Positions 1 through 64,000 of a stretch of DNA of 64,000 nucleotides are shown in pieces. The DNA is from Prauserella aidingensis. GTDB taxonomy: Bacteria > Actinomycetota > Actinomycetes > Mycobacteriales > Pseudonocardiaceae. The position numbers and the translations under genes were made by a program. Where the stretch lies: contig NZ_JAMTCN010000005.1 of the NCBI RefSeq assembly GCF_024171865.1, forward strand, positions 62,001-126,000, read 5' to 3'. How positions within the stretch are numbered: the stretch's first letter is position 1; each line of letters opens with the position of its first letter. The notes below the pieces were generated by a model. The model was not told the DNA's origin and did no database searches. It saw only the letters and a list, made by a program, of their open reading frames with translations.

Positions 1-5
1 TCACC

Positions 6-953
6 TCACGGGTGCGAGGTCAGGTAGCCGCCCATCGTCGTGAAGTACTCCGTGCCCGCGTACTCGGTGCCGTCCTCGGTGCGCACGCGTTCGATGCGCA
101 GCCCGCGGTTCCGGCCGAAGCGCGCGTCGGCGCCGGCGACGATCACGACGCCCTTGCCCTCGGGGTAGAAGATGCGTCCCGGGGTGCCGCCGTACGTGCC
201 GTCCGACACGGACGCCTCGATGATGCGGATCCGCTCTCCCTTGTGGAACGTGTACGCGTTCGGATAGGGGTCGGCCAGCGCGCGCACGAGCCGGTCGAGG
301 TCCTCGGCGGGCCACGTCCAGTCGATGCGGCTGTCCTCGAGCGAGCGCTTGTGGAAGAAGCTGGCCTTCGACCGGTCCTGCGGGGTCCAGTCGGTGCGGC
401 CCGCGGCGATGAACTCCAGTGCCTCGGACACGAGGGGTTCAATCAGGTCGACAGTGGCGTGGACCAGGTCGATCGCGGTGTCGCGCGGGCCGACCGCCAC
501 GGACTTCTGGCCGACGATCGGACCGGCGTCGAGCTCCTCGTTCATCATGTGGGCGGTCACGCCGACCTCGGGTTCGCCGTTGATGAGCGCCCAGATGATC
601 GGGGAGAACCCGGCGTAGGCGGGCAGCAGCGAGTCGTGGACGTTGAGCGTGCCGTGGGTCGGGAGGTTGTAGATCTCCGGCGGCAGCCAGGTGCGCCAGT
701 TGTTGGCGACGATCAGGTCGGGCTCGACCGCCCGGAGTTTCTCGACGAGCTCCGCGTCGGGCCGGTGCGCCAGGACCGCCTCGACGCCGTTGTCGACGGC
801 GAGGTCCTCGACCGAGTCGGCCAGGATGCGCTCGTAGGCGTGTTCGGACTTCGGATGCGTGACGACCATCGCCACCTCCACGTGCTCCGAATCGAGCAGC
901 GCACGCAGGGTGCGATGCCCCCACGTCTGGTAGCCGAACATGACGACCCGCAT
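6..953 (-). CDS. Formyltransferase, probable N5-hydroxyornithine formyltransferase of a siderophore pathway
   Basis: A 315-residue protein of the methionyl-tRNA formyltransferase fold. It should transfer formyl from N10-formyl-tetrahydrofolate. The catalytic triad is visible as NVHDSLLP (Asn104, His106) and ELDAGPI (Asp142). The rest resembles the Fmt C-terminal region. It is divergent from an ornithine N-monooxygenase and shares an iron-box-bearing intergenic region with it, so formylation of N5-hydroxyornithine (as CchA in coelichelin or Rft in rhodochelin) is far more likely than initiator-tRNA formylation. The start at 953 has GGAGG four bases upstream. An upstream in-frame Met at 998 lies inside the iron box and is less likely. 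The stop is at the window edge, so further siderophore genes such as an NRPS may lie to the left. Substrate is inferred. Confidence 0.85.
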   Translation of the reverse strand: MRVVMFGYQTWGHRTLRALLDSEHVEVAMVVTHPKSEHAYERILADSVEDLAVDNGVEAVLAHRPDAELVEKLRAVEPDLIVANNWRTWLPPEIYNLPTHGTLNVHDSLLPAYAGFSPIIWALINGEPEVGVTAHMMNEELDAGPIVGQKSVAVGPRDTAIDLVHATVDLIEPLVSEALEFIAAGRTDWTPQDRSKASFFHKRSLEDSRIDWTWPAEDLDRLVRALADPYPNAYTFHKGERIRIIEASVSDGTYGGTPGRIFYPEGKGVVIVAGADARFGRNRGLRIERVRTEDGTEYAGTEYFTTMGGYLTSHP

Positions 954-990
954 CGGTCCTCCGTAAACGTCGTGGGCGAAACGCGCCCAG

Positions 991-1009
991 TGAAGCAAGG
1001 CTTACCTAA
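991..1009 (-). promoter_or_regulatory. IdeR/DmdR1-type iron box for the formyltransferase
   Basis: On the minus strand the site reads TTAGGTAAGCCTTGCTTCA, 13 of 19 matches to the actinobacterial iron-box consensus TTAGGTTAGGCTAACCTAA with the left half intact. It lies about 38 bases before the formyltransferase start. Fe(II)-IdeR/DmdR would repress here when iron is sufficient. The match is mine and binding is not shown. Confidence 0.6.
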
Positions 1010-1074
1010 TGTGGCAAGGCCTTGTCGCGGAGTCGAGGATCACCCTCGAAAGGTCTAACTGAGGTGGACCTTAG

Positions 1075-1093
1075 TTAGGTTAGGGTAGCCTCT
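1075..1093 (+). promoter_or_regulatory. IdeR/DmdR1-type iron box for the ornithine monooxygenase
   Basis: TTAGGTTAGGGTAGCCTCT matches the iron-box consensus at 15 of 19 positions and lies 28 bases before the monooxygenase start. It is preceded by an overlapping TTAG half-unit at 1071. Together with the opposite-strand box at 991-1009 it makes the divergent intergenic region an iron-responsive switch. Confidence 0.75.
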
Positions 1094-1121
1094 GTCCGAC
1101 TGTCTCGGCGATAGGACTGGT

Positions 1122-2441
1122 ATGACACAGGGGCTCGCAGGCGATGTACCGGTGTACGACCTGATCGGGGTGGGCTTCGGGCCGTCGAACCTGGCTCTGG
1201 CCCTCGCCGTGGCCGAGTACAACGAGACCGCCGCCGAGCCGGTCGCGGCACACTTCGTCGAGAAGCAGGCCTCGTTCGGCTGGCACCGCGGCATGCTCAT
1301 CGACGACGCCACCATGCAGGTGTCGTTCCTCAAAGACCTCGTCACGCTGCGCAATCCCACGAGCCGGTTCAGCTTCCTGTCCTATGTGCACGAACGCGGA
1401 CGGCTCGTCGAGTTCGTCAACCACAAGACGCTGTTCCCGCTGCGGGCGGAGTTCCACGACTACTTCGAATGGTGCGCGGCGCGGGTCGCCGACATGGTCT
1501 CCTACGGCCGCGAGGTCGTCGCCGTCGAGCCCGTGTTCGACGGCGACGAGATCGCCTACGTCGACGTGCGCTCCGCGTGCGGAACGGTGCAGCGGGCGCG
1601 CAACGTCGTGCTGGCGACGGGACTGCGCCCGCGGGTGCCCGACGGCGCCGAACTGTCGGACCGCGTCTGGCACAACAGCGAACTGCTGCACCGGACACCG
1701 TCCGTGCCCGCCGACGCGCGGCGATTCGTCGTCGTCGGCGCGGGTCAGAGCGCGGCCGAGGTGACCGCCCACCTGCACTCGACGTTCCCCGACGCCGAGG
1801 TGTGCGCGGTGTTCTCGCGGTTCGGCTACAGCCCGTCCGACGACAGCCCGCTCGCCAACCGGATCTTCGACCCGGCGTCCGTCGACGAGTTCTACGACGC
1901 ACCGCAGGACGTCAAGGACCGGTTGATGGACTACCACGCCAACACGAACTACTCGGTCGTCGACCTGGAGCTCATCGAGGACCTGTACCGGCGGTTGTAC
2001 CGGGAGCGGGTGCTCGGCAGGGAGCGGCTGCGGTTCTTCCACGCTTCCCGCGCGACCGACGTGGTCGAGACCGCCGACGGCGTGCGGACGACCGTGGAAT
2101 CGCTCAGCACCGGGGAGAAATCGGTGCTCGACGCCGACGTCGTCGTGTACGCCACCGGCTACCGGCCCGCCGACGTCGACACCCAGCTCGACGGACTCGC
2201 ACCCCACGTCACGCGGGACGCCCACGGCAGGCCGCGCGTCGAGCGCGACTACCGCGTGCACGGCGCCGCCCTGTCGGCGGGCGTCTACCTGCAGGGCGGC
2301 GCCACCGAGCACACCCACGGCATCACGTCGTCGCTGCTGTCGAACAACGCGATCCGCTCCGGTGAGATCCTCGACTCCGTGGTGCAGCGCCGTCACTCGC
2401 AGGTGGCGGCCGAGTTCGCCGTCAGCGGGTGCGAGGCATGA
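1122..2441 (+). CDS. L-ornithine/L-lysine N-monooxygenase (SidA/IucD/PvdA family)
   Basis: A 439-residue flavin-dependent N-hydroxylating monooxygenase. It uses FAD, NADPH and oxygen to hydroxylate the side-chain amine of ornithine (or lysine), the first step of hydroxamate siderophore assembly. Visible motifs are the FAD-binding [12 protein letters not shown] near residue 16, the substrate region [14 protein letters not shown] near 68, the NADPH-binding [10 protein letters not shown] near 204, and the C-terminal ATGYRP near 343. Length is normal for the family. It is preceded by an iron box and followed after 52 bases by an MbtH-like gene. The neighbouring formyltransferase suggests the product becomes N5-formyl-N5-hydroxyornithine. 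Ornithine rather than lysine is inferred from that context. Confidence 0.93.
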
Positions 2442-2493
2442 GGATCGACGCAGCGGCGACCGAGAACCGCCCACCGACGATGAGGAGTCACCG

Positions 2494-2685
2494 ATGAACC
2501 CGTTCGAGGACGACGAAGGCCGGTTCTACGTGCTGGTCAACGACGAGGAGCAGCATTCGCTGTGGCCGTCGTTCGTGGACGTTCCCGCAGGCTGGCGCGT
2601 GGTGTTCGGCGAGGACACCCGCGAGGCCTGCCTGCGTTACGTCGACGCCGAGTGGACCGACCTGCGCCCCGCGAGCATTCGCTAG
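2494..2685 (+). CDS. MbtH-like NRPS accessory protein
   Basis: A 63-residue protein with the complete MbtH signature: [24 protein letters not shown] at the N-terminus, then [20 protein letters not shown] and WTDLRP. The three conserved tryptophans are present. MbtH proteins bind and activate NRPS adenylation domains, so this implies an NRPS for the siderophore, which is not in the window. The start at 2494 has GAGGAG seven bases upstream; a longer open frame upstream has no signal. It lies 52 bases after the monooxygenase stop and is probably cotranscribed with it. Confidence 0.93.
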
Positions 2686-2696
2686 TTCGGTGCCCG

Positions 2697-3011
2697 TCAG
2701 CTCACGGCCTTCAGGCCCACGACGCAGCCGATGATGCCGACGAGGAACAGCACCTTCAGCGGGGAGATCGTCTCGTCGCCGGTCGCCATGGCGTAGACCA
2801 CCGTGCCGACGGCACCGACCGCCACCCACACCGCGTACGACGTGCCGGTCGGCAGGTCCCGCATCGCGTACGCGAGTCCGCCCATGCTCACCGCCAACCC
2901 GGCGAAGAACACCACCGACGGCCACAGTCTCGTGAACCCGGCGGTCTTGCCCAGCGCGGTCGCCCAGACGGCTTCGAACAGTCCCGACACGACCAGGATC
3001 AGCCACGACAT
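2697..3011 (-). CDS. gdx: Guanidinium exporter of the SMR family (Gdx/SugE-like)
   Basis: A 104-residue, four-helix small multidrug-resistance protein. The conserved membrane glutamate is Glu13 (SGLFEAVWATAL), and the family signature LPTGTSYAVWVAVGAVGT follows near residue 54. It is closest to the SugE/Gdx subgroup, which exports guanidinium in exchange for protons, rather than EmrE. This is supported by a guanidine-III riboswitch immediately upstream. The start at 3011 has AAAGGGG as ribosome binding site; upstream in-frame codons overlap the riboswitch. The gene converges on the MbtH-like gene, with stop codons 11 bases apart. Confidence 0.92.
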   Translation of the reverse strand: MSWLILVVSGLFEAVWATALGKTAGFTRLWPSVVFFAGLAVSMGGLAYAMRDLPTGTSYAVWVAVGAVGTVVYAMATGDETISPLKVLFLVGIIGCVVGLKAVS

Positions 3012-3025
3012 GACAGGCCCCTTTC

Positions 3026-3069
3026 GACGGCCGTCTTGTCGCGCTTCCGGGTACGGCTCCCTCGTCCGG
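3026..3069 (-). promoter_or_regulatory. Guanidine-III (ykkC-III) riboswitch
   Basis: On the minus strand the leader contains the segments CCGGACGAGG, GCCGTACCCGG and ACAAGACGG in that order and spacing. These match the class III guanidine riboswitch known from Thermobifida fusca almost base for base. The 3' segment GACGGCC is followed by the AAAGGGG ribosome binding site of the exporter, so ligand-dependent exposure of that site (translational control) is the likely mechanism. The downstream gene is the expected target for this class. Class assignment rests on recalled consensus, not a covariance search. Confidence 0.88.
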
Positions 3070-3098
3070 GAACCCTGATTCGGGTTCTGCATCCGGTT

Positions 3099-3752
3099 CT
3101 ACAGATTCGCGGCCGTCATGGCAGCGATCCCGATCACCATGGTGCTCGACACCACAGCGGTGCCCAGACGCCCGCGTGGACCGGAGACCCTCCGCCCCAG
3201 CGCCGAACCGGCGGACGCCAGCGTCAGCTGCCAGCTCGCCGACGCCGCGAACGCCGCGACGACGAACACCGCCGACCGGGCAGGCCCGTCGAGGTCGGCG
3301 CCGTCGCCGAGGATCAGTGCCGTGAAGTAGGTGACCGTCGTCGGGTTGAGGCCGGTGAGTGCCAGGAGCGCCAGGTAGGCGTGCCCGGGCGTCGCCGGTG
3401 TGCCGCGCAGCGGTTCGGCCGGGCGCCCGTCCGCGTGCCGCCGGTGTGCGGCGATCGCCGAGCCCCCGATCACCCCGGCGATCACCACCAGCACCACCGC
3501 GGACGTCCACCGCAGCGGTGTCGCCACGGGCTGTAGGACGTCCGCCACGGCGCGCCCGCCCACCACGGCCAGCAACGCGTATCCGCCGTCCGCGGTCGCG
3601 ACCCCGAGAGCCGCCGCCACCGCGACGCGCCGTCGGCTGTGGGCCGCGAGGGTGACCAGGTACGCGCCGACCGCGCCGACGGGGATCGCGATGCCGTATC
3701 CCGCGGCGAGGCCGGCCAGCAGTGCCCCGCCCACAGCGGAACCGCCGGTCAT
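3099..3752 (-). CDS. LysE/ArgO family amino-acid exporter
   Basis: A 217-residue protein with about six hydrophobic segments and LysE-family motifs: GYGIAIPVGAVGAYLVTLAA near the N-terminus (P-G-A region), LTGLNPTTVTYF near residue 130, and a final VVSSTMVIGIAAMTAANL helix. LysE proteins export basic or other amino acids by proton exchange. The start ATG at 3752 begins MTGGSAVGGALLAGLAAGYG. It is in tandem with the guanidinium exporter gene 87 bases ahead on the same strand, but the riboswitch between them suggests separate control. No LysG-type regulator is adjacent. Substrate cannot be deduced. In mycobacteria a LysE gene sits between ybjN and gpm1; here that slot is empty. Confidence 0.85.
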   Translation of the reverse strand: MTGGSAVGGALLAGLAAGYGIAIPVGAVGAYLVTLAAHSRRRVAVAAALGVATADGGYALLAVVGGRAVADVLQPVATPLRWTSAVVLVVIAGVIGGSAIAAHRRHADGRPAEPLRGTPATPGHAYLALLALTGLNPTTVTYFTALILGDGADLDGPARSAVFVVAAFAASASWQLTLASAGSALGRRVSGPRGRLGTAVVSSTMVIGIAAMTAANL

Positions 3753-4100
3753 CGTCGCGTGGCGGTCGACCTCCCGTCGTGCTGCCGCTGTCGCTGCGCC
3801 ACGACGCCTCGCGCGCACGGCACGTCGTCGGCGGGCACACCGTGGCGCGGGAGGCCGCCGACGGGGACACCGTCGGGAAATGCCGGGCGGAACGCGGTAC
3901 GTGGCCAGGTCATGCGCGCACCCTGTACGCCCGCTGCCGTCCGGTGCAACGGATTTTCGCGGCCCCGTCCCCGTCCCCGGTCCCGGCCCCGGCCACCCCG
4001 GTTCCGGCTCCGGCCCCGGCCACCCCGGTCCTGGCCCCGACCCCGGAACCGGCATCGGGAACGGCCCGAGCGCAGGCACGCGCGCTCGAGCCCCCGGATG
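3753..4100. other. Non-coding stretch with C-rich imperfect repeat
   Basis: No credible gene is seen. The left part (3753-3955) is GC-rich without a ribosome binding site or protein similarity. From 3958 to about 4060 the plus strand is a degenerate C-rich repeat (units near CCCCGGCCCCGGCCA, period 6-12). It runs into the 21-bp array beginning at 4101. Confidence 0.6.
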
Positions 4101-4193
4101 CACAACACGCACCCCCGAATCCGCAACACGCACCCCCGGATCCGCAACACGGGCTCCCGAATCCGCAACACGCGCCCCGGGATCCGCAACACG
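4101..4193 (+). repeat. 21-bp tandem array A (5 units, CGCAACACG core)
   Basis: Cores begin at 4101 (CACAACACG), 4122, 4143, 4164 and 4185, exactly 21 bases apart. The 12-nt linkers resemble GCACCCCCGAAT or GGCTCCCGAATC. The array ends 40 bases before the iron box of the FecCD operon, so it lies in that operon's upstream region. Confidence 0.95.
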
Positions 4194-4232
4194 GCGTTGC
4201 GTGGGGAGACACACGTCGTGGCGCGTCACCCG

Positions 4233-4251
4233 ATTGGTTAGCCTCACCTTA
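4233..4251 (-). promoter_or_regulatory. IdeR/DmdR1-type iron box overlapping the FecCD start
   Basis: On the minus strand the site reads TAAGGTGAGGCTAACCAAT, 15 of 19 matches to the iron-box consensus. It ends on the A of the ATG at 4251. On the plus strand TAGCCT at 4239-4244 lies six bases before the ATG, so the transcript may be leaderless with the repressor box covering the -10 region and start point. Confidence 0.75.
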
Positions 4252-5417
4252 TGTCGTCGACCGCCGGAGCCGAGCCCGGAGCCCGCACCTCGTCGGGCAC
4301 ACGCGCCGCCGGCAGCGCTCCCACCACGGGCGGAGCGGCCCCCACCACGGGCGGAGCGGGTCCCACCACGGGAGGAGGGGCTCCCACGGACGGGGCGGCC
4401 ACCCGTGGCCCGACCGCACGGGGGACCGTCGCACGCGGTGTCGGGTTGCTGGTGGCGGCCGGGGTGCTGGTGCTTCTCGCGCTGGCGAGCGTGTGGTTCG
4501 GGTCGAAGGGCATTCCCTTCCTGCAGACGTGGGACCTGCTGTGGCACGCCGACGGATCGGACGCGTCCGTGGTGATCCACGAGTACCGCATCCCGCGCAC
4601 GATCCTCGCCGTGCTCGTCGGTGCGAGCCTCGGCCTCGCGGGCGCGCTCATGCAGGCGCTCACCCGCAACCCGCTCGCCGACCCCGGCCTGCTCGGCATC
4701 ACGATGGGCGCCTCGACCGGTGTCGCACTGGCACTGACGTACCTGGGCATCACGACCGTGCTCGGCTACGTGTGGCTCGCGTTCGCGGGAGCCGCCGTCG
4801 CGAGCGTCGTCGTCTACGCGCTCGGCAGCGCGGGCGCGCGGAATGCCACGCCCGAACGGCTCGTGGTCGCCGGTGCCGCCGTCACCGCGGTGCTGTTCGC
4901 CGTCAACAGCGGGCTCATGCTCACGGCGCCGGACGCGTTCGAGGAGTTCCGGCGCTGGCAGGTCGGGTCGCTGTCCGGCCGCTACTACGACGTCCTGATG
5001 CCCGTGCTGCCGTTCATGGCCGTCGGCGTCGTGGCGGCGCTGCTGCTGATGCGCCCGCTCAACGCCCTCGCCATGGGTGACGACCTCGGCCGCGCGCTGG
5101 GCGCTCACCCGGACCGCATCCGCATCGCCGGGGCCGTCGCGATCACCCTGCTGTGCGGTGCCGCCACGGCCGCCGTCGGGCCGATCGGGTTCGTCGGCCT
5201 CGCGGTGCCGCACGTCGCCCGGTTCCTCGCCGGACCCGATCAGCGCTGGGTGCTGCCGTACTCGCTAGTGCTCGCGCCCGTGCTGCTCGTCGGAGCCGAC
5301 CTGGTGGGCCGCGTCGTCGCACCGCCCGCGGAGATCCAGGTCGGCATCGTCACGGCGGTCGTCGGTGTGCCGGTGTTCCTCGTCCTGTGCCGCAAGCGAA
5401 AGCTGACGTCCCTGTGA
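4251..5417 (+). CDS. FecCD-family iron-siderophore ABC permease, first subunit
   Basis: A 388-residue polytopic membrane protein of the FecCD (BtuC) family. It forms half of the membrane channel importing ferric siderophores. After a low-complexity N-terminus of about 55 residues rich in APTTGGA-type repeats come about nine to ten hydrophobic helices. Family motifs include EYRIPRTILAVLVGASLG and GALMQALTRNPLADPGLLGI near residue 135, and FVGLAVPHVARFLAG near 315. It overlaps the second permease by a GTGA. The iron box at the start indicates iron repression. No substrate-binding lipoprotein gene is in the window. Confidence 0.94.
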   Translation: MSSTAGAEPGARTSSGTRAAGSAPTTGGAAPTTGGAGPTTGGGAPTDGAATRGPTARGTVARGVGLLVAAGVLVLLALASVWFGSKGIPFLQTWDLLWHADGSDASVVIHEYRIPRTILAVLVGASLGLAGALMQALTRNPLADPGLLGITMGASTGVALALTYLGITTVLGYVWLAFAGAAVASVVVYALGSAGARNATPERLVVAGAAVTAVLFAVNSGLMLTAPDAFEEFRRWQVGSLSGRYYDVLMPVLPFMAVGVVAALLLMRPLNALAMGDDLGRALGAHPDRIRIAGAVAITLLCGAATAAVGPIGFVGLAVPHVARFLAGPDQRWVLPYSLVLAPVLLVGADLVGRVVAPPAEIQVGIVTAVVGVPVFLVLCRKRKLTSL

Positions 5418-6538
5418 CCCCGCCGACGACCACCGACCCCGAAGCCCCCGACGCCACGGAACCGACGACTTCCGGTCCGCGGCGGGCAGGATCCGGGCCC
5501 GTCACCGGCCGCGTCGTCCGTGCGGGCGGCCTGTCGCTGCGCCTCGCGCCGCGCACCCTCACCGTCGCCGTCGTCGTCGCGGTGCTGCTGGCCGCCGTCA
5601 TGATCGTGACGCTCACCGCGGGCGAGTACTCACTGACCCTCGGCCAGGTGCTCGCCTCCCTCGCGGGCCGCGGCGACGAGACGGGTGACTTCGTCGTCTA
5701 CACGCTGATGCTGCCGCGACTGCTGGTGGCCGTGCTCGTGGGCGCGATGCTCGCCGTGAGCGGCGGGATCCTGCAGACCGTCACCCGCAACTCGCTGGGC
5801 AGCCCCGACGTCATCGGGTTCACCAGCGCGGCGGCCACCGGTGCGCTCGTCGTCATCACGGTGCTGGGCGGCACGATGCTGCAGGTCTCGCTCGGCGCGC
5901 TGGTCGGCGGCATCGTCGCGGCGCTGCTGATCTACGTGCTCGCCTACCACCGCGGCGTGAGCGGGCTGCGGTTCGTGCTGATGGGAATCGGCATCAACGC
6001 GCTCGCCGTCGCCGCGAACTCGTTCCTCATCACGCGCGCGAGCCTGCACGACGCCCTCACCGCGCAGGCGTGGCTCGTCGGCAGCGTCAACTCACGCGGC
6101 TGGGAACACGTCGTCGCGGCCGCCGTCACCCTGGCCGTGCTGCTGCCGGTGGCGCTGTCGCGGACGCGGTCGCTGTCGATGATGGAACTGGGCGACGACA
6201 CCGCGAGCGCGCTCGGCGTGCGCACGGGGCGCGACCGGACGGTGCTGATCGGCGTGAGCGTGCTGCTCGCGGCGTTCGCCGTGGCCGCGGCGGGTCCGAT
6301 CACGTTCGTCGCCCTCGCCGCACCGCAGCTCACCCGCAGGCTCACGCGCGCGTCGGCGCCCGGCCTGGTGACGACCGCGCTCGTCGGGGCACTGCTGCTG
6401 GCCACGGGAGACCTGCTGGTGCAGCAGCTGTTCCCCGCGGCGCAACTGCCCGTCGGAACGGCCACGGGCTGTGTCGGCGGGCTCTACTTGATCTGGCTGC
6501 TGGCGTCGGAATGGCGCGGAAAGGGCAGGTACGCATGA
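5414..6538 (+). CDS. FecCD-family iron-siderophore ABC permease, second subunit
   Basis: A 374-residue membrane protein pairing with the preceding permease. The GTG start at 5414 overlaps the previous stop (GTGA), implying translational coupling. The first 45 residues are Pro/Thr-rich. Motifs are LPRLLVAVLVGAMLAVSGG, GGILQTVTRNSLGSPDVIGF, and FVALAAPQLTRRLTR, which contacts the ATPase. The C-terminus overlaps the ATPase start by ATGA at 6535. Import of the ferric form of the locally made siderophore is inferred. Confidence 0.94.
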   Translation: MTPPTTTDPEAPDATEPTTSGPRRAGSGPVTGRVVRAGGLSLRLAPRTLTVAVVVAVLLAAVMIVTLTAGEYSLTLGQVLASLAGRGDETGDFVVYTLMLPRLLVAVLVGAMLAVSGGILQTVTRNSLGSPDVIGFTSAAATGALVVITVLGGTMLQVSLGALVGGIVAALLIYVLAYHRGVSGLRFVLMGIGINALAVAANSFLITRASLHDALTAQAWLVGSVNSRGWEHVVAAAVTLAVLLPVALSRTRSLSMMELGDDTASALGVRTGRDRTVLIGVSVLLAAFAVAAAGPITFVALAAPQLTRRLTRASAPGLVTTALVGALLLATGDLLVQQLFPAAQLPVGTATGCVGGLYLIWLLASEWRGKGRYA

Positions 6539-7410
6539 CGAGGCTGCGCGCCGAGGACCTCACGCTCGCCTACGACCAGGCGACCGTCGCGAAGGGACTG
6601 TCCGTCGACATCCCCGACGGGTCGTTCACCGTGATCATCGGCCCCAACGCGTGCGGCAAGTCGACGCTGCTCAAGGCACTCGCACGGATGCTGAAACCCC
6701 AGGCGGGCGCGGTGCACCTCGACGGCAAGGCGATCACGTCGCAGCGGTCGAAGGACGTCGCCAAGCGGCTCGGCCTGCTGCCGCAGTCGTCGACCGCGCC
6801 GGGCGGCATCACCGTCGGCGACCTGGTCGCCCGCGGCCGGTACCCGCACCAGAGCGTGCTCCGGCAGTGGTCGGCCGAGGACGAGGCGGTCGTCGCCGAG
6901 TCGATGCGGCTCACCGGTGTCGCGGGACTGGCCGAGCGGGTCGTCGACGAACTGTCCGGCGGCCAACGGCAACGCGTGTGGCTGGCGATGGTGCTGGCCC
7001 AGCAGACGCCGATCCTGCTGCTCGACGAGCCGACGACGTTCCTCGACATCGCCCACCAGCTCGAGGTCCTCGACCTGTGCGCCGACCTCCACGACGACGG
7101 CGAGCACACCCTCGTCGCCGTGCTGCACGACCTCAACCAGGCGTGCCGCTACGCCACGCACCTCGTCGTCATGCGTCCCGGCGGGGTCGTCGCCGCGCAG
7201 GGCGAGCCGTCGGAGATCGTCACCGCCGACCTCGTCGAGGACGTGTTCGGCCTGTCGTGCCGCGTCATCGACGACCCCGAGACCGGCACGCCGATGATCG
7301 TCCCCGCGGCCCGCACCACCCGGTCCGAGTCGGCGGCACGGGAAGGGCTGGAGCCACGGGCGTCACAGCACCATGGTCCGGTTGCCGTGCACGAGGACGC
7401 GACCCTCTAG
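6535..7410 (+). CDS. Iron-siderophore ABC transporter ATP-binding protein (FepC-like)
   Basis: A 291-residue ATPase. Walker A is GPNACGKST near residue 38, the Q-loop is LPQSS, the signature is LSGGQRQR near 140, Walker B is ILLLDEPTTFLD near 160, and the switch histidine is in VLHDLNQA. Full-length FepC/FhuC class enzyme that powers the two FecCD permeases. The C-terminus extends about 25 residues past the usual end. Its last 48 bases overlap the convergent purU gene. Confidence 0.95.
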   Translation: MTRLRAEDLTLAYDQATVAKGLSVDIPDGSFTVIIGPNACGKSTLLKALARMLKPQAGAVHLDGKAITSQRSKDVAKRLGLLPQSSTAPGGITVGDLVARGRYPHQSVLRQWSAEDEAVVAESMRLTGVAGLAERVVDELSGGQRQRVWLAMVLAQQTPILLLDEPTTFLDIAHQLEVLDLCADLHDDGEHTLVAVLHDLNQACRYATHLVVMRPGGVVAAQGEPSEIVTADLVEDVFGLSCRVIDDPETGTPMIVPAARTTRSESAAREGLEPRASQHHGPVAVHEDATL

Positions 7411-8238
7411 GTGCCACCGCAGGCCGCGCGAGAGCGTGACCTTCTCGACGTCGCGGCCCTTGCGGATCAGGTCGTCGACCGAATCGGTGTGGTCGACCCG
7501 CATCACGTCCTGCTCGATGATCGGCCCCGCGTCGAGGTCGGCCGTCACGTAGTGGCACGTCGCGCCGACGAGCTTCACCCCGCGCTGGTGCGCCTGGTGG
7601 TACGGGCGCGCGCCGACGAACGACGGCAGGAAGCTGTGGTGGATGTTGATCGCCCGGCCCGCCCACGCCTCGCACAGCTCCGGCGGCAGGATCTGCATGA
7701 ACCGCGCCAACACCACCGCGTGCGGATCGTGGGAGTCGACCAGCTGCGCCACCTGCGCGAACGCCTCGGACTTCGACTCCGCGTCCGTGCCGAACGGCAC
7801 GTGGTGGAACGGGATCCCGTGCGCACGCGTGATGTCGGCGAGGTGCTCGTGGTTGCCGATCACCGCGGCGACGTCGACGTCCAGCTCCCCGGAGGCGACC
7901 CGCCCCAGCAGGTCGTACAGGCAGTGGCCCTCCTTCGACACGAGGATCACCACGCGCCTGCGTTCGGCGCTGTCGAGGACCTTCCAGTCGGCCTCCGCGC
8001 CCAGCGACCGCGCGATACCCGCGAACCGCGCGCGCAGCTCGTCGATCTCGAACGGGATCGACTCGGCCGTCACCACCTGCCGGGTGAAGAACCATCCCGT
8101 GTCCGGGTCGGTGTGATAGGCCGAATCGGTGATCCAGCCGCCCAGTTCGGCGAGGAACGACGAGATGCGGGCGATGATCCCCGTGCGGTCGGGGCAGCCG
8201 AACTTGATGACGTACTTACGCGTATCGGGCACGGCCAC
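7363..8238 (-). CDS. purU: Formyltetrahydrofolate deformylase
   Basis: A 291-residue enzyme hydrolysing 10-formyl-THF to THF and formate. An N-terminal ACT domain (residues 8-85, FGCPDRTGIIARISSFLAEL) precedes a formyltransferase-fold catalytic domain with INIHHSFLPSF (Asn and His of the triad) and ADLDAGPIIEQD (Asp). Length is normal. It is convergent with the siderophore ATPase and overlaps it by 48 bases. It could balance the C1 pool also used by the hydroxyornithine formyltransferase, though nothing links their regulation. Confidence 0.95.
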   Translation of the reverse strand: MAVPDTRKYVIKFGCPDRTGIIARISSFLAELGGWITDSAYHTDPDTGWFFTRQVVTAESIPFEIDELRARFAGIARSLGAEADWKVLDSAERRRVVILVSKEGHCLYDLLGRVASGELDVDVAAVIGNHEHLADITRAHGIPFHHVPFGTDAESKSEAFAQVAQLVDSHDPHAVVLARFMQILPPELCEAWAGRAINIHHSFLPSFVGARPYHQAHQRGVKLVGATCHYVTADLDAGPIIEQDVMRVDHTDSVDDLIRKGRDVEKVTLSRGLRWHLEGRVLVHGNRTMVL

Positions 8239-8267
8239 CCATTATCCGCCGCCGGTGTTCGCGCTGG

Positions 8268-9128
8268 TCAGGGGGTCTCGAGTGGGTCCAGCAGCTCGGC
8301 CTCGCCGGTGATCGACACGTCGGCGGGCCTGCGCCACAGCCGCTTGTAGACGGCGTCCGAGTCACCGCTGAGCGTGACGTCGGGTTCGGCAGGCGCCGCG
8401 AGCGCGGGCCGCTGCCCGGGCGCGAGCGTCAACGACCACAGCCTGCGGGCGTCCTCGGCGTGCACGAGCACCGTGCCGCTCGCCTCGACCGCCGACCAGT
8501 CCGCGCCCCTGCGGTGGATGATCATCGACAACGCCTCGTCCACACCGTCGGCCGCGAACGCCGTGTCGAACGTCGTCACCTCCTGGCCGCCGGCGAGTTC
8601 CACGTCGACGCGGTGGATGGCGACCTCGTGCGCCTGCCGTCGGGCCCACGCGTCGAGATTCGCCTCGTAGAACGGGAACAGCATCTGTGCGGGCGTGTCC
8701 GGACCGGCGTCGAAGGCGCGCCGCAGCTCCGCACGCTTGCCGTCCCACCAGGGAACGATCTCGTCCCACTCCTTCGGCGGGCGTTCGCCGCGTGCCTCAC
8801 TGCCGTCCGGGTCGGCGACGCATGCCAGCACCCACGCCTGCACCGCGGCGACGTGCCTGACGAGACGTGCGACAGTCCATTCCGGACACGTCGGCACGGT
8901 CGCCTCCGGTCCCGCCGTCAGCGCCGCCTCCCGCAACGCCTCGCCCTGCTCGTCGAACGCCGTCAGCAGCGCCTCGTAGCTCAGCAGGCTGTCGTTACCG
9001 TGCAGGTCGGTACTCGTCCGCGCACGGGGACTGCTCTGCGGGCTGGAATTGCTCTGTGGACTGGGGCTGCTCTGCGGGTTGGGGCTGCGGTCCGGATTGT
9101 GGTCCGGATTCGTCGGCTCGGTGCTCAC
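8268..9128 (-). CDS. Maleylpyruvate isomerase-family, mycothiol-dependent protein
   Basis: A 286-residue protein of the DinB-like mycothiol-dependent maleylpyruvate isomerase family. The N-terminal domain (about 47-180) has CPEWTVARLVRHVAAV with a metal-ligand histidine and RRQAHEVAIHRVD carrying the Glu and second His. The C-terminal domain (about 190-286) is of the SCP2-like type with SLTLAPGQRP. The first 40 residues are a Pro-Gln-Ser repeat encoded by an 18-bp tandem array that overlaps the upstream DedA gene by 134 bases. The true start may be downstream, but only a CTG is available there. The substrate is unknown. Confidence 0.82.
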   Translation of the reverse strand: MSTEPTNPDHNPDRSPNPQSSPSPQSNSSPQSSPRARTSTDLHGNDSLLSYEALLTAFDEQGEALREAALTAGPEATVPTCPEWTVARLVRHVAAVQAWVLACVADPDGSEARGERPPKEWDEIVPWWDGKRAELRRAFDAGPDTPAQMLFPFYEANLDAWARRQAHEVAIHRVDVELAGGQEVTTFDTAFAADGVDEALSMIIHRRGADWSAVEASGTVLVHAEDARRLWSLTLAPGQRPALAAPAEPDVTLSGDSDAVYKRLWRRPADVSITGEAELLDPLETP

Positions 9129-9732
9129 GGCGCGACAGTAGCCGCCTGCCGCCCTCGACGAAACCCAAGATCAGCAGGCCCAGCGCGAACGCCACGAGCA
9201 GCCCCGCCACCGGATCGTCCGCGAAACTCGCCGCGCCGGCCGCCCCGATCAGCACCGAGTACGCCGCCCAGATCGTCGTGCCCGCCAGGTCGAGGACCGC
9301 GAACCGGCCGAACGGATACCTCAGCCCGCCCGTCGCCAACGACGACGCGACCCGTCCCCCAGGGAAGTAGCGGCCCGCGACGATCAACAGCACGGCGTGC
9401 CTCCGGAGCCGGCCCTGGGCCCACGCGTAGTTCCGCCTGCCCCGTTCGCTGCGCAGGAGGCGGGACGTGCCGAACGGACCGAGACCGCGGCCGATCCCGT
9501 GGCCCGCGCAGTCGCCCGCCCACGCGCCGAGCGCCGCGACCACGGTCAGTCCCGCCAACGCCGGCACGTCGGACGTGCCCAGCAGAACGGCCATCGTGAT
9601 CACGGTCGACTCGCTCGGCATGAACGGCAGCAGCGCATCCAGCCCCGCGACCGCGAACACCACCAGCCACAGCCACGGCTCGTCGAGGTGGCTCTGCAGC
9701 AGCGTGGTGATGTCGTGCAGGAGGTCAAACAT
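8995..9732 (-). CDS. DedA-family membrane protein
   Basis: A 245-residue SNARE-associated/DedA protein with about five hydrophobic segments. Family features are LDALLPFMPSESTVITMAVL near residue 30 and GRYFPGGRVASSLATG near 120 (the F/YxR...G motif). DedA proteins are linked to lipid flipping and envelope homeostasis. The cytoplasmic tail after residue 205 is a Pro/Gln/Glu repeat (PQPQPAEQPQSTEQ) encoded by the same 18-bp array that encodes the N-terminus of the next gene in another frame. The start overlaps the stop of the olsA-like gene by eight bases, suggesting one operon olsB-olsA-dedA. Confidence 0.88.
   Translation of the reverse strand: MFDLLHDITTLLQSHLDEPWLWLVVFAVAGLDALLPFMPSESTVITMAVLLGTSDVPALAGLTVVAALGAWAGDCAGHGIGRGLGPFGTSRLLRSERGRRNYAWAQGRLRRHAVLLIVAGRYFPGGRVASSLATGGLRYPFGRFAVLDLAGTTIWAAYSVLIGAAGAASFADDPVAGLLVAFALGLLILGFVEGGRRLLSRREHRADESGPQSGPQPQPAEQPQSTEQFQPAEQSPCADEYRPAR
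9028..9099 (-). repeat. 18-bp tandem array in the overlap of two genes
   Basis: Four units of 18 bases start at 9028, 9046, 9064 and 9082 on the plus strand, related to GGGCTGCTCTGCGGGTTG. The array lies in the 134-base overlap of the DedA and isomerase-family genes and is read in two frames: Glu-Gln-Pro-Gln repeats in one and Pro-Gln-Ser-Ser in the other. Confidence 0.85.
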
Positions 9733-10561
9733 GCGCGGCCCCGTGGTCGGCGTGCGTGGTGGCCGCGGGGCGGGACGCGGCGTCTCCCTGGACGGCGTGC
9801 TGCGCGCGGTGGGCGAGGGTGCGGCGGTCGCCGGTCGGGCCGAGGGCGTCGTGGACGTCGACGTCGACCTCGAGCTCGCGGGCCCTGACGACGCGGACCA
9901 GTGACGCCGCCAGTCCGTCGTCGCCGACGAACGCCGCGATCGTCGACGGTTCGCCGCGCTGGCGGTACGTCAGCGTGACCGGCCGTACCGGGGCGCCGGC
10001 GTCGAGAGCCGCCTGGAACACCGCACGGCGGAACGGTCCGCCCGGGGCGCTGCACCACGTCGTGGCCTCGGGGAACACGACGACCGTCTCGCCCGCCCGG
10101 AGTCGTTCGGCGACGGCGCCGACCGAGGCGGGCAACCCGCGCAGCGACCACCGGTCGAGCAGCAGCGTGCCCATCCGCCGCGCCTGCCCGCCGACGAACG
10201 GCCAGCCCGCGACCTCACGTTTCGCCAGGAACCGCACCGGCTCGAGCGTCAGCAGCGCCGGAATGTCCAGCCACGACACGTGATTCGCCACGACGAGCGT
10301 CCCCACGCCGTGTTGCGCTTCCCGGGCGCCGTGTTGCGGTCTCCGGGGCGCGTGTTGCGGATTCGGGGGTTCGTGTTGCGGGTTCACGGTGAGCGGGCCG
10401 GTGGCGGTGAGCGCGACGCCCAGGGCGTCGAGGGCGGCCGCGGCCCGGTGCCGGACGTCGGTGACACCCCGGTGGTCGATGTCGCGGTGGTGGTCGGTGT
10501 CGTCGAGGAGCGTGCTGGTCAGGACTTTCGCGAGGGCCACGGTTCGCCGCACGCTCTCCAT
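9725..10561 (-). CDS. olsA: Lysophospholipid/lyso-ornithine-lipid acyltransferase (PlsC/OlsA-like) with 21-bp repeat insert
   Basis: A 278-residue PlsC-family acyltransferase. The HX4D motif is NHVSWLD near residue 90, and the glycerol-phosphate-binding region is VVFPEATTW. Just before NHVSWLD, about 28 residues are an in-frame 7-residue repeat (NPQHEPP-type) encoded by array B. Homologues normally have a short loop between the GPLTV-like segment and the HX4D strand. It lies 80 bases after an OlsB-like N-acyltransferase gene, so O-acylation of lyso-ornithine lipid (OlsA) is the likely role. The start ATG at 10561 begins MESVRRTVALAKVL; a GTG three codons earlier is an alternative. A generic 1-acylglycerol-phosphate acyltransferase role is not excluded. 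Confidence 0.8.
   Translation of the reverse strand: MESVRRTVALAKVLTSTLLDDTDHHRDIDHRGVTDVRHRAAAALDALGVALTATGPLTVNPQHEPPNPQHAPRRPQHGAREAQHGVGTLVVANHVSWLDIPALLTLEPVRFLAKREVAGWPFVGGQARRMGTLLLDRWSLRGLPASVGAVAERLRAGETVVVFPEATTWCSAPGGPFRRAVFQAALDAGAPVRPVTLTYRQRGEPSTIAAFVGDDGLAASLVRVVRARELEVDVDVHDALGPTGDRRTLAHRAQHAVQGDAASRPAATTHADHGAAHV
10309..10380 (-). repeat. 21-bp tandem array B inside olsA-like gene (4 units)
   Basis: On the plus strand CGTGTTGCG begins at 10309, 10330, 10351 and 10372, always 21 bases apart. On the coding (minus) strand the frame is CCG-CAA-CAC, giving Pro-Gln-His every seven residues. It sits directly ahead of the catalytic NHVSWLD motif without disrupting the frame. Confidence 0.95.
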
Positions 10562-10641
10562 GGTGCGCACCGGCGGCAACCGGTGCGTGACGCACCGGGG
10601 AGTGCACGGTGAACTTGCCCGCCACGGGTTGGCCCCTGCGT

Positions 10642-11529
10642 TCACCGGTCGTCTCCGAGGAGGTAACGCAGGTAACGGTCGTCGACGTCGGCGAGTGGCA
10701 GCAGGACGTAGAAGTCGGCGACGTCGAAATCCGGATCGTGGGCGGGCGGTCCGCACACCCAGGCGCCGAGGCGCAGGTATCCGCGCAGCAGAGGGGGCAG
10801 GTCGGCGTACCGCGGGCGGTCGGAGGCGCGCGGCGGCAGCCACGGCCGGTGCGGGCGTACGCGGTACTCGGCGGGGGAGGCGTGCCGGGTGGAGGCGAGG
10901 TGCCAGGCGCTCGTCGCCGCGTGTCCGCCGTCGCCGAGCGGCACCGACGCGCAGCCGCCCAGGTGGCCGTGGCCCGCGAGGAGCGTGTACCGCGCGAGGG
11001 CCGACCACATCAGCGTGATGACGGACCCGTTGCGGTGCGCAGGCGCCACGCACGAACGGCCTGCCTCGACGATGTCGCCCGCGAGCGGTGCCAGGTCGGC
11101 GAGGTCGAACTCGGTCGCCGAATAAGGGACGGGAGAGCGGTGCGGCGGCAGGATCCGGTACGTGCCGACGAGTTCGCCGGTCGGCTCGTGGGTGACGACG
11201 AGGTGATCGCACAGCTCGTCGAACGCGTCCGCGTCGACCCCCGCGTGTCCTGCACTCGGCACCGTGTGTTCTGCGTTCGCGTCGCCGTGTTGCGGATCTG
11301 GGGGCTCGTGTTGCGGGTTCGGGGGCTGGTGTTGCGCGTTCGTGGGGCGGTGTTGCGGGTTCGCGTCACGGTGGTGCGACGGGTTGACGCCGTGGGTGGT
11401 GGTCAGGTCGGCGCCGAGTTCGCCGGCGAACACGGTGGCGCGGAGTCGTTGCGCGGCGCGGATCTCCTCGCGGCTGTCGGCGATGCGGGCCGTGTAGGTC
11501 CGCGTCGATGCGGTCGACAACACGGGCAT
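10642..11529 (-). CDS. olsB: Ornithine N-acyltransferase-like GNAT protein (OlsB-like) with 21-bp repeat insert
   Basis: A 295-residue GNAT-superfamily protein resembling OlsB, which transfers a 3-hydroxyacyl group from ACP to ornithine to start ornithine-lipid synthesis. Family segments are RAAQRLRATVFAGELGAD, LVGTYRILPP, EAGRSCVAPAHRNG, GGCASVP and the C-terminal LPPLLRGYLRLGAWV followed by DVADFYVLLPL and RYLRYLLG. Between the first two, about 45 residues are an in-frame His/Pro/Gln/Asn repeat from array C in a region where homologues have a short variable loop. The start at 11529 has GGAGAG upstream; the longer frame from 11580 does not. The OlsB assignment rests on motif resemblance and on the adjacent OlsA-like gene. 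Confidence 0.8.
   Translation of the reverse strand: MPVLSTASTRTYTARIADSREEIRAAQRLRATVFAGELGADLTTTHGVNPSHHRDANPQHRPTNAQHQPPNPQHEPPDPQHGDANAEHTVPSAGHAGVDADAFDELCDHLVVTHEPTGELVGTYRILPPHRSPVPYSATEFDLADLAPLAGDIVEAGRSCVAPAHRNGSVITLMWSALARYTLLAGHGHLGGCASVPLGDGGHAATSAWHLASTRHASPAEYRVRPHRPWLPPRASDRPRYADLPPLLRGYLRLGAWVCGPPAHDPDFDVADFYVLLPLADVDDRYLRYLLGDDR
11286..11357 (-). repeat. 21-bp tandem array C inside olsB-like gene (4 units plus degenerate copies)
   Basis: On the plus strand CGTGTTGCG-type cores begin at 11286, 11307, 11328 and 11349 (the last two GGTGTTGCG), exactly 21 apart. Degenerate units precede them from about 11244 (CGTGTCCTGC, CGTGTGTTCTGCG). The coding strand uses the frame giving NPQHEPP-type heptads. 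Confidence 0.93.
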
Positions 11530-11748
11530 GGCGCTCTCCGTTCCTGTGGCGTTCGGGTGTGTACAGGACGAGAAAAGCACCGACGAAACGTCGTTGACCA
11601 GGTGGTTCGTTCGATATCAGGGACATGTAGGGGCGTTCCCCGACGTCTGTGGTGGGGCTGTCCCCACCACACTGCCCGCCTCCTTTCCACCGCGCGCGTC
11701 CTGCGTTCGGACACCCGTGTCCGGGCATACGGCGCGTCACCCCGAGGC
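11530..11748. other. Intergenic stretch upstream of olsB-like gene
   Basis: This lies upstream of the olsB-like gene (minus strand). It holds its GGAGAG ribosome binding site and a comparatively AT-rich patch near 11580-11640 that may hold the promoter. I see no defined -35/-10 pair and no RNA gene. Confidence 0.4.
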
Positions 11749-11799
11749 CGCAACACGGCCTCCGGAAAACGCAACACGGTCCCCGGAAAGCGCAACACG
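11749..11799 (+). repeat. 21-bp tandem array D (3 units)
   Basis: CGCAACACG begins at 11749, 11770 and 11791. The array starts 14 bases past the stop of the minus-strand gene at 11814. It ends in CGCAACACGCGTACGGA, the same junction as array E. Confidence 0.95.
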
Positions 11800-11813
11800 C
11801 GTACGGAGGTCGC

Positions 11814-12449
11814 TCAGAAGGCACTGACGGTCGTCGGTGTGCGTTCGGCGCGGGCCAACGCACTGATCAATCGTGCCTGCCCATGGCGTTCCGTGGCCAG
11901 ATCTGCCAGGAGATGGAGCACCGGTGCGAACGCCTCCGTGGGAAAGGTCGGCGTGTCGACGTCAACGCTGCATGCGAGATCGTCGGCATGAACGACGATC
12001 TCCACGAGGCGCGTGAGCAGGAAATCGTCGCGACGAAGGCTCCACCCCTGCCACGGGATCGTGACGACCGCTCGAGCTCGGTCGCTGCGCAGCAGAACGT
12101 CGGCCCGGGCGAACGCCTCTCGGCACCTGCGCACCATGGCGTCGAATCCGGCAGCCGCCTCTGATTCGTCGCGGGTACGGTCGTTCGCCGGGTCGTCGAG
12201 CGACTCGGCCAGCACCCAGGGCGCGCGTCGGTAGTGGTCCGCAGCCCCGTCGACCGGCGGGCCCGTCGCGGGAACGGGCAGAACCTCGGCGGCACGGACG
12301 AGTTGCCGGCCGAGGTGGCAGGCGAGCATGCCGACGGTCATGCGCTCGAGAGAACTGTCGGCATCCCAGTTTCGTTCGACGGCCGGGTCCGCCACGAGGT
12401 CGAGCGTGATCTGTGCGGCGGCGAGGAAGGCGCGGTCCCGGGTGTCCAT
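11814..12449 (-). CDS. Mycothiol-dependent maleylpyruvate isomerase-like (DinB-fold) protein
   Basis: A 211-residue DinB/MDMPI-fold protein without the C-terminal SCP2-like domain. The three expected metal ligands appear: His in GMLACHLGRQLV (near residue 46), and Glu plus His in TRLVEIVVHADDLA (near 147-152). Members are zinc-dependent thiol (mycothiol) transferases or isomerases, but the substrate is unknown. It is flanked by 21-bp arrays on both sides (D downstream, E upstream) and has no evident operon partner. Confidence 0.82.
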   Translation of the reverse strand: MDTRDRAFLAAAQITLDLVADPAVERNWDADSSLERMTVGMLACHLGRQLVRAAEVLPVPATGPPVDGAADHYRRAPWVLAESLDDPANDRTRDESEAAAGFDAMVRRCREAFARADVLLRSDRARAVVTIPWQGWSLRRDDFLLTRLVEIVVHADDLACSVDVDTPTFPTEAFAPVLHLLADLATERHGQARLISALARAERTPTTVSAF

Positions 12450-12484
12450 GCGGCGATCGTAGGGGCCTCCCGGGCCCCGGAACC

Positions 12485-12577
12485 TGCAACACGATCCCCT
12501 GGAAGCGCAACACGGTCCCCGGAGACCGCAACACGACCCCCTGGAAACGCAACACGGTCCCCGGAGACCGCAACACG
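12485..12577 (+). repeat. 21-bp tandem array E (5 units)
   Basis: Cores begin at 12485 (TGCAACACG), 12506, 12527, 12548 and 12569, always 21 apart. Linkers alternate between two types, ending CCCTGGAA and CCCCGGAGAC, which suggests amplification of a 42-bp dimer. The array lies 29 bases past the stop of the methyltransferase gene (minus strand). Confidence 0.95.
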
Positions 12578-12606
12578 CGTACGGAAACGGTGCAGGACAC
12601 GCGGGG

Positions 12607-13413
12607 TCAGCGTGGGGCGACGGACGTCCACGGGACGGTGAGTTCGCCGAGGCGCCAGCGCGCCGGGCGGTTCAGGACCGGCCAGCCGGACGCGGCCAGC
12701 AGGCGTACCGTCTCGGTCCAGCGCGCCCGCGGGCCGTACGCCGAGAACGGTGCCGCCGTCGCCCAGCATCGGTCCACACGCGACAGGAACTCGTGGACTC
12801 GCTCGCCCGGAACATTGCGGTGTATCAACGCCTTCGGCAACCGTTCCGCCACAGTGGACGGACGCTCCAACGAGGCGACTCGGCACGACAGCGTCAGCGA
12901 CACCGGCCCGCGACGCGACACCGTGGCCCACGTGCACACCCTGCCGATCTCGTCGCACGTGCCCTCGACGAGCAGGCCGCCGGGGATGATCCGCTCGAGC
13001 ATCGCCCGCCAGGACGGTTCGACGTCCGACTCGTCGTACTGCCGCAGCACGTTGAACGCCCGCACCACCGCGGGCCGGGCGCCGGCGAGTTCGAACCCGC
13101 CGCGCCGGAAGTCCAGTACCGGCGGTGTCGCCGCCGCCTGGCCCGCGGCCACTCGCTCCGGGTCGAGTTCCAGTCCGAGCACCCGCACGTCCGGCACCGC
13201 CGCGCGCAACCGCGTGGCCAGCTCGACTGTCGTGACGGGCGATGCGCCGTAGCCGAGGTCGACGACCAGCGGTGAGGACTCCGAACGCAGGGCACGCCGG
13301 ACGCCGAGGTCGGCGGTCAGCCAGCGGTCGATGCGCCGCAAGCGGTTCGGGTTGGTGGTTCCTCTGGTCGGCGAGCCGAGCGGCTCGGCGCGCTTCAGCT
13401 GCGCGCGAGCCAC
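12607..13413 (-). CDS. Class I SAM-dependent methyltransferase, substrate unknown
   Basis: A 268-residue protein with a Rossmann-type SAM-binding motif [17 protein letters not shown] near residue 49 and an acidic second strand [14 protein letters not shown] near 78. The N-terminus [20 protein letters not shown] looks conserved-type and basic. It begins at a GTG overlapping the end of the DUF2505 gene by 19 bases, so the two are translationally linked. I do not recognise a substrate. Confidence 0.75.
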
Positions 13414-13883
13414 GACGTCGTGAAGTCGGCCTCCCGCTCGAGCAGCGTGGTGACCTGCTCCGCGATCAGCCCTTCGAGCTTGCCGCCCACCAGCGGGATC
13501 TTCACCGTCACCTCGCCGCGCGTGACCTGCCGCGCGGCCGCCTCGCCGTCCGGCTCCACCGACACGGTCCCGGTGATCTCGCCCGGAATGCCGTCGACCT
13601 GCGCGCGGATCGTGCCCTCGCCGCCGCGCCAGACGTGCTCCCTGCGCACCATGAGGTCGCCCGACACGAACTTCTGCGCCACCGACGGCAGCTTGTCCGC
13701 GGGCACGCCCTGCACCAGCGTGTACCGCACCTCGTCGCCGTCGACCGTGTGCTCCTCGAGCGCGGCGCCGGTGCCGCCGATCTCGGCCAGCCGCGCGTGC
13801 AACGCGGCCTCGTCGGACTGGGCGGCGACGACGTCGGCGACGGAGGCGGGGAACGTCGCCCGATGCTCGATACGGGAAGCCAT
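13395..13883 (-). CDS. DUF2505-family protein
   Basis: A 162-residue protein of the DUF2505 family, typically found next to murB in actinobacteria. It has a START/polyketide-cyclase-like pattern: [18 protein letters not shown] at the N-terminus, alternating strands, and a C-terminal amphipathic helix [20 protein letters not shown]. The start at 13883 is divergent from murB, leaving only 25 bases between starts, so the promoters must overlap. The function is unknown. Confidence 0.85.
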
Positions 13884-13908
13884 GGCCGGGACAGTACCGT
13901 TACGGGAT

Positions 13909-14958
13909 GTGAGCACTGTCGAAACGCCCACCTGCCGCGACCTGCGCAACTACACGACACTGCGCCTCGGCGGGCCCGCGCGCCGGTTCGTGACGGCGAA
14001 CACGTCCGCCGAACTGACGGCCGCCGTCGGCGACCTCGACGCGGCGGGTGAGCCGGTCCTGCTGGTCGGCGGTGGCTCGAACCTCGTCGTGTCCGACGCC
14101 GGGTTCGACGGCACCGTCGTGCGGATCGCCGCCACCGGGTGGGACGGCGCGACCGTGCAGGCCGGGCAGGACTGGGACGCCTACGTCGCCGCGACCGTCG
14201 CCGAGGGGTACGGCGGGCTGGAGTGCCTGTCCGGGATCCCCGGGTCGGCCGGCGCCACGCCCATCCAGAACGTCGGCGCGTACGGCTGTGAGACCAGCGA
14301 CGTGCTGCACTCCGTGGAGCTCTACGACCGGGCCACGGGTGAGGTCCGCACCCTCGCCGCCGACGAACTCGGCTTCGCCTACCGCACGAGCGTGCTCAAG
14401 GGCACCGACGACGGGGTCGTGTTGTCGGTGCGGTTCGACCTCCGCGAGGACGGCCTGTCCGCGCCGATCCGCTACGCCGAACTGGCCCGCACCCTCGGCG
14501 TCGACGTCGGCGACCGCGTGCCCGCCGCGCAGGTGCGCGAGGCCGTGCTCGGGCTGCGCCGCGGCAAGGGCATGGTGCTCGACCCCGACGACCACGACAC
14601 CTGGAGCGCGGGCTCGTTCTTCACCAACCCGATCGTGCCCGAGGAGCAGGTCGGCGAGGTACTGGGCAGGATCGCCGGCGTCGTGGGCGACGACGTGTCC
14701 GTGCCGCAGTACCCCGCCGACGGTGGTGTGAAGCTGTCCGCGGCGTGGCTCATCGAACGCGCCGGGTTCACCAAGGGGCACGAGGGCCCTGGCGGACGGG
14801 TGTCGCTGTCGACGAAACACACGCTCGCCCTGACCAACCGCGGCGAGGCCCGCACCGACGACCTGCTCGCACTGGCCCGCGAGGTGCGCGACGGTGTGGT
14901 GGCCGCGTTCGGCGTCACGCTCCGTCCGGAACCGCTGCTCATCAACTGCGAACTGTGA
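13909..14958 (+). CDS. murB: UDP-N-acetylenolpyruvoylglucosamine reductase
   Basis: A 349-residue type I MurB that uses FAD and NADPH to make UDP-N-acetylmuramate. Motifs are [12 protein letters not shown] near residue 55, [18 protein letters not shown] near 110, YRTSVLKG near 158, [10 protein letters not shown] (catalytic Ser) near 231, and [12 protein letters not shown] (catalytic Glu) at the C-terminus. It starts at GTG 13909 (VSTVETPT). TACCGT at 13895-13900 lies eight bases before the GTG with no ribosome binding site, so the mRNA may be leaderless. Rv0482 of M. tuberculosis is the syntenic counterpart as I recall. Confidence 0.95.
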
Positions 14959-15060
14959 GCGCCCGCCCGCCGGCCCGACCACCGCTCCTCACGGACACGC
15001 TGACGCGTGCCTGCCCTTGGGGGCGAGAAAGACCTGGGGGCGCCCGCCGTCCCCGAACCG

Positions 15061-15792
15061 TCACTCGCGGTGGAACGTCCTGCCGTCGAGCTGGGCGCGG
15101 GGCTTCATGACGATCTGGTCCAGGTTGACGTGCGAGGGCCTGGTGGCGGCGAACGAGATGACGTCGGCCACGTCCTCGGCCGTCAACGGCTGGTAGCCCT
15201 CGTAGACCTTCGCCGCGCGGTCGGCGTCGCCGTCGAACCGGTTGACGGAGAACTCGGTCTGCACCGCGCCGGGAACGATCTCCGTCACGCGCACCGGGTC
15301 GCCGAGGTGCTCGGCGCGCAGCGTCTGGTGCAGCGCCGTCTGGGCGTGCTTCGACGACGTGTAGCCCGACCCGCCGGGGTACACGCCGTGGCCCGCGATC
15401 GACGTCACGGTGATGACGTGCCCGTCACCGGACGCGACGAGCTTCGGCATCAGCGACTTCGTCATGCGCAGCGTGCCGAGGACGTTCGTCTCCCACATCC
15501 AGCGCCAGTGATCCTCGTCCGCCTCGTCGACCCGTTCCAGTCCCTTCGCACCGCCTGCGTTGTTGACCAGCACGTGGCACTCGGGAACCCGCTCGACGAA
15601 CGAGGCAACCGAATCGGCGTCCGTGACGTCCAGCGTCAGGGCGGTGCCCGACGTTTCCTCGGCGAGCGCTTCGAGCTTGTCGACCCGGCGTGCGCCGAGG
15701 ACGACGTGGAACCCGGCTCGGGCGAGAGACCTGGCGGTGGCGGCGCCGATTCCCGCACTGGCGCCTGTGATGACTGCGGTTCGAGTGGTCAT
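15061..15792 (-). CDS. Short-chain dehydrogenase/reductase
   Basis: A 243-residue classical SDR. The cofactor motif is TGASAGIG near residue 9 with an Arg after the second strand (GARRVDKLE), suggesting NADP. NNAG is near 82, and the catalytic Ser-Tyr-Lys are in SIAGHGVYPGGSGYTSSK. It resembles the YdfG group (3-hydroxy acid dehydrogenases). An in-frame ATG at 15801 is an alternative start; neither has a clear ribosome binding site. It is divergent from the L,D-transpeptidase, as in M. tuberculosis Rv0484c/Rv0483. The substrate is unknown. Confidence 0.9.
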   Translation of the reverse strand: MTTRTAVITGASAGIGAATARSLARAGFHVVLGARRVDKLEALAEETSGTALTLDVTDADSVASFVERVPECHVLVNNAGGAKGLERVDEADEDHWRWMWETNVLGTLRMTKSLMPKLVASGDGHVITVTSIAGHGVYPGGSGYTSSKHAQTALHQTLRAEHLGDPVRVTEIVPGAVQTEFSVNRFDGDADRAAKVYEGYQPLTAEDVADVISFAATRPSHVNLDQIVMKPRAQLDGRTFHRE

Positions 15793-15863
15793 GGTCCGCA
15801 TGCTGCCAGGTAATGTTGTGTTGCTGGCGGGGGTGCTGGCGAGGGCCAGGGAGGTAGGCACAC

Positions 15864-17069
15864 GTGAGGTTCGGACAAAACGGGGGACACGAACACACCG
15901 TCGGACGGCGGGGAGTGCTGAAGGCGGCCGCGATCGCGGCGCCTGCGGGCGTGCTCGTCGCGTGTACGGGCGACGACGCCAGCGGGGCGGGCACCGGCGG
16001 TGGCGGCAACGGCACGGCCCCGGCCGAGCCGCAGGCCACGATCACCGCGCAGCCGAAGGCCGACGCCACCGACGTCGAGGTCACCGCTCCGGTCAAGCTC
16101 AGCGTCACCGACGGCACCTTCACCGAGGTCCGGCTCACCAACGAGGACGGCAAGGCCGTCGACGGCAGTCTCAACGACGACAAGACCGAGTGGACGGTCG
16201 GCGAACCCCTCGGCTACGGCCGCACCTACACCTACGCCGCCGAGGCGTCCGGCAGCGACGGCCGCACCGCGAAGCTCGACGGCTCGTTCAGCACGGTCCA
16301 GCCGTCGTCGGTCGTGCGCGCCACCCTGTACCCGGGTGACGACGCCGTCGTAGGGGTCGGTCAACCCATCACCGTCAAGTTCGACGCCCCGGTCAGCGAC
16401 CGTGCCGCCGCGCAACGGGCACTGTCGGTGAAGACCGAGCCGCAGGTCGAAGGCGCGTGGGCGTGGCTGAACGACCAGCAGGTCGACTGGCGGCCCCGCG
16501 AGTACTGGCCCGCGAACACGAAGGTCGAGGTCGCCGCGAACCTCTACGGCGTGAGCTACGGCGGCGGCGCCTACGGCAAGGCGGACGTCACCACGAAGTT
16601 CTCCATCGGGCGCAACCAGGTCGTCAAGGTGCACACCCCCGAGCACCGTATGCGCGTGTACCGCGACGGCGCCGAGGTCGCCAACTACCCGTGCAGCAAC
16701 GGCAAGGACGACAACCTCGACCTCAACACGCCCAACGGCACGGTCATCGTCATGACCAAGGAGCCGACGTCGATCTTCGACAACGAGGAGTACGGCTACA
16801 CCGACCTGAAGAAGACCTGGTGTTGCCGCATCTCCAACCACGGCGAGTACATCCACGAGAACCAGGAGAACGCCGCCAACATCGGCAAGAAGAACACCTC
16901 GCACGGGTGCGTCAACCTGCTCGCCGACGACGCCAAGGCCTACTTCGACTCGGCCATGCTCGGCGACCCCGTCGAGGTCACCGGTTCGAAGGCCGACTTC
17001 CCGACGACGTCGGACGTCATGGACTGGCTGCTCGACTGGGAGACGTGGAAGTCCAGGTCGGCCCTGTGA
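15864..17069 (+). CDS. L,D-transpeptidase lipoprotein (YkuD domain, LprQ-like)
   Basis: A 401-residue cell-wall crosslinking enzyme. A twin-arginine-like leader (VGRRGVLKAAAIAAPAGVL) ends in the lipobox LVAC, so it is exported and lipid-anchored. A Gly-rich linker and two Ig-like domains (about 50-250) precede the YkuD domain (about 250-370), whose catalytic motif SHGCVNL contains the nucleophilic Cys, with the upstream active-site His in NHGEYIHEN. It starts at GTG 15864 with GGAGG nine bases upstream. It makes 3-3 peptidoglycan crosslinks and corresponds to M. tuberculosis LprQ/Rv0483 by position. Confidence 0.94.
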   Translation: MRFGQNGGHEHTVGRRGVLKAAAIAAPAGVLVACTGDDASGAGTGGGGNGTAPAEPQATITAQPKADATDVEVTAPVKLSVTDGTFTEVRLTNEDGKAVDGSLNDDKTEWTVGEPLGYGRTYTYAAEASGSDGRTAKLDGSFSTVQPSSVVRATLYPGDDAVVGVGQPITVKFDAPVSDRAAAQRALSVKTEPQVEGAWAWLNDQQVDWRPREYWPANTKVEVAANLYGVSYGGGAYGKADVTTKFSIGRNQVVKVHTPEHRMRVYRDGAEVANYPCSNGKDDNLDLNTPNGTVIVMTKEPTSIFDNEEYGYTDLKKTWCCRISNHGEYIHENQENAANIGKKNTSHGCVNLLADDAKAYFDSAMLGDPVEVTGSKADFPTTSDVMDWLLDWETWKSRSAL

Positions 17070-17071
17070 CG

Positions 17072-17300
17072 ACGACGCCGTGACGACGACCCTGTGACGT
17101 CGGCGCTGTGACGTCGGTGCTTGTGACCACGGGCCGACGGCCGCCGGCCCGTGGTGGCGCTGAGGACCGGCCAACACCGTGACTTCGGGCCGACGCCGGC
17201 GATCCGCGTCGGCACCGTGGCCCACGCCGGCGCTGCGGCCCACGCCGGCGATCCGGCGTCGGCACTGTGGCCCACGCCGGCACCGTGGCGAGCGTGGGCG
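17072..17300. repeat. Imperfect tandem repeats after the L,D-transpeptidase
   Basis: 17072-17125 holds degenerate units near CTGTGACGTCGGCG (period about 14-15). 17190-17290 holds direct repeats of CCACGCCGGCGATCCG and GTCGGCACTGTGGCC-type segments (period about 18 and 48). There is no gene or terminator of note. It lies between convergent genes. Confidence 0.6.
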
Positions 17301-17333
17301 CCCGTCGTCCCGGCGGCCTGCCGGGTGCGCTCG

Positions 17334-17420
17334 TCATTCCTTGTGGACCTCGATGAGCGACCCGGCGGTGATGATGGCCGCCAGGACGACGATCGCGATG
17401 ATCAGAATCTCGAGAACCAT
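17334..17420 (-). CDS. Small single-pass membrane protein (28 residues) behind terC
   Basis: The frame opens with ATG at 17420, preceded by GAGGAG seven bases upstream, and closes at TGA 17334-17336. The peptide begins MVLEILIIAIVVLAAIITAG and ends SLIEVHKE: one strongly hydrophobic helix of about 20 residues with a short charged tail. It lies 49 bases after the TerC stop on the same strand, so it may be cotranscribed and under the same manganese riboswitch. I know no family. It could be a regulatory micropeptide for TerC. The good ribosome binding site and clean hydrophobicity argue it is translated. Confidence 0.6.
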   Translation of the reverse strand: MVLEILIIAIVVLAAIITAGSLIEVHKE

Positions 17421-17469
17421 GGTCGACTCCTCGTCGTCGAGGCGCCGGTGAAGGCCTGACCTGCCCAGT

Positions 17470-18489
17470 CTACGCCTTCGCGTCGGCTGCTTCCCGGTTC
17501 TCGTTGCGCTTGGAGACCCGCAGGCTGAGCACGGTCACGACGGCCAGGATGCCGACGATCGCCAGCAACGAGATCGGCGTCGGGACGGTCGGCACGCCGG
17601 GCCACACGGTGTGCGCCCAGTGCAGGACCAGTTTCACGCCGATGAACGCCAGGATCAGCGCGAGGCCGTGGTTGAGGTAGATCAGCTTGGCGAGCACCGC
17701 CTGCAGCACGAAGTACAGGGCACGCAGGCCGAGCAGGGCGAACGCGTTGGTGGCGAACACGAGGTACGGATCCTCGGTGATGCCGTACACCGCGGGCACC
17801 GAGTCGACGGCGAACACGATGTCGGTGGCGAACACGGCGACCACGACGATCGCCAGCGGCGTCAGCGCACGTTTGCCCGCCTCGCGCACGACCATCTTCG
17901 TGCCGCGGTAGTCGTCGGTGACGTGCGTGATCCGCCGCATCAGCTTCACCGAGCGCATCTCGGACGGGTCCTTCTCGTCCTGGTGGCCCTTGAGCGCCTC
18001 GACGAGGATCTTCACCGCGGAGACGAACAGGATGAGGCCGAACACCAGGAACGCCCACGTGCCCGCCTGCAGCATGGCCGCGCCGAGGGCGATGAAGATG
18101 CCGCGCAGCACGAGCGCGCCGACGATGCCGTACAGCAGCACACGCTGCTGCACCGCCGCCGGGACGGCGAACCCGGTGAGGATCAGCATGAACACGAAGA
18201 GGTTGTCGACCGACAGCGACTTCTCGACCACGAAGCCCGTCACGAACTCGGTCGCCTGGCCGCCGCTGTAGGCCAGCCACACGAACAGCGCGAACACGAA
18301 CGGCAGGGCCAGGTAGAACACCGACCAGCCGACGGCCTCCTTCATGGAGACCTCGTGCGGCTTGCGTGTGATGAGGAAGTCGGCGACGAGCAGGGCGAGC
18401 AGGGCGACGATGCTGACCGCCCACAGCATGGGCGAACCCATGGTCTCGGCGGCCCCGGACGAGCCGGAACCGGCGGCTTGGACGAGCAC
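17470..18489 (-). CDS. TerC-family integral membrane protein (probable manganese exporter)
   Basis: A 339-residue TerC protein with eight to nine hydrophobic segments. Conserved acidic membrane motifs are FVVEKSLSVDNLFVF near residue 90 and ATDIVFAVDSVPAVYG near 220. TerC proteins export Mn(II), often to metallate exoenzymes. The start is GTG 18489 with GGAGG five bases upstream; a downstream ATG would remove the N-terminal segment. The leader carries a yybP-ykoY riboswitch, which predicts induction by manganese. A 28-residue membrane protein follows. Confidence 0.92.
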   Translation of the reverse strand: MLVQAAGSGSSGAAETMGSPMLWAVSIVALLALLVADFLITRKPHEVSMKEAVGWSVFYLALPFVFALFVWLAYSGGQATEFVTGFVVEKSLSVDNLFVFMLILTGFAVPAAVQQRVLLYGIVGALVLRGIFIALGAAMLQAGTWAFLVFGLILFVSAVKILVEALKGHQDEKDPSEMRSVKLMRRITHVTDDYRGTKMVVREAGKRALTPLAIVVVAVFATDIVFAVDSVPAVYGITEDPYLVFATNAFALLGLRALYFVLQAVLAKLIYLNHGLALILAFIGVKLVLHWAHTVWPGVPTVPTPISLLAIVGILAVVTVLSLRVSKRNENREAADAKA

Positions 18490-18516
18490 ACGGACCTCCG
18501 CGAACGTTGAATCGTT

Positions 18517-18620
18517 CGAGGTCTCCTTCACCCGCGGGTCGCGGGCGACCTGCCGAGAACACAATCCGTGCGTTCGTATTGACCGGCGAGGCCCAAGGCG
18601 GAAGTACTCCCCTCTGCACC
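18517..18620 (-). promoter_or_regulatory. yybP-ykoY manganese riboswitch
   Basis: In the minus-strand leader of terC the conserved parts of this class appear in order: GAGGGGAGTACTTCCGCC, GGTCAATACG, then CGGGTGAAGGAGACCTCG, with complementary arms between. These form the two loops that bind Mn(II). The element ends 28 bases before the GTG start. The pairing of riboswitch and gene is typical for this family. Identified by recalled consensus; boundaries are approximate. Confidence 0.85.
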
Positions 18621-18817
18621 CAAGTGTCCGGTACGGGGATCTCGTTGCCAACCCGGGGTGGCTATGACCGGGTGTGATGTCGGACGTGCGGCCGAACCGG
18701 ACGTGGTGGTCGCCGACCTCGAGACGTCCGGTCTCACCGGGCGCCGACGCGTTCGGCGACGCCGTGGTGGTGGCCGCCTCCGGCGGGGAACGCTCGACCG
18801 GGTGAGAGACTGCCCGG
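18621..18817. other. Divergent intergenic region between terC and the mshA operon
   Basis: This holds the terC promoter side and the upstream region of the hydrolase-mshA operon. GC-rich inverted motifs occur (GCGCCGACGCG...CGGCG near 18740-18765). I see no gene, and no clear -10/-35. Confidence 0.35.
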
Positions 18818-19672
18818 GTGCGAACCGAGGTCACAGGTGCAGACGGGGTCCGGATCGGCGCGATCGTCGAGGACGCGACGGGCGCGGCAGGTGCCGACGG
18901 CGGGGGAGCCGGCACGCCGCCCGTGATCGTCTTCGTGCACGGCTGGGCCCAGTCGTCCGACGCGTGGCGGTTGCAGCTGTCCGACCCGCGGCTGGCGGAC
19001 GAGTTCCGCATGGTCGCGATGGATCTGCGCGGCCACGGCCGTTCCGATGTCCCCGACGACGGCTACGACGATCCGCACGTGTGGGCCGACGACCTGGCCG
19101 CGGTGCTGGACCTGGCGGGCAGGCCCGCGGTGGTCGTCGGCTGGTCGTACGGCGGCCTCGTCGTCACCGACTACCTGCGTGTCCACGGCACGGCCGGGCT
19201 GGCGGGCGTCGTCTACGCGGGAGCGATCACCGAGCTGGGCCGTGACCACCCGGGTGGAGCGGTCGGCCCGGCGATGCGCCACGCCCTGCCCGACGCGCTG
19301 TCCGCCGACGACGAGGTCGCCCGGCCCGCGATCCGCAGGCTGTGCGGCGGCATGACGGCCGGGACCGGAGGTGAGGAGTTCGTCGACGGCATCCTCGCCG
19401 TGCCCGCGCACGTGCGCGCGGGCCTGTTCCGCAGGGACATCGGCTCGGCCGAGGTGCTCGAAGCGCTCGACGTGCCCGCGCTGGTGCTGCACGGCGAGCG
19501 CGACGCCGTTGTCGACATCACCGCGGCCGAATACACGGCCGGGAAGATTCCGGGGGCCCGCCGACGTTGGGTGCCTGGGGTGGGCCATCTTCCGTTCGCG
19601 GAGGACGCGCGGACGTTCGGCGAGGAGTTGGCGGCCTTCGCCCGTGACGCGTACAGAAAGGTGAACCGGTGA
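18818..19672 (+). CDS. Alpha/beta hydrolase
   Basis: A 284-residue alpha/beta-hydrolase fold enzyme. [11 protein letters not shown] gives the oxyanion loop (near residue 45), GWSYGG carries the nucleophilic Ser (near 109), LHGERDAVV the acid, and GVGHLPF the His. A Gly/Ala-rich loop near residues 22-32 is low complexity. The GTG start follows the terC intergenic region. Its stop overlaps the mshA start (GTGA), so it is cotranscribed with mshA. The substrate is unknown, and a role in mycothiol synthesis is not implied by family. Confidence 0.9.
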
Positions 19673-20964
19673 CGATCTCCTGGTACCGGCAGGCCGCAAC
19701 GCAGCAGCCGCGCCGGGTGGCGGTGCTGACCGTGCACACCTCCCCGCTGGAGCAGCCGGGCACCGGCGACGCGGGTGGAATGAACGTCTACATCGCCCAG
19801 ACGGCCCAGGAGATGGCCAGACGCGGTGTGCAGGTCGAGGTGTTCACGCGCGCCACGTCGTCGGACCAGCCGCCCGTCGCAGAACTCGCCCCCGGCGTAC
19901 TCGTCCGGCACATTCCCGCGGGGCCGTTCGAACCACTGTCCCGCGGCGAGCTGCCCGCGCAGCTGTGTGCCTTCACCAACGGCGTGCTGCGCACCGAGGC
20001 GTTCCACGAGCCGGGTTACTACGACCTCATCCATTCGCACTACTGGTTGTCCGGCCAGGTCGGCTGGCTCGCGCGAGACCGCTGGGGCGTGCCGTTGGTC
20101 CACACCGCCCACACGCTCGCGAAGGTGAAGAACGCCGCACTGGCCGAGGGCGACTCGCCGGAACCGAGAACCCGCGTGATCGGCGAACAGCAGGTCGTCG
20201 ACGAGGCGGACCAGCTGATCGTCAACACCGGCGTCGAGGCCGAGCAGCTCGTCGACCTCTACGGCGCCGACCCGCGCGCGGTCCGGACCGTCTCACCGGG
20301 TGTCGACCTCGAGCGGTTCCGGCCGGGATCGCAGGCGCGCGCACGACAGGTCCTCGGGTTGCGTGACGACGCGGTGGTGTTGGCGTTCGCGGGCCGGATC
20401 CAGCCGTTGAAGGCGCCGGACGTGCTGCTGCGGGCCGCGGCGGAACTGGTCGAGCGTCGACCCGAGCTGCGCGAGCGGCTCGTGGTGCTGATCGCGGGCG
20501 GGCCGTCGGGCACCGGTCTGGAACAGCCGGAGTCACTGAAGGCGCTGGCCGCCGACCTGGGCATCGCCGATCTGACGCGGTTCCTGCCGCCGCAGGCTGG
20601 CGACGGGCTCGTCGACGTGTACCGGGCGGCGGACGTCGTGGCGGTGCCCAGTCACAACGAGTCGTTCGGCCTGGTGGCGCTCGAGGCGCAGGCCTGCGGA
20701 ACGCCGGTGGTCGCCGCGTCGGTGGGCGGACTGCCCGTGGCGGTCGACCACGGCACGTCGGGCCTGCTCGTCGATTCGCACCGCGCGCCGGAGTGGGCCG
20801 ACGCGCTGGCCGATGCGGCGTTGCGCAGGCACAGCACCCTCGCCGCGGGCGCGGTGCGGCACGCGCAGCGGTTCTCGTGGCAGCGGACGACGGACGCGCT
20901 GCTGGGCAGCTACGCCGACGCGCGGGGAGCGTTCCGCCGGGCGGCACTGGAGGTGGCGGTGTGA
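19669..20964 (+). CDS. mshA: D-inositol-3-phosphate glycosyltransferase (mycothiol synthesis)
   Basis: A 431-residue GT4 glycosyltransferase joining UDP-GlcNAc to 1L-inositol-1-phosphate, the first step of mycothiol. Diagnostic segments are [19 protein letters not shown] near residue 22, [15 protein letters not shown] near 122, [14 protein letters not shown] near 246, and the nucleotide-binding [20 protein letters not shown] near 330. Length and motifs are those of actinobacterial MshA. It is coupled by 4-bp overlaps to the hydrolase before it and the YbjN gene after it, as around Rv0486. Confidence 0.96.
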
Positions 20965-21494
20965 GCGACCGCGACGTGAGCGACGTCGACGCGATCGTGC
21001 GGTCGGCGCTCGATGCCTCCGAGGTGCCGTACGACCGGCGCGGCGAAGGCGTCTACTTCGTGACGCTGCCCGGAGTGAAGAAGCTGCAGACCAATGCCTG
21101 GCTGGTCGTGCGGGAGCACTCGTTGGCTGTGGAGGCGTTCGTGTGCCGGCGTCCGGACGAGGCGCACGAGGACGTCTACCGGTTCCTGTTGAGGCGGAAC
21201 GCGAAGCTGTACGGCGTGGCCTACACGCTGGACTCGGCGGGCGACATCTACCTGGTCGGCAGGCTGGGGCTCGACGCCGTGTCGGCCGACGAGGTCGACA
21301 CCGTGCTGGGCCAGGTGCTGGAAACGGCGGACGGCGACTTCAACAGCCTGTTGGAGCTGGGGTTCGCGAGTTCGATCCGCAGGGAGTGGGACTGGCGCGT
21401 CAGCCGCGGCGAGTCGTTGGCCAACCTGCAGGCGTTCAAGCACCTCGTCGAACCGAGCACCGAGCATCGTCCGGGCACGCTGACCGACGACTGA
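20961..21494 (+). CDS. YbjN-domain protein
   Basis: A 177-residue YbjN-family protein (Rv0487-like). The fold resembles type III secretion chaperone/CesT-like proteins, but the actinobacterial role is unknown. Conserved-looking parts are [41 protein letters not shown] and [14 protein letters not shown]. It starts at GTG overlapping the mshA stop, so it is translationally coupled. Confidence 0.88.
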
Positions 21495-21515
21495 CGCCGG
21501 TGGCCGGGCCGGGAC

Positions 21516-21673
21516 GCAGAACACGCGGGCGTAGGCGCAGAACGCGCGGAACCGAGCGCAGGACTCGCGCATGAGCGCAGTCGCGCGGCGTCGAGGGACG
21601 GTGGTCGGGTGACGGGTGGGCGCAGAACACGCGCCCCTGGAAACGCAACACGGTCCCCCTGAAACGCAACACG
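21516..21673 (+). repeat. 21-bp arrays with two core types (array F)
   Basis: The first part has cores GCAGAACACG at 21516, GCAGAACGCG at 21537, GCAGGACTCG at 21558 and GCAGTCGCG at 21577 (spacings 21, 21, 19). The second part has GCAGAACACG at 21622, then CGCAACACG at 21644 and 21665. The adjacency of the two core types at the same period suggests they are variants of one family. It begins 22 bases after the ybjN stop. Confidence 0.85.
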
Positions 21674-21732
21674 GCCTCCGGGGGAGACCCCTGGGCGGCG
21701 AGCGCGTCCCGCGAGCGCACTGCTCCCAAGTG

Positions 21733-21788
21733 GTCGACGGGGCGGCTCGAGGGAGGGGGGAGTCGCGAACTCGAGCCGCCCCGTGGAC
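21733..21788 (+). terminator. Strong hairpin after the mshA-ybjN operon
   Basis: GTCGACGGGGCGGCTCGAG (21733-21751) pairs with CTCGAGCCGCCCCGTGGAC (21770-21788): a 19-bp stem with one mismatch and an 18-nt loop. No T-run follows. It probably acts as an intrinsic terminator of the actinobacterial T-less type, or an mRNA 3' end. Confidence 0.6.
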
Positions 21789-22188
21789 CTTCCCGCCTTT
21801 CGGACCCGGTGACGAGGGGGATGCCAACGGGGCCGGCGGGCCGCAGCTCGGCAGGGGGAGACGAGCTGCGATCTGCTCCCGCATTGCTCGACCCGGGGAG
21901 TGCGTGGTTCCGGGCCGTGCGGGTTCAAGTGTCAACTTGTCAGACTCGGCACTGTAATCACAAGACTACTCGCTACTCTATTCGAGTGAATTTCACCGAC
22001 AGGTTGAACACACTGCGGGCTTGTTAACGCTATTGACACGTACGCGGGCGCCCCGATCGAGAGTTCGGACCGAATTTCCCGCGCGTTGACGACACTCTCT
22101 GTAGAACTCGTGGTACGGCGGACGAGCGGTCTAACGCAGTGGCCGAGGTCGCGCTACTCGATTCGGCGGAGCATGGCACGCTGAAAAC
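21789..22188. other. Gene-free stretch upstream of gpmA with an AT-rich patch
   Basis: About 400 bases without a credible gene. Bases 21950-22045 are strikingly AT-rich for this genome and include TTGACA at 22034 and TTGACG near 22086, possible -35 elements for gpmA. I cannot place convincing -10 boxes at correct spacing. No tRNA or known RNA motif is recognised. Confidence 0.45.
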
Positions 22189-22938
22189 ATGGCCGAACTT
22201 GGGACTCTCGTGCTGCTGCGCCACGGGCAGAGCACATGGAACGCGGAAAACCTGTTCACCGGCTGGGTCGACGTGCCGCTGTCCGACCAGGGCGAGGACG
22301 AGGCGAAGCGCGGCGGGCAGCTGCTCGCCGAGGCCGGCCTGCTGCCGGACGTCGTGCACACGTCGCTGCTGCGCAGGGCGATCTCGACGGCCAACATCGC
22401 GCTCGACGCCGCCGACCGGCACTGGATCGACGTCCGCCGGAACTGGCGGCTGAACGAGCGCCACTACGGTGCGTTGCAGGGCAAGAACAAGAAGGAGATC
22501 GCCGACGAGTTCGGTGACGAGCAGTTCATGCTGTGGCGCCGCTCCTACGACACGCCGCCGCCCGAGATCGAGCGTGGCAGCGAGTTCAGCCAGGACGCCG
22601 ATGCGCGCTACCAGGACATCGACGGTGAGCTGCCGCTGACCGAGTGCCTCAAGGACGTCGTGGCGCGGCTGCTGCCGTACTGGGACAGCTCGATCGTGCC
22701 CGATCTGCGGGCGGGGAAGAACGTGCTGGTCGCGGCGCACGGCAACTCGCTGCGCGCACTGGTCAAGCACCTCGACGGCATCTCCGAGGACGACATCGCC
22801 GGGCTGAACATCCCGACCGGCATCCCGCTGCGCTACGACCTCGACGCCGACCTGAGGCCCACCAACCCGGGCGGCACGTACCTCGACCCGGAGACGGCCG
22901 AGAAGGCCGCCGCCGCGGTCGCCAACCAGGGCCGCTGA
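22189..22938 (+). CDS. gpmA: 2,3-bisphosphoglycerate-dependent phosphoglycerate mutase
   Basis: A 249-residue dPGM interconverting 3- and 2-phosphoglycerate in glycolysis. The phosphohistidine motif is [18 protein letters not shown] near residue 8. RRAISTA and [18 protein letters not shown] follow, and the second catalytic His is in [10 protein letters not shown] near 183. Length and motifs are canonical. It starts at ATG 22189. It stands alone between a long regulatory region and a terminator, and corresponds to Rv0489 by position. Confidence 0.97.
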
Positions 22939-22962
22939 GGCCGCACCGCCGCACGACGTCGT

Positions 22963-22997
22963 AGGGGCCGCCTTCCCTGTCCGGGACGGCGGCCCCT
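22963..22997 (+). terminator. Hairpin terminator after gpmA
   Basis: AGGGGCCGCC at 22963-22972 pairs with GGCGGCCCCT at 22988-22997 around a 15-nt loop, 25 bases after the gpmA stop. Its right arm is inside the 85-bp direct repeat duplicated at 23625. Confidence 0.7.
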
Positions 22998-23063
22998 CCG
23001 TGTGTCCACGGCAGCGTGTGCCCACGGCAGCCGAGAGGTCGTCAGGCCGTTCGTTGAAACACC
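22979..23063. repeat. 85-bp direct repeat, copy 1
   Basis: This segment, from GTCCGGGACGGCGGCC to GTTGAAACACC, recurs at 23625-23710 with one inserted C. It contains the right arm of the gpmA terminator and the last codons of the ribbon-helix-helix gene. Confidence 0.95.
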
Positions 23064-23353
23064 TCGCGTTCGAGGCGAGACAGGCGTTCCATGACGGTGC
23101 GGCCGGTGCCCTCCTGTTCGGCTTGCAGGCGATCGAGTGCCCAGATGCGAATGAGGGTCGATACCGGAAGTTTCGCGTCGTCGGCGGCCTGCTGGAGCCG
23201 GTTGTGTTCCTCCGTGGAGAAACGCACCGAGACGACTGCCGGACGGCCGAGGTTGGGGCGGCTCACGTCGACGTGGGCGGGCGGGTCGCCGGAGGTGTCG
23301 TACCGCTCTGCTGCCGCGCCCTCGTCGGCCAGTAGTTCGTCGATCTCACTCAT
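23042..23353 (-). CDS. Ribbon-helix-helix (CopG-type) antitoxin-like protein
   Basis: A 103-residue protein. The N-terminal MSEIDELLADEGAAAERYD is typical of actinobacterial RHH antitoxins. The RHH DNA-binding part is PAVVSVRFSTEEHNRLQQAA followed by DDAKLPVSTLIRIWALDRL (about residues 43-82). A short C-terminal helix ends in EREVFQRTA. It starts at ATG 23353 and overlaps the upstream small frame by ATGAGTGA, the usual toxin-then-antitoxin coupling. The 3' end lies inside the duplicated 85-bp segment. Since the partner looks internally deleted, this may be an orphan antitoxin. Confidence 0.8.
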   Translation of the reverse strand: MSEIDELLADEGAAAERYDTSGDPPAHVDVSRPNLGRPAVVSVRFSTEEHNRLQQAADDAKLPVSTLIRIWALDRLQAEQEGTGRTVMERLSRLEREVFQRTA

Positions 23354-23483
23354 CGTCGACCTCCGCGTATGTCCGCCGATCGCTCTGATTGGAAAGCCAT
23401 GCGTTGGCGCCCCACCATTCACCGTTCGGGTGTTCGTCGTCGACGTACTCCGTCCTCTTGCTCCAGTCGACCCCGTTGTCCAC
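23346..23483 (-). pseudogene. Short frame upstream of the antitoxin, possible internally deleted toxin
   Basis: A 45-residue frame starts at GTG 23483 and overlaps the antitoxin start by eight bases. It begins VDNGVDWSKRTEY and ends with NGEWWGANAWLSNQSDRRTY plus EVDDE. The two halves resemble the N- and C-terminal parts of toxins of about 90-100 residues that I recall next to such RHH antitoxins, with the middle missing. Codons are well formed and there are no internal stops. Either it is a deletion remnant or a genuine mini-toxin. The family recall is uncertain. Confidence 0.5.
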
Positions 23484-23624
23484 ACCTGCATTGTAGTCGG
23501 TTGTATGACATACGCCGAGTAGTCAGGCGTGGTGGCTCCCGCAGATCGACGGCAGTCCTGGGAGTCACCGTCGCGAGCCTGCGGACGTGGCCGTACGTCA
23601 GCGTCGTTGATGGGTGGCGGACGG

Positions 23625-23710
23625 GTCCGGGACGGCGGCCCCTCCGTGTGTCCACGGCAGCGTGTGCCCCACGGCAGCCGAGAGGTCGTCAGGCCGTTCG
23701 TTGAAACACC
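23625..23710. repeat. 85-bp direct repeat, copy 2
   Basis: Near-identical to 22979-23063 apart from one added C (CCCCACGGC versus CCCACGGC). The copy ends at GTTGAAACACC, where the 21-bp array G begins within nine bases. The pair brackets the antitoxin locus at 646-base spacing. Confidence 0.95.
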
Positions 23711-23718
23711 CCCGAATC

Positions 23719-23811
23719 CGCAACACGGCCTCGCGAATCCGCAACACGGGCCCCGGGATCCGCAACACGGGCTCGCGAACCCGCAACACGGGCCCCGGAA
23801 TCCGCAACACG
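23719..23811 (+). repeat. 21-bp tandem array G (5 units)
   Basis: CGCAACACG begins at 23719, 23740, 23761, 23782 and 23803, exactly 21 apart. Linkers resemble GCCTCGCGAATC or GGCCCCGGGATC. It lies between the duplicated segment and senX3, 126 bases before the senX3 start. Confidence 0.95.
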
Positions 23812-23936
23812 GCGGGGGTTCGGCGTACGGCAGGTGAACTGGATCTTGCCTGGTGGCGAACGCATGGCCCGCAAGTGTCAGGCCGGTCACCGCTCGGCCT
23901 CCGGGACTAGGACAACGACCCGGTCGAGTGCTTACG

Positions 23937-25229
23937 ATGCGAAGCGTGACGGCGTCCGGATCGGTCCTGCTGGCCACTGCCGCTCTGGTGGCCGGCATCG
24001 CTGTCGGTTTCTTCTTCTTCCGCACTCGTGGCCGGGACGTTCCCGAGCCGGCAGGTCCCACGGCAGCCGAGTTGCTGCTGCGTTCGGTGCGGTCGTCGGA
24101 GACCGGCGTCGTGATGCTCAATCGCTTCGGCGACCTGGTGCTGTACAACGCGCGCGCCGAGGACCTCGGCCTGCTGCGCGGCAACCAGGTGGACGGCCGG
24201 GTGCGGGACGCGGCGCAGCGCGTGGTCGACACCGACACGTCGTCCGAGGTCGACATCTCGCCCGAGGAGGTCCGCGGCAGGCAGCCGGAGGCGGTCGTGG
24301 CGAACCTGCGGCCGCTGGGCGACGGCTTCACGATCGTGGAGGCCGTCGACCACACGGACGCGGCCAGGCTGGAGGCGACGCGGCGTGACTTCGTGGCCAA
24401 CGTCAGCCACGAGCTGAAGACCCCGGTCGGCGCGATCGCACTGCTGGCGGAGGCCGTGCTGGACGCCGACAGTGCCGAGGAGGCGCGCCGGTTCAGCGAG
24501 AAGATCCTCCGCGAGTCGAACCGGCTCGGGAAACTCGTCACGGAGCTGATCGCGCTGTCGCGGCTGCAGGGGGCGGAGAAGCTGCCGGAGATGACGGTCG
24601 TCGACGTCGACGGGGTCGTCGCCGAGACGCTCTCGCGCACCAAGCTCGCCGCCGAGACCTCCGACATCACGGTCACTACCGACGGCCCGAGCGGCCTCGA
24701 GGTCGAGGGGGACCGGACGCTGCTCGTCACGGCGCTGTCGAACCTGCTGGACAACGCGATCGCCTACTCGCAGGAGTCGAGCCCGGTGTCGATCAGCCGC
24801 AGGCTCACCGACGGCCACGTCGAACTGGCCGTCACCGACCGCGGCCTCGGCATCGCCCTCGACGAGCAGCAGCGGGTGTTCGAACGGTTCTACCGCGCGG
24901 ACAAGGCCCGTTCCCGTGCCACCGGCGGCACCGGCCTCGGCCTGGCGATCGTCAAGCACGTGGCCGCCAACCACGGCGGCGAGGTGCGGCTGTGGAGCAG
25001 GCCGGGCGTCGGATCGACCTTCACGCTGCGGATCCCCGCGCGAACCCGGCCTGCCGGCACCGACGGTGCCGACACGACCGCCACGGCCGGTTCCGACGCC
25101 GGCGACGGCGCCACCGCGACGACGGCCCCCGCATCCGAGACACCCGACCAGCGCAGCGACGACCCGACAGGGCAGCAGCTGGTCACCAGCGTGCGGCAAC
25201 GCACCGAACCGGGAGGAACAACGCAGTGA
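23937..25229 (+). CDS. senX3: Two-component sensor histidine kinase SenX3
   Basis: A 430-residue membrane kinase. It has one N-terminal hydrophobic helix (residues 7-25), a PAS-like domain (about 45-140; VVMLNRFGDLVLYNARAEDL), the HisKA box FVANVSHELKTPVGAIALL with the phospho-His near 158, the N-box NLLDNAIAYS, G1 VTDRGLGI, the F-box FERFYRADKARS, and G2 GGTGLGLAIV. It senses phosphate limitation with the Pst/PhoU system and phosphorylates RegX3. The C-terminal 50 residues are a Thr/Ala-rich tail. The stop overlaps the regX3 start. ATG 23937 begins MRSVTASGSVLLATAAL. Confidence 0.94.
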   Translation: MRSVTASGSVLLATAALVAGIAVGFFFFRTRGRDVPEPAGPTAAELLLRSVRSSETGVVMLNRFGDLVLYNARAEDLGLLRGNQVDGRVRDAAQRVVDTDTSSEVDISPEEVRGRQPEAVVANLRPLGDGFTIVEAVDHTDAARLEATRRDFVANVSHELKTPVGAIALLAEAVLDADSAEEARRFSEKILRESNRLGKLVTELIALSRLQGAEKLPEMTVVDVDGVVAETLSRTKLAAETSDITVTTDGPSGLEVEGDRTLLVTALSNLLDNAIAYSQESSPVSISRRLTDGHVELAVTDRGLGIALDEQQRVFERFYRADKARSRATGGTGLGLAIVKHVAANHGGEVRLWSRPGVGSTFTLRIPARTRPAGTDGADTTATAGSDAGDGATATTAPASETPDQRSDDPTGQQLVTSVRQRTEPGGTTQ

Positions 25230-25918
25230 CCAGGGTTCTGATCGTCGAGGACGAGGAGTCGTTCGCCGACCCGATGGCCTTCATGCTCCGCAAGGAGGGC
25301 TTCACCGCCGCCCTCGCGACGACGGGCCAGCAGGCGCTCGAGGAGTTCGACCGCAACGGTGCCGACCTCGTGCTGCTCGACCTCATGCTCCCCGGCATGA
25401 GCGGCACCGACGTCTGCAAGCAGTTGCGGGCGCGGTCGTCGGTCCCGGTGATCATGGTGACCGCGCGGGACAGCGAGATCGACAAGGTCGTGGGCCTCGA
25501 ACTCGGGGCGGACGACTACATCACCAAGCCGTACGCGGCGCGTGAGCTGATCGCGCGGATCCGCGCCGTGCTGCGGCGGGGCGGCGACACGGCGGCGGCC
25601 GAGCCGGAGGCGGCGCCGCTCGTGCTGTCGGCCGGCCCGGTGCGGATGGACGTCGAACGGCACGTCGTGACGGTCGGCACCGAGGAGATCTCGCTGCCGC
25701 TGAAGGAGTTCGACCTGCTGGAGTACCTGCTCCGCAACGTCGGCCGGGTGCTCACGCGCAGCCAGCTCATCGACCGCGTGTGGGGCGCCGACTACGTCGG
25801 GGACACGAAGACCCTGGACGTCCACGTCAAGCGCCTCCGGTCGAAGCTCGAACCGGACCCCGGTCAGCCGCAGTACCTGGTTACCGTGCGTGGTCTCGGT
25901 TACAAGTTCGAGGCGTGA
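25226..25918 (+). CDS. regX3: Response regulator RegX3
   Basis: A 230-residue OmpR/PhoB-family regulator. The receiver domain (1-120) has the acidic pair EDEES, phospho-Asp in LVLLDLMLPGMSG (near 52) and Lys in DDYITKPYAARELIARIRA. The winged-helix DNA-binding domain (about 133-230) has LKEFDLLEYLLRNVGRVLTR and DTKTLDVHVKRLRSKLE. It starts at GTG 25226 with GGGAGGA upstream, overlapping the senX3 stop. It activates phosphate-starvation genes. Confidence 0.95.
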   Translation: MTRVLIVEDEESFADPMAFMLRKEGFTAALATTGQQALEEFDRNGADLVLLDLMLPGMSGTDVCKQLRARSSVPVIMVTARDSEIDKVVGLELGADDYITKPYAARELIARIRAVLRRGGDTAAAEPEAAPLVLSAGPVRMDVERHVVTVGTEEISLPLKEFDLLEYLLRNVGRVLTRSQLIDRVWGADYVGDTKTLDVHVKRLRSKLEPDPGQPQYLVTVRGLGYKFEA

Positions 25919-25945
25919 ACCGCGGGCCCGGTACCGTGGATACTC

Positions 25946-26914
25946 GTGCGCCTAGGGGTTCTTGACGTCGGTTCCAACACCGTCCATCTGCTCGTCGTCG
26001 ACGCGCACCGTGGTGGGCACCCCACACCGATGCATTCGGAGAAGACGGTGCTGCGGCTGGCCGAGCAGCTGAACACCCGCGGTGAGCTCACGAAGCGCGG
26101 TGTCGCCGGCCTGGTCGACGCGGTCGAGCAGGCGAAGCTCTCCGCCGAGCGGTGGGGGTGCGAGGACGTCATGGCGTTCGCGACCTCCGCGGTGCGCGAG
26201 GCGGGCAACACCGACGACGTCCTGGCGACCGTGGCCGACTCGACGGGTGTCGACCTGCGTGTGCTCACGGGCGAGGACGAGGCGAAGCTGACGTTCCTGG
26301 CCGCACGCCGGTGGTTCGGCTGGTCGGCGGGACAGCTGCTGGTGCTCGACATCGGCGGCGGTTCGCTCGAGGTCGCGATGGGCATCGACGAGCGCCCCGA
26401 ACTCGCCGAGTCGCTGCCGTTCGGTGCGGGCAGGATCACCCGGACGCGGTTCTCGAACGACCCTCCGAATCGCTCCGAGGTCGTCGCGACGACGGCGTGG
26501 CTCGACGACGCACTGTCCGGCCTGGCCGAGCGCATCCGCGGCGTGGGGGAACCGGATCGGGTGGTTGCGACGTCGAAGACGTTCCGTTCGCTGGCCCGGC
26601 TCACCGGTGCGGCACCGTCGTCGGCGGGGCCGCGGGTGACCCGCGCGCTGACCGACACGGGACTCCGGCAGCTGCTGTCGTTCATCACCCGCATGTCGTC
26701 CGACGACCTGGCGGAACTGGAGGGAGTGAGCGGCAGCAGGGCACATCAGCTGGTCGGCGGCGCACTCGTGGCGGAGGCCACGATGCGGGCGCTGTCGCTC
26801 GAGCGGTTGGAGATCTGCCCGTGGGCACTACGCGAAGGAGTGATCCTGCGCAGGCTGGACCTTTCCAACGGCGAGGACCAGACTGCGCTTGTGACCGGCC
26901 GGGGACGGGAATGA
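25946..26914 (+). CDS. ppx: Exopolyphosphatase (Ppx/GppA family)
   Basis: A 322-residue member of the ASKHA fold. The nucleotide or polyphosphate-binding motifs are VLDVGSNTVHLLVVD near residue 5 and VLDIGGGSLEVAMG near 134. AFATSAVREAGN is the second conserved element. It hydrolyses polyphosphate, or possibly pppGpp. It lacks the C-terminal HD extension of GppA-type enzymes. It is placed 27 bases after regX3 and so fits the phosphate regulon. Rv0496 is the counterpart. Confidence 0.92.
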   Translation: MRLGVLDVGSNTVHLLVVDAHRGGHPTPMHSEKTVLRLAEQLNTRGELTKRGVAGLVDAVEQAKLSAERWGCEDVMAFATSAVREAGNTDDVLATVADSTGVDLRVLTGEDEAKLTFLAARRWFGWSAGQLLVLDIGGGSLEVAMGIDERPELAESLPFGAGRITRTRFSNDPPNRSEVVATTAWLDDALSGLAERIRGVGEPDRVVATSKTFRSLARLTGAAPSSAGPRVTRALTDTGLRQLLSFITRMSSDDLAELEGVSGSRAHQLVGGALVAEATMRALSLERLEICPWALREGVILRRLDLSNGEDQTALVTGRGRE

Positions 26915-26969
26915 GGAGCGTTCGGGCCACACTGGACGTACACGACTGGCGACGGGCACGGTGGAAGGG

Positions 26970-28835
26970 ATGACTCGAGACAGCGACGGCGATCGGCAGC
27001 AGAAGACGGTTGCCGAACTGCTCGCCCAACACGGCGGACAAGCCGGCAGCGCACCGCGCCGTCGGCGGCGTCGTGCTGCGGACGAAACGGGGGAGCAGCC
27101 GAGCATCACCGACACGGCCCCGCAGGCGATCATCGAGCGTGTGCGTTCGGAGGGCGAGTCGGCCGAGTCGTCCACACCACCGAACGCGGCGCCCCAGAAC
27201 ACCGCGGCGCCCAACAACGGTGCACCTCCGAACGGTGCACCTCCGAACGGTGCCGCGCCGTCGGGTGCCCCGCCGAACGGCACCCCCGTGAACGGCCCTG
27301 CTCCGAATGGCGCGGCTCCGAACGGTGCACCGTCGGGCGGTGCTCCCGGCGGTGCGAACCCGAACGCCGCACCGCCCGCCGCGGGGATGCCGCCCGCGAA
27401 CGGTGCTCCGGCGGCGGGACGGCCGCCGCAGCCGGGTGCGCGCGGGCCGCAGCAGTCGTCCGGTGGGTTCGAGACGCCGCAGCCCGGTGCCGGTCAGGCG
27501 CCGCCGCCCGCTCAGCAGGGCAGGCCGCCGCAGGCGCCGACGTCGTCGCAGGTGCCGCCCGAGGCGCCGACGCGGGCCGGCGTGACTCCCGTCCAGCCGG
27601 GCGGTGACGCCCCCGCGCCGCAGCAGTCGTCGGGTGGATTCTTCTTCTCGCCGCAGAACGAGCCGCCGGATCCCGCGCCGCAGGGCGGCCGCCCGCCCGA
27701 GGGCGGTGCCGACGCCGAGGCCGCGCAGGCCGCTCCGCCTCCGGCTCCTGCGCCGCCGCCGTTGCGGCGGCGCAGGCCGTGGCGCGGTGGCGGCAGGGCG
27801 GCCGAACCCGAGTCGAACACCGAACAGTTCCCCGCCGTGGGCGGCGGAGGCGGTGCGCAGCGGGCCACGCCGGGTCCCGTCCGGGGCGACGAACCGCCTG
27901 CCGGACTGGCGAACTGGCGTCGTAAGCGCCGGCAGGCGCAGGACCAGCAGCGCGCCGAGCAGGACACCGAGGTCGGCGTCACGCCGGTCGTGCCTCCGGA
28001 GTCTGCGGGGGCGCCGGACTCCCCGCAGAGCGGTGCCGAGACGACGACCGCCGCCCCGGTGGGCGACGACGACCCGGAAGAGGGTCCCTCGACGGGGTAT
28101 TTCGTCCCCGACTTCGACGACGATGACGACGACGCGCAGCCGGAGGGCCGGGCCGCCTCGGCGGTGGGCGTCGCGCCGGGCGGTGCGGCACGGGCCGACA
28201 CGGACTACGACGACGGCTACGACCACGGGTACGCGGGCGAGTACGGCGGCTATCCCGGTTACGACGACGAGTACGCCGGTTACGACGAGCAGGCCTACGA
28301 CGACCGCGCCTACGAGGGCTACGCCTACGACGACGCGGGGTACGGCGATCAGGCCTACGATGACTCGGCATACGGCGACCCGGCATACGGCGACCCGGCG
28401 TATGCCGACGGATACGCCGACGACTACGACGGCCCCTACGCCGACGATCCGCGGGCGGACGAGTACGCCTACGACGATCCGTACGCCTACGACGACGGGT
28501 ACGGAGACGATGACGACCTCGCGCCTGGCCGTTCCCGCGACGATGCCGACGACGAGCCGGAGTCCGAGGCGTCACCCGCGAAGCAGTGGCTCGCGCTCGG
28601 CGGCCAGCTCGCGGGCGGTGTCGCCGGCGGTGCGGCCGTGTGGCTCGGGTTCAACTGGCTGTGGGGCCAGCTGCCGGCCGCCGCGCTGATCGCCGCGCTG
28701 GTCGTCACGGTCGGCCTGGTACTGATCGTGCGCAAGGTCCGCCGCGCCGACGACCTGCAGACCACGGTGCTGGCCGTGCTCGTGGGGCTCGTCGTGACGG
28801 TGTCGCCCGCCGCGTTGTTGCTGGTGACGAAGTAG
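26970..28835 (+). CDS. Large disordered protein with C-terminal membrane helices (Rv0497-like)
   Basis: A 621-residue protein. The N-terminus MTRDSDGDRQQKTVAELLAQ is the conserved-looking part. Residues 45-480 are low complexity: first Asn-Gly-Ala-Pro repeats (PNGAPPNGA), then Pro/Gln-rich, then Asp/Tyr-rich repeats (YDDGYDHGYAGEYGGYPGYD, period 5-9). The last about 95 residues have three hydrophobic helices starting LALGGQLAGGVAGGAAVWLG. M. tuberculosis Rv0497 has the same position and a similar layout but is about half as long. An in-frame GTG at 26961 is an alternative start. The function is unknown; a membrane-anchored cytoplasmic tail is inferred. Confidence 0.85.
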   Translation: MTRDSDGDRQQKTVAELLAQHGGQAGSAPRRRRRRAADETGEQPSITDTAPQAIIERVRSEGESAESSTPPNAAPQNTAAPNNGAPPNGAPPNGAAPSGAPPNGTPVNGPAPNGAAPNGAPSGGAPGGANPNAAPPAAGMPPANGAPAAGRPPQPGARGPQQSSGGFETPQPGAGQAPPPAQQGRPPQAPTSSQVPPEAPTRAGVTPVQPGGDAPAPQQSSGGFFFSPQNEPPDPAPQGGRPPEGGADAEAAQAAPPPAPAPPPLRRRRPWRGGGRAAEPESNTEQFPAVGGGGGAQRATPGPVRGDEPPAGLANWRRKRRQAQDQQRAEQDTEVGVTPVVPPESAGAPDSPQSGAETTTAAPVGDDDPEEGPSTGYFVPDFDDDDDDAQPEGRAASAVGVAPGGAARADTDYDDGYDHGYAGEYGGYPGYDDEYAGYDEQAYDDRAYEGYAYDDAGYGDQAYDDSAYGDPAYGDPAYADGYADDYDGPYADDPRADEYAYDDPYAYDDGYGDDDDLAPGRSRDDADDEPESEASPAKQWLALGGQLAGGVAGGAAVWLGFNWLWGQLPAAALIAALVVTVGLVLIVRKVRRADDLQTTVLAVLVGLVVTVSPAALLLVTK

Positions 28836-28838
28836 CGC

Positions 28839-29624
28839 GTGATCCCGGTCGGACTTTCCACGGCGTCGGTGTGGCCGCTCCGTGCGCGCTCCGGGTTCGA
28901 ACTGGCCGCCGCGCTGGGTTTCGACGGCGTCGAGGTGATGGTCTGGGCCGATCCGGAGAGCCAGGACGTGGCCGCACTGCGACGTCACAGCGCCTCGACG
29001 GGGATGCCCGTGCTGGCGGTGCATTCGCCGTGCCTGCTGATCACCCAGCGGGTGTGGTCGCCGGACCCGGTGGTGCGGCTGCGGCGGTCCGTCGAGGCGG
29101 CCGTCGAGCTGGAGGCGCCGACCGTGGTGGTGCACCCGCCGTTCCGGTGGCAGCGCCGGTACGGCGAGGCGTTCGCCGGTCTGGTCGCGGAGCTCGAAGC
29201 CTCCAGCGGGGTGCGGATCGCCGTGGAGAACATGTTCCCGGTGCGGACGCCGCGCGGCAGGGAGGTGTCGGCGTTCCGGCCGTCCGTCGACCCGACCGAC
29301 GTCGGGCACGCCCACTACACCCTGGACCTCTCCCACACGGCGACCGCGGGCATGGACGCGCTGGCGCTGGCGAAGCGGATGGGGGAGCGGCTCACCCACG
29401 TCCACATGGGAGACGGCACCGGGGTGGCGAAGGACGAACACCTGCTGCCGGGTCGTGGCACGCAGCCGTGCGCGGAGTTGCTCGAAGGCCTCGGCGAGCA
29501 CGGCTTCGGCGACCGCGGTGGCCAGGTCGTCCTCGAGGTGAACACGCGCAGCGCCCGGACCGAGGAGCAGCGCGCGAAGATGCTCAGTGAGGCGCTGTTG
29601 TTCACGCGCCTGCACCTGGGGTGA
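28839..29624 (+). CDS. Sugar phosphate isomerase/epimerase (xylose isomerase-like TIM barrel)
   Basis: A 261-residue AP-endonuclease-2-family TIM barrel. Metal-site segments include VMVWADPESQDV, VLAVHSPCLL, VVVHPPFRW, IAVENMFPV (Glu), YTLDLSHTATAGMD (Asp/His) and LTHVHMGDGTG (His). It is the Rv0498-type protein conserved behind ppx. The substrate is unknown. It starts at GTG 28839, three bases after the preceding stop. Confidence 0.88.
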   Translation: MIPVGLSTASVWPLRARSGFELAAALGFDGVEVMVWADPESQDVAALRRHSASTGMPVLAVHSPCLLITQRVWSPDPVVRLRRSVEAAVELEAPTVVVHPPFRWQRRYGEAFAGLVAELEASSGVRIAVENMFPVRTPRGREVSAFRPSVDPTDVGHAHYTLDLSHTATAGMDALALAKRMGERLTHVHMGDGTGVAKDEHLLPGRGTQPCAELLEGLGEHGFGDRGGQVVLEVNTRSARTEEQRAKMLSEALLFTRLHLG

Positions 29625-29892
29625 CGATCCGGACTCGTTTCAAGATCAACTTTTGACCGGGTGGTGGTGCCCGCGCGCCGTGGTCATCCGTATCGTTTTC
29701 CGTGTGATGCTGCGTGCACGTGGTGTGAACACATTGCTCGAATCGGGTGCCCGCAACGCAATCGGTGGGCACCACCGCCGGACTCTGCCTATCCTGCGCG
29801 GACACGGCGGCCGGTACGGCCGTACCACGCAGGTCTCGGCCGCCTGTTGCCGCACGCCGACCCGGCGAGCGCCGGAGGGGGAAGGGGAGAAG
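29625..29892. other. Gene-free stretch before the thioesterase
   Basis: No credible coding signal. A slightly AT-rich patch at 29635-29760 (TTTTGACCGGG near 29650, and GTATCGTTTTCCG) may hold a promoter for the thioesterase-proC segment, but no good -10 is visible. Confidence 0.35.
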
Positions 29893-30081
29893 GTGCGCGT
29901 CGACATGCGATCCGCGCAGGTCCGGACCGGTCTCTGGACGTCAGGTGGCAGGGCGACCGGCGCCCCGGGAGCCGACGATGCGACCGCCGGTGGCGGGGTC
30001 TCCCGTGAGGTGGTGTCCGGTGTCGGAGCGTTCGGTGACGTGGTGGTGTCCGGCGTCGCGTCCGCGGCCGGCCGCCGGTGA
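29893..30081 (+). CDS. Possible small protein coupled to the thioesterase
   Basis: A 62-residue frame opens at GTG 29893 directly behind a purine-rich AAGGGGAGAAG and closes in a GTGA overlap with the next gene. It begins VRVDMRSAQVRTGLWTSG and has a Gly/Val-rich second half with repeated VVSGV. There is no recognisable domain. The ribosome binding site is very close to the GTG and the composition is repetitive, so it may be only a coupling leader or non-coding. Confidence 0.3.
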   Translation: MRVDMRSAQVRTGLWTSGGRATGAPGADDATAGGGVSREVVSGVGAFGDVVVSGVASAAGRR

Positions 30082-30899
30082 GTACGCCCGAGACGGCCGC
30101 GGAGTTCGGTGCGGCGTGCGAGCCGCGTTCCCTCGGCGACGGCACGTTCACGGCCGATCTGCGGCAGGAGTGGTCCATCGGCACGCACCCGCACGGCGGG
30201 TTCCTCATCGCGCTTCTCGCGAAGGCGGCACTCGCAGCGGTGCGCGAAACCGGCGATCCGGCCATCGACCCCCTGGTCGTCAGCGCGGAGTTCCTGCGCC
30301 CGCCCGCGATCGGGCCCGTGCTGCTGCGCACCGACGTCCGCAAGGTCGGCAGGCGAGCCACCGTCGTCGCGGTGACCCTCGAACAACGCGGGCGCAGCTG
30401 TGTCGAAGCGCGCGTCACCGCGGGTCGGCTCCCGACGCGCACACCGGACTGGCACGACGCCCCGTCCGCACCGGTCGAACCCCCGGCGGGGTGCGTCACC
30501 CTCGACGGCAACGACCCCGAAGGCGTGTTCCACCTCGCGCAGGGCTGCGACGTGCGGATCGATCCGACCACGGCCGGCTACCTGGCGGGCCGTACCGGCG
30601 ACCCGCCACGGCTGCGGCTGTGGGTGCGGCCGCGCGGCGGCGTGGCGGACCCGTACTTCACGCTGCTCGCGGGCGACATCAACCCGCCCGTGGTGCTCAA
30701 CCTCGGGCGGGCCGGCTGGGCACCGACGGCCCAGCTGACGTCGCTGGTCCGCACCCGCCCCGCGCCCGGCTGGCTGCGGGTCCACGTCGAGAGCCGGTCG
30801 GTCCACGAAGGCTGGTTCGACTCCGACGCCCTCGTCGTCGACTCGCAGAACCGCATCGTCTGCCAGGCCCGCCAGCTGGCCCTCGCGCCACTCGGCTGA
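30078..30899 (+). CDS. Acyl-CoA thioesterase-like double hot-dog protein
   Basis: A 273-residue TesB-like thioesterase-family protein. Two hot-dog repeats are suggested by TADLRQEWSIGTHPHGGFL with helix LIALLAKAALAAV (about 20-60) and AGWAPTAQLTSLVRTRPAPGW (about 212-235). It ends with FDSDALVVDSQNRIVCQARQ. It starts at GTG 30078. It sits where Rv0499 lies, just ahead of proC. The substrate is unknown. Confidence 0.85.
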   Translation: MSTPETAAEFGAACEPRSLGDGTFTADLRQEWSIGTHPHGGFLIALLAKAALAAVRETGDPAIDPLVVSAEFLRPPAIGPVLLRTDVRKVGRRATVVAVTLEQRGRSCVEARVTAGRLPTRTPDWHDAPSAPVEPPAGCVTLDGNDPEGVFHLAQGCDVRIDPTTAGYLAGRTGDPPRLRLWVRPRGGVADPYFTLLAGDINPPVVLNLGRAGWAPTAQLTSLVRTRPAPGWLRVHVESRSVHEGWFDSDALVVDSQNRIVCQARQLALAPLG

Positions 30900-31005
30900 G
30901 CCCCCGTTGCGGCCCGGCCGCCAGCCCTCACGGACGTGCCTCGAGCCACTGCGCCCGCCCGTCGCCCGGCCGCCACCCCTCAAGGACGCGCTCCGCGCGG
31001 CTGCT

Positions 31006-31011
31006 TAGGCT
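31006..31011 (+). promoter_or_regulatory. Probable -10 element of a leaderless proC transcript
   Basis: TAGGCT fits TANNNT and is followed by exactly seven bases and the proC ATG at 31019, with no Shine-Dalgarno sequence. This spacing places the transcription start at or next to the A of ATG, as in many actinobacterial leaderless genes. Confidence 0.5.
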
Positions 31012-31018
31012 CGGGACC

Positions 31019-31825
31019 ATGACTGTTGCCGTGCTGGGCGCCGGGAAGATCGGCGAGGCGTTGTTGTCCGGACTGCTGGACGCCGGGCACGACGCCGGCG
31101 ACCTGCTGTTCACCGAGCGTCATCCGGAGCGGGCCGCGGAGCTGACCGACCGCTACGGCGTGGCGGGCGTCGAGGTGGCCGACGCGGCCAAACGCGCCGA
31201 CGTGCTGGTCGTCGCCGTGAAGCCGCAGGACATCGAACCGCTGCTCGACGAGTTGGCCGAGCTGATCGGCCCGCGGTCGCTGGTCGTGTCGATGTGCGCA
31301 GGCCTGCCGACGTCGCTGTTCGAACGCAGGCTGCCCGCCGGTACGCCCGTGATCCGCGTCATGCCGAACACGCCGATGCTGGTCGGCGCGGCCATGAGCG
31401 CCGTCTCGCCCGGCAAGCACGCCACCGACGAGCAGCTGCAGACGGTCGAGCGGCTGCTGTCGTCGGTCGGCAAGGTCGTCGTGCTGCCCGAGTCGCAGCA
31501 GGACGCCGTCACGGCACTGTCCGGCTCCGGGCCCGCCTACTTCTTCTACCTGGTCGAGGCGATGATCGACGCGGGTATCCTGCTCGGCCTGCCGCGCGCC
31601 GTGGCGCAGCAGCTGATCGTCCAGGCGGCCGTCGGCGCGGGCAAGATGCTCGACGAGGGTGGCGAGCACCCGGTCATGCTGCGCGAGAACGTCACCTCAC
31701 CGGGTGGGACGACCATCAATGGCATTCGCGAACTCGAGAAGCACGGAGTGCGCGCAGCCCTGCTCGACGCCATCGAATCGGCCCGTGATCGCTCCGTGGA
31801 GTTAGGCAAGGCCCACGAGGAGTAA
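31019..31825 (+). CDS. proC: Pyrroline-5-carboxylate reductase
   Basis: A 268-residue NAD(P)H-dependent enzyme making proline from pyrroline-5-carboxylate. The Rossmann motif is VAVLGAGKIGEALLSGLL. VVAVKPQDIEPLL, VIRVMPNTPMLVG and the signature MLRENVTSPGGTTINGIREL near residue 222 are all present, as is SGSGPAYFFYLVEAM. Canonical length. Rv0500 is the syntenic counterpart. Confidence 0.96.
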   Translation: MTVAVLGAGKIGEALLSGLLDAGHDAGDLLFTERHPERAAELTDRYGVAGVEVADAAKRADVLVVAVKPQDIEPLLDELAELIGPRSLVVSMCAGLPTSLFERRLPAGTPVIRVMPNTPMLVGAAMSAVSPGKHATDEQLQTVERLLSSVGKVVVLPESQQDAVTALSGSGPAYFFYLVEAMIDAGILLGLPRAVAQQLIVQAAVGAGKMLDEGGEHPVMLRENVTSPGGTTINGIRELEKHGVRAALLDAIESARDRSVELGKAHEE

Positions 31826-31962
31826 TCCACACACCCGTGCCATCGCCTCGACGGCCGTCGCATCCGCCACACCAGTCCCGCTACCCTCGCATTAGCACGT
31901 ACGTGTCGAGGCCACACGGAGGGGAAGCCGCGTGGCGTGACACGTGCCCGAAAAGGGACACG

Positions 31963-32187
31963 GTGAGACCTATGCCGGCGAAAGGTAACGACGACCTGCC
32001 AGGACCACGGCAGGTCCAGTTCTTGACGGTCGCGGAGGTGGCGTCGCTGATGCGCGTCTCCAAGATGACCGTCTACCGCTTAGTGCATTCGGGGGAGCTT
32101 CCGGCGGTTCGCGTCGGCAAGTCCTTCCGCGTGCCGGAACAGGCTGTCCACGACTATCTGGACAACGCGTACTTCGACGTCGGCTGA
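31963..32187 (+). CDS. Excisionase-family helix-turn-helix DNA-binding protein
   Basis: A 74-residue MerR/excisionase-type winged HTH. The core is FLTVAEVASLMRVSKMTVYR followed by LVHSGELPAVRVGKSFRVPE and the final helix QAVHDYLDNAYFDVG. This is the conserved Rv0500A-type regulator between proC and bS22 in mycolata. The GTG start at 31963 has AAGGGA five bases upstream and is preferred over ATG 31972, which has no spacing-appropriate signal. The target is unknown. Confidence 0.88.
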   Translation: MRPMPAKGNDDLPGPRQVQFLTVAEVASLMRVSKMTVYRLVHSGELPAVRVGKSFRVPEQAVHDYLDNAYFDVG

Positions 32188-32392
32188 GGCCGGAGAGGAC
32201 CGGCTCGAAATCCCGAGGCAAGCCCCGGGTAACCTGGTAGGCCGTGCGCGTGGTCGCCCCACGCACGAGCCACGTTCCGCGGCGCCCGCCGCGTACGGGA
32301 CGTGACTCGGCGGGCTGCCGCGACGTCGTCGTGGTGGCCGCATCCGTGAGGCGCCCGCGCATCGTCACGATCTATCGGTTGAAGGAGTTCCT

Positions 32393-32494
32393 GTGGGCTC
32401 GGTCATCAAGAAGCGCCGCAAGCGTATGTCCAAGAAGAAGCACCGCAAGCTTCTGCGCCGCACGCGCGTCCAGCGTCGCAAGCAGGGCAAGTAA
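32393..32494 (+). CDS. Small ribosomal protein bS22 (33 residues)
   Basis: The frame GTG 32393 to TAA 32494 encodes [20 protein letters not shown], then [13 protein letters not shown]. It is an extremely basic peptide matching the actinobacterial bS22 mini-protein (Rv0500B type) known from mycobacterial ribosome structures, where it sits in the 30S subunit. A strong GAAGGAG lies six bases before the start. Two hairpin terminators follow, consistent with high expression. Confidence 0.93.
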
Positions 32495-32510
32495 GCCCGG
32501 GGACTCCGCC

Positions 32511-32548
32511 CCCGCGCGTCTGCCGGTTCACCCGGACGGACGCGCGGG
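32511..32548 (+). terminator. Hairpin after bS22 gene
   Basis: CCCGCGCGTC (32511-32520) pairs with GACGCGCGGG (32539-32548) around an 18-nt loop, 16 bases after the stop codon. There is no T-run. Confidence 0.65.
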
Positions 32549-32591
32549 TCGGCCGGGGGTGCGCCCGACAAGGCACCCCGTGAAACGAATG

Positions 32592-32618
32592 CGAGCCCGG
32601 CCGGTTCGGTCGGGCTCG
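32592..32618 (+). terminator. Second hairpin after bS22 gene
   Basis: CGAGCCCG (32592-32599) pairs with CGGGCTCG (32611-32618), followed by TAAATT. The AT-rich tail makes this the more classical of the two tandem terminators. Confidence 0.7.
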
Positions 32619-32720
32619 TAAATTGCCTGTAAGCGGCCTCCGCGGCGGCGCACCCGGCGCGTACGATCAGTGTCGACGCCGGACTCTCGGTGTCAGCGCC
32701 AGCCGTACCCAGGGGGTTCG

Positions 32721-33752
32721 ATGCCGCCTATGCCGCCCAGCAACGTCCTCGTGACCGGTGTCGCCGGAGAGCTGGGCAGCAGGCTGCTCGCGCGCCTGGG
32801 CAACAATCCGGACCTGAACCGGGTCGTCGGCGTCGACACGTCACCGCCCCGCCCCGAGATCCTCCGCAGGGCCGGTCACGCCGAGTTCGTGCGCGCCGAC
32901 ATCCGCAATCCGCTGATCGCGAAGATCATCTCGTCGGCGAAGATCGACACCGTCGTGCACGCCTCCACGCACGCGCATCCCGCCGGGCCGACCCGGCGCG
33001 TGGCGGTGAAAGAGGTCAACGTCATCGGCACGATGCGGCTGCTCGCCGCGTGCCAGAAGTCGCCGCTGGTCCGCAAACTCGTGGTCAAGTCCTCGGCCGC
33101 GGTCTACGGCGCAGGCGCCCGCTCGCCCGCGGTGTTCAGCGAGGACACCGAACTCGGGCCCACCTCGCCGTCCGGTTACGCCAAGGACGCCGTCGAGATG
33201 GAGGGCTACGTCCGCGGGCTGATGCGCCGCAGGCCGGACATCACCGTGACGATGGGCCGGTTCGCCAACATCGTGGGCCCCGACGTCGACACCGTGCTCA
33301 CGCGCTACTTCTCGCTGCCCGTCGTGCCGACCGTGCTCGGGTTCGACTCGCGCCTTCAGGTGCTGCACTCGTCGGACGCGCTCGCCGCCCTCGAGATCGC
33401 GACGCTCGAGGACCGGCCCGGGGTGTACAACATCGCAGCCGACGGGGTGCTCACGCTGGGCCAGGCCATCCGCCGCGCAGGCAGGATCGAACTGCCGCTG
33501 CCGCGCACCGCTCTGCCCTCGGTCGGGAAGGTCCTCCGCAGCGCTCGCATCGTCGACTTCTCCGCCGACCAGGTCAGCCTGCTGAACTTCGGCCGCGTCG
33601 TCGACACCACCCGGCTCAAGAACGACTTCGGTTACACGCCCCGCTGGAGCACCCGCGACGCGTTCGACGACTACCTCACCGGACGCGGCGTCCGGCCGGT
33701 CGTCGACGGCGAGCGGATCGCGGGCGCTCTCGCAGCGGTGGGCAGGCGGTAG
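32721..33752 (+). CDS. NAD-dependent epimerase/dehydratase (GalE2-like)
   Basis: A 343-residue extended-SDR protein. The cofactor motif is VLVTGVAGELGSRL near residue 7, with VVGVDTSPPR as the second strand. VKSSAAVYG and SGYAKDAVEMEGY carry the Ser-Tyr-Lys type catalytic site, here Tyr-Ala-Lys. It corresponds to Rv0501 (galE2). The start at 32721 has AGGGGG five bases upstream; an open frame from 32670 lacks a signal. The sugar substrate is unknown. Confidence 0.9.
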   Translation: MPPMPPSNVLVTGVAGELGSRLLARLGNNPDLNRVVGVDTSPPRPEILRRAGHAEFVRADIRNPLIAKIISSAKIDTVVHASTHAHPAGPTRRVAVKEVNVIGTMRLLAACQKSPLVRKLVVKSSAAVYGAGARSPAVFSEDTELGPTSPSGYAKDAVEMEGYVRGLMRRRPDITVTMGRFANIVGPDVDTVLTRYFSLPVVPTVLGFDSRLQVLHSSDALAALEIATLEDRPGVYNIAADGVLTLGQAIRRAGRIELPLPRTALPSVGKVLRSARIVDFSADQVSLLNFGRVVDTTRLKNDFGYTPRWSTRDAFDDYLTGRGVRPVVDGERIAGALAAVGRR

Positions 33753-33764
33753 GAGGGAACGGGT

Positions 33765-34766
33765 ATGACGAGCGGGTCGTCGGCACAGGTCATCCGGCTG
33801 CACCGGGACGGATCACCCGGTGGCGATTCCGGGCGCGTGGCGGCGGGCGACCCGGACGGCGCCGACCGCGACGCCTCCGTCGTCGAACTCCCCACCCCGG
33901 ATTCGGCAGCGGACTCCGACGCGACCGGCGGGGACGAGCCGTTGGACCGGCTGTTGACGTTCCTGCGGAACCGGCTCACCGGGGACTACGAGGTCGACGA
34001 GTTCGGCTTCGACCCCGCGCTGACCGACACGCTCGTGCTGCCGCCGCTGAAGCTGCTGTACGACAAGTGGTTCCGCGTCGGCGCCGTCGGTGCCGGGAAC
34101 CTGCCCGCCGACGGCGGTGCGCTGCTGGTCGCCAACCACTCCGGCGTGCTGCCCATCGACTCGATCATGACCGCGCTGGCCGTCCACGAGCAGCATCCGC
34201 AGCGGCGTCACCTGCGCATGCTCGGTGCCGACCTGGTGTTCAAGACGCCGGTGCTGGGCACGCTCGCGCGCAAGTCGGGGCAGACGCTGGCGTGCAACCC
34301 CGATGCGGAACGGTTGCTGCGCGCGGGTGAGCTCGTCGGGGTGTGGCCGGAGGGATTCAAGGGGGTCGGCAAACCGTTCTCGGCGCGGTACAAGCTGCAG
34401 CGATTCGGACGCGGCGGGTTCGCGTCGGCGGCGATCCGCGCCGGGGTGCCGATCATTCCGGTCGCCGTGGTCGGGGCCGAGGAGATCTATCCGAAGATCG
34501 GCGACATCAAGCCCCTCGCCAGGTTGCTCGGACTGCCGTACTTCCCGGTGACGCCGTTCTTCCCGCTGCTCGGGCCGCTCGGGGCGGTGCCGCTGCCGAC
34601 GAAGTGGACGATCGAGTTCGGCGAGCCGATCCTGACCGACGCCTACGAGCCCGAGGCGGCCGACGACCCGATGCGGGTGTTCAACCTCAACGACCAGGTG
34701 CGGGAGGCGATCCAGCAGATGCTCTACCGCCGTCTCGCCCGCCGCCGCAACATCTTCAGCGGCTGA
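33765..34766 (+). CDS. Lysophospholipid acyltransferase family protein (Rv0502-like)
   Basis: A 333-residue PlsC-type acyltransferase. The acceptor/catalytic motif is NHSGVLPID near residue 125. GVWPEGFKGVGKPF is the substrate-binding block near 193, and IPVAVVGAEEIYP the next. The N-terminal 70 residues are variable. It is placed 12 bases after the epimerase, matching Rv0501-Rv0502, so one operon. The acceptor lipid is unknown. Confidence 0.9.
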   Translation: MTSGSSAQVIRLHRDGSPGGDSGRVAAGDPDGADRDASVVELPTPDSAADSDATGGDEPLDRLLTFLRNRLTGDYEVDEFGFDPALTDTLVLPPLKLLYDKWFRVGAVGAGNLPADGGALLVANHSGVLPIDSIMTALAVHEQHPQRRHLRMLGADLVFKTPVLGTLARKSGQTLACNPDAERLLRAGELVGVWPEGFKGVGKPFSARYKLQRFGRGGFASAAIRAGVPIIPVAVVGAEEIYPKIGDIKPLARLLGLPYFPVTPFFPLLGPLGAVPLPTKWTIEFGEPILTDAYEPEAADDPMRVFNLNDQVREAIQQMLYRRLARRRNIFSG

Positions 34767-34874
34767 CGACTCTCCGTAGCTGTCACGCGGTGTCGTGAGT
34801 GCCCTTGGGGGCATCGGCGATGCGAGTCGCGCCGCGGTCGTGGTTACCGAGTGTGATGGGGCGGCGGTCCGGGG

Positions 34875-35996
34875 TCAGCGGCGACGGTGGGCGACGGCGC
34901 CCGCGACGGCACCCGCGACCGCACCTGCACCGAGCACCGACGGGACGCCGATCTTCGCGGCCTTGCGGCCCGTACGGAAGTCGCGGATCTCCCAGCCCCG
35001 GGCACGCGCCGTGTCACGCAGTTCGGCGTCCGGGTTGACCGCCACCGCGGTGCCGACCACGGACAGCATCGGCACGTCGTTCTGCGAGTCCGAGTAGGCC
35101 GTGCACCGCCGCAGGTTCAGCCCTTCCCGCGCCGCGAGGGCGCGCACCGCGTGGGCCTTCGCCCTGCCGTGCAGCAGGTCGCCGACCAGCCGTCCCGTGT
35201 ACACCCCGTCGACGCTCTCGGCGACCGTGCCCAGCGCACCCGTCAGCCCGAGGCGCCGGGCGATGATCGCCGCCAACTCGACCGGCGTCGCCGTCACGAG
35301 CCACACGCGCTGGCCCGCGTCCAGGTGCATCTGGGCGAGTGCGCGCGTGCCCGCCCAGATCTTGTCGGCCATGAGCTCGTCGTAGATCTCCTCGCCGACC
35401 TCGGTCAGCTGCTCGACCGTGGCCCCGGCGACGAACGAGAGCCCCTGCTCCCGGATGCCGTCGACGTTGCCCTCCTTGCCGCCGACGCGGAACCGCAGCT
35501 GCTGCATCGCGAACCCGGCGAGGTCGGAGGCCGTGAAGTATTTCCGCGAGGCCAACCCGCGGGCGAAGTGGAAGATCGAGGCGCCGACCATCATGGTGTT
35601 GTCGACGTCGAAGAAGGCGGCGGCGGTCAGGTCCGGCGGCGCGGGTGGCGGCGGGGGCGCTTCGTCGAGGTCGGCGGCGCCCGTCGTGTCGAGCCTGCCG
35701 GTGATGTCCGACTCGTCCGCGTGTTCGGTGCCGCCGGCCTCCAGCGGTTCGGCGACGGCCGTACCGGTGCTTCCGGGCTGCTGCGCACCATCGGTCTGCG
35801 CCGTGCCGGTTCGCCCCGCGTCGTCGGTCTGCGTCGTGTCCGCTTCGGCCCGGGCCGCGTCCGCCTCGGCCTGTGCGGCTTCGGCCTCCATCGCCACGGC
35901 AGCGTCCGCCGACGCCTCACCTGCCAGGGCAGCGAGCCGTTCGCGTTCCTGTTTCTTACTGCGGGCCCGCCACAGCGCCACGCACACCGCCTCCAC
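34875..35996 (-). CDS. HAD-IB phosphatase, SerB-like, with long N-terminal extension
   Basis: A 373-residue protein. The HAD domain (about 125-340) has motif [10 protein letters not shown], motif II VTATP, a conserved Lys in [11 protein letters not shown], and motif [13 protein letters not shown]. It is a phosphoserine phosphatase/SerB1-type enzyme (Rv0505c position). The first 120 residues are Ala/Glu/Thr-rich and disordered, with an early amphipathic Arg/Lys helix. The C-terminus has a hydrophobic [19 protein letters not shown] segment, which may anchor it in the membrane. It starts at GTG 35996. Confidence 0.87.
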
Positions 35997-36106
35997 GGTC
36001 GAGTTCGGCCTTCACCTGGCTGTGCACTGAAGTAGCCAGGATAACGGTTGGTCGCGTAGTGCTCTTCGGCGCTCACCCCGGGCTACGTGGCTGCTCCGCT
36101 CGGTCG

Positions 36107-37681
36107 TCAGTCGCGCGGCGAGTCCAGGCCGGTGATGCCGGCGAGGATCGTCGACAGGGAGAACTCGCCGGGGTGCCGTGGCCGTTCGTCCGGCAGGCGC
36201 GGCCCGGTCGGCGGCTCGGGCACGGCACGCACGACCTGTGCCGGCGGAACTCGCGAGGCCGGGGTCCACGGCGGGGTCGCGCGCACCGGTGTGGCGACGT
36301 CCGCGGATTCCCCCGCATGCTCCGGGCCGGACCCGACGAACGTGGCCGCGTCGTCACCGGTGGGGACGTCGCGTGGCTGCCCGTCGTCGGAATCCTGGTC
36401 ATCGTGCGGAGGTGGGACCGGGGAGGGCTCGTCGGCGGGTCCCGCCTGCGGAGCGGTACGGCAGGTGCCCGTCGTGGGCAACACGCCGAGGTCGTCGGCG
36501 CCGCCCGACGTGATCCGCAGGCACGACATGCGCTCGTCGAGGGCCAGGGCGCGCTGCTCGACGCGCGACAGCAGCTCCGTCCCCGCTGCGGCACCCGGGA
36601 CCGGGGCGATCCGCGCCGCCTCGTCGCCTGCCCACGTGCGGATCCGGTCGAGCTGCTCGCCACCCGACGTCGTGGCGAGCGCCGTCAGCTCCGCGACCGC
36701 CGCGCGCGTGTCGTCGGTGAAGTCGGTGAGCCCGGCGTGCAGCGTCGTGCGGTCGAGGGCGCCGTCGTCGGCCAGCGAACGCAACTCGGTGATCCGGTCG
36801 GAGGCGTACCCGAGCTGCTGGAACGCGCGCTCCTCGGCGTCGAACGTCATGGCCAGCGAGGCGTCCTCGCGCAGCTGTTTCAGGGCGTAGAGCGACTCGC
36901 CGGGCCTGGCGTCGTCGGACGCGCCGAGCGCCACACCCGCCGTGGCGACCAGCGCCGCCGCCCCGGCCGCGACGGCGGGCGTCCGCCGACGACGGGGCCC
37001 GGTCCTGTCCCTGCCCGGTCGTGACGCCGGCCGTGGTTTCGACGGCGGACCGACCTTCCGCTCGGTGGCCGGGTTCCCCTCGGTGGCGGGGCTCTGTCCA
37101 GTGGCGGCGCTCTGTCCGGTGGTCGGGTTCGCTTCGACGGTGCGCAGCGCGGCGGGGCTCGGCGTGGTGTTCGGCTCGGTATCGGGGGACTGGCGGTCCG
37201 GGGATCGGCGCGCCGGGGTCCCGGGAGCCGTGGACTGGCGGTCCAGGGATTGGGGCACCGGGGATCCGGGTGCCGGGAACCGGGGATCCGGGGACTGGGG
37301 CGTCGAGGACCGGTGCGTCGAGGACCGGTGCGTCGAGGACCGGTGCGTCGAGGACCGCGGATCCGAGGATTCGGGGTCCGGGGCGAGCACGCGGTCGGTG
37401 ATGCGTATCCGTGCTGCCGGGGTCAGCGAGCCGTCCCGCTCGTCGCCGGATGCGACTCCGCGATGTTCTCCCGCGCCGTGCTCGTCGACGTCCGGCGCGG
37501 CCGTGCCTGCGCCCCGGTTGCCGAGGTCCCGCAGGGCGGCGACGATCGCCAGCTCGTCGGCGAACTCGCCCCTGCGATCGGCCTCGCCCGCCTCGACGGC
37601 GCGTGCGAAGCGTTCGTCCGCGTCACGGGAGGTGCGGGATCGCCGCACGTGAAGTGACCGCGGGATTCGTGGAGGCTCCAC
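36107..37681 (-). CDS. DUF5667 membrane protein, probable partner of the adjacent ECF sigma factor
   Basis: A 524-residue protein starting at GTG 37681 with GGAGGC nine bases upstream. The N-terminal part (DADERFARAVEAGEADRRGE, residues 20-55) resembles the sigma-binding region of anti-sigma factors. Then come about 180 residues of low complexity, partly an expanded 15-bp repeat (SSTHRSSTHR). A single membrane helix TPAVAAGAAALVATAGVALG follows, then the extracytoplasmic DUF5667 domain (ARPGESLYALKQLREDASLA onward) and a Pro-rich tail. The layout is like RsbN, the anti-sigma factor of BldN. It sits 187 bases downstream of the sigma gene. The anti-sigma role is inferred. Confidence 0.75.
   Translation of the reverse strand: MEPPRIPRSLHVRRSRTSRDADERFARAVEAGEADRRGEFADELAIVAALRDLGNRGAGTAAPDVDEHGAGEHRGVASGDERDGSLTPAARIRITDRVLAPDPESSDPRSSTHRSSTHRSSTHRSSTPQSPDPRFPAPGSPVPQSLDRQSTAPGTPARRSPDRQSPDTEPNTTPSPAALRTVEANPTTGQSAATGQSPATEGNPATERKVGPPSKPRPASRPGRDRTGPRRRRTPAVAAGAAALVATAGVALGASDDARPGESLYALKQLREDASLAMTFDAEERAFQQLGYASDRITELRSLADDGALDRTTLHAGLTDFTDDTRAAVAELTALATTSGGEQLDRIRTWAGDEAARIAPVPGAAAGTELLSRVEQRALALDERMSCLRITSGGADDLGVLPTTGTCRTAPQAGPADEPSPVPPPHDDQDSDDGQPRDVPTGDDAATFVGSGPEHAGESADVATPVRATPPWTPASRVPPAQVVRAVPEPPTGPRLPDERPRHPGEFSLSTILAGITGLDSPRD
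37190..37385 (-). repeat. 15-bp tandem array in the DUF5667 gene
   Basis: On the plus strand units such as TGCGTCGAGGACCGG recur at 15-base intervals (three near-identical copies at about 37312-37356). More degenerate GGATCCGGGGACTGG-like units flank them. Read on the minus strand they encode a five-residue repeat (STHRS, SDPRS). Confidence 0.85.
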
Positions 37682-37868
37682 GGTGGCAACGCCTCCCGGC
37701 TCGCCGGCGCGTGGCCGGTCGTGGACGTCTCGATAGGTCTGCGGTGACAACGACGTCGGAGCCGCAGCGGTTACGGGGTGTCCACTCCGTGGGTGGCGCG
37801 CGTTACAGCCAGTGGCCGCCGGGGTGGCTTGGCCGGTGCCGGAACGCGAATGCCGGTGGGCGCGGGGC

Positions 37869-38528
37869 TCAGCGGAGCGTGTCCGGCAGCAGCTTCGCCA
37901 GTCTCCGGATCGCACGGTGTTGCAGCGCCTTCACCGCGCCCTCTCCTCGGTCCATGATCCGGGCGGTCTCGGCCACCGAATAGCCCTGGATGAACCGCAG
38001 AATCACGCATTCACGTTGGTCGTCGCCGAGGTCGCTGATGCAACGGACGAGTTCGTCGCCAGTGTCGCGGCTGATCACCTGCTGCTCCGGTCCCAGTGAC
38101 CCCGCGGCACCCGCCACCGCGGCGGTGGGCGTCGTGGGGTCGGCGATCTCGTCGGTGACGACCTCGAGCCGGAACCGGCTCGACTTCACGTGGTCGAGCA
38201 CCAGATTGCGGGCGATCGTGGTGAACCAGGCGCCGACGTCGCGGCCCTGGTAGCTGATCGACGTGATCCGCCGCAGGGCGCGCAGGAACGTCTCGCTCGT
38301 GACGTCCTCGGCGAGGTGGCGGTCCCCCACTCGGAGGAGGACGTAGCGGTACACGCCGTCGACGTAGCGGTCGTAGAGCCGTCCGAACGCCGCGCGGTCG
38401 CCTCCCTGTGCGGCGTGCACGAGATCCCAGCCCTCGGCCGTCGGATCGGGTGCGGCCGGCGCGGGATCGGGTACGGCGTACAGCGGGGCGCGTGCTGGAC
38501 CAGCAGCAACAGCGATTGGCAGGCTCAT
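37869..38528 (-). CDS. ECF-type RNA polymerase sigma factor (BldN-like)
   Basis: A 219-residue sigma factor with region 2 (FGRLYDRYVDGVYRYVLLRV, then AEDVTSETFLRALRRI) and region 4 (LGDDQRECVILRFIQGYSV then AETARIMDRGEGAVKALQHR). A 35-residue Pro/Ala-rich N-terminal extension is reminiscent of the pro-region of BldN. It starts at ATG 38528 with a strong GGAGGAGG. A DUF5667 protein follows, as for BldN-RsbN. The regulon is unknown, and the upstream region has a small inverted repeat (CTACC...GGTAG at 38618-38635). Confidence 0.9.
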   Translation of the reverse strand: MSLPIAVAAGPARAPLYAVPDPAPAAPDPTAEGWDLVHAAQGGDRAAFGRLYDRYVDGVYRYVLLRVGDRHLAEDVTSETFLRALRRITSISYQGRDVGAWFTTIARNLVLDHVKSSRFRLEVVTDEIADPTTPTAAVAGAAGSLGPEQQVISRDTGDELVRCISDLGDDQRECVILRFIQGYSVAETARIMDRGEGAVKALQHRAIRRLAKLLPDTLR

Positions 38529-38730
38529 CGTGTTGCACCTCCTCCGGGGCCGTTCCCGGACATTCGCGTGATCGGAGTGATCACCGCCACTACGTCGTCA
38601 CGGGAGCATACGCGTAGCTACCGCCTAGTAGGTAGTGGTGTCCTCGTTGCAATCGGGAGACGCTGCCGTCCGGTCGCTATGACGCCCGAGCTTCGCGGGC
38701 ACACTGGGCGGGGGATGAGGAGGTCCGTGG

Positions 38731-40506
38731 ATGGCAGCGAACACGGAGGCAGCGAGGCCGGGATCGCCGGGTGAGAACGTCGCCGATCTCGTCACGGCCG
38801 CGGCACGGAGGAGGCCGCTGGCCGAAGGGATCGTCGACACCGCCTCGGGGGTCACGCTGACGTGGATCGACGTCGACAACGCGGCGACGGCGTTCGCCCG
38901 CCGAATCCGCGACGCCGGCGTGCGGCCCGGCGACCGTGTCGCGCTGCGGCTGCCGACCTGCGCACAACTCGTTATCGGTCTGTTCGCCGTGTTCCGGTCC
39001 GGTGCGATCGCCGTTCCGCTCTCGCCCACCGCCCCGGACGCCGAGGTCTGCGACCTCATCACCGATTGCGGCGCCCGCCTGCTCGTGGCCCACGACGACC
39101 TCGGTGACGTTCCCGCTCTCGTCCCGTCCCTCGACCACCCGGGCATGCCGTCGGATCATGCGTCGCAGGTCGACGGCTCCGCGGACGGCAGTTCCCAGGA
39201 ACACGTGTCCTCGGACGTCGGATCGGGGGATGGCGGCTCCGGGGATGTCGGGTCCGGGGACTGGGTGTCCGAGGACGGCGTGTCCGGGGACGTCGGATCT
39301 GGGGACTGGGTGTCCGAGGATGACGGGTCTCGGGACGGCGGGTCCGCGGACGGCACGTCCCCGGATGACAGCCCGCCGCGTGACTCACCGGATGACGGTT
39401 CCCCGGTCGACGAGGTGGGGACGGGCGGCGAGGACATCGCCGCGATCTTCTACACCTCGGGCACGAGCGGTCCCGCACGTGGCGTGATGCTGTCGCACCG
39501 GGCGCTGCTGGCGAACGTGCGCCAGTTCGCGGGCGTCATGCCCGCAGGCGAGCACCCCGCTCGCACGCTGCTCGCCGTTCCGCTGCACCACATCTACGGC
39601 CTCGGTCCCGGGCTGCTCCTGCCCACCGCGACCGCCGCCACCATCGTGCTCGCGCAGCGGTTCGACGCCCGCGACACACTGCACGCCTGCCGCACCCACG
39701 CGATCACCACGGTCGTCGGCGTGCCCGCGATGTACACCGACCTCGCGGCCAGGTCCGCCGAGGAACTCGCCGACGCGCTGGCCACCGTCGCGATCTTCAT
39801 GTCCGGTGCCGCGCCGCTGCACCCGCGCGTGCTGAACGCCATCACCGACGCCACCGGGCAGGCCGTCTACGAGGGATACGGCCTGACGGAAGCGGCACCG
39901 GTCGTGACGTCCACGCTCGTCACGGGCCAGGCGAAGGCCGGTTCCGTCGGCAGGGCACTGCCGGGTGTCGAGCTGCGCCTCGTCGACAGCGACGGCTCCC
40001 CGGCACACGCACCGCTCGATCCCGCCGACCCCGACGACGCGTTCGGCGACGACATCGGCCTCACCGGGCTCGTCTCGATCCGCGGTGCCAACCTGTTCAG
40101 CGGCTACTGGCCCGACGGCGCCCACGGCCCCGACGCCGACGGCTGGTACCGCACCGGCGACGTCGGCTACCTCGACACCGACGGCGACCTGCACCTTGTC
40201 GACCGCGCCAACGACCTGATCATCGTCAACGGGTTCAACGTCTACCCGCGTGAGGTCGAGGACGCGATTCTGACGCTGCCGGGGGTCGCCGAGGTCGCGG
40301 TCGTCGGGGTGCTCGACGACCGCACCGGCGAATCGGTGCGTGCCGTCGTGCGGCCCGAGTCCGGTGCACAGCTGTCGGAGCAGCAGGTCATCGACGTCTG
40401 CGAAGCCAGGTTGGCCCGTTACAAGGTGCCGTCGACCGTGGAGTTCGCCGACGAGCTGCCGCACACCGCCGTCGGCAAACTGCGCAGGGTGCAGCTCCGC
40501 ACGTAA
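38731..40506 (+). CDS. AMP-dependent acyl-CoA synthetase/ligase with repeat-expanded linker
   Basis: A 591-residue ANL-superfamily enzyme. The P-loop is FYTSGTSGPARGVMLSH near residue 240, A5 is YEGYGLTEAAPV near 385, A7 is WYRTGDVGYLD near 470, and A10 is HTAVGKLRR at the C-terminus with the catalytic Lys. Between the N-terminal subdomain and the P-loop there are about 80 residues of Gly/Ser/Asp repeat (GSGDVGSGDWVSEDG) encoded by a 15-bp array; related enzymes lack such a segment. It probably activates a fatty acid. It has a GAGGAGG ribosome binding site. It is divergent from the sigma factor. Confidence 0.9.
   Translation: MAANTEAARPGSPGENVADLVTAAARRRPLAEGIVDTASGVTLTWIDVDNAATAFARRIRDAGVRPGDRVALRLPTCAQLVIGLFAVFRSGAIAVPLSPTAPDAEVCDLITDCGARLLVAHDDLGDVPALVPSLDHPGMPSDHASQVDGSADGSSQEHVSSDVGSGDGGSGDVGSGDWVSEDGVSGDVGSGDWVSEDDGSRDGGSADGTSPDDSPPRDSPDDGSPVDEVGTGGEDIAAIFYTSGTSGPARGVMLSHRALLANVRQFAGVMPAGEHPARTLLAVPLHHIYGLGPGLLLPTATAATIVLAQRFDARDTLHACRTHAITTVVGVPAMYTDLAARSAEELADALATVAIFMSGAAPLHPRVLNAITDATGQAVYEGYGLTEAAPVVTSTLVTGQAKAGSVGRALPGVELRLVDSDGSPAHAPLDPADPDDAFGDDIGLTGLVSIRGANLFSGYWPDGAHGPDADGWYRTGDVGYLDTDGDLHLVDRANDLIIVNGFNVYPREVEDAILTLPGVAEVAVVGVLDDRTGESVRAVVRPESGAQLSEQQVIDVCEARLARYKVPSTVEFADELPHTAVGKLRRVQLRT
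39208..39370 (+). repeat. 15-bp tandem array in the acyl-CoA ligase gene
   Basis: About eleven consecutive 15-base units resemble TCCGGGGACGTCGGG or TCCGAGGACGGCGTG. The period is exact, so the reading frame (five residues per unit) is kept. Confidence 0.92.
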
Positions 40507-40530
40507 CCGCGCACCCTGCACCCGCGACGC

Positions 40531-40620
40531 CGTGTTGCAGATTCCGGAGGCCGTGTTGCGGCTTGCGGAGCCCGTGTTGCGGTTCCAGGGCGCCGTGTTG
40601 CAGACCCAGGGCCCGTGTTG
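40531..40620 (-). repeat. 21-bp tandem array H (5 units)
   Basis: On the plus strand CGTGTTGCA/G begins at 40531, 40552, 40573, 40594 and 40614 (spacings 21, 21, 21, 20). It starts 24 bases after the ligase stop. The last interval is one of the few departures from 21. Confidence 0.95.
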
Positions 40621-40745
40621 CAGGTTTCGGGGCCGCTCACACCCGCCCGTCCCCGCCACACCGGCCGGTCGCGTTGCGGACCGAGCCGGACCGACCGTCA
40701 CCGGTCGACGACCGGCCACGGCCTCGTCGACGTCGCGATCGCACG

Positions 40746-40979
40746 TCAGCTCAGCGCTGCGCGGAGCCGGTCCTCCTCGACGTGCCAGTACCCGTGTTCG
40801 TCGCCGTCGACCAGCAGCACCGGGACGCGGTCGCCGTACTCGGCCTGGTCCTCGGGGTCGGCATCGACGTCGACGGTCGACCAGGTCGCGCCCAGCTCCT
40901 CGCAGATCCGGGCGACGTCGGTCTCGGCGGTCTCGCACGCATGGCAGCCCGCGCGCGTCATGACGGTGACGTGGTGCAT
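40746..40979 (-). CDS. Glutaredoxin-family (thioredoxin-fold) protein
   Basis: A 77-residue protein, MHHVTVMTRAGCHACETAET at the N-terminus, with a CxxC redox motif (Cys-His-Ala-Cys) and the cis-Pro region RVPVLLVDG. It is the DUF836/Rv0508-type mini-glutaredoxin conserved just ahead of the hem cluster in mycolata. The start at 40979 has GAGGGC upstream. The partner is unknown; mycothiol chemistry is possible but unproven. Confidence 0.88.
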   Translation of the reverse strand: MHHVTVMTRAGCHACETAETDVARICEELGATWSTVDVDADPEDQAEYGDRVPVLLVDGDEHGYWHVEEDRLRAALS

Positions 40980-41073
40980 GCCCTCATCATCGCTCCCGTG
41001 TGCAGTGCCCCGCCGTCCAGCCCGTGACGGCTCACCCGCGGTCGTACGCGATGTGTCTGGCATCCTCCTGCGC

Positions 41074-41772
41074 GTGACCAGTGCATCCGCGGACGAATCC
41101 GGCACCGACGTCCACATCCCGGCGGTGATCCCGGCGCTCGTGATCACGGTGCCGGTGGCGGTCGGTGCGCTCCTCGGGTTCGCGGGCGGTCCGCTGATCC
41201 GCGGCCTGACGACCGTGCTGGACGGGACGCCGGTCGGAGCGCCCGGGTGGCTGCACCTGCTCGGCGGCCTGTCGCCCGGCTGGTCGGTGGCGGTGATGAC
41301 GGGTCTCGGCGTGGTCGTCGGCGTCGTGCTGGCGCTGTACACCTACCGTGAGGCGTTGTCGCTGCGCGTGTTCGACGATCACGTGGAGTCCGAGGTCGAG
41401 GGCCGCGAGGGCTGGGTCGAACGGGCGACGACGACGGCGGTCTTCCACGGCCGTCCTGCGCTCGTGTTCCTCCGGCGCGACGCCGCACCGGTGCGCCTGT
41501 CGGGTGCGCAGGACCTGCGCGAAGGTGACCTGCGCTCCGCGTTCGAGCGTCACGACTGGCCGTGGCGCGACGGCGATCCGTACGCGGATGAGTACGAACG
41601 CTGGGTCGACGGCCGCCCGGGATTCACCGCCGACGAGCACACCCTGTTGCGCCGCCGCTTCGAGGCGGGCAAGGACGACGCGGCGCGGATCGAGGCCGAC
41701 GACGCCCTGTTCGCGGCCGGACTCGTCGCCCGTTCCGACAAGAAACAGCTCCACGTACGACGTGTGTCCTGA
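41074..41772 (+). CDS. YqeB-like membrane protein
   Basis: A 232-residue protein. Two hydrophobic helices (IPALVITVPVAVGALLGF near residue 15 and WSVAVMTGLGVVVGVVLALY near 70) precede a cytoplasmic domain. The C-terminal region DEYERWVDGRPGFTADEHTL and LRRRFEAGKDDAARIEADDA resembles the YqeB family, as I recall it. It starts at GTG 41074 without a clear Shine-Dalgarno sequence. The function is unknown. Confidence 0.72.
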   Translation: MTSASADESGTDVHIPAVIPALVITVPVAVGALLGFAGGPLIRGLTTVLDGTPVGAPGWLHLLGGLSPGWSVAVMTGLGVVVGVVLALYTYREALSLRVFDDHVESEVEGREGWVERATTTAVFHGRPALVFLRRDAAPVRLSGAQDLREGDLRSAFERHDWPWRDGDPYADEYERWVDGRPGFTADEHTLLRRRFEAGKDDAARIEADDALFAAGLVARSDKKQLHVRRVS

Positions 41773-41824
41773 CCCGGTCACCTAACCTCACGGCAGGACC
41801 GGCCTGCGACCACGAGAGGCAGCG

Positions 41825-42196
41825 ATGGAGATCTGGATCAACCCCGCGTGCTCCAAGTGCAGGACCGCGCTCGGACTGCTCGACGCCGAGGGAGCCGAGT
41901 ACACGGTGCGCAAGTACCTCGAGGACGTGCCCACGGCCGACGAGATCCGCGACGTTCTCGACCGGCTCGGGCTGGAACCGTGGGACATCACGCGCACGCA
42001 GGAGCAGATCGCGAAGGACCTCGTCCTCAAGGACCGCACCGAGTGGCCGCGCGACGACTCCGGGCGGGAGAAGTGGATCGCCGCGCTGGTCGAACATCCG
42101 AAGCTGATCCAGCGGCCGATCATCACCGCGGACGACGGCACCGCCGTGGTCGCACGTACCGACGACGCCGTCCGGGACGCCCTCTCCCGCGGCTGA
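41825..42196 (+). CDS. ArsC/Spx-family thioredoxin-fold protein
   Basis: A 123-residue ArsC-family protein. NPACSKCRTALGLLD has a CxxC (Cys-Ser-Lys-Cys), YLEDVPTADEIRDVLDRLGL follows, and LIQRPIITADDG is the typical RPI motif. Members include glutaredoxin-dependent arsenate reductases, Spx and YfgD-type proteins. The lone-Cys active site plus extra Cys fits the YfgD/ArsC-like group better than Spx. GAGAGGCAG precedes the ATG. No arsenic genes are nearby. Confidence 0.85.
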   Translation: MEIWINPACSKCRTALGLLDAEGAEYTVRKYLEDVPTADEIRDVLDRLGLEPWDITRTQEQIAKDLVLKDRTEWPRDDSGREKWIAALVEHPKLIQRPIITADDGTAVVARTDDAVRDALSRG

Positions 42197-42336
42197 GGCC
42201 AGGTCGGGTGTCTCGGCACGCCGTAACCTGTGGCGCGTCCGGAAGCTGCAACGTGGGACGGGTGCACCCTCGCGGGACGGTGCGTCGACGAGTGGGGCCG
42301 TCGGACGTCGATGGCGGGCCACGCGCGTCCTGGATC
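42197..42336. other. Intergenic stretch after the ArsC-family gene
   Basis: GC-rich sequence with one degenerate core (CTGCAACGTGGG near 42247). No gene or terminator hairpin is evident before array I. Confidence 0.4.
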
Positions 42337-42450
42337 CGCAACACGCGCGCCGGAAACCGCAACACGCGCCCCTGGATCCGCAACACGCGCCCCTGGATCC
42401 GCAACACGCGCCCCTGGATCCGCAACACGCGCCCGTGGATGTGCAACACG
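42337..42450 (+). repeat. 21-bp tandem array I (6 units)
   Basis: Cores begin at 42337, 42358, 42379, 42400, 42421 and 42442 (the last TGCAACACG), all 21 apart. Three consecutive linkers are identical (CGCCCCTGGATC), suggesting recent amplification. Confidence 0.96.
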
Positions 42451-42574
42451 GCGGCTGGGGGACCGGGGCACGGCTGTCCCGAGCGCAGGACGCGGGAAGG
42501 GTGTCGGCGGGCGTAAGGGAGACGTAAGGCGCTGACCTGGTCACACGCGCCCCTTCCGGCGTCACGATGGAGGC

Positions 42575-44554
42575 ATGGCACCCACCGACGGCCCGTCACA
42601 GCGACCCGCGCAGCCGCCGACCACGTCCCGGCGCGTGCCGAGAGCGCGACTGGTGGTCGCAGCCGTCGTGGCGCTCGCCGCGGCGCTCGCGGCCGGACAC
42701 CTGGTGGCCGCGTTCGTGGGACCGCAGGCCTCGCCCCCGCTGGCGGTCGGCAACGCGGCGATCGACCTGACGCCGTCGTGGCTGAAGGACTTCGCGATCG
42801 CCACGTTCGGCACGGCCGACAAGCTCGCGCTCCTCGTGGGCATGGGCGTGGTGCTGGTGGGACTGGCGGTCGCGGCGGCACTGGCGTCGCGACGCGGCCC
42901 TGCGCCGGGCACGGTACTCATCGCCGTCGTCGGCGTCGTGGGGCTCGTGGCCGTGGTGACCCGCCCGGACGTCGGCAGGCTCGCCGCACTCGCACCCCTC
43001 GCGAGCCTTGCCTCGGGTGTGGCGACGTGGCTGCTGCTGCACCGGCGGGCCGCACCTCCGGGCGACGACGCGGCCGGGCCCGCAGCCATGGTTCCCGGCC
43101 CCACCGACCCCGGATCCGAAAACCCTGGCGCCGAGGACCCTGGCTCCGAGGACTCCGGATCTGAGGAATCCGGATCCGAGGACCGCGAAACCCTGGACCC
43201 GCGACCCTCCGATACGGCGTCCCCGGGCCCCGCAGCCGCGGACGCTCGAACCCCGGATCCCGAAACCTCGGATCCCGAAAGCTCGGACTCGCGAATCCCT
43301 GACCCGGGGTCCGCCGACGCCGGAAGCACGCACTCGGAAACCCCGGACCGGGTATCCCCCGACCCCGAAACCTCGGACCGTAAAACCCCGGCCCCGGCAT
43401 CCCCGGATCCCGAAACCCCGGACTCGCGAACCCCTGATCCGGCACCGGCCGTCACTGCAAGCCGGCGGTCCTCGACGACCCCGCCCGGCAGGCGGCGATT
43501 CCTCGTCACGGCCGGTGGCGCCGCGGTCGTCGCGGGAGTGGCGGGGTTGGCAGGCCGGTTCGTCGGCGGGGCCCGCGACGCGGCGTCGTCCCGGGCGTCG
43601 GCGCCACCCCTCGACGTCGCCCGCGAGCTTCCCGCACCGCCGCACGACGCGGACTTCGCCAAGCTCGGTACGCCGACGTTCCTCACCCCGAACGACGCCT
43701 TCTACCGCATCGACACCGCGCTGTCCGTGCCGCAGCTGCCCGTCGAGGACTGGCGACTGCGCATCCACGGCATGGTCGACCGAGAGCTCGAACTCACCTA
43801 CGACGACGTGCGCCGCCGGGGCCTGACCGAACGCCGCATCACGCTGTGCTGCGTGTCCAACCCGGTCGGCGGGGAGCTGATCTCCACCGCGACGTTCACC
43901 GGCGTCGACCTGGGAGACCTCCTCCGCGACGCCGGCGTGCGCGACGGCGCGCAACAGCTCCTCTCCACGAGTTCCGACGGCTGGACGTGCGGGACGCCCC
44001 TCGACGTGCTGCTCGAACGTGACCGTGGAGCGATGCTGGCGCTCGGCATGAACGGCGAGCCGCTGCCGCTCGAACACGGCTTCCCCGCGCGACTCGTCGT
44101 CCCCGGGTTGTACGGCTACGTGTCGGCGACGAAGTGGGTCACCGACCTCGAGGTGACGACGTGGAACGCACGTCGGGCGTACTGGCTCGATCGCGGCTGG
44201 GCACGCGAGGCACCGGTGAAGACCCAGTCGCGCATCGATCGGCCCGCGGCGAACGCCACGATGTCGGCCGGGCGGGTGATCGCCGCCGGGATCGCGTGGG
44301 CCCAGCACACGGGTATCGCCAAGGTAGAGGTGCGTCTCGACGGCGGACGCTGGCGGGAGGCGACCCTGTCGGCCGCCGTCTCCGACGACACGTGGCGCAT
44401 GTGGCACATCGCGCTCGACGTCCGCCGTCCCGGTGGCCACCGGATCGCCTGCCGCGCGACCGACAAGTCCGGGTACACGCAGACCTCCGAGCGCATGGGA
44501 GTCCTGCCGGACGGTGCGACCGGCCACCACGCGATCACGTTCACCACGGAGTAG
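42575..44554 (+). CDS. Membrane-anchored molybdopterin-dependent oxidoreductase (sulfite oxidase family)
   Basis: A 659-residue protein. The N-terminal 165 residues contain about four membrane helices. Residues about 170-295 are a low-complexity Asp/Pro/Ser/Glu linker from a 15-bp repeat. A second leader-like stretch with basic RRRFLVTAGGAAVVAGVAG is followed by the SUOX/YedY-type Moco domain: ITLCCVSNPVGGELISTATF, where a Cys should ligand Mo, VVPGLYGYVSATKWVTDLEV, and a C-terminal Ig-like dimerisation domain (GIAWAQHTGIAKVEVRLDGG). The Moco domain should be outside the cytoplasmic membrane. The substrate is unknown. GGAGG lies close to the ATG at 42575. Confidence 0.9.
   Translation: MAPTDGPSQRPAQPPTTSRRVPRARLVVAAVVALAAALAAGHLVAAFVGPQASPPLAVGNAAIDLTPSWLKDFAIATFGTADKLALLVGMGVVLVGLAVAAALASRRGPAPGTVLIAVVGVVGLVAVVTRPDVGRLAALAPLASLASGVATWLLLHRRAAPPGDDAAGPAAMVPGPTDPGSENPGAEDPGSEDSGSEESGSEDRETLDPRPSDTASPGPAAADARTPDPETSDPESSDSRIPDPGSADAGSTHSETPDRVSPDPETSDRKTPAPASPDPETPDSRTPDPAPAVTASRRSSTTPPGRRRFLVTAGGAAVVAGVAGLAGRFVGGARDAASSRASAPPLDVARELPAPPHDADFAKLGTPTFLTPNDAFYRIDTALSVPQLPVEDWRLRIHGMVDRELELTYDDVRRRGLTERRITLCCVSNPVGGELISTATFTGVDLGDLLRDAGVRDGAQQLLSTSSDGWTCGTPLDVLLERDRGAMLALGMNGEPLPLEHGFPARLVVPGLYGYVSATKWVTDLEVTTWNARRAYWLDRGWAREAPVKTQSRIDRPAANATMSAGRVIAAGIAWAQHTGIAKVEVRLDGGRWREATLSAAVSDDTWRMWHIALDVRRPGGHRIACRATDKSGYTQTSERMGVLPDGATGHHAITFTTE
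43108..43442 (+). repeat. 15-bp tandem array in the molybdo-oxidoreductase gene
   Basis: About 20 units at 15-base intervals: a first block near GGATCTGAGGAATCC (43113-43187) and a second near GATCCCGAAACCTCG (43256-43442). They encode five-residue Asp-Pro-Glu-Thr-Ser-like repeats. The period is kept through substitutions. Confidence 0.92.
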
Positions 44555-44631
44555 CGGGCGCGATCACGGCTCCGAGGGCGGTTGGCTCACCGGCGTGTCG
44601 TTTCCAGAGGTGCCGGGTGGAGACGGGCGGG

Positions 44632-44724
44632 CGCAACACGGTCCCCGGGATCCGCAACACGGTCCCCTGAACGCGCAACACGCGCCCCGGAAACCGCAAC
44701 ACGGTCTCCCGGGGCTGCAACACG
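44632..44724 (+). repeat. 21-bp tandem array J (5 units)
   Basis: Cores begin at 44632, 44653, 44674, 44695 and 44716 (the last TGCAACACG), all 21 apart. The array ends 114 bases before the Rex operator, so it is upstream of the rex-hem promoter as well as downstream of the oxidoreductase. Confidence 0.96.
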
Positions 44725-44837
44725 GCGTCACGGGTGGCCGGGGTGTCCGGGTGTCGGCGGTGGCGAGGGAGGCTCGAGGTGACACCGCGTCAGGAAAACC
44801 GGGGCTGTGGCGCAGGTCAACGCCCTTACCTGCTGCT

Positions 44838-44855
44838 TTGTGCACGCGTTCACAA
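44838..44855 (+). promoter_or_regulatory. Rex operator (ROP)
   Basis: TTGTGCACGCGTTCACAA differs by one base (C for A in the left arm) from the consensus TTGTGAANNNNTTCACAA. It lies 109 bases before the rex start. Rex released by high NADH would derepress rex-hemA-hemC, as known for Streptomyces rex-hemACD. Confidence 0.9.
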
Positions 44856-44964
44856 ATGAACTACCGTGTTCTCCACGCCGGTGACGCGCCGTGCATCGAA
44901 CACGGTCGCCGCCTGCTGGTCAAGGATTTTTGTCTCGAAATCGCGAGGACGGAGTCGGAGCGTG

Positions 44965-46389
44965 ATGGCACAGCGGAGCCGGCGGAACATCGCCTCCTCC
45001 GTCCGCGGCCTGGCTCGCTCTCGGCGTGCGGGTAAACCCGGCGCCAAATCCGACCCCGACACCCAGGCCCCCGACACCCAGGCCTCCGACGGCACGTCGC
45101 CCGACGAAGCCGCGCCCGAGGAGGACTCCGCCGCGCCCGCCGCTGCGCCCCCCGAGGAGGCCGCGTCCTCCGCGAACGAGAACGGCGGTGACTCCGCCGA
45201 GACTGCCGACGGCGCTTCCGGCGGCGGTGCGAAGAAGCAGGCGAAGCGGACTTCCGCGGCCAAGAGTCCGGCGAAGAAGGTACTCGCGAAGAAGCCGGCC
45301 GGCAGGAAGGCCGATGCCGACGACTCCGCCGCCACGAACACGGCCACGACGAACGCCGCCACCACGAACACGGCCATCACGAACGGCAGAGCCGCAACCG
45401 CGAAGACCGCGTCGAACGGCGGATCCGCCGACGGCAAGGCGGGAACCGGCAACGGGAACGGCCGGGCCGGCCGCACCGGAGCCGCAGCCGACGGGAAAGC
45501 CGCGACCGCAGGCAAGACCGCCACCGCAGGCAAGGCCACGACGAACGGCAAGGCCGCCACCACAGGCAAGGCGACCGCAGGCAAGGCCACGAACGGCAAG
45601 GCCCCCGCGGGCACCGCCACGACCGACGGTAAGGCCACAGCCGACGACAACACCCCGACCACGGAGCTGCCCGCCGTCACCGACGGCGAGGCGCCCGCGA
45701 AGGCCATTCCCGAGGCCGCGGTCGGCCGCATGGCGGTGTACCTGCGTGTGCTGTCGAGCATGCAGGAACAGGGCACCGCGACGGTCTCCAGCGAGGAACT
45801 GTCGGCCGCCGCGGGTGTGAACTCCGCCAAACTCCGCAAGGACCTCTCCTACATCGGTTCGTACGGCACTCGGGGTGTCGGATACGAGGTCGAGGTGCTG
45901 ATCGGCCAGATCGAACGCACCCTCGGACTCAACAAGCAGCAGCGGGTTGCGGTCGCGGGAATCGGTAACCTCGGACATGCGTTGGCGAACTACGGCGGCT
46001 TTCCCGGTCGCGGGTTCCCGGTCGAGGCGTTGTTCGACATCGATCCGGACCTGATCGGGATTCCGGTGGGCGGACTGCCCGTCTCGCACCTCGACGACAT
46101 CCCCGAGGTGTGTGCGGAGCGGGAGATCTCCATCGGGGTCATCGCGACGCCGCCGACCGCGGCACAAACGGTGTGCGACAGGCTCGTCGCAGGCGGAGTG
46201 CAGTGCATTCTGAACTTCGCGCCGGTCGTGCTGCAGGTTCCGGATCACATCGAGGTTCGGAAGGTGGATCTGGCCGTGGAGCTGCAGATCCTTTCCTTCC
46301 ACGTGGCGCGAAGGGCGGACGGACAGGTGAACGGCCAAGCGGCTGGGGCGGAAGCGACGGACGCGGCGAGCGCGGTGGTGCCGTCATGA
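44965..46389 (+). CDS. rex: Redox-sensing transcriptional repressor Rex with long Lys/Ala-rich tail
   Basis: A 474-residue protein. The Rex core (about 249-460) has the winged helix [39 protein letters not shown] and [18 protein letters not shown], then the NAD(H) Rossmann motif [20 protein letters not shown] typical Rex is about 210-250 residues. Here about 248 residues precede the core, including [20 protein letters not shown] and [12 protein letters not shown]-type repeats like histone H1 or the HU C-terminal tail. The frame is open throughout with normal codon bias. Starting at the internal Met 45730 would cut the first DNA-binding helix. It autoregulates via the upstream ROP and overlaps hemA by ATGA. 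Confidence 0.9.
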
Positions 46390-47726
46390 GCATCCTCGCT
46401 CTCGGACTGTCGCACCGGACGGCGGACCTGACCACGCTCGAGCGCGTGTCCATCCCGGCGCCCGAGGTGCCGAAGATCCTGCACGAGCTGCAGCAGGCCG
46501 AGCACGTCTCCGAGGTCATGGCCGTCTCGACGTGCAACCGCATCGAGGTCTACGCCGTGGTCGAGACGTTCCACGGCGGCCTGGACGACATCGCGTCGGT
46601 GCTGGCCCGCCAGGCCGGCATGGTCCCCGACGAGCTGTACGACAGCTTCTACGTCCACTACGCGGGCGCGGCCGTCGAGCACCTGTTCAACGTGACGGCG
46701 GGCCTGGACTCGATGGTCGTGGGGGAGACGCAGATCCTCGGCCAGGTGCGGGCGGCCTACGCGACCGCGCGCGAGGCGGGCACCGTCGGCCGCACGTTGC
46801 ACGAGCTGGTGCAGACGACGTTGCGCGTCGGCAAGCGCGTGCACAGCGAGACGGGCCTCGACCAGCTCGGAGCGTCCGTGGTGTCGGCGGCGCTGGCGGA
46901 GGCCGAGGACGCTGGCGGTGACCTCGCGGGCAAGCGGGCCCTGGTCGTGGGCGCGGGGTCGATGGGCGCACTCGCCGCGTCGCACCTGCGCAAGGCCGGT
47001 ATCGGCAGCGTCGTCGTCGCCAACCGCACGCAGGCCAACGCGGAACGGCTCGCCGCATCGGTGACCGAGCAGGGCGTACCCGCGACCGCGGTGCCGCTCG
47101 CCGAGCTGGCCGACGCCGTCAGCGGTGCCGACGTGGCCGTCGTGTGCACCGGGGCGAAGGGCACCGTGGTGGAGACCCGCCACGTCGGTCCGCGGACCAC
47201 GCCGCTCGTCGTGTGCGACCTGGGTCTGCCGCGGGACGTCGACCCGGGGGTCGGCGACGTCGACGACGTGCGCCTGGTCGACCTCGACACGGTGCGCCGC
47301 CGGATGCACGACTCCGGCAGCGGCACCACCGAGAAGCAGACCGCCAAGGCGTCGGGCATCGTTCTGGACGAGGTCCGCGCCTACCTGGCGGGCCAGCGCA
47401 GCGCCGCCGTGACGCCCACGGTGACGGCGCTGCGCAAGCGGGCGGCCGAGGTCGTCGACGCCGAACTGCTCCGGCTCGACAGGCGGCTGCCCGAGATCGA
47501 CGCCGACACCCGTGAGGAGGTCGGCCGCACGGTCAAGCGGGTCGTGGACAAGCTCCTGCACGCCCCGACCGTGCGTGTGAAGCAGTTGGCCGCGGAGACC
47601 AGCGACACCGACTACGCCACGGCGCTGCGCGAGCTGTTCGAGCTCGACCCGCAGGCGCCGAAGACGGTGTCCAGCCCGTCGGCCCCCATGACCACGACAG
47701 ACCAGATCGACGGTGACAATCCGTGA
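46386..47726 (+). CDS. hemA: Glutamyl-tRNA reductase
   Basis: A 446-residue NADPH enzyme converting glutamyl-tRNA to glutamate-1-semialdehyde, the committed C5-pathway step. Catalytic Cys is in [13 protein letters not shown] near residue 50, the signature is [20 protein letters not shown] near 99, and the NADPH site is [17 protein letters not shown] near 187. The dimerisation helix lies in the C-terminal third. Coupled to rex by ATGA and to hemC by GTGA, so it is under Rex control. Confidence 0.97.
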
Positions 47727-48664
47727 CAGACAGCCCGATCCGCATCGGCACCCGCGGCAGCAAACTCGCCGTGGCGCAGACGCAGACGATCGCCGACATG
47801 CTGACCGACGCCGGTCACGAGGTCGAGATCGTCACGGTCACGACGCCCGGTGACCGCTCCAGCGCACCCATCGCCGAGATCGGCGTCGGCGTGTTCACGT
47901 CGGCGTTGCGCGAGGCGCTGCTGGCCAAGGAGATCGACGTCGCGATCCACTCGTACAAGGACCTGCCGACGGCGCCCGAGCCCGGCCTCGTGCTGGCCGC
48001 CGTGCCGCCGCGCGAGGACCCGCGTGACGCGCTGATCGCCAGGGACGGCCTGACGCTCGGCGAACTGCCGCCGGGTTCGGTCGTCGGCACGGGTTCGCCC
48101 CGGCGGATCGCCCAGTTGAAGGCGCTGGGCCTCGGTTTGACCGTGGTGCCGATTCGCGGCAACATCGACACCCGCATCGGCAAGGTCACGTCCGGGGAAC
48201 TGGACGCCGTGGTGCTGGCCAGGGCGGGGCTCGCCCGGGTCGGCCGGGTCGACGAGATCACCGAGACACTCGATCCGCTCCAGATGCTGCCCGCGCCCGC
48301 ACAGGGCGCGCTGGCGGTGGAGACGCGGGTCGAGGACGTCGAGAGCGAACGTCTGCTTCGGTCCGTCGTGGACCACGAAGCGACCAGGGTCGCCGCGAAG
48401 GCGGAGCGGGCCGTGCTGGCCACGCTCGAAGCCGGTTGCAGCGCACCCGTCGGAGCGCTCGCCGATGTCGTGGAGGACCTCGACAGCGAGGGAAGGGTCG
48501 TCGACCGGCTTTCGCTGCGCGGGATCGCCGCCACCGGGGTCGACGGGGACTCCGTGGACATCCTGAAGGCCTCGGCGATCGCCGAGCCGAAGGACGCCGA
48601 CGAACTGGGCCGTGGGGTCGCCGCCGAGCTGCTCGACCTCGGCGCAGGCGCGCTGTCGTCCTGA
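47723..48664 (+). CDS. hemC: Porphobilinogen deaminase (hydroxymethylbilane synthase)
   Basis: A 313-residue enzyme joining four porphobilinogens to hydroxymethylbilane. [15 protein letters not shown] at the N-terminus, the catalytic Asp region HSYKDLPTA ([10 protein letters not shown]), [22 protein letters not shown], and the dipyrromethane cofactor Cys in [11 protein letters not shown] near residue 238. Canonical. It starts at GTG overlapping the hemA stop. Confidence 0.97.
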
Positions 48665-48862
48665 GTCGGCGCGTTCACTTCCGCCCCGGCGGGAACCCGG
48701 GTGGGCGTCGGGTGCGTGGCCGACGCCTGCGGTCGCAGGAGCACGCAGGCAACGCGTAACGGACGTGACATTCGCGTCGGGAACATCAGAGAACCGCAGA
48801 AGACAAGTACGAGTTCGGCCGCCGGCCCCGGTGCGGCCGCTGCATGAGGAGAGACGAAGCAC
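48665..48862. other. Spacer between hemC and hemD
   Basis: A 198-base gap in an otherwise overlapping operon. It ends in the hemD ribosome binding site (GAGGAGAGACG). The stretch around 48764-48810 is less GC-rich and could carry a secondary promoter; no clear hexamers. Confidence 0.4.
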
Positions 48863-50395
48863 ATGACCCCCCCAAGCAAGACCACGGGGCGCGTCGCCTT
48901 CGTGGGCTCGGGCCCCGGTGACGCGGGACTGCTCACGGTCCGCGCCCAGGAGCTGCTGGCCAAGGCCGACGTCGTCGTCACCGACCCGGACGTCCCGGCG
49001 GGCGCGCTCGCCTACGCCCGCGAGGAGGCCGAGGCGCGTCCCGCGGTCGGTGAGCCGGGGGACGTCGCGAAGGACCTGGCCACGGAGGCCGAGTCGGGCC
49101 GCGTGGTGCTGCGTCTCGTCGCGGGAGACCCGTTGACGCAGCCCGCGGTCGTGGCCGAGGTGCAGGCCGTGTCGAAGACCGAGGTCGTGTTCGACATCGT
49201 GCCGGGCGTCGCGCCCAGCACCGCCGTTCCCGCGTACGCGGGCCTGCCGCTCGGCGGCACCCACACCGAGGTCGACCTGACTCGCGACGTCGACTGGAAG
49301 GGCGTGGCGCAGGCGCAGGGCCCGATCGTGCTGCACGGCACGTCCAGCCACCTCGCCGAGGCCGCCTCGCAGCTGATCGACAACGGCATCCCCGCCGAGA
49401 CGCCCGTGGCGGTCACGTCGAACGGCACCATCAACACGCAGCGCACCGTGGAGACGACCCTCGCCTCGCTCGGTGCCGACGCCGGTGAGCTCGCCGGTTC
49501 GCTGATCGTCACGGTCGGGTCGATCGTGTCCGACCGTAAGCAGCTGTCGTGGTGGGAGTCCCGCGCGCTGTACGGCTGGAAGGTCCTCGTGCCGCGTACG
49601 AAGGACCAGGCGGGCGACATGGCCGAGCGGCTCCGCAGCCACGGCGCCACCTCGCACGAGGTGCCGACGATCTCCGTCGAGCCGCCCCGTAGCCCCGCGC
49701 AGATGGAACGTGCGGTCAAGGGCCTGGTCGACGGCCGGTTCCAGTGGATCGTGTTCACCTCGGCCAACGCGGTGAAGGCCGTGCTGGAGAAGTTCACCGA
49801 GTTCGGCCTCGACGCCCGCGCGTTCGCCGGCGTGAAGATCGCCTGCGTCGGCGAGGCGACGGCCGAGAAGGTGCGCTCCTTCGGGATCCAGCCGGAGCTC
49901 GTGCCCGAGGGCGAGCAGTCGAGCGAGGGCCTGCTCAAGGAGTTCCCGCCGTACGACGACGTGCTCGACCCGGTGAACCGCGTGCTGCTGCCGCGCGCCG
50001 ACATCGCCACGGAGACCCTGTCCGCCGGTCTGACCGATGCGGGCTGGGAGGTCGACGACGTGACCGCGTACCGCACGGTGCGTGCCGCGCCGCCACCCGC
50101 CGAAACCCGCGAGATGATCAAGACGGGCGGGTTCGACGCCGTGTGCTTCACGTCGTCGTCCACCGTGCGGAACCTGGTCGGCATCGCGGGTAAGCCGCAC
50201 GCCCGCACGCTCGTGGCGTGCATCGGCCCGAAGACGGCCGAGACGGCGACGGAGTTCGGCCTGCGTGTCGACGTGCAGCCGGAGACCCCGAACGCCGTGG
50301 AGCTCGTCGACGCGCTCGCCGCCCACGCGGCGAAGCTGCGCGCCGAGGGCGCTCTGCCGCCGCCGAAGAAGGCCAAGCGCACGCGCCGCTCCTGA
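48863..50395 (+). CDS. hemD: Uroporphyrinogen-III synthase with degenerate N-terminal methyltransferase-like domain
   Basis: A 510-residue fusion. Residues 10-235 resemble the SAM uroporphyrinogen-III methyltransferase (CobA/SirA) fold: VAFVGSGPGDAGLLTVRAQE is the N-terminal motif, but the GDP-type motif reads LVAGDPLTQPA and several CobA signatures are weak. Residues about 245-500 are HemD: WKVLVPRTKDQAGDMAERL, VFTSANAVKAVLEKF, PRADIATETLSAGLTDAGW and CFTSSSTVRNLVGIAG. It cyclises hydroxymethylbilane to uroporphyrinogen III. This domain order is common in actinobacterial hem clusters (Rv0511 is similar). A basic KKAKRTRRS tail ends it. Confidence 0.92.
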   Translation: MTPPSKTTGRVAFVGSGPGDAGLLTVRAQELLAKADVVVTDPDVPAGALAYAREEAEARPAVGEPGDVAKDLATEAESGRVVLRLVAGDPLTQPAVVAEVQAVSKTEVVFDIVPGVAPSTAVPAYAGLPLGGTHTEVDLTRDVDWKGVAQAQGPIVLHGTSSHLAEAASQLIDNGIPAETPVAVTSNGTINTQRTVETTLASLGADAGELAGSLIVTVGSIVSDRKQLSWWESRALYGWKVLVPRTKDQAGDMAERLRSHGATSHEVPTISVEPPRSPAQMERAVKGLVDGRFQWIVFTSANAVKAVLEKFTEFGLDARAFAGVKIACVGEATAEKVRSFGIQPELVPEGEQSSEGLLKEFPPYDDVLDPVNRVLLPRADIATETLSAGLTDAGWEVDDVTAYRTVRAAPPPAETREMIKTGGFDAVCFTSSSTVRNLVGIAGKPHARTLVACIGPKTAETATEFGLRVDVQPETPNAVELVDALAAHAAKLRAEGALPPPKKAKRTRRS

Positions 50396-50410
50396 GCGCT
50401 GTCGTTCGAG

Positions 50411-50447
50411 ACGCCCCGTCGCACCAGCCGTGCGACGGGGCGTTTTC
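50411..50447 (+). terminator. Intrinsic terminator after hemD
   Basis: ACGCCCCGTCGC (50411-50422) pairs perfectly with GCGACGGGGCGT (50432-50443) around a 9-nt loop and is followed by TTTTCG. This is the clearest Rho-independent terminator in the window and ends the rex-hemACD transcript. Confidence 0.9.
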
Positions 50448-50459
50448 GCGTTGCACACC

Positions 50460-50531
50460 CGTGTTGCAGATCCCGGAGCCCGTGTTGCGGCTTCGGGGGA
50501 CCGTGTTGCAGGTCCCGGGGCCTGTGTTGCG
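50460..50531 (-). repeat. 21-bp tandem array K (4 units)
   Basis: Cores begin at 50460 (CGTGTTGCA), 50481, 50502 and 50523 (TGTGTTGCG) on the plus strand, 21 apart. It begins 13 bases after the hemD terminator, so it is outside the transcript. Confidence 0.95.
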
Positions 50532-50650
50532 GCGATTTCGGGGTCACCGGGTCGGCGGCGGACCGCCGCGCGACGGCGTTTCCTGCGCTGCGGACCGTGC
50601 TGCGTCCGCGGGGACCGGTCGCAGGCGGGCGGTCCGGCCCGGCCGCGCGG

Positions 50651-51205
50651 TCAGGTCCGGTCGCGCTGCCGGGCCCGGTGCTTGGCGACCTTGAGGCGGT
50701 TTCCGCACACCTCGGGCATGCAGTAGCGGCGCCGTCCCGCGCGGCTGGTATCGACGAACATGCCTGCACAGTCCGGCGCCGTGCAATGCCGGAACCGGTC
50801 GTGTCCCAGTGTGTACAGGGCGCCGAGCAGGCCGGTGCCGATCAGGACGGCGAGCGCGTCGTCGGCGGTCGCATCCGGTGACGTCTCCACGTGCCAGCGC
50901 CAGTGCCCGTCGACGTCGCGGTGCAGTCCGGGGCCGCGGCCTGCGCGCGCGACGAACGCGGTGGCGCGGCGGGCGAGGTCGTCCTCGTCGGATTCGAGCG
51001 CGGCGCGGACTTCGTCGCGCAGTGCGTGCACCGGTTGCAGGTCGTCGGCGCCCACGGTCCGGTCGATGCCGAGAGCTGCGAAGAACTCCGTGAGCGCGGC
51101 GACGTCGGGGAGGGCCTCGCCGCGACTCCGGACCCGCGGCGAGGTGTTGACCAACTCCGTGGCGGCGTTCGCCCCATCGTTGTAACCGTTGAAATCTATC
51201 TTCAA
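50651..51205 (-). CDS. CGNR zinc-finger (ABATE-domain) transcriptional regulator
   Basis: A 184-residue protein. The N-terminal ABATE-like domain (about 1-130) is a putative stress sensor. The C-terminal CGNR zinc finger is RFRHCTAPDCAGMFVDTSRA followed by RRRYCMPEVCGNRLKVAKHR, giving four Cys and the CGNR signature. It is divergent from an alpha/beta hydrolase gene, with a palindromic site between, so it probably controls that gene and itself. It starts at ATG 51205. Confidence 0.88.
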   Translation of the reverse strand: MKIDFNGYNDGANAATELVNTSPRVRSRGEALPDVAALTEFFAALGIDRTVGADDLQPVHALRDEVRAALESDEDDLARRATAFVARAGRGPGLHRDVDGHWRWHVETSPDATADDALAVLIGTGLLGALYTLGHDRFRHCTAPDCAGMFVDTSRAGRRRYCMPEVCGNRLKVAKHRARQRDRT

Positions 51206-51224
51206 GCGTTACTCCTTGCTACCG

Positions 51225-51253
51225 TAACCGGAGAAAGCTGACTTTACCGGTTA
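51225..51253. promoter_or_regulatory. Candidate operator between CGNR regulator and hydrolase
   Basis: TAACCGG at 51225-51231 is an inverted match to CCGGTTA at 51247-51253, separated by 15 bases. It sits midway between the divergent starts. A related TAACCG half-site occurs at 51183 inside the regulator's first codons. Binding by the CGNR regulator is inferred. Confidence 0.5.
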
Positions 51254-51270
51254 TCGGGAGAGGTGGAGAC

Positions 51271-52113
51271 ATGGGCGAGACCGTCCGCGCCGATACGGGT
51301 GCGCTGCGGCTGGACCAGCGGATTCGCGTGGAGGCCGGCGAGGTTGCGACCGGCGTGTACGGCTCCGGTTCGCCGGTCGTGCTCACCCACGGCACCCCGG
51401 CGTCGGCGCAGCTGTGGCGACACGTCGTCCCCGAACTGGCGCACCGGCACACCGTCTACGTCTGGGACCTGCTCGGCTTCGGTGAGTCGACGCTCGACGG
51501 GTCGGCCGCGCCCTCCATTGCGACACAGGCGGCGACGCTGGCGGAACTCGTCGGGCACTGGGAACTGACGAGTCCCGACCTGGTCGGGCACGACATCGGC
51601 GGCGGTGTCGTGGCCAGGGCGCACCTCGTCGAAGGCGTCCCGGCGCGCAGGCTCGCCTTCCTGGATGCGGCGGTCATCGGCCCGTGGAACACGGCGTTCA
51701 CCGAGCACATGCAGCGGTACGCCGACGCCTACCGCACGATGCCCGAGCACGCGTTCGCCGACCTCGTCGCACCACGACTGCGCACGGCGACCCATCACGG
51801 CATGAGCGACGACGTTCTCGACCTGTACCTCGCACCGTGGCGTGGCACCGAGGGGCAACGCCGCTGGGTCGCGCAGGCCGAACACGTCCACTTCGACGAC
51901 ACGCGAGAAGCCGTCGAGCACCTCGGCGACATCACTGCCGACACCCTCGTGCTCTGGGGTGAACAGGACGGGTGGCTCGCGCCCGAGGTCGGGGACCGGC
52001 TCGCGGCCGCCGTTCCCGGAGCCCGGCGGGAGGACGTGCCCGGAGCGGGACACTTCGCACCCGAGGACGCCCCGCACGCCGTCGCGCGGTCGCTCACACG
52101 CTTCTTCGTCTGA
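51271..52113 (+). CDS. Alpha/beta hydrolase (haloalkane dehalogenase/epoxide hydrolase type)
   Basis: A 280-residue hydrolase with HGTPASAQLWRHVV (oxyanion loop), GHDIGGGVVAR with an Asp nucleophile instead of Ser (near residue 110), LWGEQDGWLAP (acid) and GAGHFAPED (His). An Asp nucleophile points to dehalogenase, epoxide hydrolase or fluoroacetate-dehalogenase chemistry. GGAGAGGTGGAG precedes the ATG. It is divergent from the CGNR regulator. The substrate is unknown. Confidence 0.9.
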   Translation: MGETVRADTGALRLDQRIRVEAGEVATGVYGSGSPVVLTHGTPASAQLWRHVVPELAHRHTVYVWDLLGFGESTLDGSAAPSIATQAATLAELVGHWELTSPDLVGHDIGGGVVARAHLVEGVPARRLAFLDAAVIGPWNTAFTEHMQRYADAYRTMPEHAFADLVAPRLRTATHHGMSDDVLDLYLAPWRGTEGQRRWVAQAEHVHFDDTREAVEHLGDITADTLVLWGEQDGWLAPEVGDRLAAAVPGARREDVPGAGHFAPEDAPHAVARSLTRFFV

Positions 52114-52134
52114 TCCGGCCCCGCTGAGCGGGAT

Positions 52135-52209
52135 GCAGGGCACGCAATACCGGGTGCAGGGCACGCGTGCCCGAGCGCAGAACTCGCAGTGCCGGGTGCA
52201 GGACACGCG
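52135..52209 (+). repeat. 21-bp tandem array N (4 units, GCAGRRCACG core)
   Basis: GCAGGGCACG at 52135 and 52156, GCAGAACTCG at 52177, and GCAGGACACG at 52198: spacing exactly 21. The linker type (CAATACCGGGT) differs from the CGCAACACG arrays. It lies between two convergent genes, 11 bases past the M20 peptidase stop. Confidence 0.9.
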
Positions 52210-52220
52210 GCCGGGTGGGG

Positions 52221-53345
52221 TCAGGCGCCGCACCAGTGGGCCGCGACCCTGCGGATGATCTCCTCCGACTCGCGGAGCCTGCCGATCGACACCCACTCGT
52301 CCGTGACGTGCGCCAGCTCGGGCTCGCCCGGGCCGCAGACGACGGTCGGCACTCCGCCCAGGGCGGGGGTGAGCACAGAGGCGTCGGTGAAGTACGTCGC
52401 CGCCCGCGGGGCGTCGCCGTGCGAGGCGCCCGTGACGTCGGCCGCGATCGCGGAGACGGTCGCGGCCCAGTCGTCGCCGGGGTCGGTCCACACGGCGGGC
52501 AGGTCGACGAGCGCCTCGAGCGCCGCGTCGTCGCCGACCCCGGCCCGCAGCTCGTCGGTGATCGCCGCGTGGTCCTGGCCGGGCACGGTGCGGATGTCGA
52601 CCGTCGCGCCCGCCGAGTCCGGCACCGAGTTCGTGTTCAGCCCGCCGTGGAAGGTGCCGACGTTGAGCGTCGGCGCGCCCATCGCCGGATGCGCCTGCTC
52701 GGTGAAGGCGAACCCCTCGAACGCTGCCACCGCGCGGGCGAGCTTGTACACGGCGTTGTCGCCCAGGTGCGGCATCGACCCGTGGGCCGTCACGCCCTCG
52801 GCGCGTGCGGACAGCCACAACGCGCCCTTGTGCCCGTGGAAGACGGCATTGCTCGTGGGCTCGGCGATCAGCAGCGGGCCCGACGGTCTCCCGTTCAGCG
52901 CGTCGAGCGCGCCCCGCGCGCCGTGCGAACCCGTCTCCTCGGCGGCAGTGAGCACGAGGCGCAGCCCGGACCGCGGGGCGTGGGTCGACGTCGCGACGGC
53001 GACCGCGGCACACACGATCGCGGCCACCCCTCCCTTCATGTCCGTCGTGCCGCGGCCGTACAGCCGATCGCCGTCGGGCTCGGCGCGAAACGGATCGCGG
53101 GACCAGCCGGCACCGCCCAACGGCACCGTGTCGACGTGCCCGGACAGGCACAGCGGGGGAGTCGGAGTGTCGGCGTGCCACTCGGCGATCAGCGTGCCGC
53201 GGCCCGGTTCGTGCTCGACGGTCGTGACGTCGAAACCCGCCGCCTCCAGGTGTGGCGCCACCACGGAGAGGGCGTGGTTCTCGTCGTGGTCGATCGTGTC
53301 GACGGCGACGAGTTCTCGGGTGAGGTTCAGCACGTCCGGGCTCAT
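52221..53345 (-). CDS. M20-family metallopeptidase/deacylase (ArgE/DapE-like)
   Basis: A 374-residue zinc hydrolase. Metal-binding motifs are LCLSGHVDTVPLGG (HxD, near residue 68), YGRGTTDMKGG (bridging Asp), LTAAEETGSHGA (catalytic Glu pair) and IAEPTS. The dimerisation domain occupies about 170-280. It is similar to succinyl-diaminopimelate desuccinylase and acetylornithine deacetylase, but not in a lysine or arginine cluster, so the exact substrate is open. GGAAGG lies upstream of ATG 53345. It is divergent from hemB. Confidence 0.88.
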   Translation of the reverse strand: MSPDVLNLTRELVAVDTIDHDENHALSVVAPHLEAAGFDVTTVEHEPGRGTLIAEWHADTPTPPLCLSGHVDTVPLGGAGWSRDPFRAEPDGDRLYGRGTTDMKGGVAAIVCAAVAVATSTHAPRSGLRLVLTAAEETGSHGARGALDALNGRPSGPLLIAEPTSNAVFHGHKGALWLSARAEGVTAHGSMPHLGDNAVYKLARAVAAFEGFAFTEQAHPAMGAPTLNVGTFHGGLNTNSVPDSAGATVDIRTVPGQDHAAITDELRAGVGDDAALEALVDLPAVWTDPGDDWAATVSAIAADVTGASHGDAPRAATYFTDASVLTPALGGVPTVVCGPGEPELAHVTDEWVSIGRLRESEEIIRRVAAHWCGA

Positions 53346-53473
53346 GCCGGTGTCCTTCCGCTGGGCGATTATGGGGCGATGTTCCGGCGCGGAACTTCGG
53401 TGTGTCGGCGCCGGGTCCGCGCACCGGGATGCGAGAGGGAACGGGGATCTTGCCGCCGTCAGGGTAGGCGCCC

Positions 53474-54475
53474 GTGCGGGAGTACGGTGTCGATGTGTTT
53501 CCCGAGCATCGCCCACGCAGGTTGCGGACCACGCCGGCCGTGCGCCGGCTCGTCAGCGAGACCACGCTCCGCCCCCGTCAGCTGATCCTGCCCATGTTCG
53601 TGTCGGAAGAGGCCGACGCCGCGGGCGCGTCGAAACCGATCTCGAGCATGCCCGGTGTCGTGCAGCACACGCGGGACTCGTTGCGTGAGGCTGCGGCGAA
53701 GGCCGTCGAGGCGGGCGTCGGCGGGCTGATGCTGTTCGGCGTTCCGTCCACACGCGACTCGGTCGGCTCGGGCGGCACCGCCGACGACGGCATCCTCAAC
53801 GTCGCGTTGCGGGACCTGCGGTCCGACCTCGGTGACGACACGGTGCTCATGGCGGACACGTGCCTCGACGAGTTCACCGATCACGGCCACTGCGGCGTGC
53901 TCGACGACGCGGGCGCGGTCGACAACGACGCCACGCTCGAACGCTACGCCGAGATGGCGCTCGCCCAGGCGCGCGCGGGCGCGCACTGGCTCGGGCCGAG
54001 CGGCATGATGGACGGTCAGGTCGGCGTGATCCGGCGTGCGCTCGACGACGCCGGTTTCGACGCCGTGAGCATCCTGGCCTACTCGGCGAAGTATGCGAGC
54101 GCGTTCTACGGGCCGTTCCGCGAGGCCGTCGACTCGCAGTTGCAGGGCGACCGCAACACCTACCAGCAGGATTCCGGCAACGTCCGCGAGGCGATCCGCG
54201 AGATCGAACTCGACCTCGCCGAGGGCGCCGACGCGATCATGGTCAAGCCCGCGTTGTCCTATTTGGACGTCATCAGGGCGGCGGCGGAGGTGTCGTCGGT
54301 GCCGGTCGCGGCGTACAACATCTCGGGTGAGTACGCGATGATCGAGGGTGCCGCCGCGAACGGCTGGGTCGACCGGGAGTGCACGATCCTCGAGGTGCTC
54401 ACGTCGATCCGCCGCGCGGGCTCGGACATGATCCTCACGTACTGGGCAGCCGAAGCCGCCACCTGGCTCGACTGA
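53474..54475 (+). CDS. hemB: Delta-aminolevulinic acid dehydratase (porphobilinogen synthase)
   Basis: A 333-residue enzyme condensing two ALA molecules. The metal site is [14 protein letters not shown] near residue 129. The Schiff-base lysines are in [15 protein letters not shown] and [26 protein letters not shown] and [13 protein letters not shown] are also typical. It starts at GTG 53474. It is separated from rex-hemACD by the CGNR/hydrolase/M20 insertion; in M. tuberculosis hemD and hemB are adjacent. A strong hairpin follows. Confidence 0.96.
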
Positions 54476-54526
54476 ACCCTGCACCCGGCGCGGTGCGAAC
54501 CTGCAACACCCACGGTCCCGTTGGAT

Positions 54527-54578
54527 GCCCCCAAGGGCACTTTGGTTGCGTTGAGTGCCACCAATGTGCCCTTGGGGC
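54527..54578. terminator. Large palindrome after hemB
   Basis: GCCCCCAAGGGCAC (54527-54540) pairs with GTGCCCTTGGGGC (54566-54578) with one bulged C, and the interior TTGGT...ACCAA extends the stem. It is likely a terminator or REP-like element. The same arm TGCCCTTGGGGGC occurs singly at 15012 and 34800. Confidence 0.7.
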
Positions 54579-54686
54579 GCCTCAGGTGTTGCGGGCCTGC
54601 AACGTGGTCGGCCGGGATGCGTCTGCGCGGCACGTCCGGTCACCACTCCTCACCCTCCCCGGGCACGGCGCCTAGTCTCTGGGGGC

Positions 54687-55205
54687 ATGAGCGAAGCCGA
54701 CGAAAGTGACGACCAGCGGCGGGCACGCGGTCTGCCGCCCGCGCCGCACCTGCCCGGCGACCCCGACCCGGACCGTCCCGAGCCGCCGAAACAGGTCAAC
54801 ACCGGCTTCGGGCTGATCGTCGCCGCCTCGGTGATGCTGGTCCTGGCTTTCGTGCTGGAACTGCTCCGCAAGGACGAGTTCGCCGAGCAGCTGATCGCCC
54901 AGAACACCGACGAGAACATCACGGGCGCCCAGATCGCCGCGGGCGTCGAATCGATGCTGTGGGCGCTCGTCGTCGGCGCCGTCGCGGTCGGCACCCTGAT
55001 GGTGCTGTTCGCCTGGAAGGCCCGGCAGGGCACCCGGTCCGCGCGCACCGTCGTGACCGTGCTCGTCGTGGTCATCGCACTGTTCTCGCTGCTCGGCGGC
55101 GGTTACACGGTGATCGGCGCGGTGCTGCTCGCGCTCTGCGGCACGGCGCTCATGTACCTGCCCAGCGTCGATCCGTACTTCCCGCGGGTGAACAGGAACC
55201 GGTGA
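54687..55205 (+). CDS. Conserved-type membrane protein, function unknown
   Basis: A 172-residue protein. A Pro/Asp-rich N-terminus (about 38 residues) is followed by hydrophobic helices GFGLIVAASVMLVLAFVLEL, SMLWALVVGAVAVGTLMVLF, VVTVLVVVIALFSLL and VIGAVLLALCGTALMYL. There is no motif I recognise. TAGTCT at 54673 lies eight bases before the ATG, suggesting a nearly leaderless message. It is in tandem with two more small membrane-protein genes, probably one operon (the Rv0513-Rv0514 position). Confidence 0.85.
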   Translation: MSEADESDDQRRARGLPPAPHLPGDPDPDRPEPPKQVNTGFGLIVAASVMLVLAFVLELLRKDEFAEQLIAQNTDENITGAQIAAGVESMLWALVVGAVAVGTLMVLFAWKARQGTRSARTVVTVLVVVIALFSLLGGGYTVIGAVLLALCGTALMYLPSVDPYFPRVNRNR

Positions 55206-55215
55206 GGGTGACGAC

Positions 55216-55836
55216 GTGAGCGGCAGCGACAGCACCGGCAAGCGCGACGAGAAGGCCGGCGGTGACCAGGCACGCGGACATGCGGCGGACGACGACGTGG
55301 CCACCGAGGACACGGCCGGTACCGAGGACACGGCGGCCACCGGCAGTGGTGTGGGCGCGGCGGACACGGGCGCGGGCGACCCCGACGGGGCGGGCGACGT
55401 CGTCCACTACGCCGAGCCGGGGGCGACGCTGTGGCGACTGGGGCTCGGCCCGGCGCTGGCGGCGCTCGGGTTCGTCACGGAGCTGATCCTCGGCCAGCCG
55501 CCGCACTGGCTGATGTGGATCATCACGGGCGTCGGCCTGCTGTGGTTGAACGGGGCGTGGGTGTTCGCGCGGCGCAAGTTCCTGCGGGTCCGCGTCACCG
55601 ACACGGAGCTGGTGCAGGGCACCGAGACACTGCCGATCGCCGACATCGGGTCGATCCTCACCCGGGAACCCCGGCCCGGCACGCGCGTGCTCGGCGGCGG
55701 CCAGACCGTGCCACGCCGGTTCGAAGGGGTCGAGCTCAAGCTGCGCAACCGCAAGCACGTGCTGGCGTGGTCGCAGGACTCGGAGACGTTCACGGCGGCG
55801 TTGCGGACGGCCATGCGAAACTCACGCCGTGACTGA
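55216..55836 (+). CDS. Membrane protein with possible PH-like C-terminal domain
   Basis: A 206-residue protein. About 65 low-complexity residues lead to two helices (LWRLGLGPALAALGFVTELI and WLMWIITGVGLLWLNGAWVF). The soluble part LRVRVTDTELVQGTETLPIA with RRFEGVELKLRNRKHVLAWS has a beta pattern like bacterial PH domains. It starts at GTG 55216, 10 bases after the previous stop, and overlaps the next gene by eight bases. The function is unknown. Confidence 0.82.
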   Translation: MSGSDSTGKRDEKAGGDQARGHAADDDVATEDTAGTEDTAATGSGVGAADTGAGDPDGAGDVVHYAEPGATLWRLGLGPALAALGFVTELILGQPPHWLMWIITGVGLLWLNGAWVFARRKFLRVRVTDTELVQGTETLPIADIGSILTREPRPGTRVLGGGQTVPRRFEGVELKLRNRKHVLAWSQDSETFTAALRTAMRNSRRD

Positions 55837-56314
55837 ATCCGCGGATCGCACCGCCACCGACTCCGCCGCGCCGGCAGTTCCGGCCGGGTCCGCGGCGACG
55901 CGCACGTCCACGTCCGGTGACGACCGCCGGGCCGGCGCGGGCCGCGGCAGGCTGCACCAGCCGCGCCGGATCGCTGCCGCCGTCGTCGAACTCGCCGTGG
56001 CCGCTGTGGCCGTGTGGGGTGCCTTCCTGCTGTGGGGGTCGGCGGTTCGCGACGTCACCGTCCGCCTCGACGACGGCAGCACGCTGACCTCCCGTGTCTA
56101 CGAGGGCGACCTGATCGGACTCGCCGTCGCGCTGGGCGCGCTGGCGGCGGTACTGCTCATCGACGCCGTCCGTCAGGTGATGCTCGGCGTCGCGGCCAAG
56201 GGCAAGAAGCCGAAGAAGCGCAAGCGGCCCGACCCCGACGAACCGGACGACGCCGAGCCGGGCGACACCGACCACGCCGAGCCGGAGGACGCCGACGCGC
56301 GCGCAGGGCGCTGA
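55829..56314 (+). CDS. Two-helix membrane protein, function unknown
   Basis: A 161-residue protein with an Ala/Thr-rich N-terminus, a first helix [20 protein letters not shown], an extracytoplasmic-looking loop [20 protein letters not shown], a second helix [20 protein letters not shown], and a highly charged tail ([18 protein letters not shown]). It starts at GTG 55829 overlapping the previous stop. No family recognised. Confidence 0.8.
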
Positions 56315-56339
56315 GCCGATACGCGCACGCCGCACCGAT

Positions 56340-56440
56340 CCGCCCACGAGCCGCGTCGACCCGCCCACGACCCGCGCCGACCTGCCCACGCTGCACCGAT
56401 CTGCCCACGGGCCGCGCCGACCTGCCCACCAGCCGCACCG
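56340..56440 (+). repeat. 21-bp tandem array of a different sequence (GCCCAC core)
   Basis: GCCCAC begins at 56340, 56361, 56382, 56401 and 56422 (spacings 21, 21, 19, 21). The units resemble CGACCTGCCCACG plus eight GC-rich bases. It lies in the 265-base gap before hemL and is unrelated in core sequence to the CGCAACACG arrays, but it has the same period. Confidence 0.85.
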
Positions 56441-56579
56441 CCGCGCGGGGCGCCGTACCGCCGCGCGAGCCGCCGCACCGCCGCGTGAGCCCCGGTCGCC
56501 GGCGCGCGGGCATGCCCGCGGTCACTCCCGACCGGAGGCAGTCGTCGCAGGCCGCGGCCGTTTTGCGAGACTGGCGGGC

Positions 56580-57902
56580 GTGACAGGTGGCAAGAGCACG
56601 GTCGAGAAGTCCCAGTCCTGGTTCCGGCGGGCCGCCGCGGCGACCCCCGGTGGCGTCAACTCCCCGGTGCGCGCGTTCGCATCCGTCGGCGGTGACCCGC
56701 GATTCGTGGTGAAGGCCGACGGTCCGTACCTGTGGGACGCGGACGACAACCGCTACGTCGATCTCGTCTCCTCGTGGGGGCCGATGATCCTCGGGCACGC
56801 CCACCCCGCGGTGGTGGACGCGGTGCGCGAGGCCGCGTCGCACGGGCTGTCGTTCGGCACGCCGACCACCGGTGAGGTCGAACTCGCCGAGGAGATCATC
56901 CGCCGCGTCGAGCCGGTCGAGCAGGTGCGCCTGGTCAACTCGGGCACCGAGGCGACCATGACGGCGATCCGTCTCGCCCGCGCGTTCACGGGACGGGCGA
57001 AGATCGTCAAGTTCGCGGGCTGCTACCACGGTCACGTCGACGCGCTGCTCGCCCAGGCGGGCTCGGGTGTCGCCACGCTGGGCCTGCCGACGTCGCCGGG
57101 TGTGACCGGCGCGCAGGCCGCCGACACGATCGTCGTGCCGTACAACGACCTCGACGCCGTGCGGAAGGTGTTCGCCGAGAACCCGGGCGACATCGCCGCG
57201 GTCATCACCGAGGGTGCTCCCTGCAACATGGGCGCCGTGCCGCCGGCCGACGGCTTCAACGCCGCGCTGCGCGACGTCGCCCACGAGTTCGGCGCCCTGC
57301 TCATCGTCGACGAGGTGCTCACGGGCTTCCGCGTGTCGTCGGCAGGCTGGTACGGCCTCGACGGCGTCGCGGGCGACCTCTACACGTTCGGCAAGGTCAT
57401 GTCCGGTGGGCTGCCCGCCGCGGCGTTCGGCGGCCGCGCCGACGTGATGGCGAAGCTCGCGCCGGTCGGACCCGTCTACCAGGCGGGCACTCTCGCCGGT
57501 AACCCAGTGGCGGTGGCCGCGGGCCTGACGACGTTGCGGCACGCCGACGCGTCGGTCTACGAGAAGCTCGACACCAACGCCGGGCGGCTCGCCTCCGTCC
57601 TCGGCGACGCGCTGTCGGCCGAGGGCGTCACGCACACCGTGTCGCAGGCGGGCAACCTCGTGACCGTCTTCTTCGGCGAGCGCCGGCCGACGAACTTCGA
57701 CGAGGTCGCCGCCACCGAGACGTGGCGCTACGGCCCGATGTTCCACGCCTTCCTCGAGGCGGGCGTGTACGGCCCGCCGAGCGCGTTCGAGGCGTGGTTC
57801 GTCAACTCCGCGATGGACGACGCGGCGTTCGAGGTCATCGAGGCCGCCGCTCCCGCAGCCGCCCGCGCCGCCGCGTCGGCGACCCCGCCGGAGTCCGCAT
57901 GA
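56580..57902 (+). CDS. hemL: Glutamate-1-semialdehyde 2,1-aminomutase
   Basis: A 440-residue PLP enzyme forming 5-aminolevulinate. [18 protein letters not shown] at the N-terminus, the class III aminotransferase motif [20 protein letters not shown] near residue 240, and the PLP lysine in [16 protein letters not shown] near 270. It starts at GTG 56580. Its stop overlaps the phosphatase start by ATGA, so it leads the hemL-phosphatase-tlpA transcript. Confidence 0.97.
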
Positions 57903-58528
57903 CCACCACGGTCGTCCACCTGCTGCGGCACGGGGAGGTTCACAACCCCGAGGGCATCCTCTACGGCAGGCTGCCCGGCTACGGACTGTCCGAGCGGGGC
58001 AGGCAGCAGGCGGTCACCGTGGCGCAGGCGCTGAAGCCGCACAACCTCGTCCGCGTCGTGGCCTCACCGTTGCAGCGCGCGCAGGAGACGGCCGCGCCGA
58101 TCGCGGGCGGGCACCGGCTCGACGTCGTCACCGACGAACGCCTCATCGAGGCGGACAACGCGTTCGAAGGCCTGCGGGTCAGCGTGGGTGACGGTGCGTT
58201 GCGGCAGCCGGAGCACTGGCCGAAGCTGCGCAATCCGGTACGTCCGTCGTGGGGCGAGCCGTACGTCGACATCGCGCGCCGCATGCTGGGCGCCGTGTAC
58301 CGGGCACGCGCCGCCGCGGAAGGCGGTGAGGTGCTGTGCGTGTCGCACCAGCTGCCGATCTGGACGGTGCGGCGGTTCCTCGAAGGCAAACGGCTGTGGC
58401 ACGACCCGCGGTCCCGGCAGTGCTCGTTGGCGTCGCTGACCAGCCTCGTGTTCCGTGAGGAGGAGCTCGTGGACATCGTCTACAGCGAACCCGCAGGCGC
58501 GACGGACCCGATGGTGACCGGGGCATGA
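57899..58528 (+). CDS. Histidine phosphatase family protein
   Basis: A 209-residue phosphoglycerate-mutase-like phosphatase. The RHG motif is [14 protein letters not shown] near residue 9, and the second His is in [11 protein letters not shown] near 150. It is not a true mutase (short, no 2,3-BPG loop). This is the Rv0525-type gene always placed between hemL and tlpA; the substrate is unknown. It overlaps both neighbours by 4 bp. Confidence 0.92.
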
Positions 58529-59136
58529 GCAGGCGCGGCAGGAGCCGGTCGCCGGGCCTCCGGCTGGCGGCCGCCGTGCTCGCGGGCGGACTGGCCCTCA
58601 CCGGGTGCAGCACGGGTGACAGCTCCGCGGCCACGTCGTTCAACTTCGTCGCACCCGGCGGTAAGACCGACATCACCTACACGGGCGCCGACCGGCAGCA
58701 GATGCCGGAGGTCAGCGGCGAGGACCTGTTCGACCCGGACAAGCGGATCTCCAGCAAGGATTTCCGCGGCAAGGTGCTCGTCATCAACATCTGGGGCCAG
58801 TGGTGCGGGCCGTGCCGCACCGAAGCGCCGGAACTGCAGGACGTGTACGAGCGGACGAAGGACGACGGTGTCCGGGTGCTCGGCATCGACGTGCGCGACT
58901 TCGACCGGTCCGCACCGCAGGACTTCATGCGCAACCGTGGCCTGACGTACCCGTCGATCTACGATCCCTCCGGGCGGTCGCTCATCGGCCTGACGGGGTA
59001 TCCGCGCAACGTCGTTCCGTCGACGATCATCGTCGACAAGCAGGGCCGCGTCGCCGCCGTCTACCTGCGTGACCTGCTCGCCGAGGACATCCTTCCGGTC
59101 GTCCGCGATCTGGCGGACGAGAGCGGCGGCTCGTAA
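58525..59136 (+). CDS. TlpA/ResA-like thioredoxin lipoprotein
   Basis: A 203-residue lipoprotein. The signal LRLAAAVLAGGLALTGC ends in lipobox LTGC (Cys near 30). The thioredoxin fold holds WCGPC near residue 93 in INIWGQWCGPCRTE. cis-Pro is in NVVPSTIIVD. It reduces apocytochrome c haem-binding cysteines outside the membrane, receiving electrons from CcdA. It is coupled by ATGA to the phosphatase and precedes ccdA by 224 bases with array L between. Confidence 0.95.
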   Translation: MSRRGRSRSPGLRLAAAVLAGGLALTGCSTGDSSAATSFNFVAPGGKTDITYTGADRQQMPEVSGEDLFDPDKRISSKDFRGKVLVINIWGQWCGPCRTEAPELQDVYERTKDDGVRVLGIDVRDFDRSAPQDFMRNRGLTYPSIYDPSGRSLIGLTGYPRNVVPSTIIVDKQGRVAAVYLRDLLAEDILPVVRDLADESGGS

Positions 59137-59144
59137 CCCGACGC

Positions 59145-59216
59145 CGTGTTGCGCCCTTCGGGGCCCGTGTTGCGCCTTCCAGAGGCTGTGTTGCGTTCTC
59201 CGGGCGCCGTGTTGCG
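59145..59216 (-). repeat. 21-bp tandem array L (4 units) plus inverted copy
   Basis: On the plus strand cores begin at 59145, 59166, 59187 (TGTGTTGCG) and 59208, all 21 apart. A single unit in the opposite orientation (CGCAACACG) lies at 59246. The first core is eight bases after the tlpA stop. Confidence 0.95.
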
Positions 59217-59255
59217 CCCACCCGTTGCTTGTCCCGGCGGGTGGGCGCAACACGG
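59207..59255. terminator. Perfect 18-bp hairpin built from two inverted 21-bp repeat units
   Basis: CCGTGTTGCGCCCACCCG (59207-59224) is the exact reverse complement of CGGGTGGGCGCAACACGG (59238-59255), with a 13-nt loop. It lies between tlpA and ccdA and could terminate or process the transcript. It shows that head-to-head units of the repeat family can make strong RNA structure. Confidence 0.75.
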
Positions 59256-59347
59256 AGTCGGCGTGGCCTCGAGTCGGAAAGAGTGACGGGCGCCGCATTC
59301 CCGCAGGTGGAGACAGGGGGCGGCGATTTAACACCGACCCCATTCCC

Positions 59348-59353
59348 TAGTCT
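59348..59353 (+). promoter_or_regulatory. Probable -10 element of a leaderless ccdA-resB-ccsB transcript
   Basis: TAGTCT is followed by exactly seven bases and the GTG of ccdA at 59361, without a Shine-Dalgarno sequence. With the hairpin upstream this suggests a separate promoter for ccdA-resB-ccsB. Confidence 0.5.
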
Positions 59354-59360
59354 GGGTGTC

Positions 59361-60140
59361 GTGAATGCGACCGAGCTGGCGATGTCAGGACCGCTGTTGC
59401 TGGCCGCAGCCGTGGCCCTGCTGGCCGGCACGATCTCGTTCGCCTCGCCGTGCGTGGTGCCGCTCGTCCCGGGCTACCTCGCCTACCTCGCCGCGCTGGT
59501 CGGCTCCGACGCCCCGGCGGTCGACGCCGCTGAGGCCGACGAGAAGCCGAAGCGTGGCAAACGTTCCGTCGTCGGCGCGACAGCGCTGTTCGTACTCGGC
59601 TTCACCGTGGTGTTCACGGCCGGTGTCGGCAGTCTCGTCTGGCTCGCCGACGCGCTACTGGTGAACGCCGAGACGCTGCAGCGCATCGGCGGCGTGCTCA
59701 CCATCTTCATGGCGCTCGTGTTCCTCGGCCTCGTGCCCGGGCTGCAGCGGGAGGTGCGTTCGCACCACGTCCCGCGGGCGGGGCTGTGGGGCGCGCCCGT
59801 CCTGGGAGCCGTGTTCGGCCTGGGCTGGACGCCGTGCATCGGACCGACACTGTCCGGTGTCCTCGCCATCTCCGCCGCCAGCGGTAGCACCGGCGCGCGC
59901 GGATTCGTGCTCGTCCTCGTCTACTGCGTCGGACTGGGACTGCCGTTCCTGCTCATCTCGGCGGGCACGAAGTGGGCCGTGTCGGCGATCGCGTGGCTGC
60001 GCCGCAACGGCAGGCGGGTGCAGCTGTTCGGCGGCGGCCTGCTGCTCGTCGTCGGCATCATGCTGGTCACGGGCCTGTGGACGGAGCTCACGTCGTGGCT
60101 GCGGGACGCCTTCATCACCGACACGAGGTTGCCCCTGTGA
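59361..60140 (+). CDS. ccdA: Cytochrome c biogenesis protein CcdA
   Basis: A 259-residue six-helix thiol-disulfide transporter moving electrons from cytoplasmic thioredoxin to TlpA. The two active cysteines are in ISFASPCVVPLVPGYLAYL (near residue 33) and LGWTPCIGPTLSGVLA (near 157). It starts at GTG 59361 (VNATELAMSGP). Coupled to resB by GTGA. A System II component. Confidence 0.95.
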   Translation: MNATELAMSGPLLLAAAVALLAGTISFASPCVVPLVPGYLAYLAALVGSDAPAVDAAEADEKPKRGKRSVVGATALFVLGFTVVFTAGVGSLVWLADALLVNAETLQRIGGVLTIFMALVFLGLVPGLQREVRSHHVPRAGLWGAPVLGAVFGLGWTPCIGPTLSGVLAISAASGSTGARGFVLVLVYCVGLGLPFLLISAGTKWAVSAIAWLRRNGRRVQLFGGGLLLVVGIMLVTGLWTELTSWLRDAFITDTRLPL

Positions 60141-61930
60141 CCCCAGCGCCGTCCGAGCAGACCGACAACGCCGACAACGCCGTGCCCGCCTACCGCGCGA
60201 CACCGCTGCGCAGGGCGTGGGCGCTGGTCCGCAACACCTGGCGTGGCCTGACGTCGATGCGCACCGCGCTGATCCTGCTGTTCCTGCTCGCCGTCGCCGC
60301 GCTGCCGGGTGCGCTGCTGCCGCAGCGGTCGGTCAACGAACGGAACGTCAACGGCTACCTGGACGAACACGGCTGGTGGGGCAGCCTGCTCGACAGCCTC
60401 CAGATGTTCGACGTCTACTCCAGCGTCTGGTTCTCGGCGATCTACCTGCTGCTGATGGTGTCGATCATCGGCTGTCTCGTGCCGCGGACGTCGGACTACA
60501 TCCGCAGCATGCGGTCCAGGCCGGTGCTGACGCCGCGGAATCTGCGCCGGTTGCCGCACCACGAGCGCGTCGAGACCACCGACGACGTCGACGCCGTCAT
60601 GGCCGGCGCGCGTCGACGCCTGCGGGGATGGCGGCTCGCCGAGCGTGAGGAGGCGGGCGGCGCACGCAGCATCAGCGCCGAACGCGGCTACCTGCGCGAG
60701 ACCGGCAACCTGCTGTTCCACTTCGGCATGCTCGGCGTGATCATCTCGTTCGCGGCCGGTGCGCTGTACTCGTACGAGGGTCAGGTCGTGGTGCTGGCCG
60801 ACGGCTCGGAGTTCTGCAACTCCGGTATCTACAACTACGACGCGTTCGAACCGGGTCTGCAGGTCGACGGCACCCAGCTGAACCCGTTCTGCGTGCGTGT
60901 GAACGACTTCGACGCGGAGTACCGAGGCGGCCAGCCCGTGGCCTACGAGGCCGACATCGACTACCAGTCCGGCGACGACCTGCAGACCGGCACGTGGCGG
61001 CAGCACCACCTCGAGGTCAACGAGCCGCTGCGCACCGCGGGGGACCGGTTGTACCTGCTCAACCACGGGTACGCGCCGACGTTCACGGTGACCTTCCCCG
61101 ACGGGCAGAGCCGCACCCAGACCGTCCAGTGGCGGCCGGTCGACCAGCAGACCTACCTGTCCGAGGGTGCGACGAAGTTCGAGGAACCGGGCATCACGGA
61201 CCCGGTGAAGCGGCGGGAACGGCAACTCGCGGTGACGGGCCTGTTCGCGCCGACGCCGTCGATGCACGGCAACATCCTGTCGTCGGCGGGGCCGCAGCTG
61301 AACGATCCGCAGGTCGCGGTCGACATCATGCGCGGCGACCTGGGGTTCAGCTCGGGGCGTGGACAGTCGATCTTCGAGATCGACCAGTCGATGGTCGACG
61401 CGGGCAGGCTCGAACGGGTCGCGCGCGAGAACCTCGAGGTCGGCCAGTCCCTCACCCTGGACGACGGCACGCGGGTGACGTTCGACGGCGTGGAGCGGTT
61501 CGTCGCGCTGCAGGTCTCGCACGATCCGCTGCAGAACTGGGTGCTCGTGTCGGCGATCGTGATGTTCGCCGGGCTCGGGGCGTCGCTGTTCATCAAGCGG
61601 CGCAGACTGTGGGTGCGCGCCACGCCGGTCGAGGTGACGGCGGGTGCCACGGGTGAAGGTGCTGCCGACGGCGAAGGTGCTGCCGCGGGCGCTGCCGGTG
61701 ACGACGCCGGTGGCGGTGCTGCCGGCGGCGACGGTGCCCGCGATGAGGGCAATGCCGCCGGCGACGAGAGCGCTGCCGGCGGCGTGACCGCAGGTGACGG
61801 CACCGCGGGTGACGCGAAACCCGACCCACGACGTACCGTAGTAGAAGTGGGCGGGCTCGCCCGCACCGATCAAGCCGGGTACGGCGAGGAGTTCACGCGC
61901 ATCGCCGCCGAACTCCTCGGCCGGAAGTAG
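60137..61930 (+). CDS. resB: Cytochrome c biogenesis protein ResB (CcsB/Ccs1 family)
   Basis: A 597-residue membrane protein. Helices are LILLFLLAVAALPGALLPQ (near residue 50), VWFSAIYLLLMVSIIGCLV, and GNLLFHFGMLGVIISFAAGA with a conserved His. A large extracytoplasmic domain (about 215-470) follows, then a last helix VLVSAIVMFAGLGASLFI. It acts with CcsB(ResC) in haem delivery and ligation. After residue 510 there is a Gly/Ala/Asp repeat region (GEGAADGEGAAAGAAGDD) before a conserved-looking C-terminal YGEEFTRIAAELL helix. It overlaps ccdA by 4 bp. Confidence 0.94.
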   Translation: MTPAPSEQTDNADNAVPAYRATPLRRAWALVRNTWRGLTSMRTALILLFLLAVAALPGALLPQRSVNERNVNGYLDEHGWWGSLLDSLQMFDVYSSVWFSAIYLLLMVSIIGCLVPRTSDYIRSMRSRPVLTPRNLRRLPHHERVETTDDVDAVMAGARRRLRGWRLAEREEAGGARSISAERGYLRETGNLLFHFGMLGVIISFAAGALYSYEGQVVVLADGSEFCNSGIYNYDAFEPGLQVDGTQLNPFCVRVNDFDAEYRGGQPVAYEADIDYQSGDDLQTGTWRQHHLEVNEPLRTAGDRLYLLNHGYAPTFTVTFPDGQSRTQTVQWRPVDQQTYLSEGATKFEEPGITDPVKRRERQLAVTGLFAPTPSMHGNILSSAGPQLNDPQVAVDIMRGDLGFSSGRGQSIFEIDQSMVDAGRLERVARENLEVGQSLTLDDGTRVTFDGVERFVALQVSHDPLQNWVLVSAIVMFAGLGASLFIKRRRLWVRATPVEVTAGATGEGAADGEGAAAGAAGDDAGGGAAGGDGARDEGNAAGDESAAGGVTAGDGTAGDAKPDPRRTVVEVGGLARTDQAGYGEEFTRIAAELLGRK

Positions 61931-61942
61931 AAGGGCCTGGAG

Positions 61943-62992
61943 ATGCCGGTCAACGAGACGTTGTCGCAGTACAGCGACTGGTCGTACACCACATCCGTCG
62001 TCATCTACATCCTGGCGATGGTGTTCTTCCTCGTCGAGCAGTCCTTCGGCAGGCGAGGCCGGGAGGTCGCCGAGCGCACCCGCAACCGGGAACTCGTCGG
62101 CGCCGGAATCGACAACACGACCTCCCGAATCGGCAACACGGCGCCCGGAATCGACAACACGACCCCCGGAATCCACAACACGACCCCCGGAATCCACAAC
62201 ACGGGCCCCGGGATCCGCAACACGGGCGGGGCGCCGACGCGGGCGGAGCGGTTCGGTCGCATGGGCATCGCGCTCACGGTGCTGGGCCTGCTGCTGCACG
62301 GCTCGGCACTCGTGCTGCGCGGGCTCGCGACCAGCCGTGTGCCCTGGGGAAACATGTACGAGTACGTGATGATCACGTGCTTCGTCGCCGTCACGGCCTG
62401 GTTGGTGCTGCTGCGTAAGCACCCGGTGCGACACCTGTCGATGTTCGTGCTGCTGCCGAACGTGATCCTGATGTTCATCGGCGGCACCTGGCTCTACGCC
62501 GTCGCCGCGCCGCTGCAGCCCGCGCTCCAGTCGTACTGGCTGATCATCCACGTCGCGGCCGCCGCGGCGTCGTCCGGCGTGTTCCTCGTCCCCGGTGTCG
62601 CGAGCATCTTCTACCTGATCAAGGCACGTAACGAGAGTCACCCGGAGAAGTTCGCGAAGTTCGCGGCGAAGCTCCCGGCGAAGGACGTGCTCGACCGCGT
62701 CGCGTACCGGACGACGGTCTTCGCGTTCCCGGTCTTCACCTTCGGAGTGCTGTGCGGGGCGGTCTGGGCCGAAGCCGCATGGGGCCGGTTCTGGGGCTGG
62801 GATCCGAAGGAGACGGTCGCGTTCATCGCGTGGATCGTCTACGCCGCCTACCTGCATTCCCGTGCCACGGCGGGCTGGCGCGGGAACCGTGCCGCGGTCA
62901 TCAATGTGATCGGTTTCGCAGTCACGGTGTTCAACCTGTTCTTCGTCAACCTCGTCACCACCGGCCTCCACTCGTACGCGGGAGTTGGCTGA
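61943..62992 (+). CDS. ccsB: Cytochrome c biogenesis protein CcsB (ResC/CcsA family) with in-frame 21-bp repeat insert
   Basis: A 349-residue haem-handling membrane protein. The WWD-type haem-binding motif is WGRFWGWDPKETVAF near residue 285; conserved His occur in LHGSALVLRG, WLIIHVAAAAASSGVF and YLHSRATAGWRG. Between the first helix (VIYILAMVFFLVEQSF) and the second, about 40 residues are a seven-residue repeat (IDNTTPG, IHNTGPG) encoded by array M, on the cytoplasmic loop by expected topology. It is the last gene of the System II operon. Confidence 0.94.
   Translation: MPVNETLSQYSDWSYTTSVVIYILAMVFFLVEQSFGRRGREVAERTRNRELVGAGIDNTTSRIGNTAPGIDNTTPGIHNTTPGIHNTGPGIRNTGGAPTRAERFGRMGIALTVLGLLLHGSALVLRGLATSRVPWGNMYEYVMITCFVAVTAWLVLLRKHPVRHLSMFVLLPNVILMFIGGTWLYAVAAPLQPALQSYWLIIHVAAAAASSGVFLVPGVASIFYLIKARNESHPEKFAKFAAKLPAKDVLDRVAYRTTVFAFPVFTFGVLCGAVWAEAAWGRFWGWDPKETVAFIAWIVYAAYLHSRATAGWRGNRAAVINVIGFAVTVFNLFFVNLVTTGLHSYAGVG
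62111..62224 (+). repeat. 21-bp tandem array M inside ccsB (6 units)
   Basis: Cores begin at 62111 (GACAACACG), 62132 (GGCAACACG), 62153, 62174 (CACAACACG), 62195 and 62216 (CGCAACACG), all 21 apart. The coding frame is AAC-ACG (Asn-Thr), different from the frame used in arrays B and C. Only the last unit has the canonical core; the others vary at the first two bases. Confidence 0.95.
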
Positions 62993-63055
62993 CGGAACCG
63001 TCGACCGCCGGGTAGCGTCGCACCTGGTACGACGACCATGCGAAGGATTGAAGCG

Positions 63056-64000
63056 GTGACCGCAGCGAACGACCCCAACGGGCAGGAACCGCAGAAGCCT
63101 CATGGGGCGCACCACCTGCATGACGCCGCGGACGCGGCGCGTGACGTCACGGATTCCACGCCCGCTCCGGTGGATCCGGGGCACGCGGACCCGTTGAGTG
63201 CGCCCGACAGCCCCGAGGTGACGCAGCGCGTCAGCCCGCCACAGCCGCAGCAACCCGGCTCCGTGCCGTCCGGCGAGGAGACCCAGCCCGCGGTGCACTA
63301 TCCGGCTCAGCAGCCGTACGACCCGAACCTCCCGCCGCTGACCCCGGACCAGGCGACAGGGGACGGTCAGCAGGCACAGGCGGCGGCGTACCAGCAGTAC
63401 GCGCAGTACTCCCAGTTCGCCCAGCACGACGCGGCCCACGGGCAGTCGCCTCAGCAGCCGGCCCAGGGGCAGCCGCAGCCCGGTCGGCCGCACCCCGAAC
63501 AGCCGCACCCTGAACGGCCACAGTACGAGCCTCCGCAGTACGCGCAGCCGCCCGAGGGACCGCGCGAGTCGTACGCCCAGCGGTACTTCGAGGGGCAGCC
63601 CGGCCAGTTCGGTGCGCCGCAGCAGCCACAGGGCATGCCGCCGCAGGGGCAACCGCAGGGCCAGCCGCCGCATCCCCAACAGCCACCGAATCCGCAGGCA
63701 CAGCACCCGCAGCAGGCGATGCCCCAGGGGCAGCAGCCGGGCGAGCAGGGCCTGCCGCCGTTGCCGCAGCCGCAGCGCACCGCGCAGGGATCGTCCGACC
63801 TGGCGGGCAACAGCCTCGTGAAGCAGACCAAACGGCCGCCGCGGTCGGGCTGGCGCAAGGCGCTCTACGTCGGCACGGGCAAGCTCGTCAACCCCGGCGA
63901 AGGCCCCGCCGACCGTGCGGAACGGGACTTGACCGCGCGGGTTCAGCAGCCGCTGCGCGGGTGCTACAAGATCGGCATCCTCAGCCTCAAGGGCGGCGTC
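63056..64000 (+). CDS. MinD/ParA-like ATPase with long Pro/Gln-rich N-terminus (partial, EspI/Rv0530-like)
   Basis: The gene runs off the right edge; 315 residues are visible. It starts at GTG 63056 (VTAANDPNGQEPQKPHG) with AAGGATTGAAG upstream. Residues about 30-255 are Pro/Gln-rich and disordered (PQQPAQGQPQPG). Then comes KQTKRPPRSGWRKALYVGTG and the beginning of a deviant Walker A motif, KIGILSLKGGV, at the very end. This architecture matches the EspI-like proteins of ESX regions and the Rv0530 slot next to ccsB. The ATPase body is outside the window. Confidence 0.82.
   Translation, partial: MTAANDPNGQEPQKPHGAHHLHDAADAARDVTDSTPAPVDPGHADPLSAPDSPEVTQRVSPPQPQQPGSVPSGEETQPAVHYPAQQPYDPNLPPLTPDQATGDGQQAQAAAYQQYAQYSQFAQHDAAHGQSPQQPAQGQPQPGRPHPEQPHPERPQYEPPQYAQPPEGPRESYAQRYFEGQPGQFGAPQQPQGMPPQGQPQGQPPHPQQPPNPQAQHPQQAMPQGQQPGEQGLPPLPQPQRTAQGSSDLAGNSLVKQTKRPPRSGWRKALYVGTGKLVNPGEGPADRAERDLTARVQQPLRGCYKIGILSLKGGV

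Follow-up and report, generated by a model that had tools for sequence, protein, structure and literature searches.

Dispersed arrays of a nine-base core at 21-bp pitch in Prauserella and other genera of its family: candidate operators near gene ends

Plasmid iterons are direct repeats of about 17–22 bp in helical register that are bound by an initiator at replication origins. The arrays described here are similar in repeat length and helical register, but instead of clustering at an origin they are scattered along the chromosome, at gene ends. In eukaryotes, the TTF-I Sal boxes and Reb1 sites are protein-bound sites past genes that stop RNA polymerase; our arrays likewise occur downstream of genes, whereas they are bacterial and any block would be putative. 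The uptake sequences of Neisseriaceae and Pasteurellaceae are short genome-wide motifs with a consensus that differs between related lineages, but they are single dispersed motifs and not phased arrays. In Streptomyces, the clt repeats are short direct repeats bound by TraB. The consulted passages of PMC9513070 contain no motif for them. The long identical repeats and unrelated spacers of CRISPR have no counterpart in 9-bp cores separated by 12-bp linkers that share a consensus. REP elements and BIMEs are presented, in the sections of PMC3733652 drawn on here, as small dispersed intergenic repeats, some of them in genes, that favour convergent and co-directional gaps past coding regions and are often paired in opposite orientation; REPs are palindromic, most carry a GTAG or CGTC tag, and a REP-gyrase proposal regards them as topology sites. 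Our arrays are likewise dispersed, lie mainly in such gaps and are sometimes intragenic, although adjacency to stop codons fails in one genome (G186). They differ in that their units are direct repeats without palindromy, set at a fixed pitch and built on a core specific to the lineage: CGCAACACG, the A-type core, is not a palindrome, and 3′ ends in Prauserella fold less with an array than without one. The actinobacterial protein BldC, as far as the relevant part of PMC5859096 describes it, binds cooperatively to head-to-tail direct repeats of variable number, an arrangement that our arrays share. As a binder it was rejected, since its AT-rich nine-base repeats with the protomer site AATTXXXX(C), acting at developmental promoters, are unlike the array consensus and the 21-bp pitch. 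No description of such arrays was found in the open-licence literature, in line with the earlier note, which knew of no element of this form.

The window, a 64-kb stretch of a Prauserella genome, had been reported to hold 13 arrays with cores 21 bp apart in both orientations, and this is borne out far above chance expectation (Table 1). It contains 41 exact copies of CGCAACACG, 29 on the plus and 12 on the minus strand, compared with 0 to 4 in each of ten order-2 Markov resamples of the window. A chain search allowing up to one mismatch recovered 13 arrays at or inside the positions noted before and none in the ten resamples, and Tandem Repeats Finder assigned a period of 21 to all 13. Every interval within them is 21 bp, with a single exception of 20 bp in array 40531, and 40 of the 41 exact cores belong to arrays, the remaining one (59246) standing beside array 59145. 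The core was noted to be strict, but array 21622 opens with GCAGAACACG, a second core type (B), and array 62111 opens with units up to two bases off the core. Further degenerate 21-bp arrays of the second type lie at about 21505 and at 52129. Ten of the 13 arrays are intergenic; arrays 10309, 11286 and 62111 lie inside genes called with our own codon-usage script, all on the strand of the host gene. Rfam covariance models at the gathering score gave a guanidine-III riboswitch as sole match in the window and nothing at the arrays.

Table 1. Repeat arrays and related cores in the 64-kb window
Feature	Position	Strand	Context
A-type array, 5 units	4101..4193	+	divergent gap
A-type array, 4 units	10309..10380	-	in frame within plsC-like acyltransferase gene 9725-10570 (-), PF01553
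A-type array, 4 units	11286..11357	-	in frame within GNAT-family gene 10642-11529 (-), PF13444; B-type units come after it in the same loop
A-type array, 3 units	11749..11799	+	3′ end of gene 11814-12449 (-) at 15 bp
A-type array, 5 units	12485..12577	+	3′ end of gene 12607-13413 (-) at 30 bp
Degenerate B-type 21-bp array	21505..21569	+	11 bp past stop of gene 20961-21494 (+)
Mixed array	21622..21673	+	one GCAGAACACG unit followed by 2 A-type units
A-type array, 5 exact cores	23719..23811	+	divergent gap
A-type array, 5 units, one interval 20	40531..40622	-	convergent gap, 25 bp past stop of 38731-40506 (+)
A-type array, 6 units	42337..42450	+	downstream of gene 41825-42196 (+)
A-type array, 5 units	44632..44724	+	downstream of gene 42653-44554 (+)
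A-type array, 4 units	50460..50531	-	convergent gap, downstream of gene 48863-50395 (+)
Degenerate B-type 21-bp array	52129..52217	+	convergent gap 52114-52220
A-type array, 4 units	59145..59216	-	9 bp past stop of gene 58525-59136 (+)
Single inverted A core	59246..59254	+	faces array 59145
6-unit array	62111..62224	+	in frame within cytochrome c assembly gene 61943-62992 (+), PF01578

The fixed spacing is maintained well beyond the window. Among 130 distinct arrays of 2 to 9 units from the window and 87 loci (L001–L087, picked, like most stretches of genomes G003, G024, G238 and G186 from other genera, for carrying arrays), 385 of 399 intervals are exactly 21 bp. This supports the proposed geometry with all cores on one face of the helix, on which a protein might bind. 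The core around ACACG is specific to each lineage, while the pitch and the ACACG anchor persist; its conservation across the 130 arrays is partly built in, as units were picked with at most one mismatch. A and B cores have one common register: where they lie within 70 bp on one strand, 74 of the 117 spacings are exactly 21, 42 or 63 bp. Across 33 orthologous array pairs aligned without gaps, cores accumulated 0.098 and linkers 0.330 substitutions per site, 3.4-fold less in the core, with the core rate below the linker rate in 32 of the 33. These pairs were kept from 124 candidates after removal of gaps inside arrays, duplicates and flank divergence of at least 25%; unfiltered rates were 0.110 for core, 0.345 for linker and 0.202 for flank. 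Only the query-side units were selected for at most one core mismatch; B-type arrays are among the targets, and units that are not orthologous can be matched when repeats are aligned.

In three genera other than Prauserella, most array pairs in inverted orientation keep a helical phase. The −/+ pairs of G024 are spaced by 18 in five of six cases (the other by 39), the +/− pairs of G238 by 20–21 in eight of 11 (the rest by 11, 29 and 41) and those of G186 by 10–12 in seven of 11 (the rest by 24, 52, 52 and 93). No clear phase is seen in the opposite arrangements, +/− in G024 (24) and −/+ in G238 (39, 72, 82) and G186 (21, 58, 59, 106). Rayleigh values for these pairs overstate independence because the spacings may share descent. 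The inverted pairs of the three genomes could fold.

According to the earlier note, confinement of the arrays to the window or a different spacing elsewhere would speak against a genome-wide system; neither was found across the genome and its relatives. This Prauserella genome contains 309 core pairs, 175 forward and 134 reverse, and a role in chromosome organisation is possible. Core pairs are present in six of seven Prauserella genomes, and G149, the seventh, carries arrays of the 21-bp pitch on a different core. In each genome counted, the two strands carry similar totals (whole-genome totals, replichores pooled), and from the pair counts we estimate dozens to over a hundred array sites per genome, some of them intragenic. 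At least ten ACACG triplets at 21 bp occur in 39 of 297 genomes and 8 of 46 genera of the family (reversed control, 2), and in 395 phylum members outside the family such triplets are at background level only; the pattern overlooks arrays built on other cores. Any match at all was obtained in 80 of the 297 genomes, where low counts may be chance as the reversed control also matches in about 50 genomes (hand count). In a core-free scan of gaps, lag 21 was prominent in six genome sets (16/114, 11/127, 5/46, 31/170, 21/101 and 17/117 gaps), four of which came from stretches chosen for arrays; it was not prominent in G021 (1/47) or G012 (0/41). Matches in G238, a single contig of 10.6 Mb, cover both strands across most of the genome, with none before 786 kb among the matches listed. 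A replication-strand polarity in G186, where the matches listed are on the plus strand only over 1.5 Mb, was dismissed as an artefact of that list, since 180 forward and 174 reverse matches were counted in total and locus L148 holds a minus array absent from it. A viral origin was rejected on inspection of 9 A-pattern and 7 B-pattern stretches from viral contigs, which look unrelated by eye.

Arrays favour convergent gaps. In Prauserella, 62 lie in convergent, 57 in tandem and 14 in divergent gaps, against background gaps numbering 157, 370 and 210, respectively. Stop-codon adjacency was observed in most lineages tested: the median distance to the facing stop is 20 bp in Prauserella (60.9 under uniform placement), 5.5 bp in G238 (33.2), 8 bp in G024 (25.1) and 13.5 bp in G003 (60.2; n = 4). 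Three of the four genera tested (Prauserella, G238, G024) show it within convergent gaps as well, and such gaps need no promoter. It is absent in G186 (p = 0.33; convergent-gap test, p = 0.44) and at four G149 arrays (26.5 versus 25.2 bp uniform). Array orientation is opposite to the nearest gene end in 87 of 119 Prauserella cases, a count that includes orthologs from several species; per species, leaving out L081–L087, whose species is not listed, opposite and same stand at 9:3, 13:2, 10:7, 23:8, 17:3 and 9:7, together 81 of 111. As this bias is absent in G238 (16/36), G024 (15/24) and G186 (9/26), a universal orientation rule was dropped. In Prauserella, 3′ ends with an array show weaker folding than those without (z −0.56 versus −1.35, n = 33 and 150, p = 0.011), and, without reaching significance, G186 leans to less and G024 and G238 to more folding. 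A hairpin terminator was rejected on these mixed results between genera.

Orthologous sites reveal both persistence and change. For six of seven G149 arrays, one or more of five relatives bear an array at the orthologous 3′ end; of 35 G149 ends without an array, this is so for 6 (p = 0.001, gap length uncontrolled). Within Prauserella, arrays persist at the ends of orthologous genes, and in one coding loop, through a switch of core type; unit number varies between orthologous arrays, and array presence is polymorphic. The notion of a mobile mini-repeat finds no support: in our reading, four aligned orthologous sites look like in-place turnover, not clean insertions, and a single 151-base array query found no match in plasmid and phage records. 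Orthologous stretches of 12–15.5 kb were compared in seven genomes representing six other genera; they lack ACACG triplets at 21 bp, and on a recheck one of their 43 gaps proved to contain a degenerate 21-bp array. This array, in G003, adjoins the 3′ side of the ortholog of gene 38731-40506, which is array-bearing in the window. One array in 43 gaps is too little to use, so we speak of site conservation within the genus only. Site agreement with G186 (two genes, 2/2 versus 0/5, p = 0.048) was set aside as too small a sample.

Judged from the sequence patterns, we give about even credence to the arrays being multi-site operators for a putative sequence-specific DNA-binding protein with drifting specificity, most likely forming a block at transcription-unit ends. 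Copies of this protein would load along one helix face, one per two turns given that 21 bp is 2 × 10.5, and probably cooperatively. The strips lie mostly just past stop codons and in convergent gaps, and their likeliest role there would be a nucleoprotein block ending or insulating transcription. Specificity would have drifted between lineages and the arrays of each genome would have followed, giving cores A, B, C and others; what is kept is the pitch and the ACACG anchor, and often also the site within the genus. The main rival, in our estimate rather unlikely, is a tolerated minisatellite, functionless, spread or grown by slippage or unit copying and persisting past stops as the least constrained DNA. 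Variable unit number, polymorphic presence, arrays in variable coding loops and the missing stop adjacency of G186 agree with it, as do identical linkers in 9.8% of adjacent pairs compared with 0.4% between arrays. Yet adjacent linkers agree at 8.38 of 12 positions and those between arrays at 7.53, which means that the majority of units are not recent copies. Slippage, suggested before, can account for the copy-number steps but neither for the low core divergence, where a neutral minisatellite would show no constraint differing within the unit, nor for inverted pairs mostly on one helical phase in three genera. Moreover, the arrays of one genome have a common core unlike that of a relative, and closeness to one stop even in the convergent gaps of three of the four genera speaks against a tolerated satellite.

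It is unlikely that the strips instead recruit a nucleoid protein or topoisomerase at transcription-driven supercoils, with no direct role in termination. Convergent and 3′-end placement, the both-strand spread over G238, the tolerance of arrays by genes and the precedent of the REP-gyrase proposal (in the part of PMC3733652 concerned) would fit. A universal topoisomerase, however, would predict arrays in every genus, and genomes with at least ten ACACG triplets come from only 8 of 46 (other cores being missed); core switching suggests a dedicated binder. An RNA-level 3′-UTR element that folds or binds an RNA-binding protein is improbable. The majority of arrays lie directly past stop codons, the downstream RNA strand in Prauserella preferentially reads CGUGU according to the orientation counts above, and ends in G024 and G238 lean, without significance, to more folding; but neither the pitch nor the phasing of inverted pairs would have an obvious cause in single-stranded RNA, three other genera lack the strand bias, and folding is reduced in Prauserella and, as a non-significant trend, in G186. 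Genome-wide lineage-specific cores would also suit signals for self-recognition or DNA handling that differ between species as dialects do, comparable to uptake sequences or FtsK guidance motifs. This we consider very improbable, since the exact cores of the window occur almost all in arrays, unlike single-site uptake signals, and the pooled forward and reverse totals are similar.

Returning to the operator reading, we tentatively extend it to a system of several genera of the family, in which a fast-evolving putative DNA-binding protein would coat two-turn-phased arrays where transcription units end and insulate neighbouring genes as a prokaryotic roadblock terminator or boundary strip, its recognition code rewritten per lineage. 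If true, an antibiotic-producing actinomycete family would have, at its gene ends, a chromosome-wide protein-DNA system that is so far undescribed, and this would bear on how convergent transcription units are separated in high-GC actinobacteria. It would also offer a natural lineage series for following how a binding protein and its sites, numbering from dozens to a hundred or more, change specificity in step.

Intragenic arrays count against a block, as a strong terminator should not permit arrays within genes. In Prauserella, 25 of 174 arrays overlap a called gene. A same-strand rule for them (15 of 21) was dropped because orthologs are repeated in this count; with similar genes taken as orthologs, about four loci remain each way. 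The ccsB loop of the cytochrome c assembly gene carries array units in all seven Prauserella genomes examined, A-like in six and C-type in G149.

The earlier note had reported thirteen arrays with a 21-bp period in the window, and both parts of this claim hold. Chaining of cores recovered 13 arrays in the window and none in ten Markov resamples, and Tandem Repeats Finder returned period 21 at all 13. The exact core CGCAACACG (type A) has 41 copies in the window versus 0-4 in each of the ten resamples. Together, the window and 87 sampled loci contain 130 distinct arrays of 2-9 units, a unit being a core plus its linker, and the interval is exactly 21 bp in 385 of 399 cases. Conservation per position over these arrays is 32-86% in the linker and 90-100% in the core, the latter partly by construction because no unit with more than one mismatch was selected. 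For the 33 orthologous array pairs that align without gaps, the substitution rate per site was 0.098 in the core, 0.330 in the linker and 0.185 in the flanks (120 bp, coding DNA included), and the core was slower than the linker in 32 pairs. Linkers agree at 8.38 of 12 positions when adjacent vs 7.53 between different arrays, and 9.8% of adjacent linkers are identical. As neighbours are barely more alike than linkers of separate arrays, most arrays are no fresh duplications. Two further 21-bp arrays have other cores. The one at 4317-4387 (GCTCCCACCACGGGCGGAGCG) shares a divergent gap with an A array 124 bp away, and the one at 56329-56440 (GCCGCGCCGACCTGCCCACGA) lies directly past the stop of gene 55829-56314 (+).

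Core pairs, i.e. two cores 21 bp apart, number 309 in the genome of the window, and the reversed control pattern gave 0. Among 297 genomes of the Pseudonocardiaceae, A pairs occur in nine, namely six of the seven Prauserella genomes (59 to 309 pairs each) and three single hits elsewhere. In a scan of named genomes, all of the matches listed (80 of 87 loci) were Prauserella. The generic pattern of three ACACG motifs at 21 bp matched 80 of the 297 genomes, many with low counts, and its reversed control also matched about 50 (hand count). At least ten triplets were present in 39 genomes from eight genera (labelled g1, g4, g10, g16, g21, g25, g27 and g32) and in two genomes with the control (hand count); the highest count, 365, belongs to the genome of the window. 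Among 395 phylum members sampled beyond the family, 12 had triplets, with 1-3 hits each, and the control gave 11. Triplet numbers vary strongly among species of one genus (g27, 0 to 354; g16, 0 to 76; g32, 0 to 47), which offers a ready-made comparison from which a candidate binding protein might be identified.

A second core with the same pitch, type B (GCAGRACACG), is found in the same gaps as A. P. salsuginis is rich in B (182 B pairs vs 59 A pairs), P. rugosa has 249 A pairs and no B, and three of four sampled genomes of another genus, g4, contain B. The A-negative Prauserella genome, G149, bears type C arrays (TGCTGACACG); one divergent gap of its locus L124 (8769-10369) holds a long C array with some twelve units. 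When centred on ACACG, the consensus units of the six genomes compared, four of which are from other genera (G003, G024, G238 and G186), vary with lineage.

Consensus units and the commoner class of inverted array pairs, mostly phased, by genome (G000, genome of the window; number of pairs in brackets)
Genome	Consensus unit	Inverted pairs	Distance (bp)
G000	gGaAtCCGCAACACGggCCCC		
G149	CgaGrTGCTGACACGGCGACG		
G003	GGAGTGCAGGACACGGCGTCG		
G024	CaagCTGCGGACACGGCTACG	-/+	18 (five), 39
G238	cgGacGGACGACACGCGTacc	+/-	11, 20-21 (eight), 29, 41
G186	GGAGCGGCgAACACGCCGCCc	+/-	10-12 (seven), 24, 52, 52, 93

Across six genomes of the genus, the same orthologous gene ends bear arrays with differing cores. 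For instance, the end of gene 121656-122522 (window-relative, past the end of the window) has core type A in three genomes (G000, P. isguenensis, P. halophila); P. salsuginis shows B at this end and G149 shows C. Of the G149 ends with an array, 6/7 are array-bearing in one or more of five relatives as well, vs 6/35 of its array-free ends (p = 0.001). For 6/7 B ends of P. salsuginis, some of which hold A as well within that species, the counterpart in G000 or P. isguenensis bears A, vs 5/68 of the ends without B (p = 1.5e-5), and the equivalent comparison for P. alba gave 3/6 vs 5/61 (p = 0.02). The most telling case of switching is the ccsB-type gene for cytochrome c assembly (PF01578, window 61943-62992), in which one loop, by our own reading of the protein near the first membrane segments, bears units at 21-bp spacing in every one of the seven Prauserella genomes. 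These units are A-like (CAACACG) in six genomes and C-type in G149; array type here tracks the DNA code of the genome, not the protein. Matched lengths of the gene in P. alba (1053 bases), P. isguenensis and P. rugosa (1011 each) and P. salsuginis and P. halophila (990 each) are separated by whole 21-base steps, a series outside which G000 (1047) and G149 (999) fall. Between genera, the ACACG triplet was absent from orthologous stretches of seven genomes, and 43 gaps contained one degenerate 21-bp array. It lies in G003, past the orthologous counterpart of gene 38731-40506, itself array-bearing in the window. These orthologous comparisons demonstrate site conservation inside the genus only.

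The spacing is also evident independently of the core. In a core-free self-match scan of gaps, lag 21 stood out in six of six array genome sets, four of which had been sampled at arrays; it did not stand out in the gaps of genomes G021 and G012. Neighbouring A and B cores lie in one register, with distances of exactly 21, 42 or 63 in 74 of 117 cases. Most inverted neighbours in G024, G238 and G186 are phased too, mostly near multiples of 10.5 bp. The rarer inverted class of each of these genomes has no clear phase (+/- 24 in G024; -/+ 39, 72 and 82 in G238; -/+ 21, 58, 59 and 106 in G186). Prauserella has few inverted pairs (-/+ 95, 104 and 104), so that the phase test is inapplicable to this genus.

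Prauserella arrays lie in 62 convergent, 57 tandem and 14 divergent gaps; the corresponding background of gaps of 100 bp or more is 157, 370 and 210. Their median distance to the facing stop codon is 20 bp (60.9 under uniform placement), and the same proximity is seen in G238 (5.5 vs 33.2), G024 (8 vs 25.1) and G003 (13.5 vs 60.2, n = 4). Arrays of G186 (92 vs 106) and the four of G149 (26.5 vs 25.2) are no nearer to the stop than chance. When only convergent gaps are counted, which have no promoter to avoid, stop adjacency persists in Prauserella, G024 and G238 and is absent in G186; in G238, paired arrays filling the gap contribute part of the effect.

The strict two-turn pitch, the single register of different cores and the mostly phased inverted partners, together with conserved cores, free linkers and genome-wide core replacement, argue for a DNA-binding protein that would occupy one face of the helix and whose specificity would have changed over time. 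That the arrays are operators of such a protein is, taken broadly, the probable reading. Stop-codon adjacency and the convergent gaps suggest that they would mark transcription-unit ends, which makes a roadblock or insulator the leading function. This function is weakened by the 25 of 174 Prauserella arrays that overlap a called gene, by the ccsB-type gene keeping its units in seven genomes and by an orientation bias confined to Prauserella. Our main statement, a protein of changing specificity at such ends, stands at about an even chance, and an actual block to transcription is a tentative proposal, somewhat doubtful. The broad operator reading also covers a rival in which the arrays are protein-bound nucleoid or topoisomerase sites without a direct role in ending transcription; we regard it as unlikely.

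No description of the arrays was found in searches of the open-licence literature, Rfam gave no match on them, and plasmid and phage records gave none to one array query. Iterons are defined by their location at an origin; the arrays are alike in geometry but not in this location. REP elements, which are palindromic (PMC3733652), are similarly located, but their defining palindrome is missing in the arrays. BldC may bind in a similar mode, but its sites are AT-rich nine-base repeats (PMC5859096), unlike the arrays. Since the defining features of all three are lacking, the arrays are called a categorically new class, which literature outside the search may already describe.

Other elements were also observed. 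A Guanidine-III riboswitch (RF01763, 50.2 bits) lies at 3026-3090 (-). The gene directly downstream of it, 2697-3011 (-), encodes 104 aa and may, judging by its size and setting, specify a guanidine exporter. Repeats with a 15-bp period occur within called genes at 37185-37383, 39213-39354 and 43106-43444. Low-complexity inserts result from the latter two, one in an AMP-binding ligase, the other in a molybdopterin oxidoreductase. P. alba, P. halophila and G149 have a palindrome-like intergenic repeat of the AAGGTGCCCTTGGGGGC type, perhaps another dispersed family, at gene ends within their orthologous gaps.
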